Below, one piece after another: positions 1 through 64,000 of a stretch of DNA of 64,000 nucleotides (position 1 is the stretch's first letter; each line of letters starts with the position of its first letter). The position numbers and the translations under genes are program-made. The notes beneath the pieces were generated by a model. It made no database searches, was not told where the DNA came from, and worked only from the letters and a program-made list of their open reading frames with translations. The stretch is from Cloeon dipterum (Eukaryota > Arthropoda > Insecta > Ephemeroptera > Baetidae): contig NC_088789.1 of the NCBI RefSeq assembly GCF_949628265.1, forward strand, positions 28,513,883-28,577,882. The letters run 5' to 3'.

Positions 1-118
1 GAAAACTGAGAAGCAAACATTGCCTGTAAGAAACTGGTTAGTAAAATTAAAAAAAAACGCTTTTTACCTTGCACTGCATTTTAAATTTTTTTAATGCGGT
101 GTTTTTTGCAACCCTGCT
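1..118 (-). repeat. Repeat family D, copy 1 (cut by window edge)
   Basis: This stretch matches the end of the copies at about 34596-34885 and 48840-49118: an 'aaaactgagaagcaaacatt' type start, then 'caagaaactgg', and it ends in 'gcaaccctg'. It is in the same orientation as those two copies and opposite to the copies at 3475 and 5130. The rest of the element lies outside the window. It is non-coding. Confidence 0.6.
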
Positions 119-707
119 GCCGTGCTTTGGCCAACAGCCGAAATCAGCCGGCAATTTTTATTTCTCAGTCAAGTTTAGAAGGAAAGAATAATATTTTCGA
201 GTTCGACCCTGCTGGACCAGTTGAGACGCGATGCTGCGGCTTCCCGCGGCAGAAACCGCACGTGCTTATCGAATATCAACCTCGCGAGCGAGCGAGCTGC
301 ACTGGGAAACAGACAAACAGGAGCTTTCATCGTTTCGCGTGCAATTAAACGCGCTGGGAAAACGACGTGAGAAAGAAAGAAAGGAAGATTTTATATTATC
401 ACTTTCCTTGCGACTCGCGCGCGCACACAAAAGTGCTCCCGTGACCTGCATTTGCGTTTGCCTTTGCCAGACCAAATCAATGCGCATCATGATCTGTACA
501 AGCCGCTTTTAGAAAGGACCAAACGAGAAACTCGCGCCCCGCAACTCGACTCGACACGTAGTCTGGAGATGTTTGTCGTAATCTCTTTAGCGAATCAAAA
601 CTCGCGGCGGCCGACAGACTGCCAGGAATTTGGTCGGAATAAACTTTCCTCATTGCACTTCTTATTGTTCCTATTTTGATTGCAGTTGAGTTGATAACAA
701 AAAGAGT

Positions 708-1134
708 TTAAAGTGGAATGATACTGGGCAACAATTGAAAATTATTTGAATTGTTGGATGTCATAAACAATTTGTTCAACAATTTGCAATAGTTAAAAAG
801 GACCTTCCTGCAGTAAAAAATTCAAATTTTGCCAATTTTCTCCAAAATTTGCAGCGCTTGAACATATTTTCTTGGCATATTACGATTCCTCTCGTCGAGA
901 TCTGTTCAACGGTGTATGCCACTTACTGGGGAAACTCTTGGTTTTGAAATTAAATCGGATTTCCAGTAAAGAGACAGCCCTTACCATTTGAAAAGCACGG
1001 TAACTTTCCAGCCAATTTCTCAAAAAATTACAGTGCTTCTTAGGTCAATTTAGGCTTTAACTGAATCCTAACGGATGAGTTTATGCATTGGCAACAAGCA
1101 TTTTCCAGGCTTTTGCAGTATCATTCCTCTTTAA
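708..1134 (+). mobile_element. TTAA-bounded MITE-like element, family A copy 1
   Basis: This is a 427-bp non-coding element bounded on both sides by TTAA. Imperfect terminal inverted repeats sit just inside: AGTGGAATGATACTG at the left and CAGTATCATTCCTCT at the right (one mismatch as inverted repeats). The core contains 'ctcgtcgagatctgt' and 'ggggaaactcttggttttg', which recur in the other copies near 16.0, 17.2, 18.2, 19.6, 23.9, 44.1, 47.4 and 50.2 kb. The size, TTAA ends and lack of coding capacity fit a non-autonomous DNA transposon. TTAA targeting is typical of the piggyBac superfamily, but the termini do not begin with CCC, so that assignment is only inference. Confidence 0.75.
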
Positions 1135-3332
1135 CAGAGAAATCTTTCCTTCACTCAACAATGACAAGTGCGGGAGACGTAATTTCTGAAAGCGGCGCAG
1201 AGCAGGTGGATCTCCCGAGGGCGTAAAAGTGCGAACCCGTATATATCGAAATAGATTTTTAATTCACTGCTCTGGCTGTTGAGTAATTTCGCTCTTGATT
1301 TCTCGTTTGGGCGTTGCTGCAAAACTAGATAAATTGGGGAACTGACAAACTGACAGGCGAAGGAGCACGTTCCCGCCTTCTCACGCATTTTTTTGTATCT
1401 TTTTAATTCAGAGCTTCAGAAAGTTTCCATAATGAAATGACACTGTTCTGGACGTGCTTGGTCATTGCTTTTGTTTACTCTCCTTGCGTGACGTGGAAAT
1501 CAAGGCGCCGCGTTTGTGCGTTTCAATGAAATAAAAACGCCGGCCGTCAGTGTGTGTGTGAGAGAAAAGAGCCAAAGTTGTTTGATGCGTATAAGGGAGC
1601 GCAATTGTTATTCCCAGCAGCAGTAGAAGCGGCGACGGCCGTTGCTCAGGGCTGAATAATCGATTGCAAAATCAGGCCAACGACAAGTGCGTTTCAAACT
1701 CGATCGAAAGCAAATAAAAATAGACAACGCATTTTACTGACTGAGAAAGTTTGGCTCAAAAGTAAGTTAGTTGTCGGTTGAGCAGACTAGAAACAGAGAC
1801 GGCTAATTGCCACGCATGGTTTACGAGCGACATTTTGCCAAGGTCGCGCCGCAGCCTGCCATCCACACCTGCATTTAATTTTGCACTCGAATAAACTTGC
1901 CTTCATGTTTATTCGTTGGGGCCCTGCTGTGACGTGAGAACAACGCCACATTACTCCGTCCAAATCGCCAAAATTCTAGGCCACACCACGATTTTAGGCT
2001 TATTGTTCATTTTGGTGGAACAATAATCTATTCACACCGGCGGCAGGAAGACAATTCATGCAGAGAGTCTGACATCCTTATCGTATATATGTAAATTAAT
2101 CGGAGGCGGAAGCAAGAGTGGCCCGGTGATTGACGAAAAAGGTGCTTGAACCTCATTCAACTCTTTCGTAAAAGGCGCAACCTTGCCTTGTCTCTTTCGT
2201 CAAGTGCAAGCACGCCAATTGGAAATTGGCGCGCTCGCTCTATAAATATACAAAACAACAGCAAAGGGCTTGAGGGGGTTGACGCCACCGCACCGCACGC
2301 AGCCACCGACGGATAAATTATTAATAATGCGACAGTTTCGCCACGAGCTGACGTCACCGATTGCCACTGCTCCGGCTTCGATTCTTACATAACGAGAATC
2401 CGCATAACTTTTCCGACGGACATTCGAGCCAAGCAATGAAATAATACATATTATAATCAGGCTGGCCGAGTGGCCGGTCTTGGGCTGGCACACACCGTGC
2501 GAATCGAAAACTGGACGCTGCAAGGAGAATGAATAAAAAACTTTCAGCACAATTCATCCGTGCCTTTTTTGAATTGTGTGGTTTCACACATCAATCAGAG
2601 TGGCACCGGCCGGAAATGGAGCGAATGATTTTTGCCAAGCGATTCCGGGAATTGCGTCATTTTGTCTCGACTCGTGCCAGCGTTTTACCACAAGATTAAT
2701 CAGCAGCAAACAAAGCGAGAAGAGCGACGGTGAAATCTGCAATTTGCGTCACTGGGTGCTTGTCACTCTCGGGGAATTCTGGCTAATTTAAAATATTATG
2801 CGCTTCTTTACTCGAAGGTTTTCCTTATCTCCGCAAATGGAGTGAACCAAAACAATTATTTGGAATCCTCGAGCGTAATCGAGGTGAAGGCGAGCGACAA
2901 CATTATTTATCAAAGGAAATCAACCGCAGAGGATCTTCAAACAACCCCAGTGGTTTCCCACTTTTGTTTATTTTACAAAGAAGAAGTGAATGTGCTTGGA
3001 AGAGCTTTAAAAGTTAATTAAATCCTAGAAAAAAAGTGAAATATCCGCGACCATAAAACAGTAAAACCATCTCGTGATGTACGAAATAACAAGAACGCGG
3101 CGGCGGCGTGATCAGTTTCCGCCGGGTCTCTCTGATGCAATTCAAATAACATGCAAAACAGCAAGCTGCTCGTCCAATTTCTTTTCCACAGTTCCCGGTT
3201 TTTATTTTCAAGCACTCTCCCTTTTACACGAGTGTGCCTTTTGAAATGATTTCCACCTACATGAGAGCTGACCGCAAAACTTGTGTTTCAGCAGATCTTC
3301 ACGAGTAACCTGACCGTGTGGAGTATGAGAAC
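1135..3332. other. Gene-less upstream region
   Basis: I see no coding exon here. The open frames lack codon bias and splice partners. It probably holds the promoter and leader of the gene starting at 3333. Confidence 0.4.
1548..1761 (+). promoter_or_regulatory. Possible 5' non-coding first exon of the membrane-protein gene
   Basis: A TCAGT arthropod initiator match lies at 1547-1551. A consensus donor (AAA followed by gtaagt) lies at 1762. The first coding exon of the downstream gene is preceded by a good acceptor (ttgtgtttcag) ending at 3291. A leader exon spliced from 1761 to 3292 is therefore possible. No TATA box is seen at the right distance. This is inference only. Confidence 0.25.
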
Positions 3333-6300
3333 ATGACACAACACTGGTGGATGCACTGGTTTTGGGTGACGGGTGAGTACTTTCCATTCATTTATTTATT
3401 TCTCCTTCCATTAAAAGATTGACTGAAGAAATCATTACACAAGACAGCATCCTCATGAATTAAAATAAGCCCGAATTTTTAAAAAATAAATCAGTGCAGT
3501 GGTAAAAAAGCATTTTTTTATTTTAATTGAAATTTATTGCTCATGACCTCGTCTTGAAAAATTGTCAGAGATAATTTTTGGAGAAATTGAGGCAGAAAAA
3601 ATCTGCACAGTAGAATTTTGACCCTTTCCGACCTCAAGTTTTAGATTTTCATTTGGGAAAAACGGAATAAATTAATTTCTTGCGCAAGAAATTGGTGTAA
3701 ATTGAGTGGTAAAATCCGGAGGGTAAGCAAATGCAACCCTGATTATAAAGTTTCATTGGAATATAATTTTTGGCAGTGCCAATCGATTCGGCTGCCAATT
3801 TTAAATTGACCTTCCGGAAGCAATAAAATTGGCACAGTCAAGTAGTTAATAATACAGTTAATTTCATTAAGAACGCGGTCTTCATTTAATTTTATTTATA
3901 ATTATATAGAAATGGAGCATGGTGCGCATTCGAAATGAATTGACTAAATTAAAAGTGTATCACAGCAACAAAGAGTGAAAGCGTGCTCTTGTTTAGCGGT
4001 GACGATGATGAGCTCATCGCCCGCCCCGTTAATTGACGCCACACGCACGCTAATTGCTCTTTTTTTCCGCTGGCGTAACTGCCATGTTGCGAGCGCTGCG
4101 TATTTTGTACTGCTTCCCGCAGCGAATCAGTGTGAATATATATACGCAAATAAGAATATTTCTAACAAGCTCGCGTTCTCGGCGGCCGCACACATGCGTG
4201 TACCCCCTGCGAACGCCCTTCAACCGCGAAATCTCTTCTGGAAAAATACATAAATCTGATTTATTTTTATATTCACGCAAAGGAATATGGGATTATTTTA
4301 AAAATACCACTTCTTATTTTCGCTGTTATCGATTTGATTGAAAATGTTTTGAATTTTTAGTTTAAAAAAGGCTTTATTTTCGGTGGACTGGTCTTGTTTG
4401 CGAGTGTCCATTGCTGAGTGACAGAAATAGAGGGCGAATCGAGCGTGATTGAAGGGCTTCCTTCAGTGGTGGCGTGGGCAGCCACAGAACAGGTTGTCGT
4501 AGTAGTAGTCGCCGGAACGGTGAATCGAGAACATGGGGCTTCAGACCTGGGGTGAGTGCTATAGCAATTCCGCAAATTAATATTTCATACCAGCCAATCG
4601 TCTAGAGGCTTTTTTAACTTATCAATTCGTGGAAGTTTCATTTTTTTCTACAGTCCAGGAAGGCTGGTTTGGTTTTTTTTAGCTTTTAATCGTTTGTGGT
4701 TGAGAATTCCAGACTGAAAGCCATGACTCAATTTCGTTTATCGGTTTCGTAATTTCATTAAAATTTAAAATTATGAACAAAATCTGTTTGCCAGCCGTAA
4801 AATAAAAATAAATTAGTGGAGATTAATGTGTATAAAATTTGTTTTGATTTTTAGCATTTCTAAATATGTTTGAAAATTAATATATTTTGGAATTTTAATT
4901 ATTATTATGTATGTTTTTCTCTTACGTGTTAAAAAACAGTTTGTCAAAAATAAAAAAGCACATAGTGAGAAAAGGCACCATTCCTGGTAAACATCTCGCT
5001 AAAACTCTACCCGGGAGGGCAGAGCCGAAATGGGCCTGGTCAAAATTTCTACTCTACGAAATTTCCAGTACAAAAAGAAGGGAAGAAATAATCCATTTCT
5101 TTTTTAGCAAAAACGAGCAGTGAACGGTTAAGGGTTGTAAAAACCCGCATTTTTAATAAAATGCAGCCAGTGCAGTGGTAAAACCGTTTTTTTCATTTCA
5201 CCAGTTTCTTGCAAGCAATGTTTTCACCGTTTTCACCTTAGTTTTCATTAATTTCCTTATTAATTGCTCATGACCTCGACTTGAAAAATTGTCAGAGAGA
5301 CATTTTTGGAGAAATTGAGGCAGAAAATTGCAATTTTAAAGAAAAAAAAATCTGTACATTAGAGGAATTGACCAAATTTTAAATTTTCACAGCGGAAATA
5401 AGGAATAAATTCATTTCTTGCATTTCTTGCCCAAGAAATTGGTAAAAAAATGGGGTGGAAAGCAAATGCAACCCTGAAACGGTGATTAATTCTTTATTTT
5501 GGATAAAATAGAGCATTTTTTTAAATTTAAATCTGTGTTGATTTTGTTGAACAGTTGTGGTTGCCGTGCTGGCGAGCGGGGCCGGTTGCGCGCCGCAGTC
5601 GACGCACCCTGTTTACGCGGCCGTGCACTCACAATCCGGCGGCGGCCCCACCGGCGAGTACATGGCACTGCTGTCCGACCTGGAGCACCCGGCGGCCACC
5701 AACGGCCACGACTACAACGACGAGGTGGACACGTACGGCAGCGCCAACCTGTTTCCGGTGCACCGGGTGGTGATCGCCACCGCCGCCGCCGCCGCCGCCT
5801 CCGACTTGCCGACCACCTACGTGCCGCTCGTGCTCGCCCCCCAGGAGCCCCATCCGCCGCCCACTCCGCGCCAACACCTGGTCCTCGTCACCGACCACTC
5901 GAATCCACCCTCGACTACCAGACTGGCCAAGTCTTTTGAAGGTGAGATACAAAAAATAAAAAATAATACAGTCGAAAATTTTAAAAATCTGATTTTTATT
6001 AAATCCTCTCTTTCAGAATAATTTTATTGAGGTCCCTTTATTAATTAAAAATTTTGTTTTGTAATAATTAACGTTTTTTTAATTTAAAAATAATTTAAAA
6101 ACATCAATTTTATGCACAAATATAAGATTTTAATTCCTTGATGTCTTTGTGTCTTCCAGGATAGCATTTATTTCCATTCAGATATTTAAAATCAATTGAA
6201 TCGGCTCGTCGAAAGGCTTCTTTGAAATGCAATTGATCACGTCTTTACGGTGTTGTCAGAAATGAGTGGTGGCGCGACCCCGATTCTGCCGGCGATGCCC

Positions 6301-8357
6301 GTGCAGTACAAGAACCGAAACCCGTTCATCAACGAGGAGATGCAGAGCGGCCGCAGCATGGCCGCGGCCGACAGCTCGACGACGGAGGCCCTTCCGTCGG
6401 CCAGCTCGACGACCGAGGCGCCGCCCATGCTGGAGGAAAAAATGGCGGTGGAGGAAGAAACGAGCAAGTCGACGGAGGAAACGAACGAGTCGACGCCGAG
6501 CGTGGTGGCACCGACCGAGCTGGCCGACGTGGTCGAAGGGGGCACGCACCCCATCCCCCCGTGGATCCCCGACGAGAAGCAAGAAGAACTGGACAGCGAG
6601 GAGCAGGAGAGAGAACACGAGCAAATTGACCGGATCACCAACGCCCTTGTCGAGGAGGAAAGCGTCGACGAGGGCGAGGCCATCACTAGAGGACGCATGC
6701 AGCCGAACGAAGGCCTTGGAACTCCATCCATCATTGCCATTGTCGTGGCATTTGTCGGCGTCATCGGCATGGCAGGTGAGAGCAAAATTCGTCCTTCGTC
6801 CCGTAGCATTTCAATTTCCGTCTGGACTTTTACCAGCTGGTGGTTGAAACCTGACAATTTTTTTCGGCATTAATTGGCATTTTTAAAATTGGTCCGAATT
6901 TATGGCTGAAATAGTTTGTTCACTACTGAGACACTGTTAAGATTTTATTATTTTTGTTGAATTTATAATTTTAAAATTATTTAAAGGTCTTAAAATTTAA
7001 TTATCAAGTTGGTGAGATGCGATTTATGCTTTTGTTAACTTCCATAATTTTAATTTCACCTAATTATCATTTAATTGCGTTTTAATTATCAGAAAAATTT
7101 GAAATTTTAGCACTTTTGGTTAGAAATATATAAAAAATCTGTCGGTTAGGGTTAACTTTTGACGTAATATCTTTTTTTAAATAAAAATCACCATCATTCC
7201 TCTTTAAAACCGGCTTGGTCGAAATTATTTTAAAAAAAGCCGGCGTTTTTTTAACACTGCTTAATTCGAGCTGAATTTGAAATTATTACAGGTGCTGCTG
7301 CTGGGTTCATTTTGTACAAGCGGAGTTTGGTGAACAAGCCGCAGACGCTGAACGACAAGATGAGCAACCCGGACTACAGCAGCTACATTGACGACACGTT
7401 ACGGGTGAGTGCAGGCAAAAGCAGGTCGAACGAGGCAGGCAAAGGAGGCAGCAGATGCAGGCAGAGCGCCGGCGGCATGGTCAACAGAGGCTTTGTCTCG
7501 CCCCCTTACCTCAAGGTACCTCTTGTCAGCCGCGTTGCTTTTCTCGTCCGGCAAATCACCACAAAATCTCACACGGACTCTGATCTGACATCTCGCATTT
7601 GCTGCTTCCACACCGCCTCTCGACACACTCATAAATAAAAAAAATAAATGCTCGCTAGACCTAATTTAAAGCAATAATTTGTATGTATATTCCGTAAATT
7701 CATTAATCATGGTGTTGGTAAGGTATTTATGCCAGTGTACATATATAATTATTACAATATACACCAGTTGGGTAAGCCCTTTTAGTGTTCGAAGCCGCCA
7801 ACAGATGGCGCCACCGTATACTTTCTTAAATAATTTAATTTTAAGGCACTTGCGCTGCGATTTCGGACTCGAACCTGCCACTGTGCATTCTTTACTAAAT
7901 ATGTTTTCTTTTGACGCGCTGAAAAACCAAAATTGATTGATCCAATCGCCATAGAATCGTGAAAATCTATTTTCTTAAATTAAAAATATTCTCCGACAAT
8001 TCTACGGCGAATGGCTGGACTGATTTTGGTTTCCAGCACGTCAAAATAAAATAAATTAAGTGAAGAATTCACAGTGGCAGGATTGAGTCTAAAATTGCAG
8101 TGGAAATGCCTTAAAATTAAATTTATTACGAAAGTAAATGGTGGCGCCATCTGTTGGTGGCTTTTAACACTTAGGACTTACGATTGATGGCCTATTTTGA
8201 ATCAATTTTATGGAAACTAATTGCCTTTTCCTATTTTCTGTTTCAGGACAATTCCGAAGAGATGTATAGTCTGGACAATGACTCATTTTTAAATAGTTTA
8301 GAAGCTATGACAATTCAAAACTTCTGGACAGAGAACGTGAAGCATACAAAGTTGTAG
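3333..8357 (+). CDS. Single-pass type I membrane protein, family not recognised (5 exons)
   Basis: Exons are 3333-3372, 5555-5941, 6260-6775, 7292-7404 and 8247-8357. They total 1167 nt and close in frame to 388 residues. All junctions are GT-AG. Introns 1-3 are phase 1 and intron 4 is phase 0. The start ATG opens a Trp-rich hydrophobic stretch that continues over the first junction (VVVAVLASGAG), a good signal peptide. The ectodomain of roughly 270 residues is low-complexity: a run of about eight Ala codons near 5781-5800, a Pro-rich part, then Ser/Thr/Glu-rich acidic sequence in exon 3. One transmembrane helix (IIAIVVAFVGVIGMAG plus AAAGFILY, about residues 298-323) is split by intron 3. 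A basic stop-transfer (YKRS) and a tail of about 65 residues with NPDYSSYIDDTLR and EEMYSLDNDSF follow. An AATAAA lies at 8361-8366. I do not recognise the family. The compact Tyr/Asp-rich tail looks like the conserved part and could be an adaptor-binding tail. Confidence 0.85.
3475..3745 (+). repeat. Repeat family D, copy 2 (intron 1)
   Basis: This is an AT-rich non-coding repeat in intron 1 of the membrane-protein gene. It shares 'gcagtggtaaaa', 'ttgctcatgacctcg', 'cttgaaaaattgtcagaga' and 'ggagaaattgaggcagaaaa' with the copy at 5130-5478. The same blocks appear in reverse complement near 34600-34880 and 48840-49118. Confidence 0.7.
5130..5478 (+). repeat. Repeat family D, copy 3 (intron 1)
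   Basis: This is a second copy in the same intron and orientation as the copy at 3475-3745. It starts with 'gggttgtaaaaaccc' and ends in 'gcaaatgcaaccctg', giving short inverted GGGTTG/CAACCC ends. It lies about 75 bp before exon 2. Confidence 0.7.
7773..8181. mobile_element. Fold-back element, family C copy 1 (intron 4)
   Basis: The element is about 400 bp with long inverted arms. The left end reads taagcccttttagtgttcga, and the right end is its imperfect reverse complement. Each arm carries the 15-mer CCAACAGATGGCGCC (left 7798-7812, reverse complement at 8143-8157), which resembles the CTCF motif. It is non-coding and lies in intron 4 of the membrane-protein gene just before the last exon. 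Relatives lie at 28777-29085 and 30320-30596. Confidence 0.7.
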
Positions 8358-8360
8358 CGA

Positions 8361-8366
8361 AATAAA
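8361..8366 (+). terminator. Polyadenylation signal of the membrane-protein gene
   Basis: AATAAA lies three bases after the TAG stop codon. It is unusually close, so the 3' UTR may be very short or a later signal may be used. Confidence 0.5.
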
Positions 8367-9204
8367 TGTTAACTCTTTTCCTTTTTTTATGTTTCTTCCA
8401 CGTTTGTTGGATTGTTTAAGCGGTTTTAAAAGTCTCTCACATCAAAATTTCCATTTTTTAAACTTGTTTGTGATAGTTGGTGAATACGTTGTTGAGTGCG
8501 AGTTTTTATTTGTGATATAATCCCATGATCAATCGCCTAAATTAAAACGTATATCGTAATTTATGTTAAAAACCCTGGGTAGGAACAAGATCCTTTTATT
8601 GCGTTCGTGCGTGTGATATAATTGTTAAAATTGGTATTCCTGAAAAGAAGACAGACTGAGACGAAAAAGGACAACAGTACTTAATTATCATTTCGATGTC
8701 GCTATAATTAAGCATTATTCCAAGAATTTTGAAGAAAGAGTACACTCCGTTCGAACTTAACTTGTAAGCAATTTAATAATGAATGTACCGAAATCAAAGT
8801 CCTATGATATATATGAAACTGTTTTAGTAGAATTACCAGAGTATTTTATTTGCTCGAGACGAAGAATTGTATTTTTATTAATCCGAATTTGATTGGGAAC
8901 AGGAATTGTAATAGAGCCAAAGGAAAGCAATAATAATTGGTGTATTTTGATGCAGCTCCAGAATAAATGTGCATGTACCATAACTACCAGAAAGGTTTCA
9001 TTCCAAAAGCAAATAAAAAAGCGAGGCTTCAACATTCAGTCGGGTTTATTTACCCTTCCTTGAAGGAAAAAATCACAAAATGTTACGATTTGAACACAAC
9101 ACTAGCAATTTTTGATTATTTAAAAGAAATCACTAGAAGCAGAAGTTTGATTAATCCAATCACGGCCTTTCATTATTCTGATTGAATCACAAAAACCCAT
9201 GAAT
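8367..9204. other. Convergent intergenic region
   Basis: This is the space between the 3' ends of the plus-strand membrane-protein gene and the minus-strand nucleotidase gene. Minus-strand AATAAA signals for the latter are at 9050-9045 and about 8877-8872. I see no gene. Confidence 0.5.
9045..9050 (-). terminator. Polyadenylation signal of the NT5DC gene
   Basis: The plus strand reads tttatt, which is AATAAA on the gene strand, about 155 nt past the stop codon. Confidence 0.4.
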
Positions 9205-12200
9205 CTAAACAAAGTAAGATGTGTACTCGTGAGGCATGACTCCCCGGCGGGGGTAGAAAGTGTGAGAGGCAGAGTAATGCATCAGATTGCTGATGCTGGA
9301 GGTGTAGATGTCTGCGAAGCGGAAGAGCCGCCTCGAAAAGTAGCTCGGATTTTGATAAGTGCGGAAGACGCTTCCGAACTGCTTGTTGAACACCGTCTTT
9401 GTCTTCTGGCTGCGAATTGGTTAAAAATCAGTCGCTTTTTCGGCGAGATCAAAATGTTTGCCTACCTGAGCATGTCCCTCTCTTGCATCCACTGCTGCAG
9501 GGTTGCCTCCGCCTCCTTGCCCTCGCGGTCCTGGCAGTCCTCGATCAGCTGCGTCAGCATTTGCAACCAGTTCACGTCTTTTTTGAATTTCTCGTTGTTC
9601 AGAGTTTTGATTTCATGCTGCAACCAAAGTAGATACTCAAATTATTTTAAGGCGGAAACGAGCAAGCTGTCAAATTCTAATGATAAAAGATTTTTAAATG
9701 TGATTCTGGGAAATTCCATGTAATAGCTAATTAACAAGTGGCGGTGAAATTGACCAATAAACTCAAATATAAGCGACGGCGCCGGAAAAACCGCTAAAAA
9801 AAGTCTGGGGCCGGATCTCAGGTCGTGCGACAGGCAAAGGTAAAAAATATCGTCGCCGGGTATCGCCAAATATGCTCGATATTACTTAAAAACCAGCCTG
9901 TGAGCGGATCTCAGGTCGGGGTACCCTGAAAAAGGTCGTTTGAGTACCGCAGGTCAATGCCCTTCCCGAGACCTATCCGATGAGGGGTCGTGGTCGACGA
10001 TCGGACGAGCGGCCGAATTTTAATAGAAAGAAAACCATTTTCGCCTGTAAACATCTTGAGTCACGTGAGGAGTAAAAACGAAAAAAATTAATTTTAATTT
10101 TTCTATGGGCGTGTAAAATTTCAAAATCGGTTTCCAGTCCAGCGTTGGAACTACGCGTGCAATGGAGTTGGTGGGAACCCATTACAAGCCCAAGTTCAGA
10201 AAATATCGCGAATTTTCAATTTCCCATGTTATCCTGGGAATTGTCGTAAAAAACGAAAATTTCCACTACTGAGAGTAAGAAGTTGATAAAACTTTCACAA
10301 AAGTTGCTCCATGTAATACCTAGTTCAGATGGCTAGGCGGCATACCCGAGAAAACTCCAAGTCATGGTAAAAAATTTGAAAATTTCGATTTTTCGAAACA
10401 TTTGCCGAAAAAATTCGTAGTAATTTGAAATTTGGTTCGATTTTGAAAAACCACATATGGGCGGACGCGCCATACCGAGGGGCGTCGATTGGTACCAAAA
10501 TCGGCGCCGTCTGGTCCATATAGGGCCCCAACAACCACAGTTGGCAAGTGTCACAAATCCCGTTTTTTCGACTTTTAAAAATTAATAACTCCGTTCCAAT
10601 GGGTCGTAGAGTAAAAAACCAAAGTTGGTTAGACTCGCCGTAAAACTTAGTGTCGAATGCACCTGAATGCTGCCCCCGCCCGCCCCCGCTGCCACCAACG
10701 GCCACAAAATCTGCGCGATTTTTTGAAATTATGGTTTTATTATTTTTTTAGTTTACATTTGGGCCTGAAGGCAATTCTGACTTGCAGTAACACCTCCCAG
10801 TGACGAAACGCGTCCCCCAAAATGTGCAACTTTGCCAAGTTTTTGCATGGGAATATAGGAATAGGGTTTGGTCAAGGGGCCAAGCCATGAAGCTCCATTT
10901 TCGTTAAAAATATTTATCCATTTTTTTTTTTAAATAGTAAAGAAAACTGGTCAACATGTACCACAGACAAAATTTAATTTGAATTGAGCAAGAACTGTAT
11001 TTTAAAATTAATTTTTAGATAAAATTCTTTGTTAATAATTCTTTTTTCAATAATCTTACATCAAGTTCGCTGATGATGGCTCCGGTGCGCCAGCCGTGCT
11101 GCAGAGTGACGTCAGCCAGGTCACTGTAAGGGTGGTCTCCGAAGTAGAGGACCTGGTGGCCTTTCCAACCAGTCATGTCCTGCAGCTGGTTGATTGTGCC
11201 CTGAACAAATAAAAATAATTAACAAATGACCCGTTTTATCAACGCTGGCAGACCTCAAAGTAGATTTTTCCTTTTTCCAGTCTTGTTACTCTGTCCCACA
11301 GCTGCGTGCGACTGACGGTGTCGTAAAGCCGAATGGGCCTTGACTCATCGGTGAAAAACTTTGGTTTCCTAGCTTGCACGATGGTCACGTCAAAGAAGTT
11401 TTTCCAGTCGTTGCCAACAATGTAGCGCATTCCTTTGTCTCTGAAATTTTATTTTCAGTCATGCTATAAAAATTAAAATTTATTCAGAGGCTCACACAAA
11501 ATGGAAGGGGCTGTTGGTGACGAGGAAGAGCTTCTTGCCGTTCGCGGCCAGGTGCTGGAAGTATCGGCGAATGTTGGGATTGCACTCCAAATACTCGGTC
11601 ACGTTTTCCGCGACGATCTTGTGCATTATGGGATGAGCTCCTTGCACCGCAGTCTGTTTAATCTCTCAGTTCAACGTGTGAAAATTTTATAAATTTATTT
11701 ACTACCTTAACATCGTGAAACAGGATCTCGGGGTGGTAGTCTAAACTGTGCGCTCTAAAGAACTCGGCCACTTGGCACAAAAGCAACATTTCAGGCACTG
11801 AGAACAGGTCTGCCAGCTGCACCATTTTGGTCTTCACGCCCTGCAATAAAAAGCTCAAATTAAAATTTGGAGAGAAGGAAATTCAACTCTATTTAGTTTA
11901 CACACAAAAAACTTGATTTTAGTTCTTTTAAATAATAAAAATTTGAATGAATTTGGCCACCACCAGTTTGTTTGCCATATTTTCTTTTAAAAGGCGTCAA
12001 AACAGGTTTGGGGGCTTCTTTAGAAATTAAATTCTTCAAAATTAGTCCCAAAAAAAAGATAAGCCTTCTCAAAAAACGTCACCAAACGCATAATTCCTCT
12101 GTTAAAATCGCAGAAACACATCAAAAATTAATTTAAACTGATTTTAGTTACAGTAGAAAAGACGAAAATCGGAGACTCAGCATAAATCCTACGTGAGCTG

Positions 12201-13815
12201 CTGACATGCGCATTGCGTCAGCCAATCAGCGTCGAGGATTCAACGAGCAAGGAATATGGATGTTTCCTTCGACCGGGTTTTTGGCATTTAAAATACTAGA
12301 TTTTTTTGTACGCGAAACCGAAATCTTCGGCGTCGAAACAGCCGAAATCGGCCGCCGAAAAGGGGGCGTAACCGAGGGAATACAATATGGCGGCGCGGAC
12401 AGGCAAGAGTGCACTGCTCCCTACTCATAGGGGGCGTGGTGCGCCGCCATATTGTATTCCCTCGGTTACGCCCCCCACTTCGGCGGCCGATTTCGTGAAA
12501 GGAAATCAGGCGTTTGGTGACCTTCTTGAGTAACAACCAATTAGTTTTTTATTTTAATTTCAGCCACTATATATAGATTTAAGTTCTGGATTATTAAAAC
12601 ATGCAAAAAGAATTGGGTAAAGAATTGTTACATACCAGAGGACCGAAAACGTAGTCGAGGGTGTCAACCTGATGGAACACGACACACCATGCAACATGCA
12701 ATCAGCCTAGTATGCAAATCAAATCTCCTACTTCTAGCATTAGCCGCAAAAATTAAAAACCAAATAATAATGTTAGTCGGACCAAAAGGAAAGCAGATTT
12801 ATTGAAGCAGAAATCCTGAAGTTGCTCACCGGGTTCTGAACTTTCTGCCATTCCGAGATTCATTCCAACGAGGGGGAAAAAGGGTCAGTGTGATTATCGG
12901 GGAAGTCGAGTGTCGAAAATTTGAAAACGCAACGCAAGGGCGGCGAAAAGTGTCTCACCTGGGCGCTGTTCTTGGTCCCTTCGACGTAGGCGATCGGGAT
13001 GATCCGGTTTTTGTACAGCTCGAGCACCTCTTCGTCCGACACCGGCGACAGCCCGCGGTACACCGAGCCCAACTGGATTTGCAGGAACGAATCGAGCTTG
13101 AGCAGAAGACCCTTTTCGATGTCGTAGTGCAGACCGCGCACCGCGAAATTCGGGATGTACTTCAAATCGGCGATCTCTTTCGGGTACTGAAATTTGCACA
13201 ATTTAAATAAAAAAATATTTTTAAATTAATTTGACGCTAGGAAATTATATTCAGGAGTATGCCTTAAATTTGTTGATCAGATTTGTTCTTCCGAGTTCGT
13301 AGAGAAGGTCGTCCAGGGATGGCTTGTAGCACGCCAGGGTGTAGTCGTAGTCAAAGCCGTAGACATTCACCTCCCCCAGGTCGAGTTCGTTGCAGGCAAA
13401 CACAGCTTCTGGCTTCACATCTCGCGGCAGTTTTTTGGCTGCGAATTTTCATCAAATCGAAATTAATTTAAAGAAATAAAATCGAGTTCAAGAATTCACA
13501 CGGAATGCAAAAAAGGTATGCAAGGAATTTTCCTGTTGCAGTTTCTCATCCAATTCTGCCAAAAATTCCAGAGAATATGTCTCCGAATTTTTCATGGAGA
13601 GCAGAATTTTTTAAAATAACGTCGTCATCATATCATGAAACCCGTACAATACAAAAATTCTTACAAAGACACAGTTCTTTAGTCCTCTGGTAGGCTTCCT
13701 CGAGGGTGCCCGTGGTGGTGGTGAGGCTTCGTCTGCCGAATCGAGCAGACGACCTGAGGAGGCTGTCCGCGAGGCGCAGCGGCCGCGACAGCAGACCGCG
13801 GCACGTCATCGCCAT
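9205..13815 (-). CDS. NT5DC2/3: HAD-superfamily 5'-nucleotidase domain protein, NT5DC2/NT5DC3 type (10 exons)
   Basis: Exons in transcription order: 13815-13665, 13438-13263, 13186-12959, candidate microexon 12668-12636, 11840-11706, 11653-11496, 11440-11254, 11200-11060, 9617-9466, 9409-9205. They close in frame to 521 residues with the microexon, 510 without it. The HAD nucleophile motif DYDYT (residues 80-84, within [10 protein letters not shown]) and the acidic motif [12 protein letters not shown] with HGWRTGAI are intact, so it should be a Mg-dependent phosphatase/nucleotidase fold. [19 protein letters not shown]-like ([15 protein letters not shown]), RLEKGKIY and the C-terminal FYPRR are family signatures. 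The N-terminus is Arg/Ser/Leu-rich without acids ([15 protein letters not shown]), suggesting a mitochondrial presequence (inference). The substrate of NT5DC2/3 proteins is not well established. Intron 2 appears to use a GC donor. The very long intron before exon 9 contains unplaced repetitive DNA. Confidence 0.93.
9618..11059. other. Large NT5DC intron with atypical, probably repetitive sequence
   Basis: This intron of about 1.4 kb differs in composition from its neighbours between roughly 9760 and 10720: CpG-rich segments, 'ggatctcaggtcg' twice, and a 126-codon open frame on the minus strand. I see no splice signals linking it to the gene and do not recognise the product. It looks like an inserted repeat fragment of unknown class. 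Confidence 0.4.
12343..12495. repeat. Hairpin (fold-back) element with YY1/Pho-like motifs
   Basis: Two arms of about 54 bases, 12343-12396 and 12441-12495, are almost perfect reverse complements separated by about 45 bp. Both arms contain 'taaccgagggaatacaatat' or its complement. AATATGGCGGC lies at 12384-12394 and its reverse complement at 12443-12453. This matches the YY1/Pho core. It lies in an intron of the NT5DC gene. Confidence 0.8.
12636..12668 (-). CDS. NT5DC2/3: Candidate 33-nt microexon of the NT5DC gene
   Basis: On the gene strand, an acceptor (ccatcag) and a donor (gtatgt) flank 33 nt encoding [11 protein letters not shown], phase 0 on both sides. Including it keeps the frame between exon 12959 (ending NSAQ) and exon 11840 (starting GVKTKMVQL). 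It would insert 11 residues in the variable loop before [13 protein letters not shown]. It may be alternative or a chance match. Transcript reads would settle it. Confidence 0.45.
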
Positions 13816-16026
13816 CGGGACTCAAGTGTCGGACGCGGTGACCTCTGCGGCCGACGCGAGCATTGGCTCCAAACAAATATACGTCCTTCTTCTTTTCGCA
13901 ATTGAAAAACGAATCAAATTTTGTTCAGCTGCTCGCACCTGTTTTGATCGTGATGGCCGACACGCCCCCTTTTCGTTCTGTCAACAAACAACGGAGTGAA
14001 CGGAGAAGACTTCTTTATACAAATAGTTCGTCGAATGGTCTCGAGAGGCCGCGTCCTTCATTGATTCTTCGATTTTATATCATTTTTTCCCTTTAATATT
14101 AAATTTTTCTCTTTATATTAGTATGAGGAAACTGAATTTTCATAAATAAAATGCGTATATAATTATTTAAAAGTTCCCTACTTCTCTAGGATTAAATTTG
14201 CAGTTAAAGTAAAAATTTTCTGTTTTACACGTGAACAAAAGTGACATGCGTGACATACACACATCATTGTAAAGCCTATTCTATATAATGTGTGTATTTA
14301 TTTTATTAAATTATTCTCCAGAGAAATGGTACAAGTTCTGGCATAATTAGCACGGGTCTGACGACGAGTACCTTGACGATTTTTACTATGTCCTATTTGA
14401 CCGAAAACGCCACTGAGGAAATCCCGGACACCTTTTTTAATTTCGAAATTTTTGAGTTTTTTTCTAATTCAGTTTAAATTGATTGATCGTAAAGCACAAA
14501 AATTGGCCTTAAAGTCGTTGTTCAAATGTCAAGGGCACTTAAATTGAATTTTCAAAAAAACTAATTTTAAAATATTAAAAAATAATTTCAATCTTACAAG
14601 GCGCCTAAAATTAGGTTGAAAATGTCAAAAACAGGAATAGTATTTAATCTTTATTTTTTTAAATTAAAAAACAACAAAAATCGGTGCTTTTCAGGTTTTT
14701 GAAAAATGTTTGCACGCCCAAATCTCAGCTTCTAATCATCAGATTTTCAAAAACCGCACACCGTTAGACTCGTCTTAACCTCCCCTAAAAAGCCAAAGTA
14801 GTCTAAGGGTGCCAGCCCTTCAACCCCCTTTATCCACCATGAAAAATGCAAAAAATTTCATTTTTTGTGGTTTGCTCCTCACTTGGAGTTCAAATTTATG
14901 GGGTTAAAAAGGGGTTGACACTCTTTAAAAAATTTCAGCTATCTAAGGGAGATTACAAAGAGTCAAACGGTGTGCAGTTTTTGTAAATCTGATGATTAGA
15001 ATCCAAGATTTGGTAAAAAAAATACATCTCGGAACTGGCATAATAAAAGAAAAGTGTGCTTACTACTAAATCTCAGGTTTTAAGAGTCGCAGATTCAAAA
15101 ATCTACTAAAATTTTTACTGGTCTTCATGTCTCATGAAGTATTGAAGTGGTTTAAGGGTGATAAATAATTAATTCCGTTACGCAGTGAGGTGCAAAAAAT
15201 TAAAAAATGTAAAATTTTAAGTTTTTTTAGTGTAAAAACTGGGGTTGAAGGGTTGACACCCTTAAACTACTTCGAATATCTAGAAGAGGTTGAGACTAAT
15301 CTAGCAGTGTGAAGGTTTTGAAAATCTGATGGTTAAAAGCTGTAACTTGGGCGTGCAAAAATCACCAATTTTTCACCTTCTGCTCTGCAAAAGGTCACAG
15401 GCTTTAACCAAAAATAAAATATAGTACACGCGCATAATAACAAAGTGCGGTATTTATATTTATAGTTGTATACAGGTGTCATTTCAAATAGCCCGGCTAG
15501 TCTAGATTCGGAGAATGAGTTTTAGGAAAATGTATTCATGTGTGTGAGTGTGTGTGTTTTGGTGCATGGCCTACATCTCAATCCGTGTGTCCAGTCGCTG
15601 CTGCTGATGCCGCAAACTGGTCCTTTGCGCGATACAAATCGGCAAACGCACACACTGACCGCCGGCGCGCGTTATGGTGGAGAAAGGCAGAAAAAAAATA
15701 TATATCAAGAACACACACATCGCGCCGCGCGGATGATTTCCCTTTTTGAAAGCAGATCACGCACGCACGTCGATGATCCTCGCACAATTAATAAAATGCA
15801 GACGGCGAATGCAATGAACGATTGCTGCGAATTGTCAATTGACTTGTGCAACAAAATGTGGGGGGTGTGTAGAAAGTTTCTGCGATTAGGCAACGCGAGA
15901 ATGATTATTATTTGTGTTCATTCAATCGGCGCAAGCCGACGACCTCATGAGGGTCCCCGATGATAATTATTATTAGAGATGCAACAACAGGAAGTGAATT
16001 ATGTATGCGTTTCGATTGTTGGCATA
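13816..16026. other. Intergenic region 5' of the NT5DC gene
   Basis: This should contain the NT5DC promoter on the minus strand within the first few hundred bases. Inverted-repeat modules occupy 14709-15361. The remainder shows no coding exons that I can support. Confidence 0.4.
14709..15361. repeat. Nested inverted-repeat module, family E copy 1
   Basis: A forward arm (14709-14773, 'tttgcacgcccaaatctcag' through 'ccgttagactcg') is followed by two reverse arms, at 14959-15011 ('gagtcaaacggtgtgcag') and 15292-15361 (ending 'cttgggcgtgcaaaaat'). Between them are 'agggtgccagcccttcaacc' and mirrored 'gggttgacaccctt' blocks. This gives two overlapping potential hairpins sharing one arm. A related stretch lies at 62496-62670. 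Confidence 0.65.
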
Positions 16027-16421
16027 AATGATACAGGGCAACAATTGTAAATTATTTGAATTGTTGGGTACCATACACAATTGATCGATAGAAAATTTGT
16101 TTAACAATTTGCAATAATAAAAAGGACCTTCCTACAGTAAAAATTCAAAATTTGCCAATTTTCTCCAAAATTTGCAGTGCTTGAACATATTTTCTTGGCA
16201 TATTCCGATTCCTCTCGTCGAGATCTGTCCAACGGTGTATGCCACTTATTGGGGAAACTCTTGGTTTTGAAATTAAATCGGATTTCAAGTAAAGAGACAG
16301 CCATTACCATTTGTAACTTTCCAGCCAATTTTCTCAAAAAATTACAGCGCTCCTTAGGTCAATTTAGGCTTTAACTGAATCCTAAGGGATGAGTTCATGC
16401 ATTAGCAAGAAACATTTTCCA
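16027..16421 (+). mobile_element. Family A MITE-like element, copy 2
   Basis: This closely matches the 708-1134 copy from 'atgatacagggcaacaattg' to 'acattttccagca'. The outer TTAA and the right-hand terminal repeat are lost. The core 'ctcgtcgagatctgtccaac' is intact. Confidence 0.75.
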
Positions 16422-17228
16422 GCAATTGTTAAAATAAAAATCATCCAGTCATAAAAAAATCCATTATTAGCCACGTTAGTTGTTGTTTTGTTTCAATCAC
16501 AAGTGTGTGAGATGTATGCGTTTAGGATTGAGTGAGCCAGATGCGCAAAAGAGGAAGTGTTCCTTTTGGCACGTACCATATTAAATTACGCTGCTGTTCA
16601 CAATCGAATGCACGCAACCCGTTATTGCCGACTGTTCGTGCAAGCATGAAAAGTAAGTGAACAAGTACATATACGTGTTACATACGCGCTTAATTACTGA
16701 AAAACTCGCTCCTCGATATAATTATTTCAGTTGATACGAGAGAGAGAAAGAGAAAAAAATAAGAAAAAGGAGACGCTAATTGAGAGGCATGCAGCCACAC
16801 ACGTAAATTGAATACGCTGATAAAATACATTTTTATTCGTCCTGCCAAGCGGAGAGGAGGCCGACAGCAGTAACAGCAGCCAGAGAGAGATGCAAATAGT
16901 TTTAAGTAGACCGCACCGGCTTCGGGCGAGGAATAAATAAAAGTACACGCACAAAGAGCAGCGGATTATGAATTTTATGAGTCTGATATATGTGGTCCAT
17001 TACTGCTCAAGTGGAAGCTTCTCATCGCTTCAAGGCAGGTGCGCCTTCGATAAACGGAAAATGAAACCTCTTCATGCTGCACAACGCGCCTTCATCAAAT
17101 AAATACGACACACAGGATCGATACAAAAACTGAATTTCCATAAGAAGACAATTTTTAAAATGCACGGCAAAATTCTTAAAAAATTAAGAAATAATATAAT
17201 TTTAATTTTTCTAGAAATATGGCAAATT

Positions 17229-17617
17229 CTGGAATGATACTGGAAAAGCCTGGAAAATGCTTGTTGCCAATGCATGAAACTCGTCCCTTAGGATTCAGTT
17301 AAAGCCTAAATTGACCAAAGAAGCAATGTAATTTTTTGAGAAAATTGGCTGGAAAGTTGCCGTGCTTTTCAAATGGCAATGGCTGTCTCCTTACTTGAAA
17401 TCCGATTTAATTTCAAAAATCAAGAGTTTCCCCAATAAGTGGCATACACCGTTGGACAGATCTCGACGAGAGGAATCGAAATATGCCAAGAAAATATATT
17501 CAAACACTGTAAATTTTGGAGAAAATTGGCAAAATTTGAATTTTTACTGTAGGAAGGTCCCTTTCTTCATTATTGCAAATTGTTTATCAATAAACTGATT
17601 ACTGCATCCAACAACTA
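17229..17617 (-). mobile_element. Family A MITE-like element, copy 3
   Basis: This is a reverse-orientation copy. The terminal repeat (ctggaatgatactgg) is at the left and the 'gcatccaacaa' end at the right. The TTAA flanks are degraded. Confidence 0.75.
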
Positions 17618-17892
17618 AAAAAATGTTCAATTTTTCAGTGAAATAATGAGTCTACATTTTCAGCAGGTAGACCATTGCACTAATTTCCTCGGAAAATCCC
17701 TATCAAATTAAATAAATAAAATTGATTGGTCAAAAAGTAGTTCGTCCTCAGGTGCGTGCGCATCGCTTAATTAATCAAACTGCATATTTTCGGTTCACAT
17801 ATTTTGTCTCTCTATCAAACACTCGATTAAAATTCAAGCTGTGATGAATATTGCGTGCGTCCATTGTAAAATTTTCTTTTAAATATATGCCT

Positions 17893-17919
17893 TGAGAGAA
17901 AGAGAGAGAGAGAGAGAGA
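17893..17919. repeat. (AG)n microsatellite
   Basis: A short GA/AG tract of about 27 bp. Confidence 0.8.
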
Positions 17920-18154
17920 ACACAAATGAGATACAGTTATACAATTGGGACAGTGCATCTCTGGGCCGCGGGCGGTTTGCTCTTTAAATACATAGATGCA
18001 ACTCATCCGCAGCAGCTGCACTTGACCGTCACATTTAATCGGATTGTAGCTTCAAATGAATATTATTTCAGAGGAACAAATGATAAAATTAATGCAGCTT
18101 ATTGAGATTCACCGTCTGGTCGAATCAATAATTAAAAACAAATAAATTAAACAA

Positions 18155-18395
18155 TACGTGATCTTTAATTTCGTAGCAAAATGTTTCCTTAAAAGGTTTC
18201 ATACGCTGTTGGACAGATCTCGACGAGATGAGGAATGGAAATCTGCCAAGAAAATGTGGTCAAGCGCTGGAAATTTAAGAGAAAATTGGCAAAATTTGAA
18301 TTTTCACTGTAGCAAGGTTTTCTTTTCATTAATTACTAATTTTAAATCGATCAACTGCTTCTTGCATCCAACAATTCAATTTAAAATAATGATAC
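18155..18395 (-). mobile_element. Family A element, copy 4, truncated second subfamily
   Basis: This is a partial reverse-orientation copy. It shares 'ttaaaaggtttcatacgc' with the 19571 and 47406 copies rather than the 'gtatgccacttattgggg' of the main group, so at least two subfamilies exist. It ends with TTTAAAATAATGATAC. Confidence 0.6.
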
Positions 18396-19570
18396 GCGTG
18401 CATAATTCATTATTTTTAGAAACAAAATTAAATTTACAGAATTATTCTCGCTCTCTCACAAGTATTACTGGCCGAATGGCTGATTTAGACGTAGATTTCG
18501 GTCTAGTCACGGCGCAAAATTTGATTAAGTGCATATCTGCAGAGTGCGCGCTCCAGTTGCTGCGGAATTTTCTCCGCTAACTCGAGGGATAATGCATGGA
18601 ACATTCACTTCGCTCTCGATATTATCACGTCGGCGGCGGAATGAATGGGTGCATCTCTCGCATTAGTGCACTTTCACGCCCGCTTTTTGCACATTTTTCA
18701 CTTGTCGCGCGCGACGACACACGCGGGAATTAGAGAACGTGACTCTATTTCGGCTTGAAGACGAATTTCTCAGCCATTGTAAAATAAGACGAAAGCGCAC
18801 CTATTGTCCATTTTCTGCTTTTCACAGGCGCGCGCGCGATTGAGACGGCAAAATGATTAAATGATCTTTGAAGCACACTGCTCTAATTTACCGAAAATAC
18901 GGCAACAAAATAATGCTGTGAAAATTATAATTAAATATATTTCCAAATTTAGAGTTTCACTGTCTCGTTTTTAATTATTCCTTTCATGGAGAACAGTTAT
19001 GGCGTTGAATTAACGAGTCTTATGTCCGTTTAAAAGCACCTCGAGAGCTGAAGCTAATTTGCGGAGCCATAGGTTATCTTCTTTCTGACGCAAAACAAGA
19101 CCCATTAAGAAATTAATTGGGGCACTTTGACGTGCGGAACCAAACTAAAGAAATCTCACTACTCTGCGCATCGGACACGAAAACTCTTCATTTCCCAGCT
19201 GATTAATGGAGTGGGTAGCGAATAATTAGAATATTGTATCACGTTTTGTTTCGCCTGTCGAATCGCTCATTTAAATTCCGATGATGGATGCATTAGTTTT
19301 TTTTTCTCTCCCTTCAATTTCCATCTCGCTCTGCGGCTTCCACAAATTGGAATAGAGAGCAGCACAGGTGAATTCTTTTTTCGGTAACTGTTTCTCGCGA
19401 CTCCGCGGGCACTTTGGAAAAAAAAATCATTTCTCATCATCGCAGCTCATGCCTCACTAACGAGCCTCTTCCAATCGAATTTGGATCCGATTTTGGTCGA
19501 TTTAAACAAGTATAACCAAAAAATTATTTTAGATTGTTACTAGCCGATATTTTGGCAGTTTCAAAGGACG

Positions 19571-19932
19571 AGAATTGAATATTGTTTGAATTGTTGGATG
19601 TAATAAGCAATTAATTGATAAAAAATTTGTTGTTTTAACAGTAAAAATTCCAATTTTTCAAAATTTCTTCAAAATTTCCAGCGCTTGACCACATTTTCTT
19701 GGCAGATTTCGATTCCTCTCGTCGAGATCTGTCCAACAGCGTATGAAATATTTTAGGGAAACTGTTTGCTGTGAAATCAAATAAGATTTCAAGTAACGAG
19801 ACAGTCCTTACTATTTGTCAGCCACATTTCTCAAAAATTTACAGTGCTTCTTAGGTAAATTTTGGCTTTATTTTAATCCTAAAGGATGACTTCATGCATT
19901 GGCAACAACAATTTTCCAGGATTTTTTGTATA
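19571..19932 (+). mobile_element. Family A element, copy 5, second subfamily
   Basis: This is a diverged copy with 'ctcgtcgagatctgtccaac', 'gcgtatgaaat' and 'gcattggcaacaacaatttt'. The outer TTAA and terminal repeats are not clear. Confidence 0.6.
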
Positions 19933-21720
19933 ACGATTAATTGTTGGGTAAAAATTCCCTGCGTTGCACAGTAACAAGCGAAAGTGAATATTTCTCTGAA
20001 TAAAATTTCGAAAAAATCTGAAAAGTATGTACAGCATTGTCTTGGCTGGAACAATGCGTGTGTATGTTGAAAGCGCATCTTCTGTCAAGATCAATGCGAT
20101 GTTTGTTTGTTTGTTTGTTTGTTTGCAAACCCTCGGTGAAATTTGCTCGGTGATAATCTTTGGCGAACAATGACAGGAACACGGTGATCTGCACCGTTTA
20201 GAAGCTTTGTTAGCCAACGTGTCGTACACGCGAAATCAAAACGAAAAATGCACAACGTAGAACACAGCCAGCACGTGACTCGATTGGCAAAATCACACTT
20301 TTGTTTCTGTTGAGCAGGACAATTATTACATATTTCTCGTATAAACAAAAGAGAATAAAATTGTACGTTGACTTGGTCGGAATATTCTTATTGCGAGAGA
20401 TAAATTCTTTGAAAGCTTGCGAATATTTGGCTCACAGTTTCGCGGTAAGTAATTGTCACGAGTTCCAGTTTTGCGCAAAAAGCACGAGAGGAGCGCGCAC
20501 GCTGGCGAAAATCACTTTCATAATCGCGAGAATTGTGCTGTTCGTGCAGTCAGCGCCGCGTCTAGTTTCATATTATACACGGTTTCTGCAGCAATATTTG
20601 CGGTCACGTCCGACTTTTATTTTTATATAATTTTTCACGCGGCGTGCGCGCGCTCCACTGCGATTGTATCAAAAAGCGCGCCGCCGTCTGCCAAACTCAC
20701 GCAATTATAAATATGCACCGTGTCCGTCCCGTGGAAGACTTTTAATTGGGTGTGAATTTTCTATTAATTTTTAAATTAAATTAGAAAGGAGCAGAGGATA
20801 AACTGGCTCTGCCTGATGAATATTTTAAATTACAAAAAAAAAATACGATTTCGAAATTGCAAACAACAATTAACGTCAATGCATTGAGAATTTAGAGCCT
20901 TTTTTAAGGCTGAAAAACAGTTGAATTTTTTAAACAATTTCAGTAAGGGGGATTTTAAATTAACAAACGCGAGGATTTGATTTAAATTTAAAAAAATTAA
21001 AAGGTTAAAATAGTACTTGCAAAAGGAAAATTTCAGAAAATAAAAAATCCAATCGTTTGATTCTTCCCATCAAAAAGAATTCTTGTCGATTTCATTGAAA
21101 TTTTGCTGACCAAAATTCTCTTCGTGAAAAAGGGCCACGGAGGCGCGAAATGTGCGCGCAGCATCCGCGAGGCGAGAGTTAGTGGCCGGCGGTATAGAGG
21201 AATAATAAAATTGGCGGTCATCGCGGCCAAAACACAGACCGGTGTCCGCCAAGGGTGTGTTCGTTCGCAGCATCTTTAATCTTCTGTGAGCCGTGTGTGT
21301 CGGCCGCTTGCGCGATCGCCGCACCTGACCTACTGCCTTACATCTTTTTCTGATTCATTTTACCGCTCAGTCCGTCCTCTCTTTATTGCCACTCTCGCGC
21401 ACTCAGGCCTACACATACGCACACGCACCATTTGCTTTCTCATTCCTTCCTGTGACTGGAAAATATGTGTGTAGTGCAAACAGCAAACAGCATCCACCCC
21501 GACAATGAGACGATCTCTTTGCACACCTGGTGCTTCAAACGCGATCTATTTACTTGCTAATTATAGCCTCTACTTGACTTCAATGTTGTTAATTAGTTTA
21601 TCAAGTCGTTCAGTATAAGTGCAGCTCATTTTTATTGCATAGCGTTATAAAATCATCAGTTAGTTCATTTTCTCTAAGATACAATTTTTCATGTATTTAT
21701 TTTATTTCTCCGTGCAGTTT
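19933..21720. other. Gene-less stretch
   Basis: It contains a GTTT pentamer tract (20100-20124) and GC-rich CpG patches near 20480-20700 and 21130-21330. These could be regulatory or unrecognised non-coding exons. No protein-like frame is supported. Confidence 0.4.
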
Positions 21721-21721
21721 T

Positions 21722-22105
21722 TTAAGACCGTCTTTGACGAAGTTTCTGATCACACCAATCGATTCCTGAGGGTCGAATTAGGTAAAATCGACTTTTTTCC
21801 GGCCAAAAAGTCCAGCGCGACGTTTCGAACTTTTTTCCCGCCAAAACAATATGAACCTATTTGCGAGCACTGCGCATGCGTGAGAGCTGGTTTGAGCACT
21901 TTCAGAGAGACCACCTGTACGGTTAACTTCTTGGTCAGATCCAGCCAGCTCTGACGCATGCGCACTTCTCACATTCATATTGTTTTGGCGGGAAAAAAAG
22001 TTCGCACGTCGCGCTGGACTTTTTGGTCGGAAAAATATCAATTTTATCTAATTCGACCCTCAGGAATCGATTGGTGAGCTCAGAAACTTCGTCAAAGATT
22101 GTCTT
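21722..22105. mobile_element. TTAA-bounded fold-back element, family B copy 1
   Basis: This is a near-palindromic element of about 385 bp. It begins TTAAGACCGTCTTTGACG and ends with the degraded complement. Paired inner blocks include 'ctgagggtcgaattaggt' and 'acctaattcgaccctcag'-type sequences. Two mirror-image E2F consensus sites lie at 21833-21846 and 21983-21996, and NRF1-like TGCGCATGCG cores lie around the centre. It is non-coding. Confidence 0.8.
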
Positions 22106-23919
22106 CAATTAAAAAAATAATAAAAATCCCGATTGAACGATTTTTAAGATTTTCAAAACGTCCAAAAATACATTCAAGTGCATTAAACAAGTATTTTAAA
22201 TTTTAAAAGTCAGTGACCTTGAGCAATCGCATTCGCGTTAGAGATAAATCGATCCTCTACCTCTAGTCGCGGTCAAGAGAAAAATTACAGAAGGCCAAGT
22301 AGCAATAAATCAAACAATAATGTAAACAGTAATTAAGGAAAAAGAGCCGCGCGAAATTCTAGCTGTTGGTGGCCGGCCGGCTGGCCCGACGATTTCCGCA
22401 TAATTGCGGTTTTTAACCTTTTTCTTCCACACTCGCGCGCATAATTGGCAATTAGTTCATCATCCGCTAGACCGCAATTTGCGAAAAAAAAAGAAAAATA
22501 ATAATAATAATCACGTCGGCGGTGCACCGCGCGCCGGGTCACAGCCATTGGAAAGCAATTTCACGTGAAAACAGGTCCAGCCTCTCGCGTTCTCGCGTGA
22601 CATTCACCTTGCTCTCGCGCTCACACACACACTCACATACTAAAATAAGCCACGTTCAATGTCAAGGTCAACGCTCACCAGCCACTGCTGCACAGAAAAA
22701 ATTATTAAATCACCTAAAAAATCGTCTCCACGTTAGTATGAGAAGCGGGTTAAACTGCTTAAACCCTTTGATGGTTAAAATATAAAGCGCATATCTCTAT
22801 TGTTCATGGTGCGTGGGAATTCCTGAAATGGCCATTTTTGTTAGAAGCAAGTGAGAATTGTATTTAATTAAAAGCGCAAAGTGACATTTCGGGTAGAAAT
22901 AGTTTCGATTTGGTGCGATGCCCTGCTAACATGATTCTCCAGATATTTCCGAATAATTGCTCAAATTTTCGGAAGCTAATTACAGAGCAACGGCGCGGAA
23001 GAGAGCTGCTGACGAAATTAAAATAAACGGCTGTAGGGCTTGGCTCTCTGACAGCCGTAGAGAAGACCTCAAAACTCCAGCATCCGCAATTTGCACACTT
23101 TTTTACGACCTCTCGGAATACTAGGCTTTTCTAGCGCGGCGGCGGCAGCGATTAAAAAATATGTAGCGTTCCTATATCAATACACACATGGTCGTAAAAC
23201 AGTATCTCATTTCTGTATCTGTGCATTTATTTATTTGCGTGCTTCCTCCTGGAGCAGGTAGAACATCAAAAGCACTCGTTTATTAATTTATTTCGATTTT
23301 CCTTTCACTTGGCGCTACAAATTCCCTCGTTGGTATGTGGGGCAGTAGACCGATTAATATGGACCGGCGCAAAGCAAAGCAGAGGAGACGCGATCGAGCA
23401 TCCGCGTATATCAGGCTCATATTATTTTCAATTTAAATAAACACCAAACTCCCATATGTCCCTTTGATTTAATTTAATACAATTCCTCTCTAATTGTTTT
23501 AATCAGAACACAATTTTCAATTATTTGTGAATATCAGAGCATCACAAGCGAGCGAAATATAATGGAAGTAATCTCTCGCTTCGACGCTTCTCCTAAAATT
23601 TGATGTGAAAAATTGAGGTTGAAGTGAACGCGAGCGAGCGAGCTGTCTTTCATGTCAGAAAAGTATGGATAGTTTGATTTCGTGTGTTCTTTCGTTCGCT
23701 CTCACCGCAAGGACGAGAAGGTTTATTGTGAGCCCGAATATAATACACTCGTCGCGTCTGCTTTCTTCGTAATTGCCTTCACACATTCTAGTAAATATAC
23801 AAATGCACACGAACCACACTTAATAACCAACCACTCTATAAAACTTTTGAATGCATTTCAAGGCCGCCCGCCGGACGATAGATGATTTTCAAAATGACGT
23901 AACCAAATTAGGTTTTAAC
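22106..23919. other. Gene-less stretch
   Basis: I see no supportable exon. GAGCGAGC-type tracts occur near 23630-23642. Confidence 0.4.
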
Positions 23920-24349
23920 TTAAAGAGGAATGATACTGCAAAAGCCTGGAAAATGCATAAACTCATCCCTTAGGATTCAGTTAAAGCCTAAATTGACCTA
24001 AGAAGCAGTGCAATTTTTTGAGAAAATTTGCTGGAAAGTTAGCGTGCTTTTCAAATGGTAATGGCTGTCTCCTTACTTGAAATCCGATTTAATTTCTAAA
24101 CCAAGAGTTTCCCCAATAAGTGGCATACACAATTGGACAGATCTCGACGAGAGGAATCGGAATATGCCAAGAAAATATGTTCAAGCACTGTAAATTTTGG
24201 AGAAAATTGGCAAAATTTGAATTTTTATTGTAGGAAGGTCCGTTTTTATTTATTGCAAATTGTTAAACAAATTGTTTATCGATCAATTGTTTATGGCATC
24301 CAACAATTCAAATAATTTTTAATTGTTGCCCTGTATTATTCCACTTTAA
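23920..24349 (-). mobile_element. Family A MITE-like element, copy 6, full length
   Basis: This is a 430-bp reverse-orientation copy with intact TTAA at both ends (23920-23923 and 24346-24349). The termini are AGAGGAATGATACTG and TATTATTCCACT. It is one of three best-preserved copies, with 708-1134 and 50150-50581. Confidence 0.8.
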
Positions 24350-26222
24350 AACATTTCAAGAGTAGACAAAATGCTACTAAAACAGTTTTTAATTATTCCT
24401 TTACTAGAAATTTATCTATAGCTCGTTTTGATTCACCGCACTGCTTCATATTGTTTGAAAAATCCGGCTTGTTTGGTAGGGTGTGCAGCAGAGCAAATAA
24501 AAGCAAGGTCGCCGCGCCGCTGAACGCATAAAGAATAATTTACTCGGACCGCAGGCAAGTGAAAAAAGGTTTTTTCATTTACAAGGAGAGCATTACCGTT
24601 TCTGGAGAAATGTTGAAAAATAAAAAACAGCTCGCTATGTACGCCGAGAAAGCTGCGTTTTAGCTCTGACAGATCCCAAATATTTGTTCAAGAAATTTGT
24701 TAAAATTGTGACTTAAGCAATTCCTTTGGAAAATCTTCATCTTAAATCAAACACCAATCAGGGCTGGGCATGAGTATTATTCAGGTAGTTTCTCCCACAT
24801 TTTTAGTGCTCATGAAAAATTATATTTAAAATGTTTAAAAACTAAAAAATTCCACGAGTCAACAAAAACCCATTGCCTCTCAATAATATGACCGCAAAAA
24901 ACCACAGCACTGCAAGTTTGGGAAACTCCCCGGGAGATACCCAGCCCTTTGCTTTTAAAAAATTGGAAATTTCCTGCTCTCGATCATTAGAGGATATAAT
25001 CTTCAACTTATTTTGTTATTCAAGCGAAATCACGAGTAGAGAACAAACAAAAGACGAATCCGACCCAAAAATTGAGAAAATCGTGACATAACCGGTGCGC
25101 GCGTTGTCGATCGAGTGGCGCGGTAATTGATTGTAATGCGCTGCTTTCTCCTGATGCAATCTGGAATTCGGATCCACCTGTGGCACACAGCAAGCAAGGC
25201 TTTCCATCCCTTCCCACGCAGTTCCGGCTGCCTCTCTCGCTCGCTCGCTCTTCGAGTCGGCGAGAAGCGAGAAACGGCTGCTGATGCATGGCGGATCCAC
25301 CGGCGCGCTGACCCACTTTGGGGGCTGCCTCAGTTATGGCTCGCCTGCTAATTATTCACTATCCTCTCACCTCGCCGCGCGCACATCTCTCTCGAGCTCG
25401 GCGCAAAGCGACCACTTTTCCATTCCTATTCTTCATCCTCGCCCATTGTTTCCTCACGTGCTGCGCTGAAATTTGCCTACAATGCCGCTTAAAAGGCGCA
25501 TAAACGCATTTCGGACCATTGTGTGTCGAGTTTGAATTCGAACAGGAATAATTGTGACGGAATTCACTCATCTGAGCTCGAGAAAAAAAAATGAGCAAAT
25601 AATTCCCGTGAAATCCCAATAAAATAAAATTTACTCCGGCATATTAAGCGTCTTGTTTGTTTATCTAGCTGATTAGCTTATGTTAGTTAGTATAATCGAT
25701 AGAGCGGCTGCGTGTGTTGCATCACGACTTGAACGGTACGGCGTCATTGAGGTCAAAGAGGAGCGCTGGGTGCCGACGCCGACCGCGACGCCACTTGCCC
25801 AATGTCAAGGATGCTGCTCAATTTCTCACGTTTATGCAATCGACACAAATACAATTATCAAAGGTGATTGAACTCTGAATTTTTAATTTCATTTATTGGT
25901 AAAAAGAAACCAAAAGTCTGAACGCGTGGTGAAAAAGGATATGCAAAAAAGTAGTCCAAGAGTGGCAGGCCCACCGGTCGATTAGTCTAGAAATTAGCGA
26001 AATGCATGGGTGCGTGATAGAGGCAGGTGCCCGGCCGGCCATAAATTAAGTTTTGCACCTGACCCACCGTAGCGAGGGGCCCACGGACGGGGCTAACTGC
26101 CGCCCATTCATCACAGCGAGACGCGAACACTTCACATTTATTGCCACAGCGGCATCATTACACTAATCGCAGTTAAATACGCGAAAAGAGAAACAAAATC
26201 GAAGAAGTTCATACATAGGAAT
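24350..26222. other. Gene-less stretch
   Basis: CpG- and CT-rich segments occur between about 25080 and 25480. Overlapping short frames here have no splice support and no family resemblance. It may be a regulatory region. Confidence 0.35.
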
Positions 26223-26228
26223 TTTATT
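26223..26228 (-). terminator. Polyadenylation signal of BTB gene B
   Basis: AATAAA on the gene strand, 120 nt beyond the stop codon. Confidence 0.5.
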
Positions 26229-26347
26229 TTAGGCCAATCGTCATTCAACAAAATTAATTTATAGTTGGAAAAAAGGACCGTCGTCATCGAATAAAATTTA
26301 AATAAATATATATAATTTTATGCATAGCTAATGGTACCAAATCAATT

Positions 26348-28488
26348 TTAATTTAACTTGTAGCGAAGGCCCTTGAAGACAGTGAAGGCCTCGTTGGTGA
26401 CAGTCTTGAACTCATTTGTTGTTGGCCCGTCCTCCTTGTGAAAATGCTCCAGGTTGATATTGTCGAAGATTTTCTTAGTTTCGGCGCCGCTGCTCTCAAA
26501 AATTCTATATGGCTCGGCCACCACGTGGCGCATGAACTGCTCTTCGCGCAGAACTACTTCTAAAGAAATGCGCGAGTTCTTCGGCACGAAAAGGTTCGTT
26601 GTGAACGTAATCCACTTGTTCAACCGCAGTGAATGCCTGGAAATTTTATAAATACGTACAGATTTAAAAAAAAAGGTTAATAAATTAATATAACCTTTGA
26701 TTTGCGAGGAAGACCCTGTCTTTGGAAGGACCATAGTCACTGATCAACCTCAATTTCCACTTGTTACGGATGATGTTGCGATGCTGGTGTTCCTTCCTTT
26801 CCAGGTGGCGCATGACATCCTTGGCGGCGAAGTCCTCCACTTCCAGGTCCAACGGCGAGAAGATATACACGTCCTTGATTGTGATGTTCTCGTTGGCCAC
26901 GAACGAGAAGACGAACTTGTTCTCGCCTGGGTCCATGGCGATGAACTCGCCCTCGCGGACGACCTCTCTCAGGTCGAGGATTTCTTCGTCTCTGACGACT
27001 CTCAGGTAGCGATACAGGGCACGCTTCCTCTTAGATTCCTTGCAGTGCTTAAAAAGAGCGTGATTTATGGGCAGATCATTGAAGGTGAGCAGAGGAACGT
27101 TGTCGCGCAGCTGGCTCAGCAGGAACAGCGTTTCTTCCGGCAGCAGGATGTGGTAAAGACGAGCCAAGTCTCCCGGCCTCAAGGTCAGAAGACGCAAAAA
27201 GGGCAGAAAGTACGTGCGGTAGTATGTCCTGCAAAAGGGTTTGAAAAACGCTAAAATTCTGTAACACTGTTGAAGGTTTCACACACTTTTTTCAAAAATC
27301 TCAATTTGACATGCTTAAAGACTGTCTTTGACGAAGTTTCTGAGCGCCCGAATCGATTCTTGAAGGTCGAATTAGGTAAAAGTGGATATTTTTGTGACCA
27401 AAAAGTCCAGCGCGACGTGCGAACGATTTTTCCCGCCAAAACTATGCGAGAAGTGCGCATGGCTGGATCTGACAAAGAAGGCGGTCTCTCTGCAAGTGCT
27501 CTAACCAACTCTGACGCATGCGCAGTTCATATTGTTTTGGCGGGAAAAAAGTTCGCACGTCGCGCTGCACTTTTCTGGTCGGAAAAATATCCACTACACC
27601 TAATTCGACCCTCAAGAATCGATTGGTGTGCTCAGAAACTTCGTCAAAGACGGTCTTTAAGGCTTGTTGAGCGACAGTGCTTGACTCTATGTATTATGTT
27701 CGCCAAAAATAAAAAAGGATTTATTTGAATTCCAAGAAAAGAGTCATTAATATAATATTAATGATTTAAAAGTCACCTGTATTCTTCAAGATTTTGTATC
27801 CCACCACGCAATTCATTCAGGAATTTGAAGCCGGCGATAATCAGTGTTTCTTCCGAGTCAACGCTGAGCATGTCTAGAGTCAAGAACTCTCCCATAACAA
27901 CCTGCTTGCTCAAAGCAATGTTGGCCGTGAGGAGGTTGAACAGTTGTTGCTCTGGGTCGTCGCACACAATCTTCTCGCACACAGTGGCCACAGTTTTTGG
28001 CAATTTATTTCTTTCTAGAAAATGCAGCCACACGTCCTTTTTGATAATCTCGGGAAGCGATTCTCTTAATAATTTGCAGAGGTCGTCGTGCACCATTAAC
28101 GATTCGGCCACTCTTGCTACATTAATAATGTCAGAAATTGACATTTCTGGCAGTCGGAATTCCTTGGGATTCTGAGCATAACTGTAAGCAGGAAATTAAT
28201 TAATGAAAACGGTGCCCGATATAAAAGCATTTTCATTTAAATACTTACTGCAGAATGAGTCGCACAGGCCTGGAATCTGTGATGGTGAATTTATAATGAG
28301 GGGCAACCCCCGCCCAAGAAGAGAACTTGACGCTGCAGGACGACAGGTTGTGCCTTGAAACAAAAATTATCTGCTCTCACGGAAAAGGTTAACACTTTGA
28401 AAATCCAGCTTTTCAGGAATCATACCTCGCGTTTGTCTTCTGGGCCGAAATAAATGGGAATCGTCTCATCTACGTCAGTGGAAGCCAT
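26348..28488 (-). CDS. BTB-BACK domain protein with PHR-like C-terminus, paralog B (5 exons)
   Basis: Exons: 28488-28426, 28370-28249, 28181-27777, 27228-26695, 26636-26348, totalling 1413 nt and 470 residues, with intron phases 0, 2, 2, 2. Exon 2 must start at 28370 (gagagcag acceptor), because the closer ttcaag acceptor runs into a stop codon. The N-terminal third reads as a BTB fold (PIYFGPEDKRE, then PVRLILHYAQNPKEFRLP). Next is a helical BACK-like part (VDSEETLIIAGFKFLNEL), then LPINHALFKHCK and a beta-rich end (FVFSFVANENITIKDVYIF ... EAFTVFKGLRYKL) resembling a diverged PHR domain. BTB-BACK proteins usually act as Cullin-3 substrate adaptors; that role is inferred. It sits about 0.8 kb downstream of paralog A on the same strand with the same exon plan. 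A TTAA fold-back element lies in intron 3. Confidence 0.85.
27315..27660. mobile_element. TTAA-bounded fold-back element, family B copy 2 (intron of BTB gene B)
   Basis: This is a 346-bp palindromic element with exact TTAA at both ends. The termini are TTAAAGACTGTCTTTGACG and CGTCAAAGACGGTCTTTAA. It carries paired TTTTCCCGCCAAAA / TTTTGGCGGGAAAA sites. It lies in the 548-nt intron between the third and fourth exons of BTB gene B and accounts for most of that intron's length. Confidence 0.85.
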
Positions 28489-28776
28489 TGAGAGGATTTC
28501 GTCTCCTGTTCACAGAAGCACGCTCACAAATGATTCTTTATTTTGCTAGTCTAAATCAACAGCAAAAAATCATAGATCTGCCAGTGTGTGGTGAAAAAAT
28601 CATGCGTTCTCAGCGAGTTTGGCATTTCTGCGCTGCGAGAATTTCAACTATTTTCCATCAATTCAAACGGCCATAGTGTTCATGCAACAATAATTATTAA
28701 ATTTCAGGCACTGCATTATTATAATTAATTTGATATTGTTTGAATTATATATATTTTGCTAATAAGACGAGTTGCG

Positions 28777-29085
28777 TAAGCCCTTATTGTTAGTGTTCAT
28801 CGTAATAAATTTAATTTTAAGGCACTTCCGCTGCAATTTCAGACTCTGCTACTTGTGCGTTCTTCACTTTCTTCGTGAAAAACTCTTTTTTGAAATAGAA
28901 AATCTTTTCCAACGTTTCTGCGGCGAATAGCTAGACTAATTTCAGGTTTCAGCACGTCAAAAGAAAGCGTAATTATTAAGTGAAGAATTCCCAGTGGCAG
29001 GATTGAGTCTGAAATCGCAGCGGAATAATGCCTTAAAATTAAATTTATTAAGAAAGTATATGCGGTGGCGCCAACGAACAACTGG
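28777..29085. mobile_element. Fold-back element, family C copy 2, between the BTB paralogs
   Basis: It starts taagcccttattgttagtgt. It has the same 'aatttaattttaaggcactt' arm and its complement as the copies at 7773 and 30320. The left CTCF-like block is deleted and the right one is degraded. It lies in the intergenic gap of about 800 bp between the two BTB genes. Confidence 0.65.
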
Positions 29086-29251
29086 TGTATTTATAAAACT
29101 AAAATAAATATAGGCTTTTTCTAAAGCGCCTGCAAATAAATTCAAGCTACGCAAAACTCGTCCTAATACAGTTTTAAAATTTTTCTTTTCACCCCGAGTC
29201 AGTTGCATAAACAAAGAAAATATATCTCTACATTTTATGAAGCAATTTAAT

Positions 29252-29257
29252 TTTATT
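29252..29257 (-). terminator. Polyadenylation signal of BTB gene A
   Basis: AATAAA on the gene strand, about 40 nt beyond the stop codon. Confidence 0.55.
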
Positions 29258-29294
29258 GCTCAAAAGCAAAACAAATTCAGCAAAAACAAAATAA

Positions 29295-31586
29295 TCATTC
29301 ATTGATCTTGTAGGAGATGCCCTTGAAGATAGTGAAAGCCCCATCGACGTTACGAGTGAATGAATCGCCGCCGTTTTCTTTATGGTAGTGCTCCATGGTG
29401 ATTTTGTCGAAGACTTCCTTGGCGGGGGAATCATGATTGTTGGCCAAAATGCTGGCTTGTTCAGTCTTCAAGTGGCGCATGAACCGCTCTCCCCCGCGCA
29501 GGACCACTTGAAGGGTAACGCGAGAATTCATCGGCGCCAAAAACGGTTTCGTGAACTGCACCCATTTGTTCATGCGATGTTTGCGCTTCCTGGAACAGAC
29601 AAAAATTAAATTAAGTGAATATACAATTTTATGATAATTTTGTTCTTACTCTTTGTCAAGCGTAATTTCGCTGAAATCAGCTTGATTGTGTTTGTTATCC
29701 GCCTTGACCTTCAGTTCCATATTGCAGGCGTCAAAGAAGCAGTGATGGCTTTCCTTGCACTGCAGGTATCTCACGAAATCCTCCGCAACGAGGTCATCCC
29801 TGGACAGGTCCAAAGGCGTGAAGACGAAGATTTCCTTGATCACGATGCTCTTCAAGGTCGTTAACGAGAAGACGAACTTGTACTCGCCAGGGTTCAAGAG
29901 GTTGAACTTGCCCTCGACGACGACCCCTTTCAGATCGAGGATATCTGCATCATTGATGATTTTGAGGTAGTGAATCTTTTCAAACCTCCTCTTCTTCTCG
30001 ATCAGACACAGAGCGTGATCTATGGGCAGGTCAGCAGGGGTGAGCAGAGAATTTTTCTTGTCGCGAATCTTGCTGAGCAGGAACAGCGCTTCTTCCGGTG
30101 ACAAGAAGTCGTACAGTTCTTTCAGGTCTGCCAACATCAGGGTCTGCAGTCGCAAGTTTGGCAGGAGGTACTTGCGGAACGCGTGTCTGCAACTAGAAAA
30201 AAATATTATTACTAATTTTAAAGAGACAATAAAATTTTACGAGTTAAATGTAGTACGTGTAAATTAATATTATTCTGCAAATGATTTGAGGCAGATCAAA
30301 GAGATATTTTCCCAGTTGTATAGTGTTCGAAGCCGCCAACAGATGGCGCCACCGTATACTTTCGCAATAAATTTAATTTTAAGGCACTTCCGCTGCAAAT
30401 TTCAAACTCAATCCTGCCACTGTGCATTCTTTAGTTAATATATTTTCTTTTGTCGTGTTGAAAACCTAAATCAGTCAAAGAATTTATAGTGGCAGGATTG
30501 AGTCTGAAATCGCAGCGGAAATTAATTAAAATTAAATTTATTACGAAAGTATACGGTGGCGCCATCTGTTAGTGGCTTCAAACACCATAGGGCTTATATA
30601 CAATATAGCGGATTCCAAGACAGGAAATAGGAATTCCTGCCCTTGCCTGGAATTCCGGCATGACGAGAAAATATTTTTCAGAACAGGACAAGACAGAAAT
30701 TTTGTTTCAACACTTGGTCGCTATAGTATCAGAAATACCATTTTGTAAGATATAATTATGGAATTTAATTAAAATCAAATTGGCTTCTTAAATATATACT
30801 GGATTTTTTTAAGTACCAAAACCCCGGTGCCAAAAGTCGAAGGAAAAATCCCTATTGTGTTGGGTTATAGTTAAATTTTGGTAATTTTTGAGGAAAAACA
30901 TCACCTTTTTCTGTCACTAGCAGCCAGGTTTTTGAAGCAAGCCTTGATCAGCACTTCCTCCGAGTGGACGTTGAGGTTGTCCAAGAGGAGGAATTTGGCC
31001 AGAGTCTCGGGCTCAACCTTGTTTTTGTAGAGGTTGTCCAGATAAAACTCGGTGTCACTGCACAGCATCGCCTCGCACGCTTTGGCCAGAGTTTCGCTCT
31101 CGCGCCCATCGTTGTACACTCGCCACACATCCGTCTTTTCGATGGTGTCCGAGAGGTTCTTGCCGATGTAAGAGCAGAGGTCAATCACCTCGTACTTCTC
31201 AGCCATCAGAGTCAGACTGATCAGTTCATCGACTTTGTTAAAACTGGGCATCTTGAACTCCTTGGGGTTCTGAATAAATCTGCGGGCACACAATTTGCGC
31301 TTGAAAATCATCAAACCAAACAAAATAAGGCAAAAACTCACGCCAGGATGTGCCGGAACAGCTTTGGATCCGCATCCGGGATCTTGAGCGGCTCGTTCGA
31401 ATCTTTGTCATTCACTTTGTGGAAGAACGTACTGCTGGAAAACAGGTCGAATTTCGAAACAGGAAATTCCTGCGTGCACGACGCGAATTAAAATTGAGAA
31501 CAGCTGGAAAAATAAACGGCGGCTACCTGCATCTTGTCTTCCGGGCCTACAAGAACGGTGAATGGCTTCTGGTCATTGGGAGCCAT
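29295..31586 (-). CDS. BTB-BACK domain protein with PHR-like C-terminus, paralog A (5 exons)
   Basis: Exons: 31586-31527, 31469-31342, 31279-30905, 30186-29650, 29589-29295, totalling 1395 nt and 464 residues, with intron phases 0, 2, 2, 2 as in paralog B. Exon 2 starts at 31469 (cacgcag acceptor); the nearer ccagcag acceptor breaks the frame. BTB features: FTVLVGPEDKMQEF, SSSTFFHKVND, IPDADPKLFRHILARFI. BACK-like: FLLLDNLNVHSEEVLIKACF. The C-terminal half has FNLLNPGEYKFVFSL, IKEIFVFTPLDL and AFTIFKGISYKI, a probable diverged PHR domain. The frame stays open upstream of the ATG to about 31685 without another ATG, after a possible acceptor (tatttacag), so a longer N-terminus cannot be excluded. 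A Cullin-3 adaptor role is inferred from family only. Intron 3 contains a family C fold-back element. Confidence 0.85.
30320..30596. mobile_element. Fold-back element, family C copy 3 (intron of BTB gene A)
   Basis: This is a compact copy of about 277 bp with intact inverted ends. CCAACAGATGGCGCC lies at 30336-30350 and GGCGCCATCTGTTAG at 30558-30572. It lies in the third intron of BTB gene A. Confidence 0.75.
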
Positions 31587-31735
31587 CGTGAGCTGGTGGT
31601 CTGTCTGCACTCTAATGAGAGAAGTTTGGCTTTCGTTGCTCGCTGCAAAGGTGGAAAACTCGCGTTCCAAGCGTTCCGTCTGTAAATATGTTGACGTCCG
31701 CCAGTCCTCCTTTTACATTTACAGCGTTGCGACAG

Positions 31736-31745
31736 TGAAACTGAC
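31736..31745 (-). promoter_or_regulatory. Possible initiator of BTB gene A
   Basis: On the gene strand, cgTCAGTTTC matches the arthropod initiator TCAGT. It would give a leader of about 155 nt to the ATG at 31586. Confidence 0.35.
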
Positions 31746-31966
31746 GTGCATATAGTAGAGGGTAGTAGCCCTGATACCGAATGTCGCCTCCTTACTCTCC
31801 TTACAGTGAGTGAAATATTCTGTCTATCCCAGAAATTCGAGCGCAGAGCCAAATCCCTCACATTTTTGGTCTTTCCAAATTCCATTTGTGACACACGGAA
31901 ATGATAAGAATGAGATTTCCATCGTGAATTGTTGCGTTTTTGTGAAATAAAGTGTTAATAAATTTA

Positions 31967-32099
31967 AATTCGTCCTGGTCCCGGCAAAATTGCGCAACTT
32001 TCAACAACCAAACGCGAATTTCCTTGTTGCAAGAAAAGGTCAACAATCAATTCTACAGTGAAAATTTGGGTGTTTGTTGAACCGGGACCAGGACGAATT
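31967..32099. repeat. Short palindromic element, family F copy 1
   Basis: This is a 133-bp element with inverted ends aattcgtcctggtcccgg / ccgggaccaggacgaatt. Inner mirrored blocks are 'gttgaaagttgcg' type. A diverged relative is at 51184-51337. Confidence 0.75.
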
Positions 32100-34595
32100 A
32101 TGAAAAGATTAATTTGTTATTTAGTTTATTTAGTTTAAACCAGCAGAGGCGGGGAATCTAATGTTGTTATTTACAACTCTGAAACAATAATTTATTTATT
32201 TCTGTTGAGCATTGAAAGAATGAAAGTAAAATGCGCCGCGTGTCGCCAGTAAAAAGTGCCAATTTTGCATTCAACGAAGCGTTGCGAGCGCCACACGATT
32301 GCTTTCTTTGCATGTTCGCTCGCGCTGATTTAGATAAAGTGTCGGTTGTGTTCGTTGTGGATTGGTCACGGTTCATTGAGGCGAGCGAGGAAAGTCCCTA
32401 GCTTTTTGCCATATGCACACAATAGACGACGCCTGGGCACTGCAGAAAGCCGGATATTGTGCGCGGGGAGAAAGTAAAACGCCCTGACTCACTGGGTGTG
32501 CCCCCTGACCATTGTCACGGCCAGACGCCGACCTCCAATAAAAATGATTTAAAAATTTAGAGCAAGAAAAATTGTCTTTGTAACTCTCTCACGTGCGTTT
32601 GGTGCAAATTATAGAGAAATTAACGCGTTTCTTGTTGATTAAATCGCAAAAGCGTTGTGAGAAAAGCTGGAGCGGAAGTGTTACACGGCCGCTCTTTATT
32701 ATACAATTTATATATTAAGCGCGCGCGGAGATGACGATAGTGCTTTTGGCGCTCTTATCACGCATTAATTACATAAGGCGAAGGCGCGGCGCCAAATTAT
32801 CCTCATTTAAAAAGGAGCACACGGAGAAAAGCACCCGCCGGACTCACCGCCGAGCACCGCCGATGCATTTTAATAATGTGCTCTTTTTTTTATCTCGACC
32901 AAACTTGGACATTTCGCTCGACCCTGCCGTTTTTGGCAAAGCAGATTTAAAACGAAGCTGTCAATTTTTTTTAATTTTAGTATGCCTTAAAAAATTATTT
33001 TATAACCTTATTCAGTGTATCAATATCATCCTTTCACATGCTAATTCCTATTTTATCAAGATTGAGATTGAAATCTCGTCTTGTTCCCGTCGTGACGGAC
33101 CAGTCTGTTTTCCGTTCTACCCGGTGAAATGCTTTGTTAACGCTTTTTTTTGTCCAACAAACGCAGTCGAGACTTATATTCATTCGTTGTTGGTTTTTTC
33201 GTGACTGCTTTTCGGTCGTGACCCGCCTGCTGACCTTCACTTGACGTGACCTAGCTCACCCAGCGCGGCTTCAGCGGCGGCGGCGGCAGTGGGTTCCACT
33301 TTTTTTCTTTATTCCTGTCTGTCTATCGCGGCCGGCATGGGCACACTTTTAATTGAATTGTTGTGTGTTGTGTGTGCCTCTCTCGCTGCACGCGTGAATA
33401 TTTTACCAGCGAACAAATTCCCAGCCCGCCCGCCCGCCGTGTGCGTTTCTTCCTCATAAACGCGGCACCTCGTGAATGTTCACATTTTAAACGACGTCCA
33501 TCGCGCCTTTGTGCGGTGCCGCGGAAACGTGCAAAAAAATGTTTCCCAAGCATAGCGAAAATGGTGCCAAACTGAAAACAAACAACAAACAAACACAAAA
33601 GGCTTTATTGACTGCCAATCATGCCAATTAGGGATTTTTTTGCTGATAACGAGAGGCCTTTTCTAACTAAGAAAGTGACATTTTCAACTATTTAAAAAAA
33701 AATCCTTTAAAGAGACAGATTTATCTTGAAGCCAGTTCTTTTTATAGCTCTTTTCAAGATAAAAGCTGTCAAATACTAATGTGAAAACGAGTTTAATTAC
33801 TTCAAGTGTATATGCGGAGAGCGCATGCCAGTAAATAATCTTCTCGAGGCGATTTCACAGCCTTTCCCAACAATTGTGCTCTGCTCTGATCCACATCGGC
33901 CTGCTTTCTCGCTGTGTCATTATGCAAATTCCGGGCCGGCGATGAACAATATTGACGCAGGAGAGATCAACGCGTGAATCACTAAACACTTTCAGAAAAG
34001 GAATCGCATTCCAATTATGAATAGAAAAAACTCTCCTCCGCGCGCCAACGCAGCCAATTACGGAGTTCCGAATCAATGGAGCGGCACACTTATTTAATAA
34101 GGTGCAATGTCGGAAAAAATAATCGGAAATTTAAGCCGTTTGTGTACCGTTCGAGATAGAGCGATGATTAATTTGGCGAGGGTGCGGCCGCGTCGTCCGG
34201 TGACCCACTCCGCCCCTGACCTTTCTTCTCGCGCCTTTTCTTATTCAAATTGGCAAAAGCCTCGTAGGTATGCGAATGATTCATCTCTTTTCCGCGCCCA
34301 CCGCCGGATTGGGATCGCATCTCCGCACGCGGTTTAATTTATGGATCCACTTTGCCGCGAGACCTATCTTATATTGAAACGTCTCTGTCAGATGCAAATC
34401 GATATATTTATTCGATCCGAATTCACACAAATACTTCTTGACAGCCGTAAATTTTGTGTTGAGTATCTGTAGAGGCGAGTTCCACACCAGGCACTCGTGA
34501 AAAGAATTCGATAAATTGATTGCTGAATATTTTCGATGTCGGACTGCAAGGGAGTCTGATCGAAAAGAACATTTCAGAAAAAAAGCATTGGTTTT

Positions 34596-34885
34596 AACCA
34601 CTCAATTTTTACCAATTTCTTGCGCAAGACATGCAAGAAATTAATTTGTTCCATTTTTCCCCGGTGGAAATCTAAAATTTGCGGACGGAGTGGTCAAAAT
34701 TTCCTCTACTGTGCAGATTTTTTCTTTTAAATTGTTATTTGCTGCCTCAATCTTTCCAAAATTTTATCTCTGACAGTTTTTCAAGTCGAGGTCATGAGCT
34801 AATAATTAGAAAATTATTAAAAACTGAGGTGCAAAAATTGCCTTGCAAGAAACTGGTTTTTTAACTGCATTTTTTAAACCCTGGG
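34596..34885 (-). repeat. Repeat family D, copy 4
   Basis: This is the reverse complement of the intron copies at 3475 and 5130. It holds 'accaatttcttgcgcaagac', 'gcctcaatctttccaaaatt' and 'tcaagtcgaggtcatgagc', and ends near 'aaaccctggg'. Confidence 0.65.
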
Positions 34886-35930
34886 AAGCAGCATTTCTGA
34901 TAAATTACAAATGGATATCAAGCTATCAATTGATGATGCCAACGCATCACTATTTTGAATTCATTCCGTGGCAAAGATTTGATTGTTGTTTCGACAGCAG
35001 CTCCAAGACAAATTATGCTGCTGCATTGTCTTTATTTTGATTTATTCAACGAACTGACGGGCAAAAGAATTTCAGAGATTTATTAATCGAAACAATGTAC
35101 GTACATTCCTTTTCTAAAAATCAAAATAAAATAAATTTCCACAGATAGAAAAATGTTTTTCCCTTGTAAAGCCGAAAGAAACGATTTGTTTACGAGAAAA
35201 GAGAGTTGTTAAGTGATTTTCTTTGTCGAATATTAATTTTTTCCTTTCTAACACGGAGCTGGATCCTGTTTTAAATAGACGACACGTGTGTCTGCGTGGC
35301 TGCGAGTCAATGAATCACGCACCGGGCCATAAAATTCACCTCACAAATCGTGCATGCTCAAAAAAAGAAGTACATTTGGATTATTTGCATATATCAGTGG
35401 CAGACAGCGCGGTGAGAACGAGCACCTTTGGCCAATTCTGCGCCGCATCGCACGATTCGTCCGACCTCTTCTCTCTCTCCTACGCCACACATGTACCTTC
35501 GAATTCGGAATAAAAGACAATTGCATGAGAGTAGTGCGCCGGGAAGAATGTGTTCGGCAAACGCACGAAAACTGGGGTGTTAGGATTCCCACCAGAGTTC
35601 ATTAGGTCGATAATTATTTCAAGGCACAATGCGCTATTACTGCGTCGTTACATAAAAATATTCCTGCGGAGTGCGCGCGTTATCTTTGTGCAGATGCATC
35701 AGCAGACATTCATCACGCGGCTCTCGCAGTTTGATTGCAATTAGGATACGAGAGCGGCACTCGAACCAAATTTACGCCTTTGCAACAGCGAATCTGGTTC
35801 ATTTGCAATGCGAAAAAAGCATGACTGATTTTTAGCGCAAAAAACTGCGGGAAAAAATCTCCAGTTTTGAGTTTTTCTTCAATTTTGCTCCTAAAAAATA
35901 CAGAATACTTGGAAATTACTGAAATAGTCT

Positions 35931-36311
35931 TTAAAGACCGACTTCGACGAAGTTTCCGAGCACACCAATCGATTCCTGAGGGTCGATTTAGGTAAAGTGG
36001 ATGTTTTTTCCGACCAAAAAGTCCAGCGCGACGTGCGAACTTTTTTCCCGCCAAAACATTATGAATGCGAGAACTGCGCATGCGTCAGAGCTGGTTTTAG
36101 CACTTGCAGAGAGACCACCTGTACGAATGACTTCTTTGTCAGATCCAGCCAGCTGTGACGCATGCGCAGTTCTCACATTCATATTGTTTTGGCGGGGAAA
36201 AAAGTTCGCACGTTTTGCTTGACTTTATTTGGTCGGAAAAATGTCCACTTTACCTAATTCGACCCTCAGGAATCGATTGGTGTGCACAGAAACTTCGTCA
36301 AAGACGGTCTT
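35931..36311. mobile_element. TTAA-bounded fold-back element, family B copy 3
   Basis: This is a palindromic copy of about 381 bp, beginning TTAAAGACCGACTTCGACG and ending GTCAAAGACGGTCTTA (right TTAA eroded). The left E2F-type site is exact. The right one has an extra G (GGCGGGG). Confidence 0.8.
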
Positions 36312-37680
36312 ATCCTTATTTTAGGTCATCCCACCATGAGCGTTTTTATCTTCAATAAAAAATTATTTATTTCGCGCAAAATTGCGGAAAAAACACAAAC
36401 AACAGAATTTGTTTGTCAAACCCTCTTAGAAATTAATTTATTTGACATTAATAATATTTCATGCCCGACTTAGAATTTGATTGCATCATCACGCGACGCA
36501 CAAAGCCATCATAAATGGCTCTTTCCGACAAATTTACGCCGGCTGCGCTGCGGCGCGTACATAATAAAGTATTACTCACTTAGTTAGAGAGATACGTGAG
36601 ACGGATAAGAGGCTCGTCGTTCTTTAGAGGTATATTATTAACCCGGCATCGGTGCATTTGTGAGCTGCATCTTTTCCCCGATTACGCGCCTAATCGAAAA
36701 TAAACACAGCCGGGAAAGATGATAATAAAACTAACAGTTAACTTAATCGCCGACAGGTTGTTAAACAAAGGAGAATTTATTTCAGAAAAACACTGATTAA
36801 TTAAGGGGACATGCGATTGCCGGATGTATAGTAACAAATAAATTATTTTTGGAATGACTGCATGACGGGAATGTGAATCTCTCCGAAAATTTCGAATTTG
36901 AACGATTTCTCCTGCATGCATTTATAATTCAGAACGCGCTCCTCTTTTGCATTTGCATTTGTATCGCCCGGTATTTTTTGGCCTGCCTGTGTGTCACTTT
37001 TGATTTGTGTTTAGTATGCTGACGCCGTTTATCGGCAGGAATCCAAAATTATTATTTGGTACAGCAGATTTTAAATTGAATTCAGTGCGTGTAAAATTAG
37101 ATTTGGGTATGTAAATTCGTTTGATTGGCTCGCTGCGGGGTTTTGTATCGAGAGCTGTCATCGCGGTCAATCTTAACAACACCTCCATCGGAAATATCTG
37201 GCCCATATTTTGGGAGGGAGCTAGCATTCACGATTTCGACAGCGGCAGATGAGAGTGACCTGGCGATTTTTGCTTCTGATAAATACACGCCTTCGTCAAT
37301 TGAAATTATCTCTTTACAGTTTTTAAAACACGGCGCAATACCGTAAATATTTTAAAATGATTAAAAGCATCATAAATGTGCGGCCTCTCTGAGATCTGAT
37401 TTTAATAACACGCAACCTACGACGAGATGAACAAAATGAATGAATATTCATCTCTGCTGCAACTTTCTAATATGTATTTTTCGAGTCGAAATACCAGAGC
37501 TGGATTCCGTGATATAATTAAGTGCCGCGTGCGAGTGAGCGAGCGAGCGAGCGCGGTGATGGTCAAGAAGTTTATATTGCATTAGGCTAGGAAGTAGGAC
37601 TCTCGCAGCAAACCGAGATGATGAGAGAAGAGGAGCCTTATTATTGCTGCTTCACTGGGCAAAAAATCCAACGACGCGGT
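36312..37680. other. Gene-less stretch upstream of CC2D2A
   Basis: I see no exon. A GAGC tract (about 37536-37556) is the only simple feature. Confidence 0.4.
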
Positions 37681-37903
37681 GGCATCTCTAACTTTTCAGA
37701 ACGATTTGCCGCTGCTCATAAGTCGTAACTGTACATGCGCGCGCGAAATTTCGGCAAAAAGAGCAGCTCTCGTTACCAATAAATTTAGTGCCAAATGGTT
37801 CTACGTTTAATTTACGACACGCCGCGCTCGAAAATCGTGATTCGCCACGAGTTGGATTGTTTTGGAACAAAATAGAGACAACTGTTCACCCCTTCCACCC
37901 TCC

Positions 37904-37917
37904 ACTGCCATGGCAAC
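37904..37917 (+). promoter_or_regulatory. RFX X-box match over the CC2D2A start codon
   Basis: The 14-mer ACTGCCATGGCAAC fits the degenerate RFX X-box RYYNYYATRRNRAC at every position. It overlaps the ATG at 37910. RFX factors are the known direct regulators of ciliary genes in animals, and CC2D2A is a ciliary transition-zone gene. The motif is degenerate, so the match alone is suggestive. Confidence 0.55.
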
Positions 37918-40900
37918 AGCCGGCAAAATAAACACCCCACGTTGCAATAAACGCAGTCAGTCGGAAAACATGAGCGAACAGACGCAGGAAATTAATCCGC
38001 GACGCTCTTCAAACGATGAAGAACGGCCTCAGGGCGAATCTCCTGCGACGGTTACGAACCTTCAGGAGCTGCTCGGCGCCGCGGGGGCGGTGGCTCAGTT
38101 CAAAGAGGCCAGCCCCGAAAAGCTGGCGGATTTGTCGCAGATCATTTTCTATCCGTCGTCGAAGCCAGGTGATAAAAGTGAAATTACTGTAAACTCGTAA
38201 ATTTATATATTATTTTTTTTAAAAAAAAGTTGTTGCGGAGGAAAAATTAGGGTCAGGTGGCCGGGCTAGGTTTCTGGAGGAGGAGGGAATTTATGTGCCA
38301 ACTTTGCCGAACGTGAGGTGGAATATGAGGAGCAAAATGGAGAGACGTTTGGTGACAAACGCCATCCGCAATAAGTATGCCGTTTGATTTGTGCGCCGTA
38401 ATCCTATACACGAACACGATGCATTCGCAGAAAATGGTTTCAAGAAGACGGCGAGTTGAAGAGTTGCGAGGAGGAACTGCTGGAAAATCCAGTCAGGCCC
38501 AATTTGGACGAGGAAAACTCGAATATCGCGACGATTTTCAGAGATGTAATAAAAATATAATAATAAATTCCGCAAAATTAAATTATAAATTATTTTTATT
38601 AAAGTGCAGCAACGACGTGGAGAGGTTCATTCCGTCGAGCGAGACGATGATTTTGCTCGAGCTGCAGCTAAACAGTTTGCATTTCACGCAGCATCCGCTT
38701 TTCACCGTCGAGCACACTTTGGCGCAGAGATTGACCGAGACGTTTTACTGCTACCAAAAAAAGTTGGCAGCCAGGTCGTTCGAACGAATGTCAAAAAGGT
38801 TAACAGCGCTCAGGCACGCTCACGACTTGCTGAAAAACAAATCAGGCGAAGGGGTGGAAGAGAAACTGCAGCGGTATTTATATTTACGGTCTAATGATTT
38901 TTTTATTAATTAAATAAAAAAAAACAGGTACGAGCTGGAGATAAAAGATTTGCGGACGACGACCCTTTTGCAAGGCGCGGCGGAAAGGTCGGTTTTGGCC
39001 GCCGTCCTGGCCGTTTGGGAGGAGCTGAAGGACTTGCGTGAGCGGCAAGGGTTCGTCGGCTGCCCCACAAAGTTGACGGTGAGCCAGGCTGTCGTCTCGG
39101 AAGGACGCCGCAAGAAGGAGGAAAGGTTGTGGAAGGATGCTGTGAAGCAGGTTGTCAAAGAGATGCGCAGAGAGCAAAAGGTGCGGAATAATTTACGAAT
39201 TTTATAAAAATATTATTGGCCTTACAATTAGCCTCAGGAGGAAGAGGAAAAGGAAAACTCGGACTGGGTGCAACTGGCTGGAAAATTATTAAAAGAGTCG
39301 CTCAAACCACCAGGAGAGCCGGAAATGATTATCAATTTGAGCCAGGATCTGGAAACAAGTATCGACTCAAAGAGTTTAAAGTAATTTTTTTTTTAAGTCG
39401 TGTTCTAATTTTTAATGAATATTAAAAATTATGTAGGGCGCAGAATCGACTGCAGAGTCACCTGCATCGGCAAAAAGTGTGTCTGAAGATTTTGTACAAT
39501 GGCAGCGAAGTTTGCCAAAGCATGCCGTACGTGCTGGACAGCCAAACTTTCAGCGCCGACATGAGCATTATGCTGCCGCTCTCCGCTGTTCACTGGCCGC
39601 AAAATTTCAGCCTGCAAATTTTGCAGCACTCGACAATAAAGAAAGCACTAATCGCCGAGGTGGCTCATTAAATTAAATTTTTATTTAATACTCAATTAGG
39701 TCAACCATTTTTGTCCAGGTCAGCCTGCCCTTGCCCGAGAAAGGGTGCACGCGGGAAGAGGTGCCGGTGCAGAAGGTGTTTTTCGGAAACGAGACGCATT
39801 CAGGGTACATTATGTGCAAAACGGGCTGGGGAAAAGACGCCGACGGCAATCTGCGCCAGCCGAGCGGCCGGTATTGGGAAACCGCGGTGTCTAGCGTCAC
39901 GAAAAAGGTGCCGAAAACGCCTGAGGAGCTGCAAATGTGGATAGACAGGTCGCGGATCGACCCAAACAACCCGGCCAACAGCGAAATTATCAGCAAGGCG
40001 AAGGTAATTGAGGGGAGAAACGTTTTTTTAGTCAGGTGAATTTGAATTTTTTTAGAATCGCGCGCTGGGCGACTTGAATTCGGATCCTCTGGCGTCTGAT
40101 CTCGATTTCTGCACCGATTTGGAGTTCAGGGAAGGAGACGCGAGACTAAAAATACTGGAGCTGCGGGAAAAGGGCCACCCCGCTTTTTGCAACATGAAAA
40201 TGGTGCCGATCAACGCGAGGGAGCTGCCAGAAGGATTGTTGAAGGTATTTCTTCGTTTATTAAAACCATAATCTCAATTTAAAAAACGTGAAAAATGAAG
40301 GAATTCAGAGACAGACACTGGCAGCAGTCGAGTCAGGTAAATTTCATCGAGGAAGAGGCTGACGACTCGCTCGCGAATCATAGAACGTGGGCATTGAACT
40401 CAATTAGGGAAATCAAAGAGAAAATTCAGCGACAGGGCAGGCTCTCCAGCAGGAAGAAGACCATGAGGGAGCTCGTCACCGAGGACCTCGTCCCCGACAT
40501 TGGGTGCCTATATATCTTAAAGACCGTCTTTGACGAAGTTTCTGAGCACACCAATCGATTCCTGAGGGTCGAATTAGGTAAAGTGGATATTTTTTCCGAC
40601 CAAAAAGTCCAGCGCGACGTGCGAACTTTTTTTCCCGCCAAAACAATATGAACGTATTTGCGAGATCTGCGCATGCGTGAGAGCTGGTTTGAGCACTTTG
40701 CAGAGAGACTGCCTGTACGAATGAGTTCTTTGTCATATTCAGCCAGCTCTGATGCATGCGCAGTTCAGTTCTCGCATAAACGTTCATATTGTTTTGGCGG
40801 GAAAAAAGTTCACACGTCGTGCTGGACTTTTTGGTCGAAAAAATATCCATTTTACCTAATTCGACCCTCAAGAATCGATTGGTGTGCCCAGAAACTTCGT

Positions 40901-43539
40901 CAAATACACGGTCTTTAAATAAAAAAATAATAATTCAAATTTAGGACGCTCGGACTGACGTTGATGGCCTGGTTCCAACCGTCGCGTCCGCTGCGTCCAA
41001 TGCGCAAACCGCGGCCTCAGGTGGCAATTCAGGGTAGCACGACGCACAGCAGCACCCTGATCGTGAACGTGGTGAGCGCCCTGCAGGTGCCGACGCGCAA
41101 GGACCTCGACCTGGAGCCTTCGAACGTCAACTCTTTTTTCGAAGGGAGTCCGACGAACGCGGCGGCGTTCAACACGGTGGCCGTGCGACCTTTCGTCGAG
41201 GTCAGTTTCAAGGGTGCATCGGCCAGGACGAGGGCTGCCGAGGGCGCCAACCCCACGTGGAACTGCGAGCTCCAAATTCCAATTCAGTGCGGGATCGACT
41301 TTTAATTTTATTAATATTGGTTTAATTTAAATTAAATTTAGAGAGGAAGTTTTTGATCACGATTTGATCAACATTCGGCTCTTTGACGAAATCGTCGTCG
41401 ACGTTTTGAACGACGAGAGGCTGCGCGACATCGACGTGCACACGAGGCACGAAAAAGCATGGCTTGGCGCGATTAATATTCCGTTTTCGGCCGTCCAGCG
41501 AACCGCAAAGGTAAAACTAATTAAAACAAGTTTCACTCACTCACACTTGGCATTAGATCGACGGCACGTTTCCTCTGAACGCGCAACAACTTTTGCTGGG
41601 CTACGAGCAGGAGGAGCAGAGCAGACAGTTTGGGCCCCTTTTGGGTCCGCTCGAATCGCCCAGGGGCTCGGCCAACTGCACGTTTCTCAACTTTTTCATC
41701 ACTCTGCAGCCGCCGATGGTTCTCGCCGAGTCGGAAACGGTATAATTAAACATTTTCTAGATTAATTAACTTCTATTCTCATTTCAAAGACTGAGAGGTT
41801 GGAGTGCATGGAGAGCGGTTCAGTTGAAAGGCACCTCGAGGATTGGAGTTCGCAGGTTACCGCTTTGTTTCCTGACAGGAAAGTGCCCGCGTTGGTGGCC
41901 ACCGCGAACGGCAAGACGGCTTGCTTGACGAGATTTTTCCGCCCCATCAAACCCCCAGGTTCGAGAATAAATAAATATTCAACCTTGCATCAACGTTGAT
42001 TTACAAAAATCCTTGAAAAATGAGTTCATTATTGAAAGAGAAAATACAGATAATGCTTATTAAGTTTGAAAACTAATAAAATTTTTAAAAGAAATACAAT
42101 TTTTATGAAACACTTTGATCTTCAACGTTGACTGACAAAAATTCTTAAATTTACAAAGCTCAGCCAATCTGATTGCATGACTAAAGTTGGGAACAGTGAA
42201 AAAAGGTTCACCTAAAAATAAATTTTTCATTTTCCAAATTAAAAATTCTAAACATTTAGTGAAAGTCATGATCGTAGACGTTCAACAAAAAATCAACGAT
42301 GTTAAAAATGTTACTTTCTGACAAATATTGAAATTGAAAATGGTGCAAACAGTTGATCAATAAAATAGTCATCAATTTCCAATTAAAATTTAGTTCATTT
42401 TTCCCCATTGTTGAAATTTAAAACCATGTTGCAGAGGTCAAGGACACGCACAGTCGCACCCTGGCGGAGGTGACCTCGAGATTCGTTTCCCTCATTCCGC
42501 GAACGCAGTCCAACGTTTGTCTAACCGCCGAGGTTGAGTAATAATTTTTCAACAATATATTTAAATGACAATTTTCTTTGCAGGAGATAATGAAGTTGTG
42601 CTACGGCGATCAGATGTCCAGCGCAATTTTGCTCACGTGCTTCCTGCAGACGTTCGACCTGGACGCGTGGCTGCTGATCGGCTGGGGCGTGATGAGGGGC
42701 GCGTCCTACTTCGCGCTCACCAGGGAAAAGCAGTCCCCAAACGAAATGGCCATCTGGGACGTTTTCACGGGCTTAAAGTCCAAACTGGACGACCCTTTCT
42801 GCCCGGCGACGCTGGTGTGGGCAGTCGCCAACAAGGATAATGTCAGTTTCAGGTTATAAAGTTTATTTAAATAATGTTTTTGGGAATTAGATTTGGGCGA
42901 ACGTGCAGAAGGAAAGTGCCCCGAGGCGGATGCGGTTCGATTTTTCCCGTCTGGCCGATTGGTCGCCGGCGTTTGTTCCTGCGGGAGCCGTCGCAGCTCC
43001 AGGAAGAGAAACTGTTCTCCAACCAGAATCCATTCAGTTCACAAAAACGCCATCGGAATCGTGCAAGGAGCTAGTTTCCCGACTTGAAAGCATCCTCAAA
43101 GAAAATTTCATGACCTGGCGAACAAACCTGAGGTACGAAAATATTAAAAATTTAATTTCAATTTAAAATATAAATATTTAGAACTCGTTGGAACCGGCAT
43201 TGCTGCTCTGTGCTGAGAAAGGTTTTATCGACCTTAGAAAATCAAATAAACTGCAAAAAGGAAGCGATGCGAGAGCTGCAGCCGCTAATCGCAGCACACA
43301 AGGTGATAAATTAATTAATTTCTATTTATAATTATTTCGAGCTTTGTCAGATGATCGGTTTCCCGCTGCACATGAGTTACGCCGACGACAAAGAGGTGAT
43401 CCGCACGTTGTACTCGACACAACTGCACAGCCTGCGGGACGCCGAGGCCGAGTTCGGGATCGCGGTGGCCGCCTTCCCTTACGCCAACAACGCCGTCTCT
43501 TTGTGGGTCTTCGTCGCCGCCCTCTCGCAGCGCAGGTGA
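37910..43539 (+). CDS. Cc2d2a: CC2D2A, ciliary transition-zone protein with C2 and transglutaminase-like domains (19 exons)
   Basis: Exons: 37910-38168, 38230-38374, 38431-38545, 38605-38873, 38928-39180, 39232-39380, 39437-39659, 39719-40003, 40056-40244, 40301-40503, 40945-41286, 41342-41510, 41557-41739, 41790-41958, 42435-42532, 42584-42841, 42891-43132, 43182-43302, 43351-43539. They sum to 3861 nt and close in frame to 1286 residues. Order: polar N-terminus; helical part (KDLRERQGFVGCPTKL); MKS-type beta region; VTEDLVPDIGTLGLTL; a C2 domain (about 725-870) with VRPFVEVSF, NPTWN and LGAINIPF; NGKTACLTRFFRPIKPP; a transglutaminase-like part with WLLIGWGVMRG; and a C-terminus with WNRHCCSVLRK and GFPLHMSY. 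CC2D2A belongs to the MKS module at the transition zone. It is shorter than vertebrate proteins, mostly at the N-terminus. Intron 10 contains a fold-back transposon. AATAAA lies at 43647. Confidence 0.95.
40517..40918. mobile_element. TTAA-bounded fold-back element, family B copy 4 (CC2D2A intron 10)
   Basis: This is a 402-bp palindromic copy with TTAA at both ends. It starts only 13 nt after the exon-10 donor (gtgcct at 40504) and ends 26 nt before the next exon, so it makes up nearly the whole intron. E2F-type sites lie at 40630-40643 and 40792-40805. Confidence 0.85.
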
Positions 43540-44136
43540 TCTCGAGGCGCAGCAAGCAGGTCGACTTTCGCTATTATGCCAAACTGGAATTACCGCTATA
43601 TTTTCGCCATCTCAACGAACACGCCCCGAATCGACGGAGCCTCGCAAATAAATATCAAAAATAAATAAATACAAATAAAATTCGAGTGAGTGTTTTTTTT
43701 TAAATCAAATCAAATCGCGATCCGAATTTAAATTCGAGAGGGCAGGACGAGGGTCATCTCCCGTTACCTTGCACCTCTGGGATGACCGGAGCGAACGCGA
43801 GAGATGTGTGATCCTCCTCCTTCTTGTACACCTAGTAGCCCAGATTCCTCCGCTTCCATCTCACAGCCTCGAGCGGCGCGCGGGCACCGAAATTTCTACT
43901 ATGGGTCAAGGACATGATGCGCGCGGCAGCGGCCAACTAACAAAAGCGATCGTTTGTTTGCTTTCGTGTTGCCCTTTGCTTGCACAGCCGCCGTTTGAGT
44001 GCAGCAGCTCGGTTTAATCAGAAAAAAAACCAAAGTCGAGAACTGCTGAAAACCGAGAGGAAATATAAATAAGTTAGGATGTAAGTTTCGCTTGCTTCTC
44101 TGCAGAATGCCTCTTCTTTGATGACTTACAAAGGAT
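43540..44136. other. CC2D2A 3' flank
   Basis: Clustered AATAAA signals lie at 43647-43680. Nothing else is recognisable before the family A element at 44137. Confidence 0.5.
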
Positions 44137-44523
44137 TGATTACTGCAAAAGCCTGGAAAATCCTTGTTGCCAATGCATAAATTCATTATTTAGGATTAAT
44201 TTGAAGCCAAAATTGACCTAAGAAGCACTGTAATTTTTTTTAGAAAAGTGGCTGCAAAGTTAGCATGCTTTTCAAATGGCGAGGACTGTTTCCTTACTTG
44301 AAATCCGATTTAATTTCAAAACCAAGAGCTTCCCCAATAAGTGGCATACACAATTGGACAGATCTCGACGAGAGGAATCGGAATTCGCCAAGAAAATATG
44401 TTCAAGCGCTGGAAATTTTGGAGAAAATTCGAAAAATTTGAATTTTTACTGTAGTAAATTGTAGAACAAATTGTTTATCGATCAACTGCCTTATTGCATC
44501 CAACAATTCAAATATTATTCCGA
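44137..44523 (-). mobile_element. Family A MITE-like element, copy 7
   Basis: This is a reverse-orientation copy with the intact core 'cagatctcgacgagaggaat'. The ends are degraded (gattactgcaaaagcctgg; aatattattccgacc). Confidence 0.75.
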
Positions 44524-46790
44524 CCTGAGATTTTAAATTTGCATAATATCTACAAAAAAATCAAGTGAACGTCTTTAAATTTGTATCCTCTGGCCAGACA
44601 CGTTTGCTCAGCTTGTACGATGTCAAGAATCAAGAAAGACGGTTAAAAAAGTATAGAAAAACTATCTGCAGAATCTAAACAGCGTTTGCAAAGTTCAAGA
44701 GGATGCCCAATTCAGGTCAATTGAGCGCCGCTGAAATAAAGTGTGTATAAAATGAGCAGCATGACTTACTCTGCAGCCTCTAAATATGTATGCGCGTTCT
44801 TGAAACATTCACTTGTGCTCCGAAGATCAAGTTCACGCAGCAAAAGCTCTCTTTCTCTTCAAGTTATTCGTATATGCGAGGCTAATAATGTTGTGCGGTT
44901 AGCCGATTCTGCTTTATTTTCTTTTAATTTGAATCGCAGTTCGTCACGAAACTGACCGAAGAGAAAATATTAATCAAACTCGCTCGACCGTGAAACCACT
45001 CGCTCTTCTATCGCTATGTAGAGGAATGAAAAATTTGAAAATATACGCGTCCGTGTTAACGTTAACACAGATTAGTTTCGAGTAATTAGGTTTCACTTTC
45101 CAAATAATTATAAAAACGCACCTTGCTTGGAAATGAATCTGGAGCGCTTTTTGGTCAAATTATGAGAGGCAAAAGAAACGTGCGCTCGAAATCACCACAA
45201 AAAGTGAAAGAATTTTCCTTCTTTTAAATATGAAATGTTTGTCCCTGTTTAAAAAGTATTAATTAGCCACGGCCAATATTTCACGGTCGTTAGTCCTTTG
45301 ACAAGCGGACTACTTTCTCGGCTCTGTTGACGAGAAGAATTAATTGCGAAAAAACAGGTGAAAAACATGTAAACAAAAATAACACACAGCACGGTTTGCA
45401 TATATTAAAGGCAAAGAGAGAGAAAGAGAGGCGCGTTGCGGGCGCTGGAGACCTCGATTCGCCAAATCTTCTGCTCGTTAATTTGCATACAAATGCGCAT
45501 AATGAATTGCTTCTTAATAGACCAGTTGGCCAATCGGCACAGCGTGCGAGCAAGCTACATCCGGAAATTAGAATATGAATGAAAATAAACGACCGCGCTC
45601 TTTACTAAAATTCAACCGACCTGTGCGTGTCAGGCCGAAAGAAAAAAATAAATATATTTAACCGCCGTTTGGCCTAAATGTCAGGCGAAAAATAATTTGT
45701 AAAGAAAAATCACAAGTTCTATTATGCAAGGAAATAATCACGGAATGCGAGAAAACCGCACGAGAGTCTAATCTCAAGCGCATCTCGGATGTTTGCATTA
45801 GAAAAAAGGTTCTCAGCCTTCATTCTCTCTCTCTCTCACCGCAATGCGGAATCTGCAGCGTGTGTGAGTGTGTGAGTGTGTGTACCATTTCATTATGTCT
45901 GCTGCTCAATCGGCGCAGTCGAAATTACATAGAGTGGCCGTTCGTTGCCGCGCGCGCATTATTATATTTACACAACAACAACTGCCGTTATTGTTTTAGC
46001 CTAGATTTTTTTTCCTGTGATTTCAATCAAACGGACAGAGAGATGGATTTCGCTCGCAGAGGGCAATTTGTGGCCAAACGAGATCATCCATTGCCGCAAA
46101 CAATGCGCAATTTGCTGTAACTAGATCAGTTTTTGCTCAAAACAACACACAATGCGTCACTTTTCGGGCCAAATTGCAATTGTCGAATAAAATTTCTTGA
46201 GTGCTTTCTTTCTAATGTCTCGGAGATAAATTTATCTCGTGAATGCATTAGTGCATTGTTGTTCTGCTGCTTTCCCTCTTTTCTGGAGGAGCAGTGTATA
46301 TATAGTAATGGACACTATTAAAATTTACTATCAAATAAATTTGATCGGGCGGAACGGAAAACAAGAATCAACGCGAGAGTCGTTCTTTTTCGAGATAGGA
46401 GACCCGAGCGAGCGAAGAAACGAGATGTTTGACACACATTCCCGGTTATGACATCTAAAACTGGCTGCTAACCAGCAATTAAATCCTCTTCACGTCAATT
46501 CCAACGTTATTCAATTTCACCGCCGGGTATTTCCCATATATTCAGGCAAAATCATTTCCAAAATCGACTCTCGCGTTCGTTTTAGCATTTTTGCTCCTTT
46601 CTTGCTTTGAAATCTTTAAATTTAAAGTGTTTAAACAATATTTTGATCCACCCTCACATTAATTCCAAGCAGAGGAAACAACAATTAGAGAAGTGGGCCG
46701 GCCGGCCACGGCCCGCGCTGATAAATTCAAAAGCGTTTTCGCAATCGCCTCGAGCTCATGATACTATTTTTTCCTTTCATCTCTCGTCGA

Positions 46791-46864
<74 letters not shown>

Positions 46865-47405
46865 CGGCTGACACGATACATACTAAAACGGACAGGACCT
46901 GACGATAATTTAATAACAGGATGACACAAAAGCTTCTCCGGCCGCGCTGCTCCCAATTCTGCCGACAGCGCTACTTAATCCTCAATCTGCAAACAAGATT
47001 ATAGCATTTGATTCGCATTAACCATTTTATCTAATCGTAGTAAAATGGATATATATTAGTGTGCTACTTAAAATAGAGATAAACGTGGCTGTTTTGATGT
47101 GTCACATTCCAGTGAAAAATTATTTAATTTTAACCAAAATAGAATTTCTTATTTCTCGAGAATTTGTAATGTGTTTTTCGTGTGCTAGTTTGAGATCCCG
47201 CATTTTGTGAGTGCCGAGAGTTTGCATACTGTGCTGTAATGTAGTTTGCGGGCGAAGAACGGCTGACCTCAAACCATCAAGGACGTCAACGGTTTTTTTT
47301 GCCAATTTCACGCTTCAATTCCTCTTTTCAGGTGTGATCCAGCACTTTCTTCGCTTCATACTAAATACGTCAAGGGAGTTAATTAAAACTAGCCAATTTT
47401 TAAGC
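44524..47405. other. Gene-less stretch
   Basis: No supportable exon. It contains CT tracts near 45826 and the long CT microsatellite at 46795-46861. Confidence 0.4.
46795..46861. repeat. (CT)n microsatellite
   Basis: An uninterrupted CT/TC tract of about 67 bp. Such tracts can bind GAGA-type factors in insects, but the length also fits an ordinary slippage microsatellite. Confidence 0.9.
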
Positions 47406-47756
47406 ATTGATACAGACCGAAAATTGAAAATCAATCGATAAACAATTTGCAATAATAAAAAAGGCCTTGCTAATTCAATTTTTTCAAATTTTCTCCAAAA
47501 ATTCCAGCGCTTTACAACATTTTCTAAGCAGATTTCGATTCCTCTGGTCGAGATCTGTGCAACGGCGTATGAAACCTTTTAAGGAAACTCTTAATTGTAA
47601 AATAAAATCAAATTTCAAGTAGGGAGACAGTCCTCACGATTTGCAGCCACTTTTCTAAAAATTTGACGCAGCTACTTAGGTAAATTTTGGCTCCAACTGA
47701 ATTTTACGGGATGAGTTTATGCATTGGCAACAAGAATTTTCATCAATCCTCTTTAA
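47406..47756 (+). mobile_element. Family A element, copy 8, second subfamily
   Basis: This is a diverged copy with 'gcgtatgaaaccttttaagg', like the 18155 copy. It ends CAATCCTCTTTAA with TTAA at 47753-47756. The left end is eroded. Confidence 0.65.
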
Positions 47757-48840
47757 ATAATTCGGCAAAAGTTTACCGTTTCAGAGCAAACCAGAAAATC
47801 GCATCCATTTTACTTTTTCTTGATAGCTAAAACGTATATAACGAGCATCTGACAGATGGTCTTCACTTTATCAAACTAAATTACAGGTTCTTTCCGGACC
47901 ATCTCTGCTCACGAGCATGAAATCCAAAAGCAATTCTTATATATGCATTTAGGGTGTAAACCTCATTACTAAAACATTCTTATCGTGTTGTTGGAACAGC
48001 GCAATTATTAATTAACCAGTTTTGTCGGATGAAATTGATCAGTTCAGTCTAATCGATTTAATCAATTAGAAAAACAACTTTCTTATTGATAAATTTCCAT
48101 ATTCTAATGCACTGGGAGCAGTCAATTTGAATGACGTCCGAGTCCGAGAGCGGCGCAGAGTCTAGTCCACTCACGTCATAGGAAAAGAAAAGGAAAGTGG
48201 CGGCGAGTGCAGCCAGCGCTGGTAATTCCGAGCACAATCGCGGAGAAAAGTGCAAGTGAGCACAGGAGACAAATAATAACGCGGCGCCGCAAGTAAATCC
48301 GGTCCACGCATGAGTCACCGCGTGCGCACGCGGCGCACAATGGCCAAATATTGTGCGAGAGCCGCCGCTTTCCACTCGCGCGGGCGCGATATTGGCACCG
48401 GGCCGGAGAAATGCGCCGCTTTGCATTCTGCATGCGTGATTATCACCTTCTATGTGTTTATGACGGAATACGGGTATTATTCAACTCGCCTGGCGACGCA
48501 CACGGAACGGAACAGGATTCACGCCACTCTCTCCGCCCGCACCTCAATTTCGTCTTGTCACCTTTTTCGCACTTGTTACTTAAACTTTTGAAACAGTTAT
48601 GGTTTCAGACTTGAGACAGATAAATTATAACTGACAAATGTTACACTGACATATTATTTTCATCACCTCCATAATTTTTTTAAACAAAAATCTGGGGTTT
48701 CCAGCTTTATTAGGAAGTCACCGGGAACCATGATCTAAAACATTTTTATTTAATGAAAAAGTTAACGTCAAAAATATGTATAAGGCGTTGTTCTGCGCTC
48801 CTCAGTTGCAGCTCTGCCATTCTGAAATTTTTTTTAAATT
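47757..48840. other. Gene-less stretch
   Basis: A CpG-rich block at about 48120-48560 gives overlapping short frames on both strands. I regard them as composition effects. Confidence 0.35.
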
Positions 48841-49118
48841 TCCTTGCTCAATTTTTACCAATTTCTTGCACAAGAAATGAATTTATTCCATTTTTCCCAT
48901 GTGAAAAACTCAAATTTGCGGTCGGAGTGGTCACAATTTCCTCTACACTGCAGATTTTTCTTTCAAATTGCCAATTTCTGCCTCAATTTCTCCAAAAATG
49001 TATCTATACCAATTTTTCAAGTCCAGTTTATGAGCAAATAATTAGAAAATTATAGAAAACTGAGGAGCAAACATTGCCTGCATTTTTAAAAAATTATTTG
49101 CGGGTTTTTTCAACCCTG
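48841..49118 (-). repeat. Repeat family D, copy 5
   Basis: This has 'accaatttcttgcacaagaa', 'ggtcggagtggtcacaattt', 'ctgcctcaatttctcc' and 'gaaaactgaggagcaaacat', ending in 'caaccctgcc'. It is in the same orientation as the copies at 1 and 34596. Confidence 0.65.
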
Positions 49119-49863
49119 CCTTGCCTAGGGTAGCTAGTCTGTGAATTTTTCCTGATTTTTCCTATCTTTCGGCTCGGCCCGAGTCCTCCCCTAGAATAAA
49201 ATCCGTAAATTTCGCATCACATTTCGAAACAAACCTAAAAAAAGGAGTGCGCTGCGCATCACTTGTCTATTTGATGACCGGATTATTATTATTATTGGAT
49301 CCTGGAGAGAGCAATAAAAGACTTTTGACGAATTACTCCAAATACAAGCGCAATTAAAAAATGTAGGTCTGCGAGGACTTTGTGAGGAGCCGCGCGGCGT
49401 ACCCGATTGCTCAGTGTGATGTCACTCACTCATGCTTTATTTTGCAGGCATCAAAGTCACTCTCGTTGAAATCAAAGTCGCGCCTCACTTGAAACTTTCT
49501 TTCTTTCTTTCTTCTTTGTCGCATTCCAGCGTGCATAATATACAGTTATGATCGCGGCCTACGTGAATTCGCCTCGTTGCAGAAAACTCTCTCCGCGCGC
49601 GCGGCGATAGATCCGCTGCCTCCGCCGCCGCCGCCGCGAGAGAGGATGACGTCAGGTGGATCGAGGAACCAACCTGGCTGCATCCGCGCCGCGCACTTTA
49701 CTCTCTCCCTCCACGCAGACCTACATTCTGCGGTCTCTCTCTCTCTCTCTCTCTGGCTCGTGTTTTTCCCGGCTCTCACCCCTCTCACTCACTCACTCTC
49801 GGTGGGCAGGATTTCCCTCTCTGTGGAAATATTCATCGGCAGACTCAACCCTGATTCTGAGTC

Positions 49864-50014
49864 TATATAGCATCCCGCCGCCGAGCAGAGAGCAGTCATT
49901 TGCACTGCAGCTCCGCTTGTGAACAATATTAGCGCCGAGACAGCTAGTCAGTCCGCAGGGATACTCTTTCTTACTTGGATAATACCCTTTGCTCCTCGCC
50001 GCGCCAACAGCAAT
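49864..50014 (+). promoter_or_regulatory. Candidate TATA promoter and non-coding first exon
   Basis: TATATA lies at 49864-49869 and a CAGTCATT start-site match follows about 29 bp downstream (49893-49900), the standard spacing. A consensus donor (AAT followed by gtgagt) lies at 50015. CT tracts at about 49736-49755 lie just upstream. The nearest plus-strand gene with an unpaired 5' acceptor is the ZP gene at 57267, so this could be a distal first exon of it. This is inference. Confidence 0.4.
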
Positions 50015-50149
50015 GTGAGTACCGAATTTATTTATCTAAATTTCTATCCAACACCGACATTCACCTCACTGTCAGCGATTTGCGTGTGTGATTACAACCC
50101 AGAAAGAAATATTCACTCTCTGGGCACATTTTTTTTGTTTAGATTTTAC

Positions 50150-50581
50150 TTAAAGTGGAATGATACAGGGAAACAATTGAAAATTATTTGAATTGTTGGA
50201 TGCCATAAGCAATTGATCGATAAACAATTTGTTCAACAATTTGCAATAATAAAAAAGGACCTTTCTACAGTAAAAATTCAAATTTTGCCAATTTTCTCCA
50301 AAATTTACAGTGCTCGAACATATTTTCTTGGCATATTCCGATTCCTCTCGTCGAGATCTGTCCAACGGTGTATGCCACTTATTGGGGAAACTCTTGGTTT
50401 TGAAATTGAATAGGATTTCAAGTAAGGAGACAGCCATCACCATTTGAAAAGCACGGTAACTTTCCAGCCAATTTTCTAAAAAAATTACAGCGCTCCTTAG
50501 GTCAATTTAGGCTTTAACTGAATCCTAAGGGACGAGTTTATGCATTCGCAACAAGCATTATCCAGTATCATTCTTCATTAA
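50150..50581 (+). mobile_element. Family A MITE-like element, copy 9, full length
   Basis: This is a 432-bp copy with TTAA at both ends. The termini are AGTGGAATGATACAGGG and CAGTATCATTCTTCA. It lies between the two candidate distal first exons. Confidence 0.8.
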
Positions 50582-50779
50582 AATTCAGTAATTCTTTAAA
50601 TAATAAATTTCAAAGGCAGCAATCCAAACACACATTTGATTTTTTTATTAAATAAATTCCGAGAAGATCGGTTGCGTGTGCGCTCTTGGGGTCTTACAAT
50701 TAGGGGTGCGTTAAATTTTCCCTTTTGACTCTCGTAGTTGGGCCGAAGGGGGGCGGTGAGCTGCGTAAAGACAGTCGGT

Positions 50780-51000
50780 GTTCGTTCGCCTCGGAGCGCT
50801 CGCTGACACCCATTTAGTTTCTAGTTCGGCACTGCCTCTTGGTGTCCGCGTTTAATTCTTCGCCGCGCTGCTTCCGCGACCGTCGAGCAAAGCAAAGCGG
50901 AATAGAAAGCTCTCTCTCTCTCGCGCTCACGTTAGTTGCTCGCGCACAACCGCTCGGATAGCAGCTGTTTTCGCGCTTTCCACCAAAAACGAGCAGACCG
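50780..51000 (+). promoter_or_regulatory. Candidate second distal non-coding exon
   Basis: This is a GC- and CT-rich block. It ends 'aacgagcagaccg' with a consensus gtgagt donor at 51001, and a CT tract lies near 50911-50925. No TATA box is seen. It could be an alternative leader exon of the ZP gene about 6 kb downstream. Confidence 0.3.
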
Positions 51001-51183
51001 GTGAGTGCGAATTTTATTTTTTATGTTTGCAATTTAGTATTGTTGATTTTAAGTCGAGGAGGAAGTATTTTAGCATTTTTTTAGTCGGATTTGGACAAAA
51101 ACCAGATTTAATTCCGTATAAAAATGATTCTTTTTTTAAATTTGAATGTTTGAAATTTAATTTGAGCGTTTTTAATATGTTTT

Positions 51184-51337
51184 ATTTCGTCCTGGTCCCG
51201 GTAAAATTGCGCAACGTTCAACAAACATCGAGACATTTTCATTTTTAAATTGATTGTTGACCGTTTCTTGCAACAAGGAAATTCACGTTCGGTTGTTGAA
51301 AGTTGCGAAATTTTACCGGGACGGTATTTATTCGAAT
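51184..51337. repeat. Short palindromic element, family F copy 2
   Basis: This is diverged from the 31967-32099 copy. It has ttcgtcctggtcccgg at the left, accgggac at the right, and 'gttgttgaaagttgcg' inside. Confidence 0.7.
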
Positions 51338-53646
51338 TATTAAATTCATTGATTCGGCATACTTGAATTGCATCTTTAGAAACGTGAGTGTATTATCTCT
51401 AGCCTGATTCAAAATCAATAGATGTGCTCATTCACGGTATTATTGGCATTCTCCGCATCTTTTGTGCAGACGCAATTAGGGCTCTCCGCCATTGAGAGAG
51501 TGCAAGTCATGCGATGCTCTTGTGTCAATCAGAGTCAATTTTGCATTTTGCTGCAATTCTTTTCGCCGTCATCGAAAGTGTGTCAACCGCGCGCGAGCGA
51601 TCGACCTCGTGTGTTACATTAGAGCAGCACTCTGTGAATGAACCGAACGCACCTTGGCCGTCACACAAGGTTAATTGGCGCCATTCAAACATTTCCGGAT
51701 GCAGAAATAGATTTGTAAAATTAATATTGAAAATTGCAGTCTACAAGGAAAGTCTGGCTGGCGGGCGAAATGAGCGCAATGCGAGATTTCTGGCAGCTTG
51801 GTCGCACAACAAGGCCGCATGTCTGGCGCACTATTAACGATTATTGTCGGCGCGGCGCTAATTGAGGCTTACTCGTCATCGCGTATCGCACACACGTACA
51901 CGCAGCATCTGGGCCGCATTTCATTTTTACTCGTTTCGTGCGAGCATTGTGTGCGCACGGAGAAACCGCAGAAATAAATCTCGCGGCTGCGCGTGCAATT
52001 ATTTAACTGCTGCAATCCGATTTATTTTAATCTATAAGATAAATGGACCAGCCTCCATTAGCGTCCGAGATGTTGAGCAACGCATTCGCAGAAACAGTTG
52101 CGTACGATATGAGTTCAAATAATATTGTTCTCGCGGACACAATGAGCAGAAAAGTGGAGCTCTTTCTTGTGTCATCCCTTGCAGACAATGCACAAATTGA
52201 GTCGCGCTTATTCATTTCTTGCTAACAATGTTACATGCGACTGCCGAGAGTACAAAGGGTTATGGTTTCGTCCGTGCAAGCGCCACATTTGAAAAGAGAG
52301 CGGCAGTAAAAGTTTAGCGTGACTGCCTACCTCCACCCGGATGCACCAAACAATCTCTTAAAATTCAATTTACCTCTAGTGAGCATGAAAAATTGCTTTT
52401 ATAAATGATAATTGTTTCAATTTAAAAACAAGATTCAATGAAGAAACAATTTTTTTAAAATTAATTTTGATTTTTTAAAAAAAATCTAAACGCTCAGTCA
52501 GCTGTACTAATTAAGCGCATAATTTAAATGAACTCATCGGTCTGACAGGATAATTAGGTGCCCCTGCACGCTAATTATACGAGTGCGTGTGAGCAGCAAA
52601 TTGAGAAACTGCATCTCGGCGAGGAAGCAGGAAGCGCGAGCGACTTTTTGATTCCAATTAAACGGCAATGATATTCGTGTCGATTCGTCCGTCTGCTGCG
52701 CCGCCGCGTTTTCGGGGCAAAAACACACACACACACACACACACGTGTGCACGTCTCGCGGGAGATAATATCTCTATCTGCCTCTTATTGAATACGCGTA
52801 TTCGATCGGAAAGTAGGCTACGGATGCTCGCGGAATTGGGTGGTCGTGCCGCGCGAAACACGCGTCGGCAGGCATCAATTTTGCGCGCGGATTAAAAGCG
52901 CCACCTCCTCTTCTTTGTTTTGCGCCTCCGACAGACCAAATTGGCCAAACAAAGGGGATCAGGGGACATGGAAACATGTGTTCGCAATGCCGATCGATTG
53001 GTTTCGAGAGATTCCAACGAACGGTTCCTGCGCCGCTGTTAAAATCCATCAATTAAAATTAAAGTAAAGCGCGCGCGCGCTCGCGCTCGTCGTTGAAATT
53101 ATGTATAACTTTCTCGGTCAGCAAGGCAGTATGTCAAATAACATCATCGCCCGGCAGCATAAATTATCCGTCATCTCGCTGGCAGAATCCATGCAACGCG
53201 CGCGCGCGAAACCGGTTCTTATTCAAACTCACTATTATCTGCACCCAGAGCCAGAGCGCCGCGACTTTCAGGAATTTCACGAGCCTCCCCGCGGCTCCTG
53301 CAGGCAGCAGGCGACGCCGTTAATTTTCGTTCTGTGAAAAACCGAAAATCACGGATTCCGTATTTGAGAAAACAATTATTATTATTATATTTCCTCTCTG
53401 GTCGGCCGCGAGATGATGTGTGGGAAACCGCGGCGGCGAGAAGCGAGAAGCAGAGAGGTTCATAAATTATCACCGCTGCCAGACACACCCCCGCAAACAC
53501 AATAGAATACACGAGGCGAGATAAGCGATCATCAATCACAAAGTAAACGGGACATTAAAAGTGTTTCTAATTCTAAAACGAATAAAAATTTATGTTAAAT
53601 TGCTTTCTTTAAAATAGATGGAACTTGAAATCATCTTGCTTATTAG
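51338..53646. other. Gene-less stretch
   Basis: It contains an (AC)n tract at 52723-52744 and GC alternations near 53068. No exon is supported. Confidence 0.4.
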
Positions 53647-54019
53647 TTAAGACTGTCTTTGACGAAGTTTCTGAGCTCACCAATCGATTCCTGAGGGTCG
53701 AATTAGTTTAAATGGATATTTTTTCCGACCAAAAGGTCCAGCGTGTTGTGCGAACTTTTTTCCCGCCAAAACAATATGAATTCGAGAACTGCGCATGCGT
53801 TAGAGCTGGTTTAAGCACTTGCGCCTGTACGAATGACTTATTTGTCAGTTCTAGTCAGCTCTGACGCATGCGCAGTTCTCGCATTCATATTGTTTTGGCG
53901 GGAAAAAAGGTTCGCACGTCGCGCTGGTCTTTTTGCCTGTAAAAATATCAACGTTACCTAATTCGACCCTCAGGAATCGATTAGTATGCTCAGAAACTCC
54001 GTCAAAAGACGATCTTTAA
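53647..54019. mobile_element. TTAA-bounded fold-back element, family B copy 5
   Basis: This is a 373-bp palindromic copy with TTAA at both ends, and a small deletion in the centre. Both TTTTCCCGCCAAAA-type sites are intact, with GCGCATGCG cores beside them. Confidence 0.85.
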
Positions 54020-56600
54020 TTCGACCTGCACTTGAGAAAAATTCACACGCTCGATTTGCATCGCGTTTCAATTTCGGAGGCACGAAAACCAAAGCTCGCG
54101 AGCGATATAATCATCAGAGGCTCAATATTTATCATTCGTTATCCGCTGCGGCTGCTGTTTTGGCCGCGGGAAAATACCAAAACAAAGGCTCTGCTATGCT
54201 AACGGAAATAATACGAAAAATGCACGCGGAGAACAATCGTGAGTGTGTGTATTTTTGTCGGCGGCGTGTGCATGATGCAGCAGGTGATGAGATGCATGCG
54301 GAGAAAAATCAATCACGCGGCGAGAAGTTGCATAATTAAAATTACCAGAGAGAAAATTCCAGCTGCTTTTTTTCCTTTCCGGCCATAAATTGCTGCAATT
54401 TGTGCGGTTTGGTCGTCTGCCAAAATGTAATAGGCGCCGATTGCCTCACAAACATACGGTTTCTGTCACTGTGGGGCAATAAGAAAAAAATTAGCAGCAC
54501 CCACGGCTACGAGCGCTAAATGGTTTTATTGACGGTCGGGGCCCAATCTGGGATCTGGGCCTGTCACACATTCCTCTGCGTCGGACGTGATGACTGCCGG
54601 GCCTGCTGGAAAGAAAGGCAAACAAAGGGCGCGGGAGATATGTCATCGTGCAAAGACACGGCGCAATTACTTTTGTGAGAGTGCTCACTCACATGCGCGC
54701 GGATCAGGTGTTGGCGTGACCTAGAACTGCCCCTACGCGAGTTAAATTTTGCACAAAAAGCATATCTGTGAAAAGTGATCTGCTCTCACGCGAGATTAAG
54801 TGCATTTTGTTTATTCTGCAGAAAGCCGTGGGAGACGCACACAGTATATGAGAGAAAAGCGCGGTTAATTTCTCCTTTTCTAACCCAGTGACTGATATAT
54901 TTACAAATATTAAGAAAAAAAAATGACTGCAACAAGTGCTCAGAGCCGACTTTCCAGCGCAACATTTTTACTGCCCCGGGAGCGAGTTTCCAGCCGCGTG
55001 ATTTATGTTCGGCGGACATTGAGAAAGGCCGGATCTGGAATAATGAAGAGCGGCGGCGGCGGCAACGGCGACTCGAGTCAATGGTGTCAGGACATACGCT
55101 ACATTCGCTCAGAACTATATCAAACGCGCACTCCGGTTTAGCCGCTGGACCTTTTCTCTTCGCGGCACAAACTGGTCCTTCTCTCTCTCTCTGCTTGCAC
55201 CGAGAGAAAACAGACGTGCTTTACATTTCAATCGAATCGGAGGAATATCAGCAAGTTGGAGAGAGATTCGACCGCAATGCATCTCCGTTTCCCTCGTCGC
55301 AGACGCATCGCCGAGCCGACCGCTTAAAAATCAGTCATGCATTCCGAAAAAAAAGAAGTGCAAAAATATTTTATATACAGTAAACAGCAAGTGACCGCGC
55401 ACATTTACAGATTTTCGCACCGTCTGTCATTTTCCAGTTTTAAAAAAATCTTGAATGGCGCCCGGAAGAGAAACTCTTTTCTCCGTTTTGAGGGGGTTCG
55501 TTCGAGTGAGCGCCGCCGCCGAGAGATACAATTACAATTTGAGAGCTAACGGTACAAGTTGCAAGGACAGGAAATTTAATAAATCGGGTAGCATATGTGC
55601 GAGGCAGCTGACGCCTGCCTTTCCCTCGGCGCGGCCACTCGAGACGAAAATCCCTCAGGTGTGTCGTCGCAGGGTGCATCACATTCTCCGCTTTCCATCT
55701 AGTTTCACAGAGTGCGCGGCGTAACCCGAGCAGCCCAGCCCGTTCTCTCGACGCCGGAAGAAAACAAAAGATAAAAATTCTGAGGGCTGGTGGTGTTGGT
55801 GTTTGAAATTAAAATAAGGTGCACAATTGGGCCCGACGCTTCGGAAACCAACCACCGACAATTTGTTCTCACCCCTCGCGGCCGCGGCTTTTTGACGCTG
55901 CATCAATCCTCATTATAAAGCAGCCTAGAGTGATCGAGACTATAAAATATTACCCTCCGCGTGCGTGCGTGCGTGCGTGTCGGGCCTAGGGATGATTTTA
56001 TTTTATATATATTATGTATCGTGATGGATTCGGCCGCAGAAGGAGAAAAGGGTTGTTGTATCGCATTCCGGAGTCAGTATAAAAAAGATAGATCATCCGC
56101 CCAGCATTTTATTGCTTAAATTCTACTTAGCAACGAAGAAAAATGCCATCAGGCAATCCATCACAGGGAATATACATTTTTTTTCAAACTTTCTTGCGAG
56201 TGTCCTTGCGCGTGCGGTCTACTTTTTTTCTCACGAAAAATCGAAAGGCAGGTGCGAAAGGGGTGCGAGAATCCGAAACGCGCCAACATAACGGTATCGC
56301 GTCATGACGTCACTTTTCGAGACGCGCTCGGACTTGGTTAATTTGGTTCCTTCCTTTTTATTTAGCGGCATTTATTATGAAAGCGGCCGCACTCGCGGCG
56401 GCTCTTGTTTTCTCATACTCACTCACATGTTCGGCTGCTCGGCACCGGCGGCGTGTGGAGTGTGATGAGGATGCGAGGCAGAGAAAAGTGGGAGGAGGAG
56501 CCAGGTAAAAAGTCGGTCAACTGAGGTAGAGGGAAGAAGGTAATGGTGACGGGCAGGTGGGTTTGTTAGTTGCGTGCCGACTGCCTCGCGGATCTGTCTT
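54020..56600. other. Gene-less stretch upstream of the ZP gene
   Basis: CpG-rich segments and a GTGC tract (55961-55980) occur. No coding exon is supported. It may hold enhancers of the downstream gene. Confidence 0.4.
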
Positions 56601-56624
56601 ATGGTGGTGAATCAAGCGCGCGGT

Positions 56625-56664
56625 GCAGTGATTTTTCGTTCTTAAGGATTATTCTTGTGACTTT
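56625..56664 (+). promoter_or_regulatory. Candidate proximal leader exon end of the ZP gene
   Basis: A consensus donor (gtaagt) lies at 56665 after an initiator-like GCAGTGATT. It could splice to the ctttcag acceptor ending at 57207, giving a leader of which 59 nt precede the ATG at 57267. Confidence 0.3.
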
Positions 56665-56905
56665 GTAAGTGCAGAGATCTGTGCGCGCCTTACGTGTGTG
56701 TTCGCCGCGTGCTGCCCGTCCGAGCTGATTTTTGTCGCTTCTTCCTGTCTCTTGGGCAACTTTCCTCTTTCTTCATTATTTTTTCTCTGATCTATCCCGA
56801 CATTCGCTTGATTTAAAAGAATTTCAAGCGGCTTCTTGCTTTTCTTCCGGTGTTAATTGCGTTGATTAATTAGCGAGCGCCGGCGAAAAAGTAGCGTACT
56901 TTGTG

Positions 56906-56936
56906 TATAAAGAGCGGTCGGTCGGTCGGCCTCGAT
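56906..56936 (+). promoter_or_regulatory. Candidate proximal TATA promoter of the ZP gene
   Basis: TATAAA lies at 56906-56911 in tgtataaagagcgg. A GGTCGGTCGGTCGG tract (56916-56929) follows directly. A start near 56935 would give a leader of about 330 nt. Confidence 0.35.
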
Positions 56937-57266
56937 ATTTGCCGCCGACAAACAAATAGGGACTAACAAACAAACACGCACAAATTGAACATACTAACGC
57001 ACGGAGTACCGTTCGCCGCGATCATCTCTCTCTGCGCGGCGGAAGAGTACGTGCACTCAATGTTGCAATTACGCAATTTTTCCCCTTGCAAATTGCCTTT
57101 TAAGGACGATGAAATAGAATCAATCAACACACACATTATTTTCCTCTGCATGCGACTCCGCGAAACGCTTCTCTCTTCTAATACTGTGCTCTGTCTTTTG
57201 CTTTCAGATCAGCTGCTTAAAGTTAGATAGAAGAAATCCACACACACACACAAACAAAATTAAGCA

Positions 57267-60200
57267 ATGAAGAGGTGTAAATTGTTCGTGGCCACGTGCC
57301 TGCTAGGAGTGCTGTTAATTAAGGTAAGAACGACTCCTCAATTTGCTAATGTGTCGGCCGACGAGTTCAAGTTTCTAAAAAGACCACATTCCGAAACGCG
57401 CGTCAGCCGTAAAAATCGTGTCGGCGCAAGAGTGCATCTCAATTAGAAGCTCTCTTTGTGTCACTCTCTCTGTGTTGTCGTTTGTTGCCGCTAAATTAAC
57501 CTTGATAATTAAAATATGTTTTTGGAGAAGCAAGTGCACCAGGATAAAAAGAAAGAAAGTAAGCAAGCGTGGCGCCGAAAGTAGAACAATAATTAAAAAT
57601 GTTTGGCTCGGCGTGGCAGCGGCGGCTGCGGAGCGTAATTAGAAAATGTTTCAAGCGCCACTGCCTGCCTCACAATTGCCGCATTTGTCACACTTTTGGT
57701 CCGTCATTCACTTTCCAGCGACCGCCGAGTGCGGCGAATTAGAATGCGGGGAAAAGCTCTTTCTCTCTCTCCCGCACACCATTCTCCGATTATCCAACAA
57801 TGTGAGTCAGACGCTGAATAAAATAAAAATAAAATAAGGCTCGACGGCGCCCGCGGCTCTTCCTTCTTTCTTTCCTCGGCATTTCTCCGCGCCCGCATGA
57901 CTCGAGTGACCCACTCTCGAGCGCCCGGCCACTTAGGCTGTCCCGCAGCGCGCGCGTCTCGTTTCGCGCAAAGTGTGTTTACACGTATGTACGTACTTTC
58001 GGCCGACTTTGTTAGTTTGTTGGCAGCCGCGGATAAAATAATATAACTTTGCGTGAAAACGAAACCGTTTCGGCTAATAACTGTCTGAATTCCGGTAGTT
58101 GCGCAATCGGTCGAGAAAAATCGCTGCGATCATTAGGCAACAATTATTATTATATTTCTTTTTGATTAACTGTAAAGCCGAATGTTGTGAACCGGCGGCG
58201 CGCGCGGACCATTTTATTGCATCGGTTTTCTACTGATGGAAGGAGTTGCGTGCGGTGGCAAACGGGACCAATGAGATGTGTGATTAAACCGGCGAACACA
58301 ATGATTATCTCTCTCTGTCTCACCGATTCGGCATTCCTCTAATTAAATCCTGCATCCGCCGTTTCCTAAAGCGATCCGCGAGAGCATGGGAAAGTGTAAC
58401 AATGAACTCGTCGCCCGGCCGGCGATAGCGCCCCTATTTTATTTTATTTTTTTCCACTCGATCGTATTGCGAAATTTGTTACTTACTAACAATTTCTCTT
58501 TTTGCAGGGAAGCGCCCTGGCCGACGCACCGCACGATTCCGCCTCGCTGCCCCTGGAGCACCGCGCCGTGTACGGCCCGCCGCCCCCGGGCAGCTACGGC
58601 CCGCCACCCCCGGGACTGGGCTCGCTGAATACCGTCGGCGACGACCCGTGGCCCCTGTCGGCGCCCGACATGCCCCAGATCAAGCACCTGCAGGTGCAGT
58701 GCGAGAAGACGCACATGCGGGTCAACATCGAGTTCGACCGGCCGTTCTACGGCATGATCTTCTCCAAGGGCTTCTACAGCGACCCGCACTGCGTGCACCT
58801 CAAGCCCGGCACCGGCCACCTCAGCGCCACCTTCGAGATCTTCCTCAACAGCTGCGGCATGACGTCGTCGGCCAACGCCGGCGGCGGCGGCAACGGCGTC
58901 GTCCCGCACGGAGCCTACGGCGCGCCACCCACCCCCAGCGGCAGCTACGTCGAGAACACCATCATCATCCAGTACGACCCCTACGTGCAGGAGGTTTGGG
59001 ACCAGGCCAGGAAGCTGCGATGCACCTGGTACGACTTCTACGAGAAGGCCGTCACCTTCAGGCCCTTCCAGGTGGACATGCTGCACGCCGTCACGGCCAA
59101 CTTCCTCGGCGACAACCTGCAGTGCTGGATGCAGATCCAGGTGGGCAAGGGCCCGTGGGCCTCCGAGGTGTCCGGCATCGTCAAGATCGGCCAGACGATG
59201 ACCATGGTGCTGGCCATCAAGGACGACGAGAACAAGTTCGACATGCTGGTGCGTAACTGCGTGGCGCACGACGGCAAGCGCGCCCCCATCCAGCTGGTGG
59301 ACCAGTACGGCTGCGTCGTCCGGCCCAAGATCATGTCGCGCTTCCAGAAGATCAAGAACTTCGGCCCGTCCGCCTCCGTGGTCTCGTTCGCCTACTTCCA
59401 GGCCTTCAAGTTCCCCGACTCGATGAACGTGCACTTCCAGTGCGTCATCCAGGTGTGCAGGTACAACTGTCCCGAGCCCAAGTGCGCCGGCGGCCTGCCC
59501 GGCGGCGACTTCCCCGCCCTCGGAGGCCCCGGCCCCGCCGAGTACGGCGTGCCCGCCGGCGGCCCCGGCCTCGGCGGCGACTACGGCGTGCCCGTGGCCG
59601 CCGTCGGGCCCGAGTACGGCCTGGCCAACTTCGGTCTGGACCCCCGCCACCCCGCCGGCCCCAGCGGCGCCTACTCGGAGCCCAAGCCGGAGGTGGTGCC
59701 CGCCCCTCAAGCGCAGATCGACAACAAGAACTCGACCGAGGCCACCGCCGAGACGCAGCAGCCCCAGCAGGACGGCAACACCGACGCCGAGCAGCCCAAC
59801 AACGTCAACCAAAACAACGTCAACAACCACCACGACGACAGCCTGCGTCCCCCTCCCCCTCCGTCCTCCGGGCGGCCCGTGTACAGCACGATCCGTCGCA
59901 AGGGCGACGTCGAGTCTTCGCACATCAGCGGCGGCAAGCCCAGGGCCATCCTGCCCGCCGAGCTGCACGGCGTGCGTCGCCGCCGCGACACCGTCGACGT
60001 GGTGATCAAGCCGAGGATCTACAAACGCGAGGCCCAGGAGATGACCGACATCGACACCGAGCGCATCATCCAGGTGGTGGCCCCCGGCGACGTCAACTTC
60101 AACCTGAACGCGGCCGCGGCCAACAACGAGACGGTGGTGATCCAGTCGGCGCCGTCGACCGACCAGGAGCACATCTGCCTGTCGATCGCCAGCTTCGTGG

Positions 60201-60346
60201 CCGGCCTCTCGATGCTGCTGATGGTGCTGGTGGTGGCCTGCCTGGTGGCCGCCTTCCTCTTCGTGCGGGTGCGCGCCGTGGACCGCAAGAACGCCACCAC
60301 CACCTACTTCGACGGCCCGGCCGAGTTCGTCAAGCACGCAAACTAA
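57267..60346 (+). CDS. dyl: Dusky-like ZP-domain transmembrane cuticle protein (2 coding exons)
   Basis: Exons are 57267-57323 (19 residues, MKRCKLFVATCLLGVLLIK) and 58508-60346, joined in phase 0, totalling 631 residues. The signal peptide spans the junction and probably ends at ALA in GSALA. A Pro/Gly stretch (YGPPPPG repeated) precedes a ZP domain from about residue 78 to 345, with conserved cysteines (VQCEK, HCVHL, NSCGM, LRCTW, LQCWMQ, RNCVAH, YGCVV, FQCVIQVCRYNCPEPKC). A Gly/Pro/Asn-rich linker follows. Then come a tetra-arginine furin-type site (about 509-512), one transmembrane helix (about 576-598) and a short tail. The motif GKGPWASEVSGIVKIGQTM is typical of the dusky/miniature/dusky-like group, which links apical membrane to cuticle in insect epidermis; dusky-like is my best match. 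GC at third positions is extreme, leaving both strands open over the exon. The ATG is chosen for its signal peptide. Confidence 0.93.
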
Positions 60347-63300
60347 TTTTTTTTTATTTTAAAGAAAGCGCATGCGAAATACAGCAGTCAGACGTGCGTG
60401 CGCGCGTGTGTGCAGCAAACGCCATTTCATCAAAAAACAAACAATCGCGAGCATCCTGAGGCTCGGGCCGAGCAAGCCCTGAGATTGCTCGTCCGCCACC
60501 GAGTCAGCCCGAAACTGCCGAGGATTGCGTCAGGGTGCAGCTCCCATAAGACTTGTAGTGCATGTAGCCACGAGAGACTGACGACCGAGTGCGTGGACGT
60601 GCGACTGTGCCACCCGATGCGATGACCGTCTAATTTATTTCAAAATCGATATTTTTCTAAAGCAAAAACAAAACAAAAAATCAGAGCAACGGTCAAATCG
60701 GAGATTTTCTGCGAGAGTGAATGTATGCATTAGATATGTACGTATAATATACAATATATTCTGTTGAAAAAATGCTCATTTTGTGTGTGTTTATGTACAC
60801 GCTTATATCCAAGTACGCCCCTTCTGCGGCACGATGAAACAAACAAGAAAAATAAATTTTTTCAGCACGGCCCGCAGGCGGATTTCCGACTTTGCGGCCA
60901 CAAAGTTGGTCACCTGCGCCCGCGGGCCCTGAATTCGAAGGATCAATTGTGAAATAACTCGGCTTGCAATCTTCTCCCCGATAATTTTGGCGAGCATTGA
61001 GTAATCCGAGCTATTGTACTCACGCTAAATGAAAATATATGTATGTGTAATAATTTATGATAATCCAACGTCACGAGCATGCTATTTAAAACGAACAGAA
61101 TCCAAAGGGATGTCAGCTTTTCTTCTTTAATTTATTGCAACAGTGAAAAAAAACAACAACTCGAGGCATACACTCCTCCACTAACCACGAAATTTACTAA
61201 TGTAATTTATTCTATATCATTACTCTGCTAATCTAATTTGTTATTAAATTATTTTTAAAAAATGAGACGCGGGTATAATGTCAAAATTTCGCCTCTGTTT
61301 CGGCCTGCCGCTCGTGCCAACGCAACGAGCGCCAAATCCATGTTTATTATTTCTTGTTGTGACTATATTTTACGAAATAATAAAGTGCACAAAAAGTATA
61401 TTCCAAGTAAAAGGACAAAGCGGACGCGTTTGATTTTCGCTCTTCCCGTGAACACGCAGATCCGATTGAGATCGCAGCAGGTTTGCTGGTCAGTAGGACT
61501 AATTTAATGGCCGACAAGCAGGAAATAGCCAGCGCTGCAAGTGGAACACGCAGCATCTCTCTCTCTCTCTTCACTGCCTCGAGCGGCGGCACGACCAAGA
61601 AGAAAAGAAAAAGAGGTGAAATGAATTATAAATTCAAAAGTAGTTCAGCAGCAGCGGCAGCAGCCGCACCGCCTAATGAATTCAGGCGTCGTAAAATTTT
61701 AATGATGAGGAGCCAATCGGCATTCTTAACCTAAATAATCGAGCAGCCAAGCAGAGTAATCGATCGCATCTCGCCGCACCACCACCGACTGGTTATTCTT
61801 TTTATTGCATCTCTTTCTCTCTTATATAAAACGCAGCCATATCGCCACACACTTAATTACCGTACATTTTTATTTACTCACAATCAGAGCTGCAATAAAA
61901 CTGCTCGAGACGGATTAAAGACTTTTGTTCGGCACCGTTGCAAATAAATATATAATAAATGCTGCTTGATTGGCACACATATTGCATTTTTATGTGTATG
62001 AAAATAGAAACAATAAAGCGTATATGCATGTGTGTGCGCGAGAGGCGTCTTCGGCGGATGGACCTTCTCGTCTGCGCGCAAGCCGGTTCCCGTTACAGAC
62101 CCAGAATCAGAAGCACACACACACCTCGAGCCCACCACTGGGTCAGTAGACCAGAGACGAACGCCCAGCTCGCTAGGCCACCTGTGAGGCACCTCTATCG
62201 TGCGCGTTGCATCATTCCTCACAATCAGAACAAAAATCTAGAATTTATTTGGTGCTGAAAATAATAATCATAAATAGGGCTGTGAAGTTTACACGATTGA
62301 CTATTTTTCTTTGAGCTTTCACACAATTTTTAACCATTTAAACCATAATTAAAATCGTCTAAATCTGCAAAACCGTCTAAATTGACTCAAAATCTGTTGA
62401 AATTTTCGCCAGTTTCAATTTTTAAGTAAATTTGCTCGTGCAAAGAGCATAAAAAATAATCTTTTTTGTCACCGTTTTCAGTACGAGTCCCAATTCAGAC
62501 GTCCCAACCTTCAACCGTCCCTCTAACCACCCCTTCAACAGTATTCCAGCTTAAGGGTGGAGGTTAAGGACCCCCCTAAACCCTTCAGTTGGTCAGCGAA
62601 GGTCAATACGAGTCAAACGGTGTCTAATTTTTGCAATTCTGACGGTTAGAACCCGATATTTGAAGCTGCAAAAATAACGAAATCTGAAAAATTCCCATTT
62701 TTCGAGTTTAAAGTGGAATTTCTTGAAAAATAAATAAATTCAACAGCTAAGTTTAGACTTTTCATGAGACCACTTTCGAACACAATTTCAAACTGATATT
62801 AAATAATTAGTTTGGATTTTTTATTTTTGATCATTTCAAACCTCCCTTTTGATTTATTTTCAAATTTTGGAATTTGCTAATTTATCTAATTCCCCTTTAT
62901 AAACTAAAAGACGCACCTCCACAAACTTTAAAATGGAAAGAATTAAGAATTTATATTTAAGAGCAATGCGTAACGTGCGCTAAATTGCGAAAAAAAACGC
63001 AATAAAAGTATTTTTGCGATGCAGTAGGTTTGTCCAGAAAAATGCGGGTTTTTGCGAAACCCGATCCCAAGACCAGAGACTGAAACTGGTAACTAGAATC
63101 CGGTTGAATTCTTGCTCGTAAAGAAAATGATGTTAATAATAACAAATAGGCAAAAACATCGGAAAAATGCAAAAATATAACTGAAAAATGCTAAAATTAA
63201 GACTTAAAAAACGTCTAAAACCGTCTATTTTAAACCAAACCGCAAAAATAGTTTAATTTTCACAGCCCTAATAATAATAATACCACACCTGCATCCACAA

Positions 63301-63584
63301 AATTAATATTAAATATTTCCTTAACATGAAATTGGGCTTTTTAAAAATTAAATATTTAAATAAGTATTTTCATTGATCTCTGTTTAGATAAAATTTGCAC
63401 AAAAATCAAGATTTTTATACAATACTGCAATTTAAAATAATTTTGGCCATCTTCCAGCAAAAAGAATGAAAATTAAACAGCGGTCTTAAAAATATATGAT
63501 ATATTTATGCAAAAATTATGATGTTGCAAACAGGACAAGTACAATGGAACAAAGGAAGTGATTTCGCTGCTACGCCTCTCGACA
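60347..63584. other. 3' UTR of the ZP gene and intergenic region
   Basis: A candidate AATAAA is at 60851-60856, with others near 61378 and 62010. A family E pyrimidine/purine module lies at 62496-62670. No coding exon is supported. Confidence 0.45.
62496..62670. repeat. Family E repeat, copy 2
   Basis: It shares 'gagtcaaacggtgt', 'tctgacggttagaaccc'-type blocks and mirrored 'cccttcaac'/'aagggtggaggtt' tracts with the module at 14709-15361. It is a single unit rather than a nested one. Confidence 0.55.
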
Positions 63585-63731
63585 TTTATTTTTTATTTTT
63601 ATTTTTTAGCAGCTGTGAGAGTAATAATATTTATGCCGACACCGCCCGTCTCATTGTGGAAGGAGCGCGGCAGCGAGCGATGTGCGAAATGATGAACGAG
63701 TGTGCTGCGCTGCGCTGCTCGCGTCGCGCTC

Positions 63732-64000
63732 TCAAGGGCAGTTTTTGTGGCTGGTCTTGCTGAAGGGCTCCAAACTGACGCCGTTCGCCTTCAACACGTA
63801 GTCGGCCGCCCGAATCGTGCCGTCCGACGGGAACGGCTCCCTCGTCAGCACCCACGCGAATTCTATACAATAATTATTTATCATAAATAAATCCATTGAG
63901 TAATAATTGTGTTCATCTTACGGTAGTTGAAGAGGCCGAAGTCGTTGCACGTGAAGATGACGGCGTAGCTGACATAGTCGGTGTCGAGAATCCAGTAGGG
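63732..64000 (-). CDS. Lipocalin, apolipoprotein D / Lazarillo-like, 3' part only
   Basis: Two exons are visible: the last, 63862-63732, and the one before it, from beyond the window end down to 63922. They join in phase 1 (gtaaga donor, ttgtatag acceptor). The penultimate exon reads PYWILDTDYVSYAVIFTCND, the lipocalin strand containing the conserved LDTDY..YA core. The last exon reads FAWVLTREPFPSDG and ends in SHKNCP, like the cysteine-ending tail of ApoD/Lazarillo proteins. Secreted lipocalins of this type carry small hydrophobic ligands; the ligand here is unknown. The signal peptide and first conserved GXW lie outside the window. Gene-strand AATAAA signals lie at 63590-63585 and 63597-63592. 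Confidence 0.88.

Follow-up and report, generated by a model that had tools for sequence, protein, structure and literature searches.

Five palindromic elements of ~350–400 bp each were found in the window (the whole 64,000-nt stretch of Cloeon dipterum DNA analysed here), each carrying the 14-bp site TTTTCCCGCCAAAA on both arms, and in family copies chosen independently of this site it holds the slowest-changing stretch of the arm. TTTTCCCGCCAAAA fits the E2F consensus TTTSSCGC (PMC2891812), as the first-pass annotation had claimed. The sites are very probably kept for some cis function. Transposons are often credited with spreading transcription-factor sites, and constraint on a site within its element has less often been shown. 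The family's roughly one thousand copies amount to a built-in test of constraint, in which the control is a sister motif that shares the arm and decays, and the site passes it.

Anatomy, ends and abundance of the family

A search of the window for TTTTCCCGCCAAAA with up to two mismatches gave 15 matches, against a mean of 1.9 and a maximum of 6 in 100 shuffled sequences. Nine matches are exact (five on the + strand, four on the −), and all ten arms fall inside the named elements (Table 1). The annotation's count of nine exact sites in ten, the other having an additional G, was borne out. It had also described five TTAA-ended palindromes; the five are present, but the TTAA has decayed in the copies at 21722 (TTTA/TCAA) and 35931 (right end, TATC). 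Its term "fold-back" is apt for the shape, whereas the ends are Kolobok-like. From the outside in, each arm has an E2F-like motif, TTTTTCCGACCAAAAA, with a variable core, then, 38 columns inward, the E2F site, and then an NRF1-like TGCGCATGCGT; the annotation mentions neither the outer motif nor the NRF1-like one. The window had no match in Rfam.

Table 1. Elements and arm motifs, by position in the window
Feature	Position	Strand	Remarks
Copy 1, palindromic MITE	21721..22108; 21725-22104 without flanks		flanks TTTA/TCAA, decayed TTAA
Copy 1 left-arm E2F-type site	21833..21846	+	exact
Copy 1 right-arm E2F-type site	21983..21996	-	exact
Copy 1 NRF1-like TGCGCATGCG	21871..21880	+	right-arm counterpart 21955-21964
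Copy 2, palindromic MITE	27315..27660; 27319-27656 without TTAA		TTAA on both flanks
Copy 2 left-arm E2F-type site	27428..27441	+	exact
Copy 2 right-arm E2F-type site	27535..27548	-	exact
Copy 2 NRF1-like CGCATGCGCA	27515..27524	-	left arm without match
Copy 3, palindromic MITE	35931..36314; 35935-36310 without flanks		flanks TTAA/TATC, right decayed
Copy 3 left-arm E2F-type site	36043..36056	+	exact
Copy 3 right-arm E2F-type site	36187..36201	-	one additional G (tenth arm)
Copy 3 NRF1-like TGCGCATGCG	36075..36084	+	right-arm counterpart 36159-36168
Copy 4, palindromic MITE	40517..40918; 40521-40914 without TTAA		TTAA on both flanks
Copy 4 left-arm E2F-type site	40630..40643	+	exact
Copy 4 right-arm E2F-type site	40792..40805	-	exact
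Copy 4 NRF1-like TGCGCATGCG	40668..40677	+	right arm without exact match
Copy 5, palindromic MITE	53647..54019; 53651-54015 without TTAA		TTAA on both flanks
Copy 5 left-arm E2F-type site	53758..53771	+	exact
Copy 5 right-arm E2F-type site	53893..53906	-	exact
Copy 5 NRF1-like TGCGCATGCG	53790..53799	+	right-arm counterpart 53865-53874
Outer conserved block TTTCTGAGC...CCAATCGATT...GGGTCGAATTAG, arm columns 24-61	40540..40577	+	copy 4 as example
Outer E2F-like motif TTTTTTCCGACCAAAA	40590..40605	+	copy 4 as example; core variable, internal control

Judged by its ends and structure, the element is a Kolobok-like non-autonomous DNA transposon, a MITE that is nearly a full palindrome. It is ~385 bp long, too short for a transposase, and has a high copy number, palindromic arms and a target site duplication (TSD). 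Among clear ends, 129/202 read TTAA; 52/254 ends had been dropped for weak termini or for gaps in columns 1 to 14, and 4/131 loci lacking two arms at the element spacing had been left out. A first TSD count drew on L001-L030, L031-L101, L108-L127 and the window copies. At the six positions beyond the duplication the left and right bases were unlike in 57–68 of 89 copies per position, and TAAA stood on both sides in 4/89. The arm consensus, TTAA followed by AGACCG, gives together with its mirror the termini AG...CT, which are of the 5'-RR...YY-3' type. The Kolobok superfamily is described as having TTAA target duplications and 5'-RR...YY-3' ends (PMC9587614); these the Cloeon element shares, but it is short, palindromic and non-coding, and no Kolobok transposase has been linked to it.

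The genome was searched for a possible mobiliser. The PF20700 (Mutator-like) profile, which may not cover Kolobok, gave five matches with open frames of 409–420 aa, and the family arm was absent from these 3.45-kb loci as read, their true ends being unreadable. The piggyBac transposase profile PF13843 gave no match in this genome and likewise none in 14 control genomes. No copy with an internal transposase was found among five single-arm candidates: two have a partial second arm, two are actually two-armed, and one has no partner within 4.7 kb. A wide arm pair in locus L201 encloses a further, nested palindrome.

The genome-wide search and copy count for which the annotation had called put the family at about a thousand copies in C. 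dipterum. The exact 14-mer occurs 958 times on the + strand and 973 times on the − (1,931 in all), and the reversed pattern once on each (2). With up to three mismatches the centre 23-mer was found in 878 places, against 0 for its control, and a first look yielded 1,688 candidate copies, 40 of which were scored. Among the first 100 of the 1,931 14-mers listed, all on C1, 70 form +/− pairs at the element spacing and were assigned by this pairing alone, 27 further ones lie in fetched family copies, one lies outside (L119) and two are unread. That most exact 14-mers among these 100 fall in the element is a trait of E2F-site-amplifying MITEs of the Brassica type; the count is of the full 14-mer.

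Rates of change along the arm

The arm HMM was built from L001-L030 and the window copies. L001-L030, having been picked by similarity, were used for anatomy and excluded from rates. Columns with less than 60% occupancy were dropped, as were columns 136-141, an optional insertion. Loci lacking two arms at the element spacing were left out (3/71 for the rates in C1 copies sampled by the outer 28-mer; 2/60 and 5/131 for the ranking of 367 windows).

In 126 copies chosen independently of the E2F site, the E2F windows ranked slowest and sixth of 367. Terminal-branch changes in these copies came to 1.9% for the E2F site, 2.2% for the NRF1-like TGCGCATGCGT and 4.1% for the outer block, compared with 7.9% for the background and 7.1% for the similar outer motif. 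In the C1 copies the 28 E2F columns had 30 terminal changes where 141 were expected from the background, and 3 internal changes where 30.6 were expected. In the C2/C3 copies, sampled by the element's centre, 41/1637 E2F and 30/1285 NRF-like positions had changed, compared with 10.0–18.6% in the background groups; in the centre sample alone the E2F windows ranked 11th and 14th of 367, the slowest windows there being the ascertained centre probe. The E2F rate was flat with respect to background divergence, at 1.5, 1.0 and 2.3% over tertiles of 6.2, 11.0 and 16.3%. The gap between E2F site and background narrowed, to 2.0% versus 3.9%, when only variants under 5% were counted. One part of what the annotation had named as refuting its reading was a motif evolving no slower than the rest of the arm; the motif is instead the slowest stretch. 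Conservation of motifs above the remainder of the element is also a mark of co-opted MITEs of the CERP2/CELE2 type.

Composition and CpG mutability are ruled out as the cause of this conservation by the outer E2F-like motif, which has a similar make-up, lies on the same arm and decays at about the background rate, and by the CpG columns, of which 6/506 changed in the E2F site and 360/2916 in the background. Ascertainment on the motif is ruled out as well, the samples having been picked by the outer 28-mer and by the centre. A founder's E2F-like site might have been passively inherited by its copies, and a high-copy family multiplies any content it has. Such hitch-hiking, however, predicts equal decay of all columns, and the columns differ, with the outer motif as control. 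As a chance or hitch-hiking feature, then, the site is contradicted by the column rates, and we consider passive inheritance most improbable.

A more serious alternative, to which we give a fair hearing though less than an even chance, is that the slow blocks are sites for the mobilising transposase within long inverted repeats, and that they look like E2F and NRF1 sites by coincidence. Each arm has three separate slow blocks (E2F, NRF1-like and outer), the outer one lacks an E2F match, and there is the second E2F-like motif 38 columns outward. Further, the changes remaining in the site do not respect TTTSSCGC: 15/53 mutated arms keep it, versus 20/42 for random single changes (binomial p 0.006), and selective survival of consensus-keeping changes was looked for among these 53 arms and not found. 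Because the changes are not biased towards TTTSSCGC, the site may have a role in transposition with an incidental E2F match. The outer motif repeat, however, is unconstrained in its core, and the terminal columns, a grouping that takes in some TSD bases, change at 6.6%, near the background of 7.9%. In our judgement, which is uncomputed, a chance match of two blocks to two host factors is also unlikely. Should a transposase bind the blocks, they would show cleanly where its internal sites lie in a MITE with long arms.

Decay after insertion

TSD positions 2-3 had 17 unambiguous substitutions in 292 (5.8%), versus 72/3536 (2.0%; Fisher p 3e-4) in the E2F site and 64/2754 (2.3%; p 0.0016) in the NRF-like site. 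Thus the two sites decay more slowly than neutral flanks after insertion, and some constraint probably persists there, which is a point against sites serving a transposase only. The same excess of TSD decay would be expected if the host had co-opted copies as regulatory or replication elements, with selection on each insertion keeping the E2F and NRF1-like sites in the manner of CERP2/CELE2. We think this quite unlikely. It would require selection to act separately on some thousand insertions, a heavy demand; the depletion is strongest for changes that copies share (internal ones), which places it in source lineages; and the gap is just twofold for rare variants. Nor do copies with unequal TSDs have extra E2F changes (13/1190, versus 29/948 in intact-TSD copies), so that decay of the motif shows no visible link to decay of the TSD.

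An effect of isolation was found after looking, in 14 loci (13 scorable) that are isolated relative to our sample. In this post hoc comparison the exact E2F site was present on 9/25 isolated arms versus 188/228 arms in dense copies (p 2e-6), and the NRF-like site was unaffected (18/25 versus 176/228). A threshold-free test for the E2F site, likewise post hoc, gave rho -0.31 (p 3e-4). Background divergence was not raised by isolation (9.0%, versus 12.3% in dense copies). Distance to the chromosome end showed no trend for the E2F site (rho 0.03), with cut-offs giving mixed results. No telomere repeat was seen at the six contig ends read. Because isolated copies have often lost the E2F site and not the NRF-like one, a pure transposase site is disfavoured. 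It is conceivable, if rather unlikely, that E2F truly reads the sites and that copies in dense clusters keep their pairs by purifying selection, isolated ones persisting mainly after loss; the loss would often have come about through an identical C-to-A change in separate copies, or through changes that differ between the two arms. Copies with the C-to-A change do not group together (identity 0.804 within, versus 0.846 over all pairs). Were this account of cluster and isolation true, the family would let selection for and against ectopic E2F binding be studied across a whole animal genome, as an experiment set up by nature.

Candidate readers of the sites and related systems

The explanation we favour, tentatively, is that host factors read sites in the MITE arms. 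The arms carry predicted sites for E2F/DP (TTTTCCCGCCAAAA) and for an NRF1/EWG-like factor (TGCGCATGCGT), together with the outer CCAATCGATT block. In dividing (germ-line) cells the arms would be bound by E2F/DP and NRF1-family proteins, which might open the element ends or tie mobilisation to G1/S; chiefly lineages with intact sites would hence spread, and every insertion would plant a pair of E2F sites. The genome has seven matches to E2F/DP-family DNA-binding domains and encodes an NRF1-type DNA-binding domain, and its PCNA promoter holds TTTTTCCCGC ~120 bp upstream of the likely ATG. The NRF1-like site differs by one base from the consensus GCGCATGCGC; human NRF1 is reported to bind a variant identical to the arm's ACGCATGCGC at 1.27 uM, versus 0.31 uM for the consensus (PMC10810270, Table 2).

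That E2F/DP itself is the reader of the 14-bp site is plausible but short of an even bet; the Galileo transposase sites inside long arms weigh slightly against it. The THAP domain of that transposase is described as having one binding site ~70 bp from the end and additional internal ones (PMC3688188), a precedent for transposase sites within long Foldback-like repeats, and the Cloeon element has such long arms. In contrast, Galileo, of Drosophila, belongs to the P superfamily and has its own THAP binder, whereas the Cloeon sites resemble those of E2F and NRF1 and the duplication is TTAA. The annotation's E2F reading thus holds in part: a palindromic transposon family does spread a constrained site that fits TTTSSCGC, but there are other slow blocks, and the changes do not favour the consensus. 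If E2F does bind, intact copies should be occupied and TTTTACCGCC copies should not, the spread of an animal transposon would be coupled with the cell cycle, and paired E2F sites would be seeded along the chromosomes.

CERP2/CELE2 in Caenorhabditis are MITE-derived germline promoters bound by HIM-17 (PMC9757741). As described there, they too have paired regulatory motifs in MITE inverted repeats, with motif positions more conserved than their neighbours; they differ in their binder, HIM-17, which has THAP domains, in demonstrated promoter activity and in conservation between species. The Cloeon motifs, read from sequence, are E2F/NRF1-like, and their constraint is measured among copies.

The plant precedents for MITE-borne E2F sites cited by the annotation do exist. 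In Brassicaceae, high-copy MITEs multiply E2F sites, and ~85% of such sites in the genome are reported to lie in transposons (Henaff et al. 2014, via the review PMC12595863), compared with 97 of the first 100 14-mers listed here. The plant carriers are given as hAT, PIF and MULE MITEs and Helitrons with 10-bp motifs, for which E2Fa binding is reported. The Cloeon case, read from sequence, is that of an animal and of one Kolobok-like family, in which both arms carry a 14-bp site, with an NRF1-like site and measured motif-specific constraint in addition. Animal E2F1 peaks in transposons are also on record, 9,748 of 26,934 for human E2F1 in MCF7 cells (PMC6486989), but these are described for many, mostly non-MITE subfamilies and not for one family built on a perfect paired consensus site.

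Anatomy and abundance of the family

A pattern search of the window upheld the five TTAA-flanked palindromic elements reported in the first-pass annotation and its tally of ten E2F-type 14-mers, nine exact and one with an extra G. The five copies are about 350-400 bp long and near-complete palindromes. From the outside in, the family arm consists of TTAA, AGACCGTCTTTGACGAAG, an outer block containing CCAATCGATT and GGGTCGAATTAG, then TTTTTCCGACCAAAAA, the E2F-type site TTTTCCCGCCAAAA, the NRF1-like site TGCGCATGCGT and a short centre. The left and right four-base flanks were equal in 37 of the 80 copies with both ends clear, TTAA stood at 129 of 202 clear ends, and beyond this target-site duplication (TSD) the left and right bases differed in 57-68 of 89 copies per position. 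The accessible text of PMC9587614 describes the Kolobok signature as TTAA duplication with termini of the kind that the family shows, AG...CT. PF13843 found no match in the genome, and the control genomes were silent too; no family arm lay within 3.45 kb at each of five PF20700 transposase loci, a span in which the transposase ends were not seen. These searches tied no coding partner to the element, which is therefore labelled Kolobok-like, short of proven Kolobok. The PF20700 copies are 99.7-99.97% identical over 3.45 kb, and such near-identity makes recent activity probable.

Locations of features in the window, the family arm and the genome
Feature	Location	Carrier	Remark
NRF1-like site TGCGCATGCGT	arm columns 151-161; window 21871-21880, 36075-36084, 40668-40677, 53790-53799	each arm of family	as slow as the E2F site
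PF20700 (Mutator-like) transposase frames, loci L203-L207	C1:38.38 and 35.01 Mb; C2:28.05; C3:11.49 and 16.51 Mb		two families
Different palindromic element	L201:1760-2400	nested within a family copy	
Long exon	window 58490-60343, +		zona-pellucida/cuticlin-type protein

The genome-wide copy search proposed in the first-pass annotation covered 190.1 Mb in 10 contigs, of which the large contigs C1-C5 are 33-43 Mb each, and gave a high count: 1,931 exact E2F 14-mers (958 + 973), against 1 + 1 for the reversed pattern. Exact outer 28-mers numbered 733 (control, 0), and the centre 23-mer with up to 3 mismatches occurred at 878 places (control, 0). Among the first 100 E2F places listed, which all lie on C1, 70 formed + / - pairs at element spacing, a judgement by spacing with only part of them read. 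Reading covered 28 of the other 30 places, all unpaired, and put 27 in family copies and one outside. That one, L119:1501 (C1:24099686), was the sole exact 14-mer that reading placed elsewhere than in the family, and glutaminase-like exons lie nearby on its own strand. Among the matches listed, copies on C1-C5 look strongly clustered by region, e.g., at C1:1-2.6 Mb and 35-39 Mb and C4:28-32.5 Mb, with few sites in C1 4-34 Mb. Two loci at C3:9.18 and 9.22 Mb (L190 and L191) have nearly all private changes in common, apparently through a local duplication carrying the insertion, and the pair could help date post-insertion decay.

Conservation of the E2F-type site

Two samples were chosen without use of the E2F motif. 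Sample 1 consisted of 71 C1 loci drawn by the outer 28-mer, with 68 two-armed copies scored, and sample 2 of 60 loci on C2 and C3 (120 arms) drawn by the exact centre 23-mer, so that neither arm was under sampling selection. In sample 1, terminal-branch changes per site were 1.6% for E2F, 2.2% for the NRF-like site and 7.7% for background, with the outer motif at 7.1%, the ends at 6.8% and the centre at 5.5%. The outer motif, an E2F-like sequence further out, is a good control because its make-up is similar and it lies on the same arm. Internal changes in E2F columns numbered 3, against 30.6 expected. The outer 28-mer block differed by 3.2% (74/2330) on arms opposite the exact-28-mer arm. Differences from consensus in sample 2 were 2.5% for E2F (41/1637), 2.3% for the NRF-like site (30/1285), 4.9% for the outer block (196/4030), 13.6% for the outer motif and 9.9% for the ends; background groups were 10.0-18.6% off consensus, partly through common variants present in many copies. 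Over the combined 126 copies, in a ranking where sampling favoured the 28-mer block and the centre, one E2F window was the slowest of 367 14-column windows (26 changes vs a median of 105) and the second ranked 6th (42 changes). Within sample 2 taken by itself, the slowest windows were those of the centre probe, with the E2F windows at ranks 11 and 14. The excess conservation over the rest of the arm that the first-pass annotation had proposed looking for is thus present; that annotation saw a real feature and posed the right question, and the evidence that the E2F-type site matters to the element is clean.

Hardly any of the changes that copies have in common fall within the motif, so the source lineages were constrained. 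To follow sitting copies, the TSD, being outside the element, was used as a neutral clock: at its two middle positions, changes unexplained by slip or deletion affected 17/292 sites (5.8%). Decay was slower in E2F columns (72/3536, 2.0%; Fisher p 3e-4), NRF-like columns (64/2754, 2.3%; p 0.0016) and the outer block (306/8976, 3.4%; p 0.034), which points to constraint on sitting copies. Against this, with alleles below 5% only, the gap between background (3.9%) and E2F (2.0%) was twofold. E2F changes were not higher in copies with unequal TSDs (13/1190 vs 29/948 in intact-TSD copies). Persistence of constraint after insertion is likely but not proven.

Candidate readers of the site

The 14-bp site fits the E2F consensus TTTSSCGC (PMC2891812, in the text available), as the first-pass annotation had it. 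The genome encodes an NRF1-type DNA-binding domain and E2F/DP-family DNA-binding domains (seven matches for the latter), and the PCNA promoter (L134:1381) holds TTTTTCCCGC and TTCCCGCC close before the likely start codon. Human NRF1 binds a one-base variant about four times more weakly than consensus (PMC10810270, Table 2), and the family's NRF1-like site is the reverse complement of that weaker variant. Counting against E2F, only 15/53 mutated arms still fit the consensus, vs 20/42 for random single changes; with arms bearing either of the two frequent changes removed, 15/33 fit. The mobilising transposase itself might instead read the internal sites, the E2F and NRF1 resemblance being incidental. 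In the Foldback-like transposon Galileo (PMC3688188, accessible text), the transposase has one binding site about 70 bp from the terminus and others within the long arms, and conserved internal blocks therefore need no host factor. Given this precedent, reading by E2F moves from nearly an even chance to a tentative proposal somewhat short of one, and reading by the transposase rises from unlikely to only slightly less probable than reading by E2F.

The family adds an animal case to a class already known, that of MITEs carrying transcription-factor sites. In human cells 9,748 of 26,934 E2F1 peaks lie in transposons (PMC6486989, accessible text), and E2F sites in animal transposons are therefore not new in themselves. 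No arthropod MITE family spreading E2F sites appeared among the papers listed by full-text searches, which is weak evidence with subscription papers outside the search.

Possible isolation-linked loss of the site

Fourteen loci (13 scorable, 25 arms) were classed as isolated, the nearest sampled copy being more than 0.5 Mb away. The exact E2F site was present on 9/25 isolated arms vs 188/228 dense arms (Fisher 2e-6), the NRF-like site was retained alike (18/25 vs 176/228), and background divergence was lower in isolated copies (9.0 vs 12.3%). In isolated L042, L043, L044, L157-L160, L192 and L193 the E2F site is gone on most arms, often via C-to-A. The identical C-to-A change was found on 9/25 isolated arms and 2/228 others. 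The site was broken differently on the two arms in L043, L157, L160, L192 and L193. In a threshold-free test, retention of the E2F site fell as the nearest sampled copy lay further away (rho -0.31, p 3e-4), and each sample by itself pointed the same way (p 0.015 and 0.061); the NRF-like site (rho -0.03) and background (rho -0.01) had no such trend. Counting against the pattern, distance to the chromosome end gave no trend for the E2F site (rho 0.03), and cut-offs of >5 or >6 Mb no effect; a cut-off of >4 Mb reversed the direction (121/146 vs 76/107, p 0.03), and loss emerged with a cut-off of >=8 Mb alone (7/19 vs 190/234). Because the 0.5-Mb rule was post hoc and the loci few, isolation-linked loss is a lead. 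Alternatively, an old TTTTACCGCC lineage may have dispersed in a different way. The eight C-to-A copies do not group, and in seven the closest sampled relative lacks the change, the exception being L042, whose closest relative L043 bears it. A hand count from the matches listed for C1, at loci overlapping sample 1, agrees with the loss: at 4-34.3 Mb there is a single family E2F arm for 4 outer 28-mers, whereas the rest of the listed span to 36.03 Mb has 98 such arms for 36 (p 0.024).
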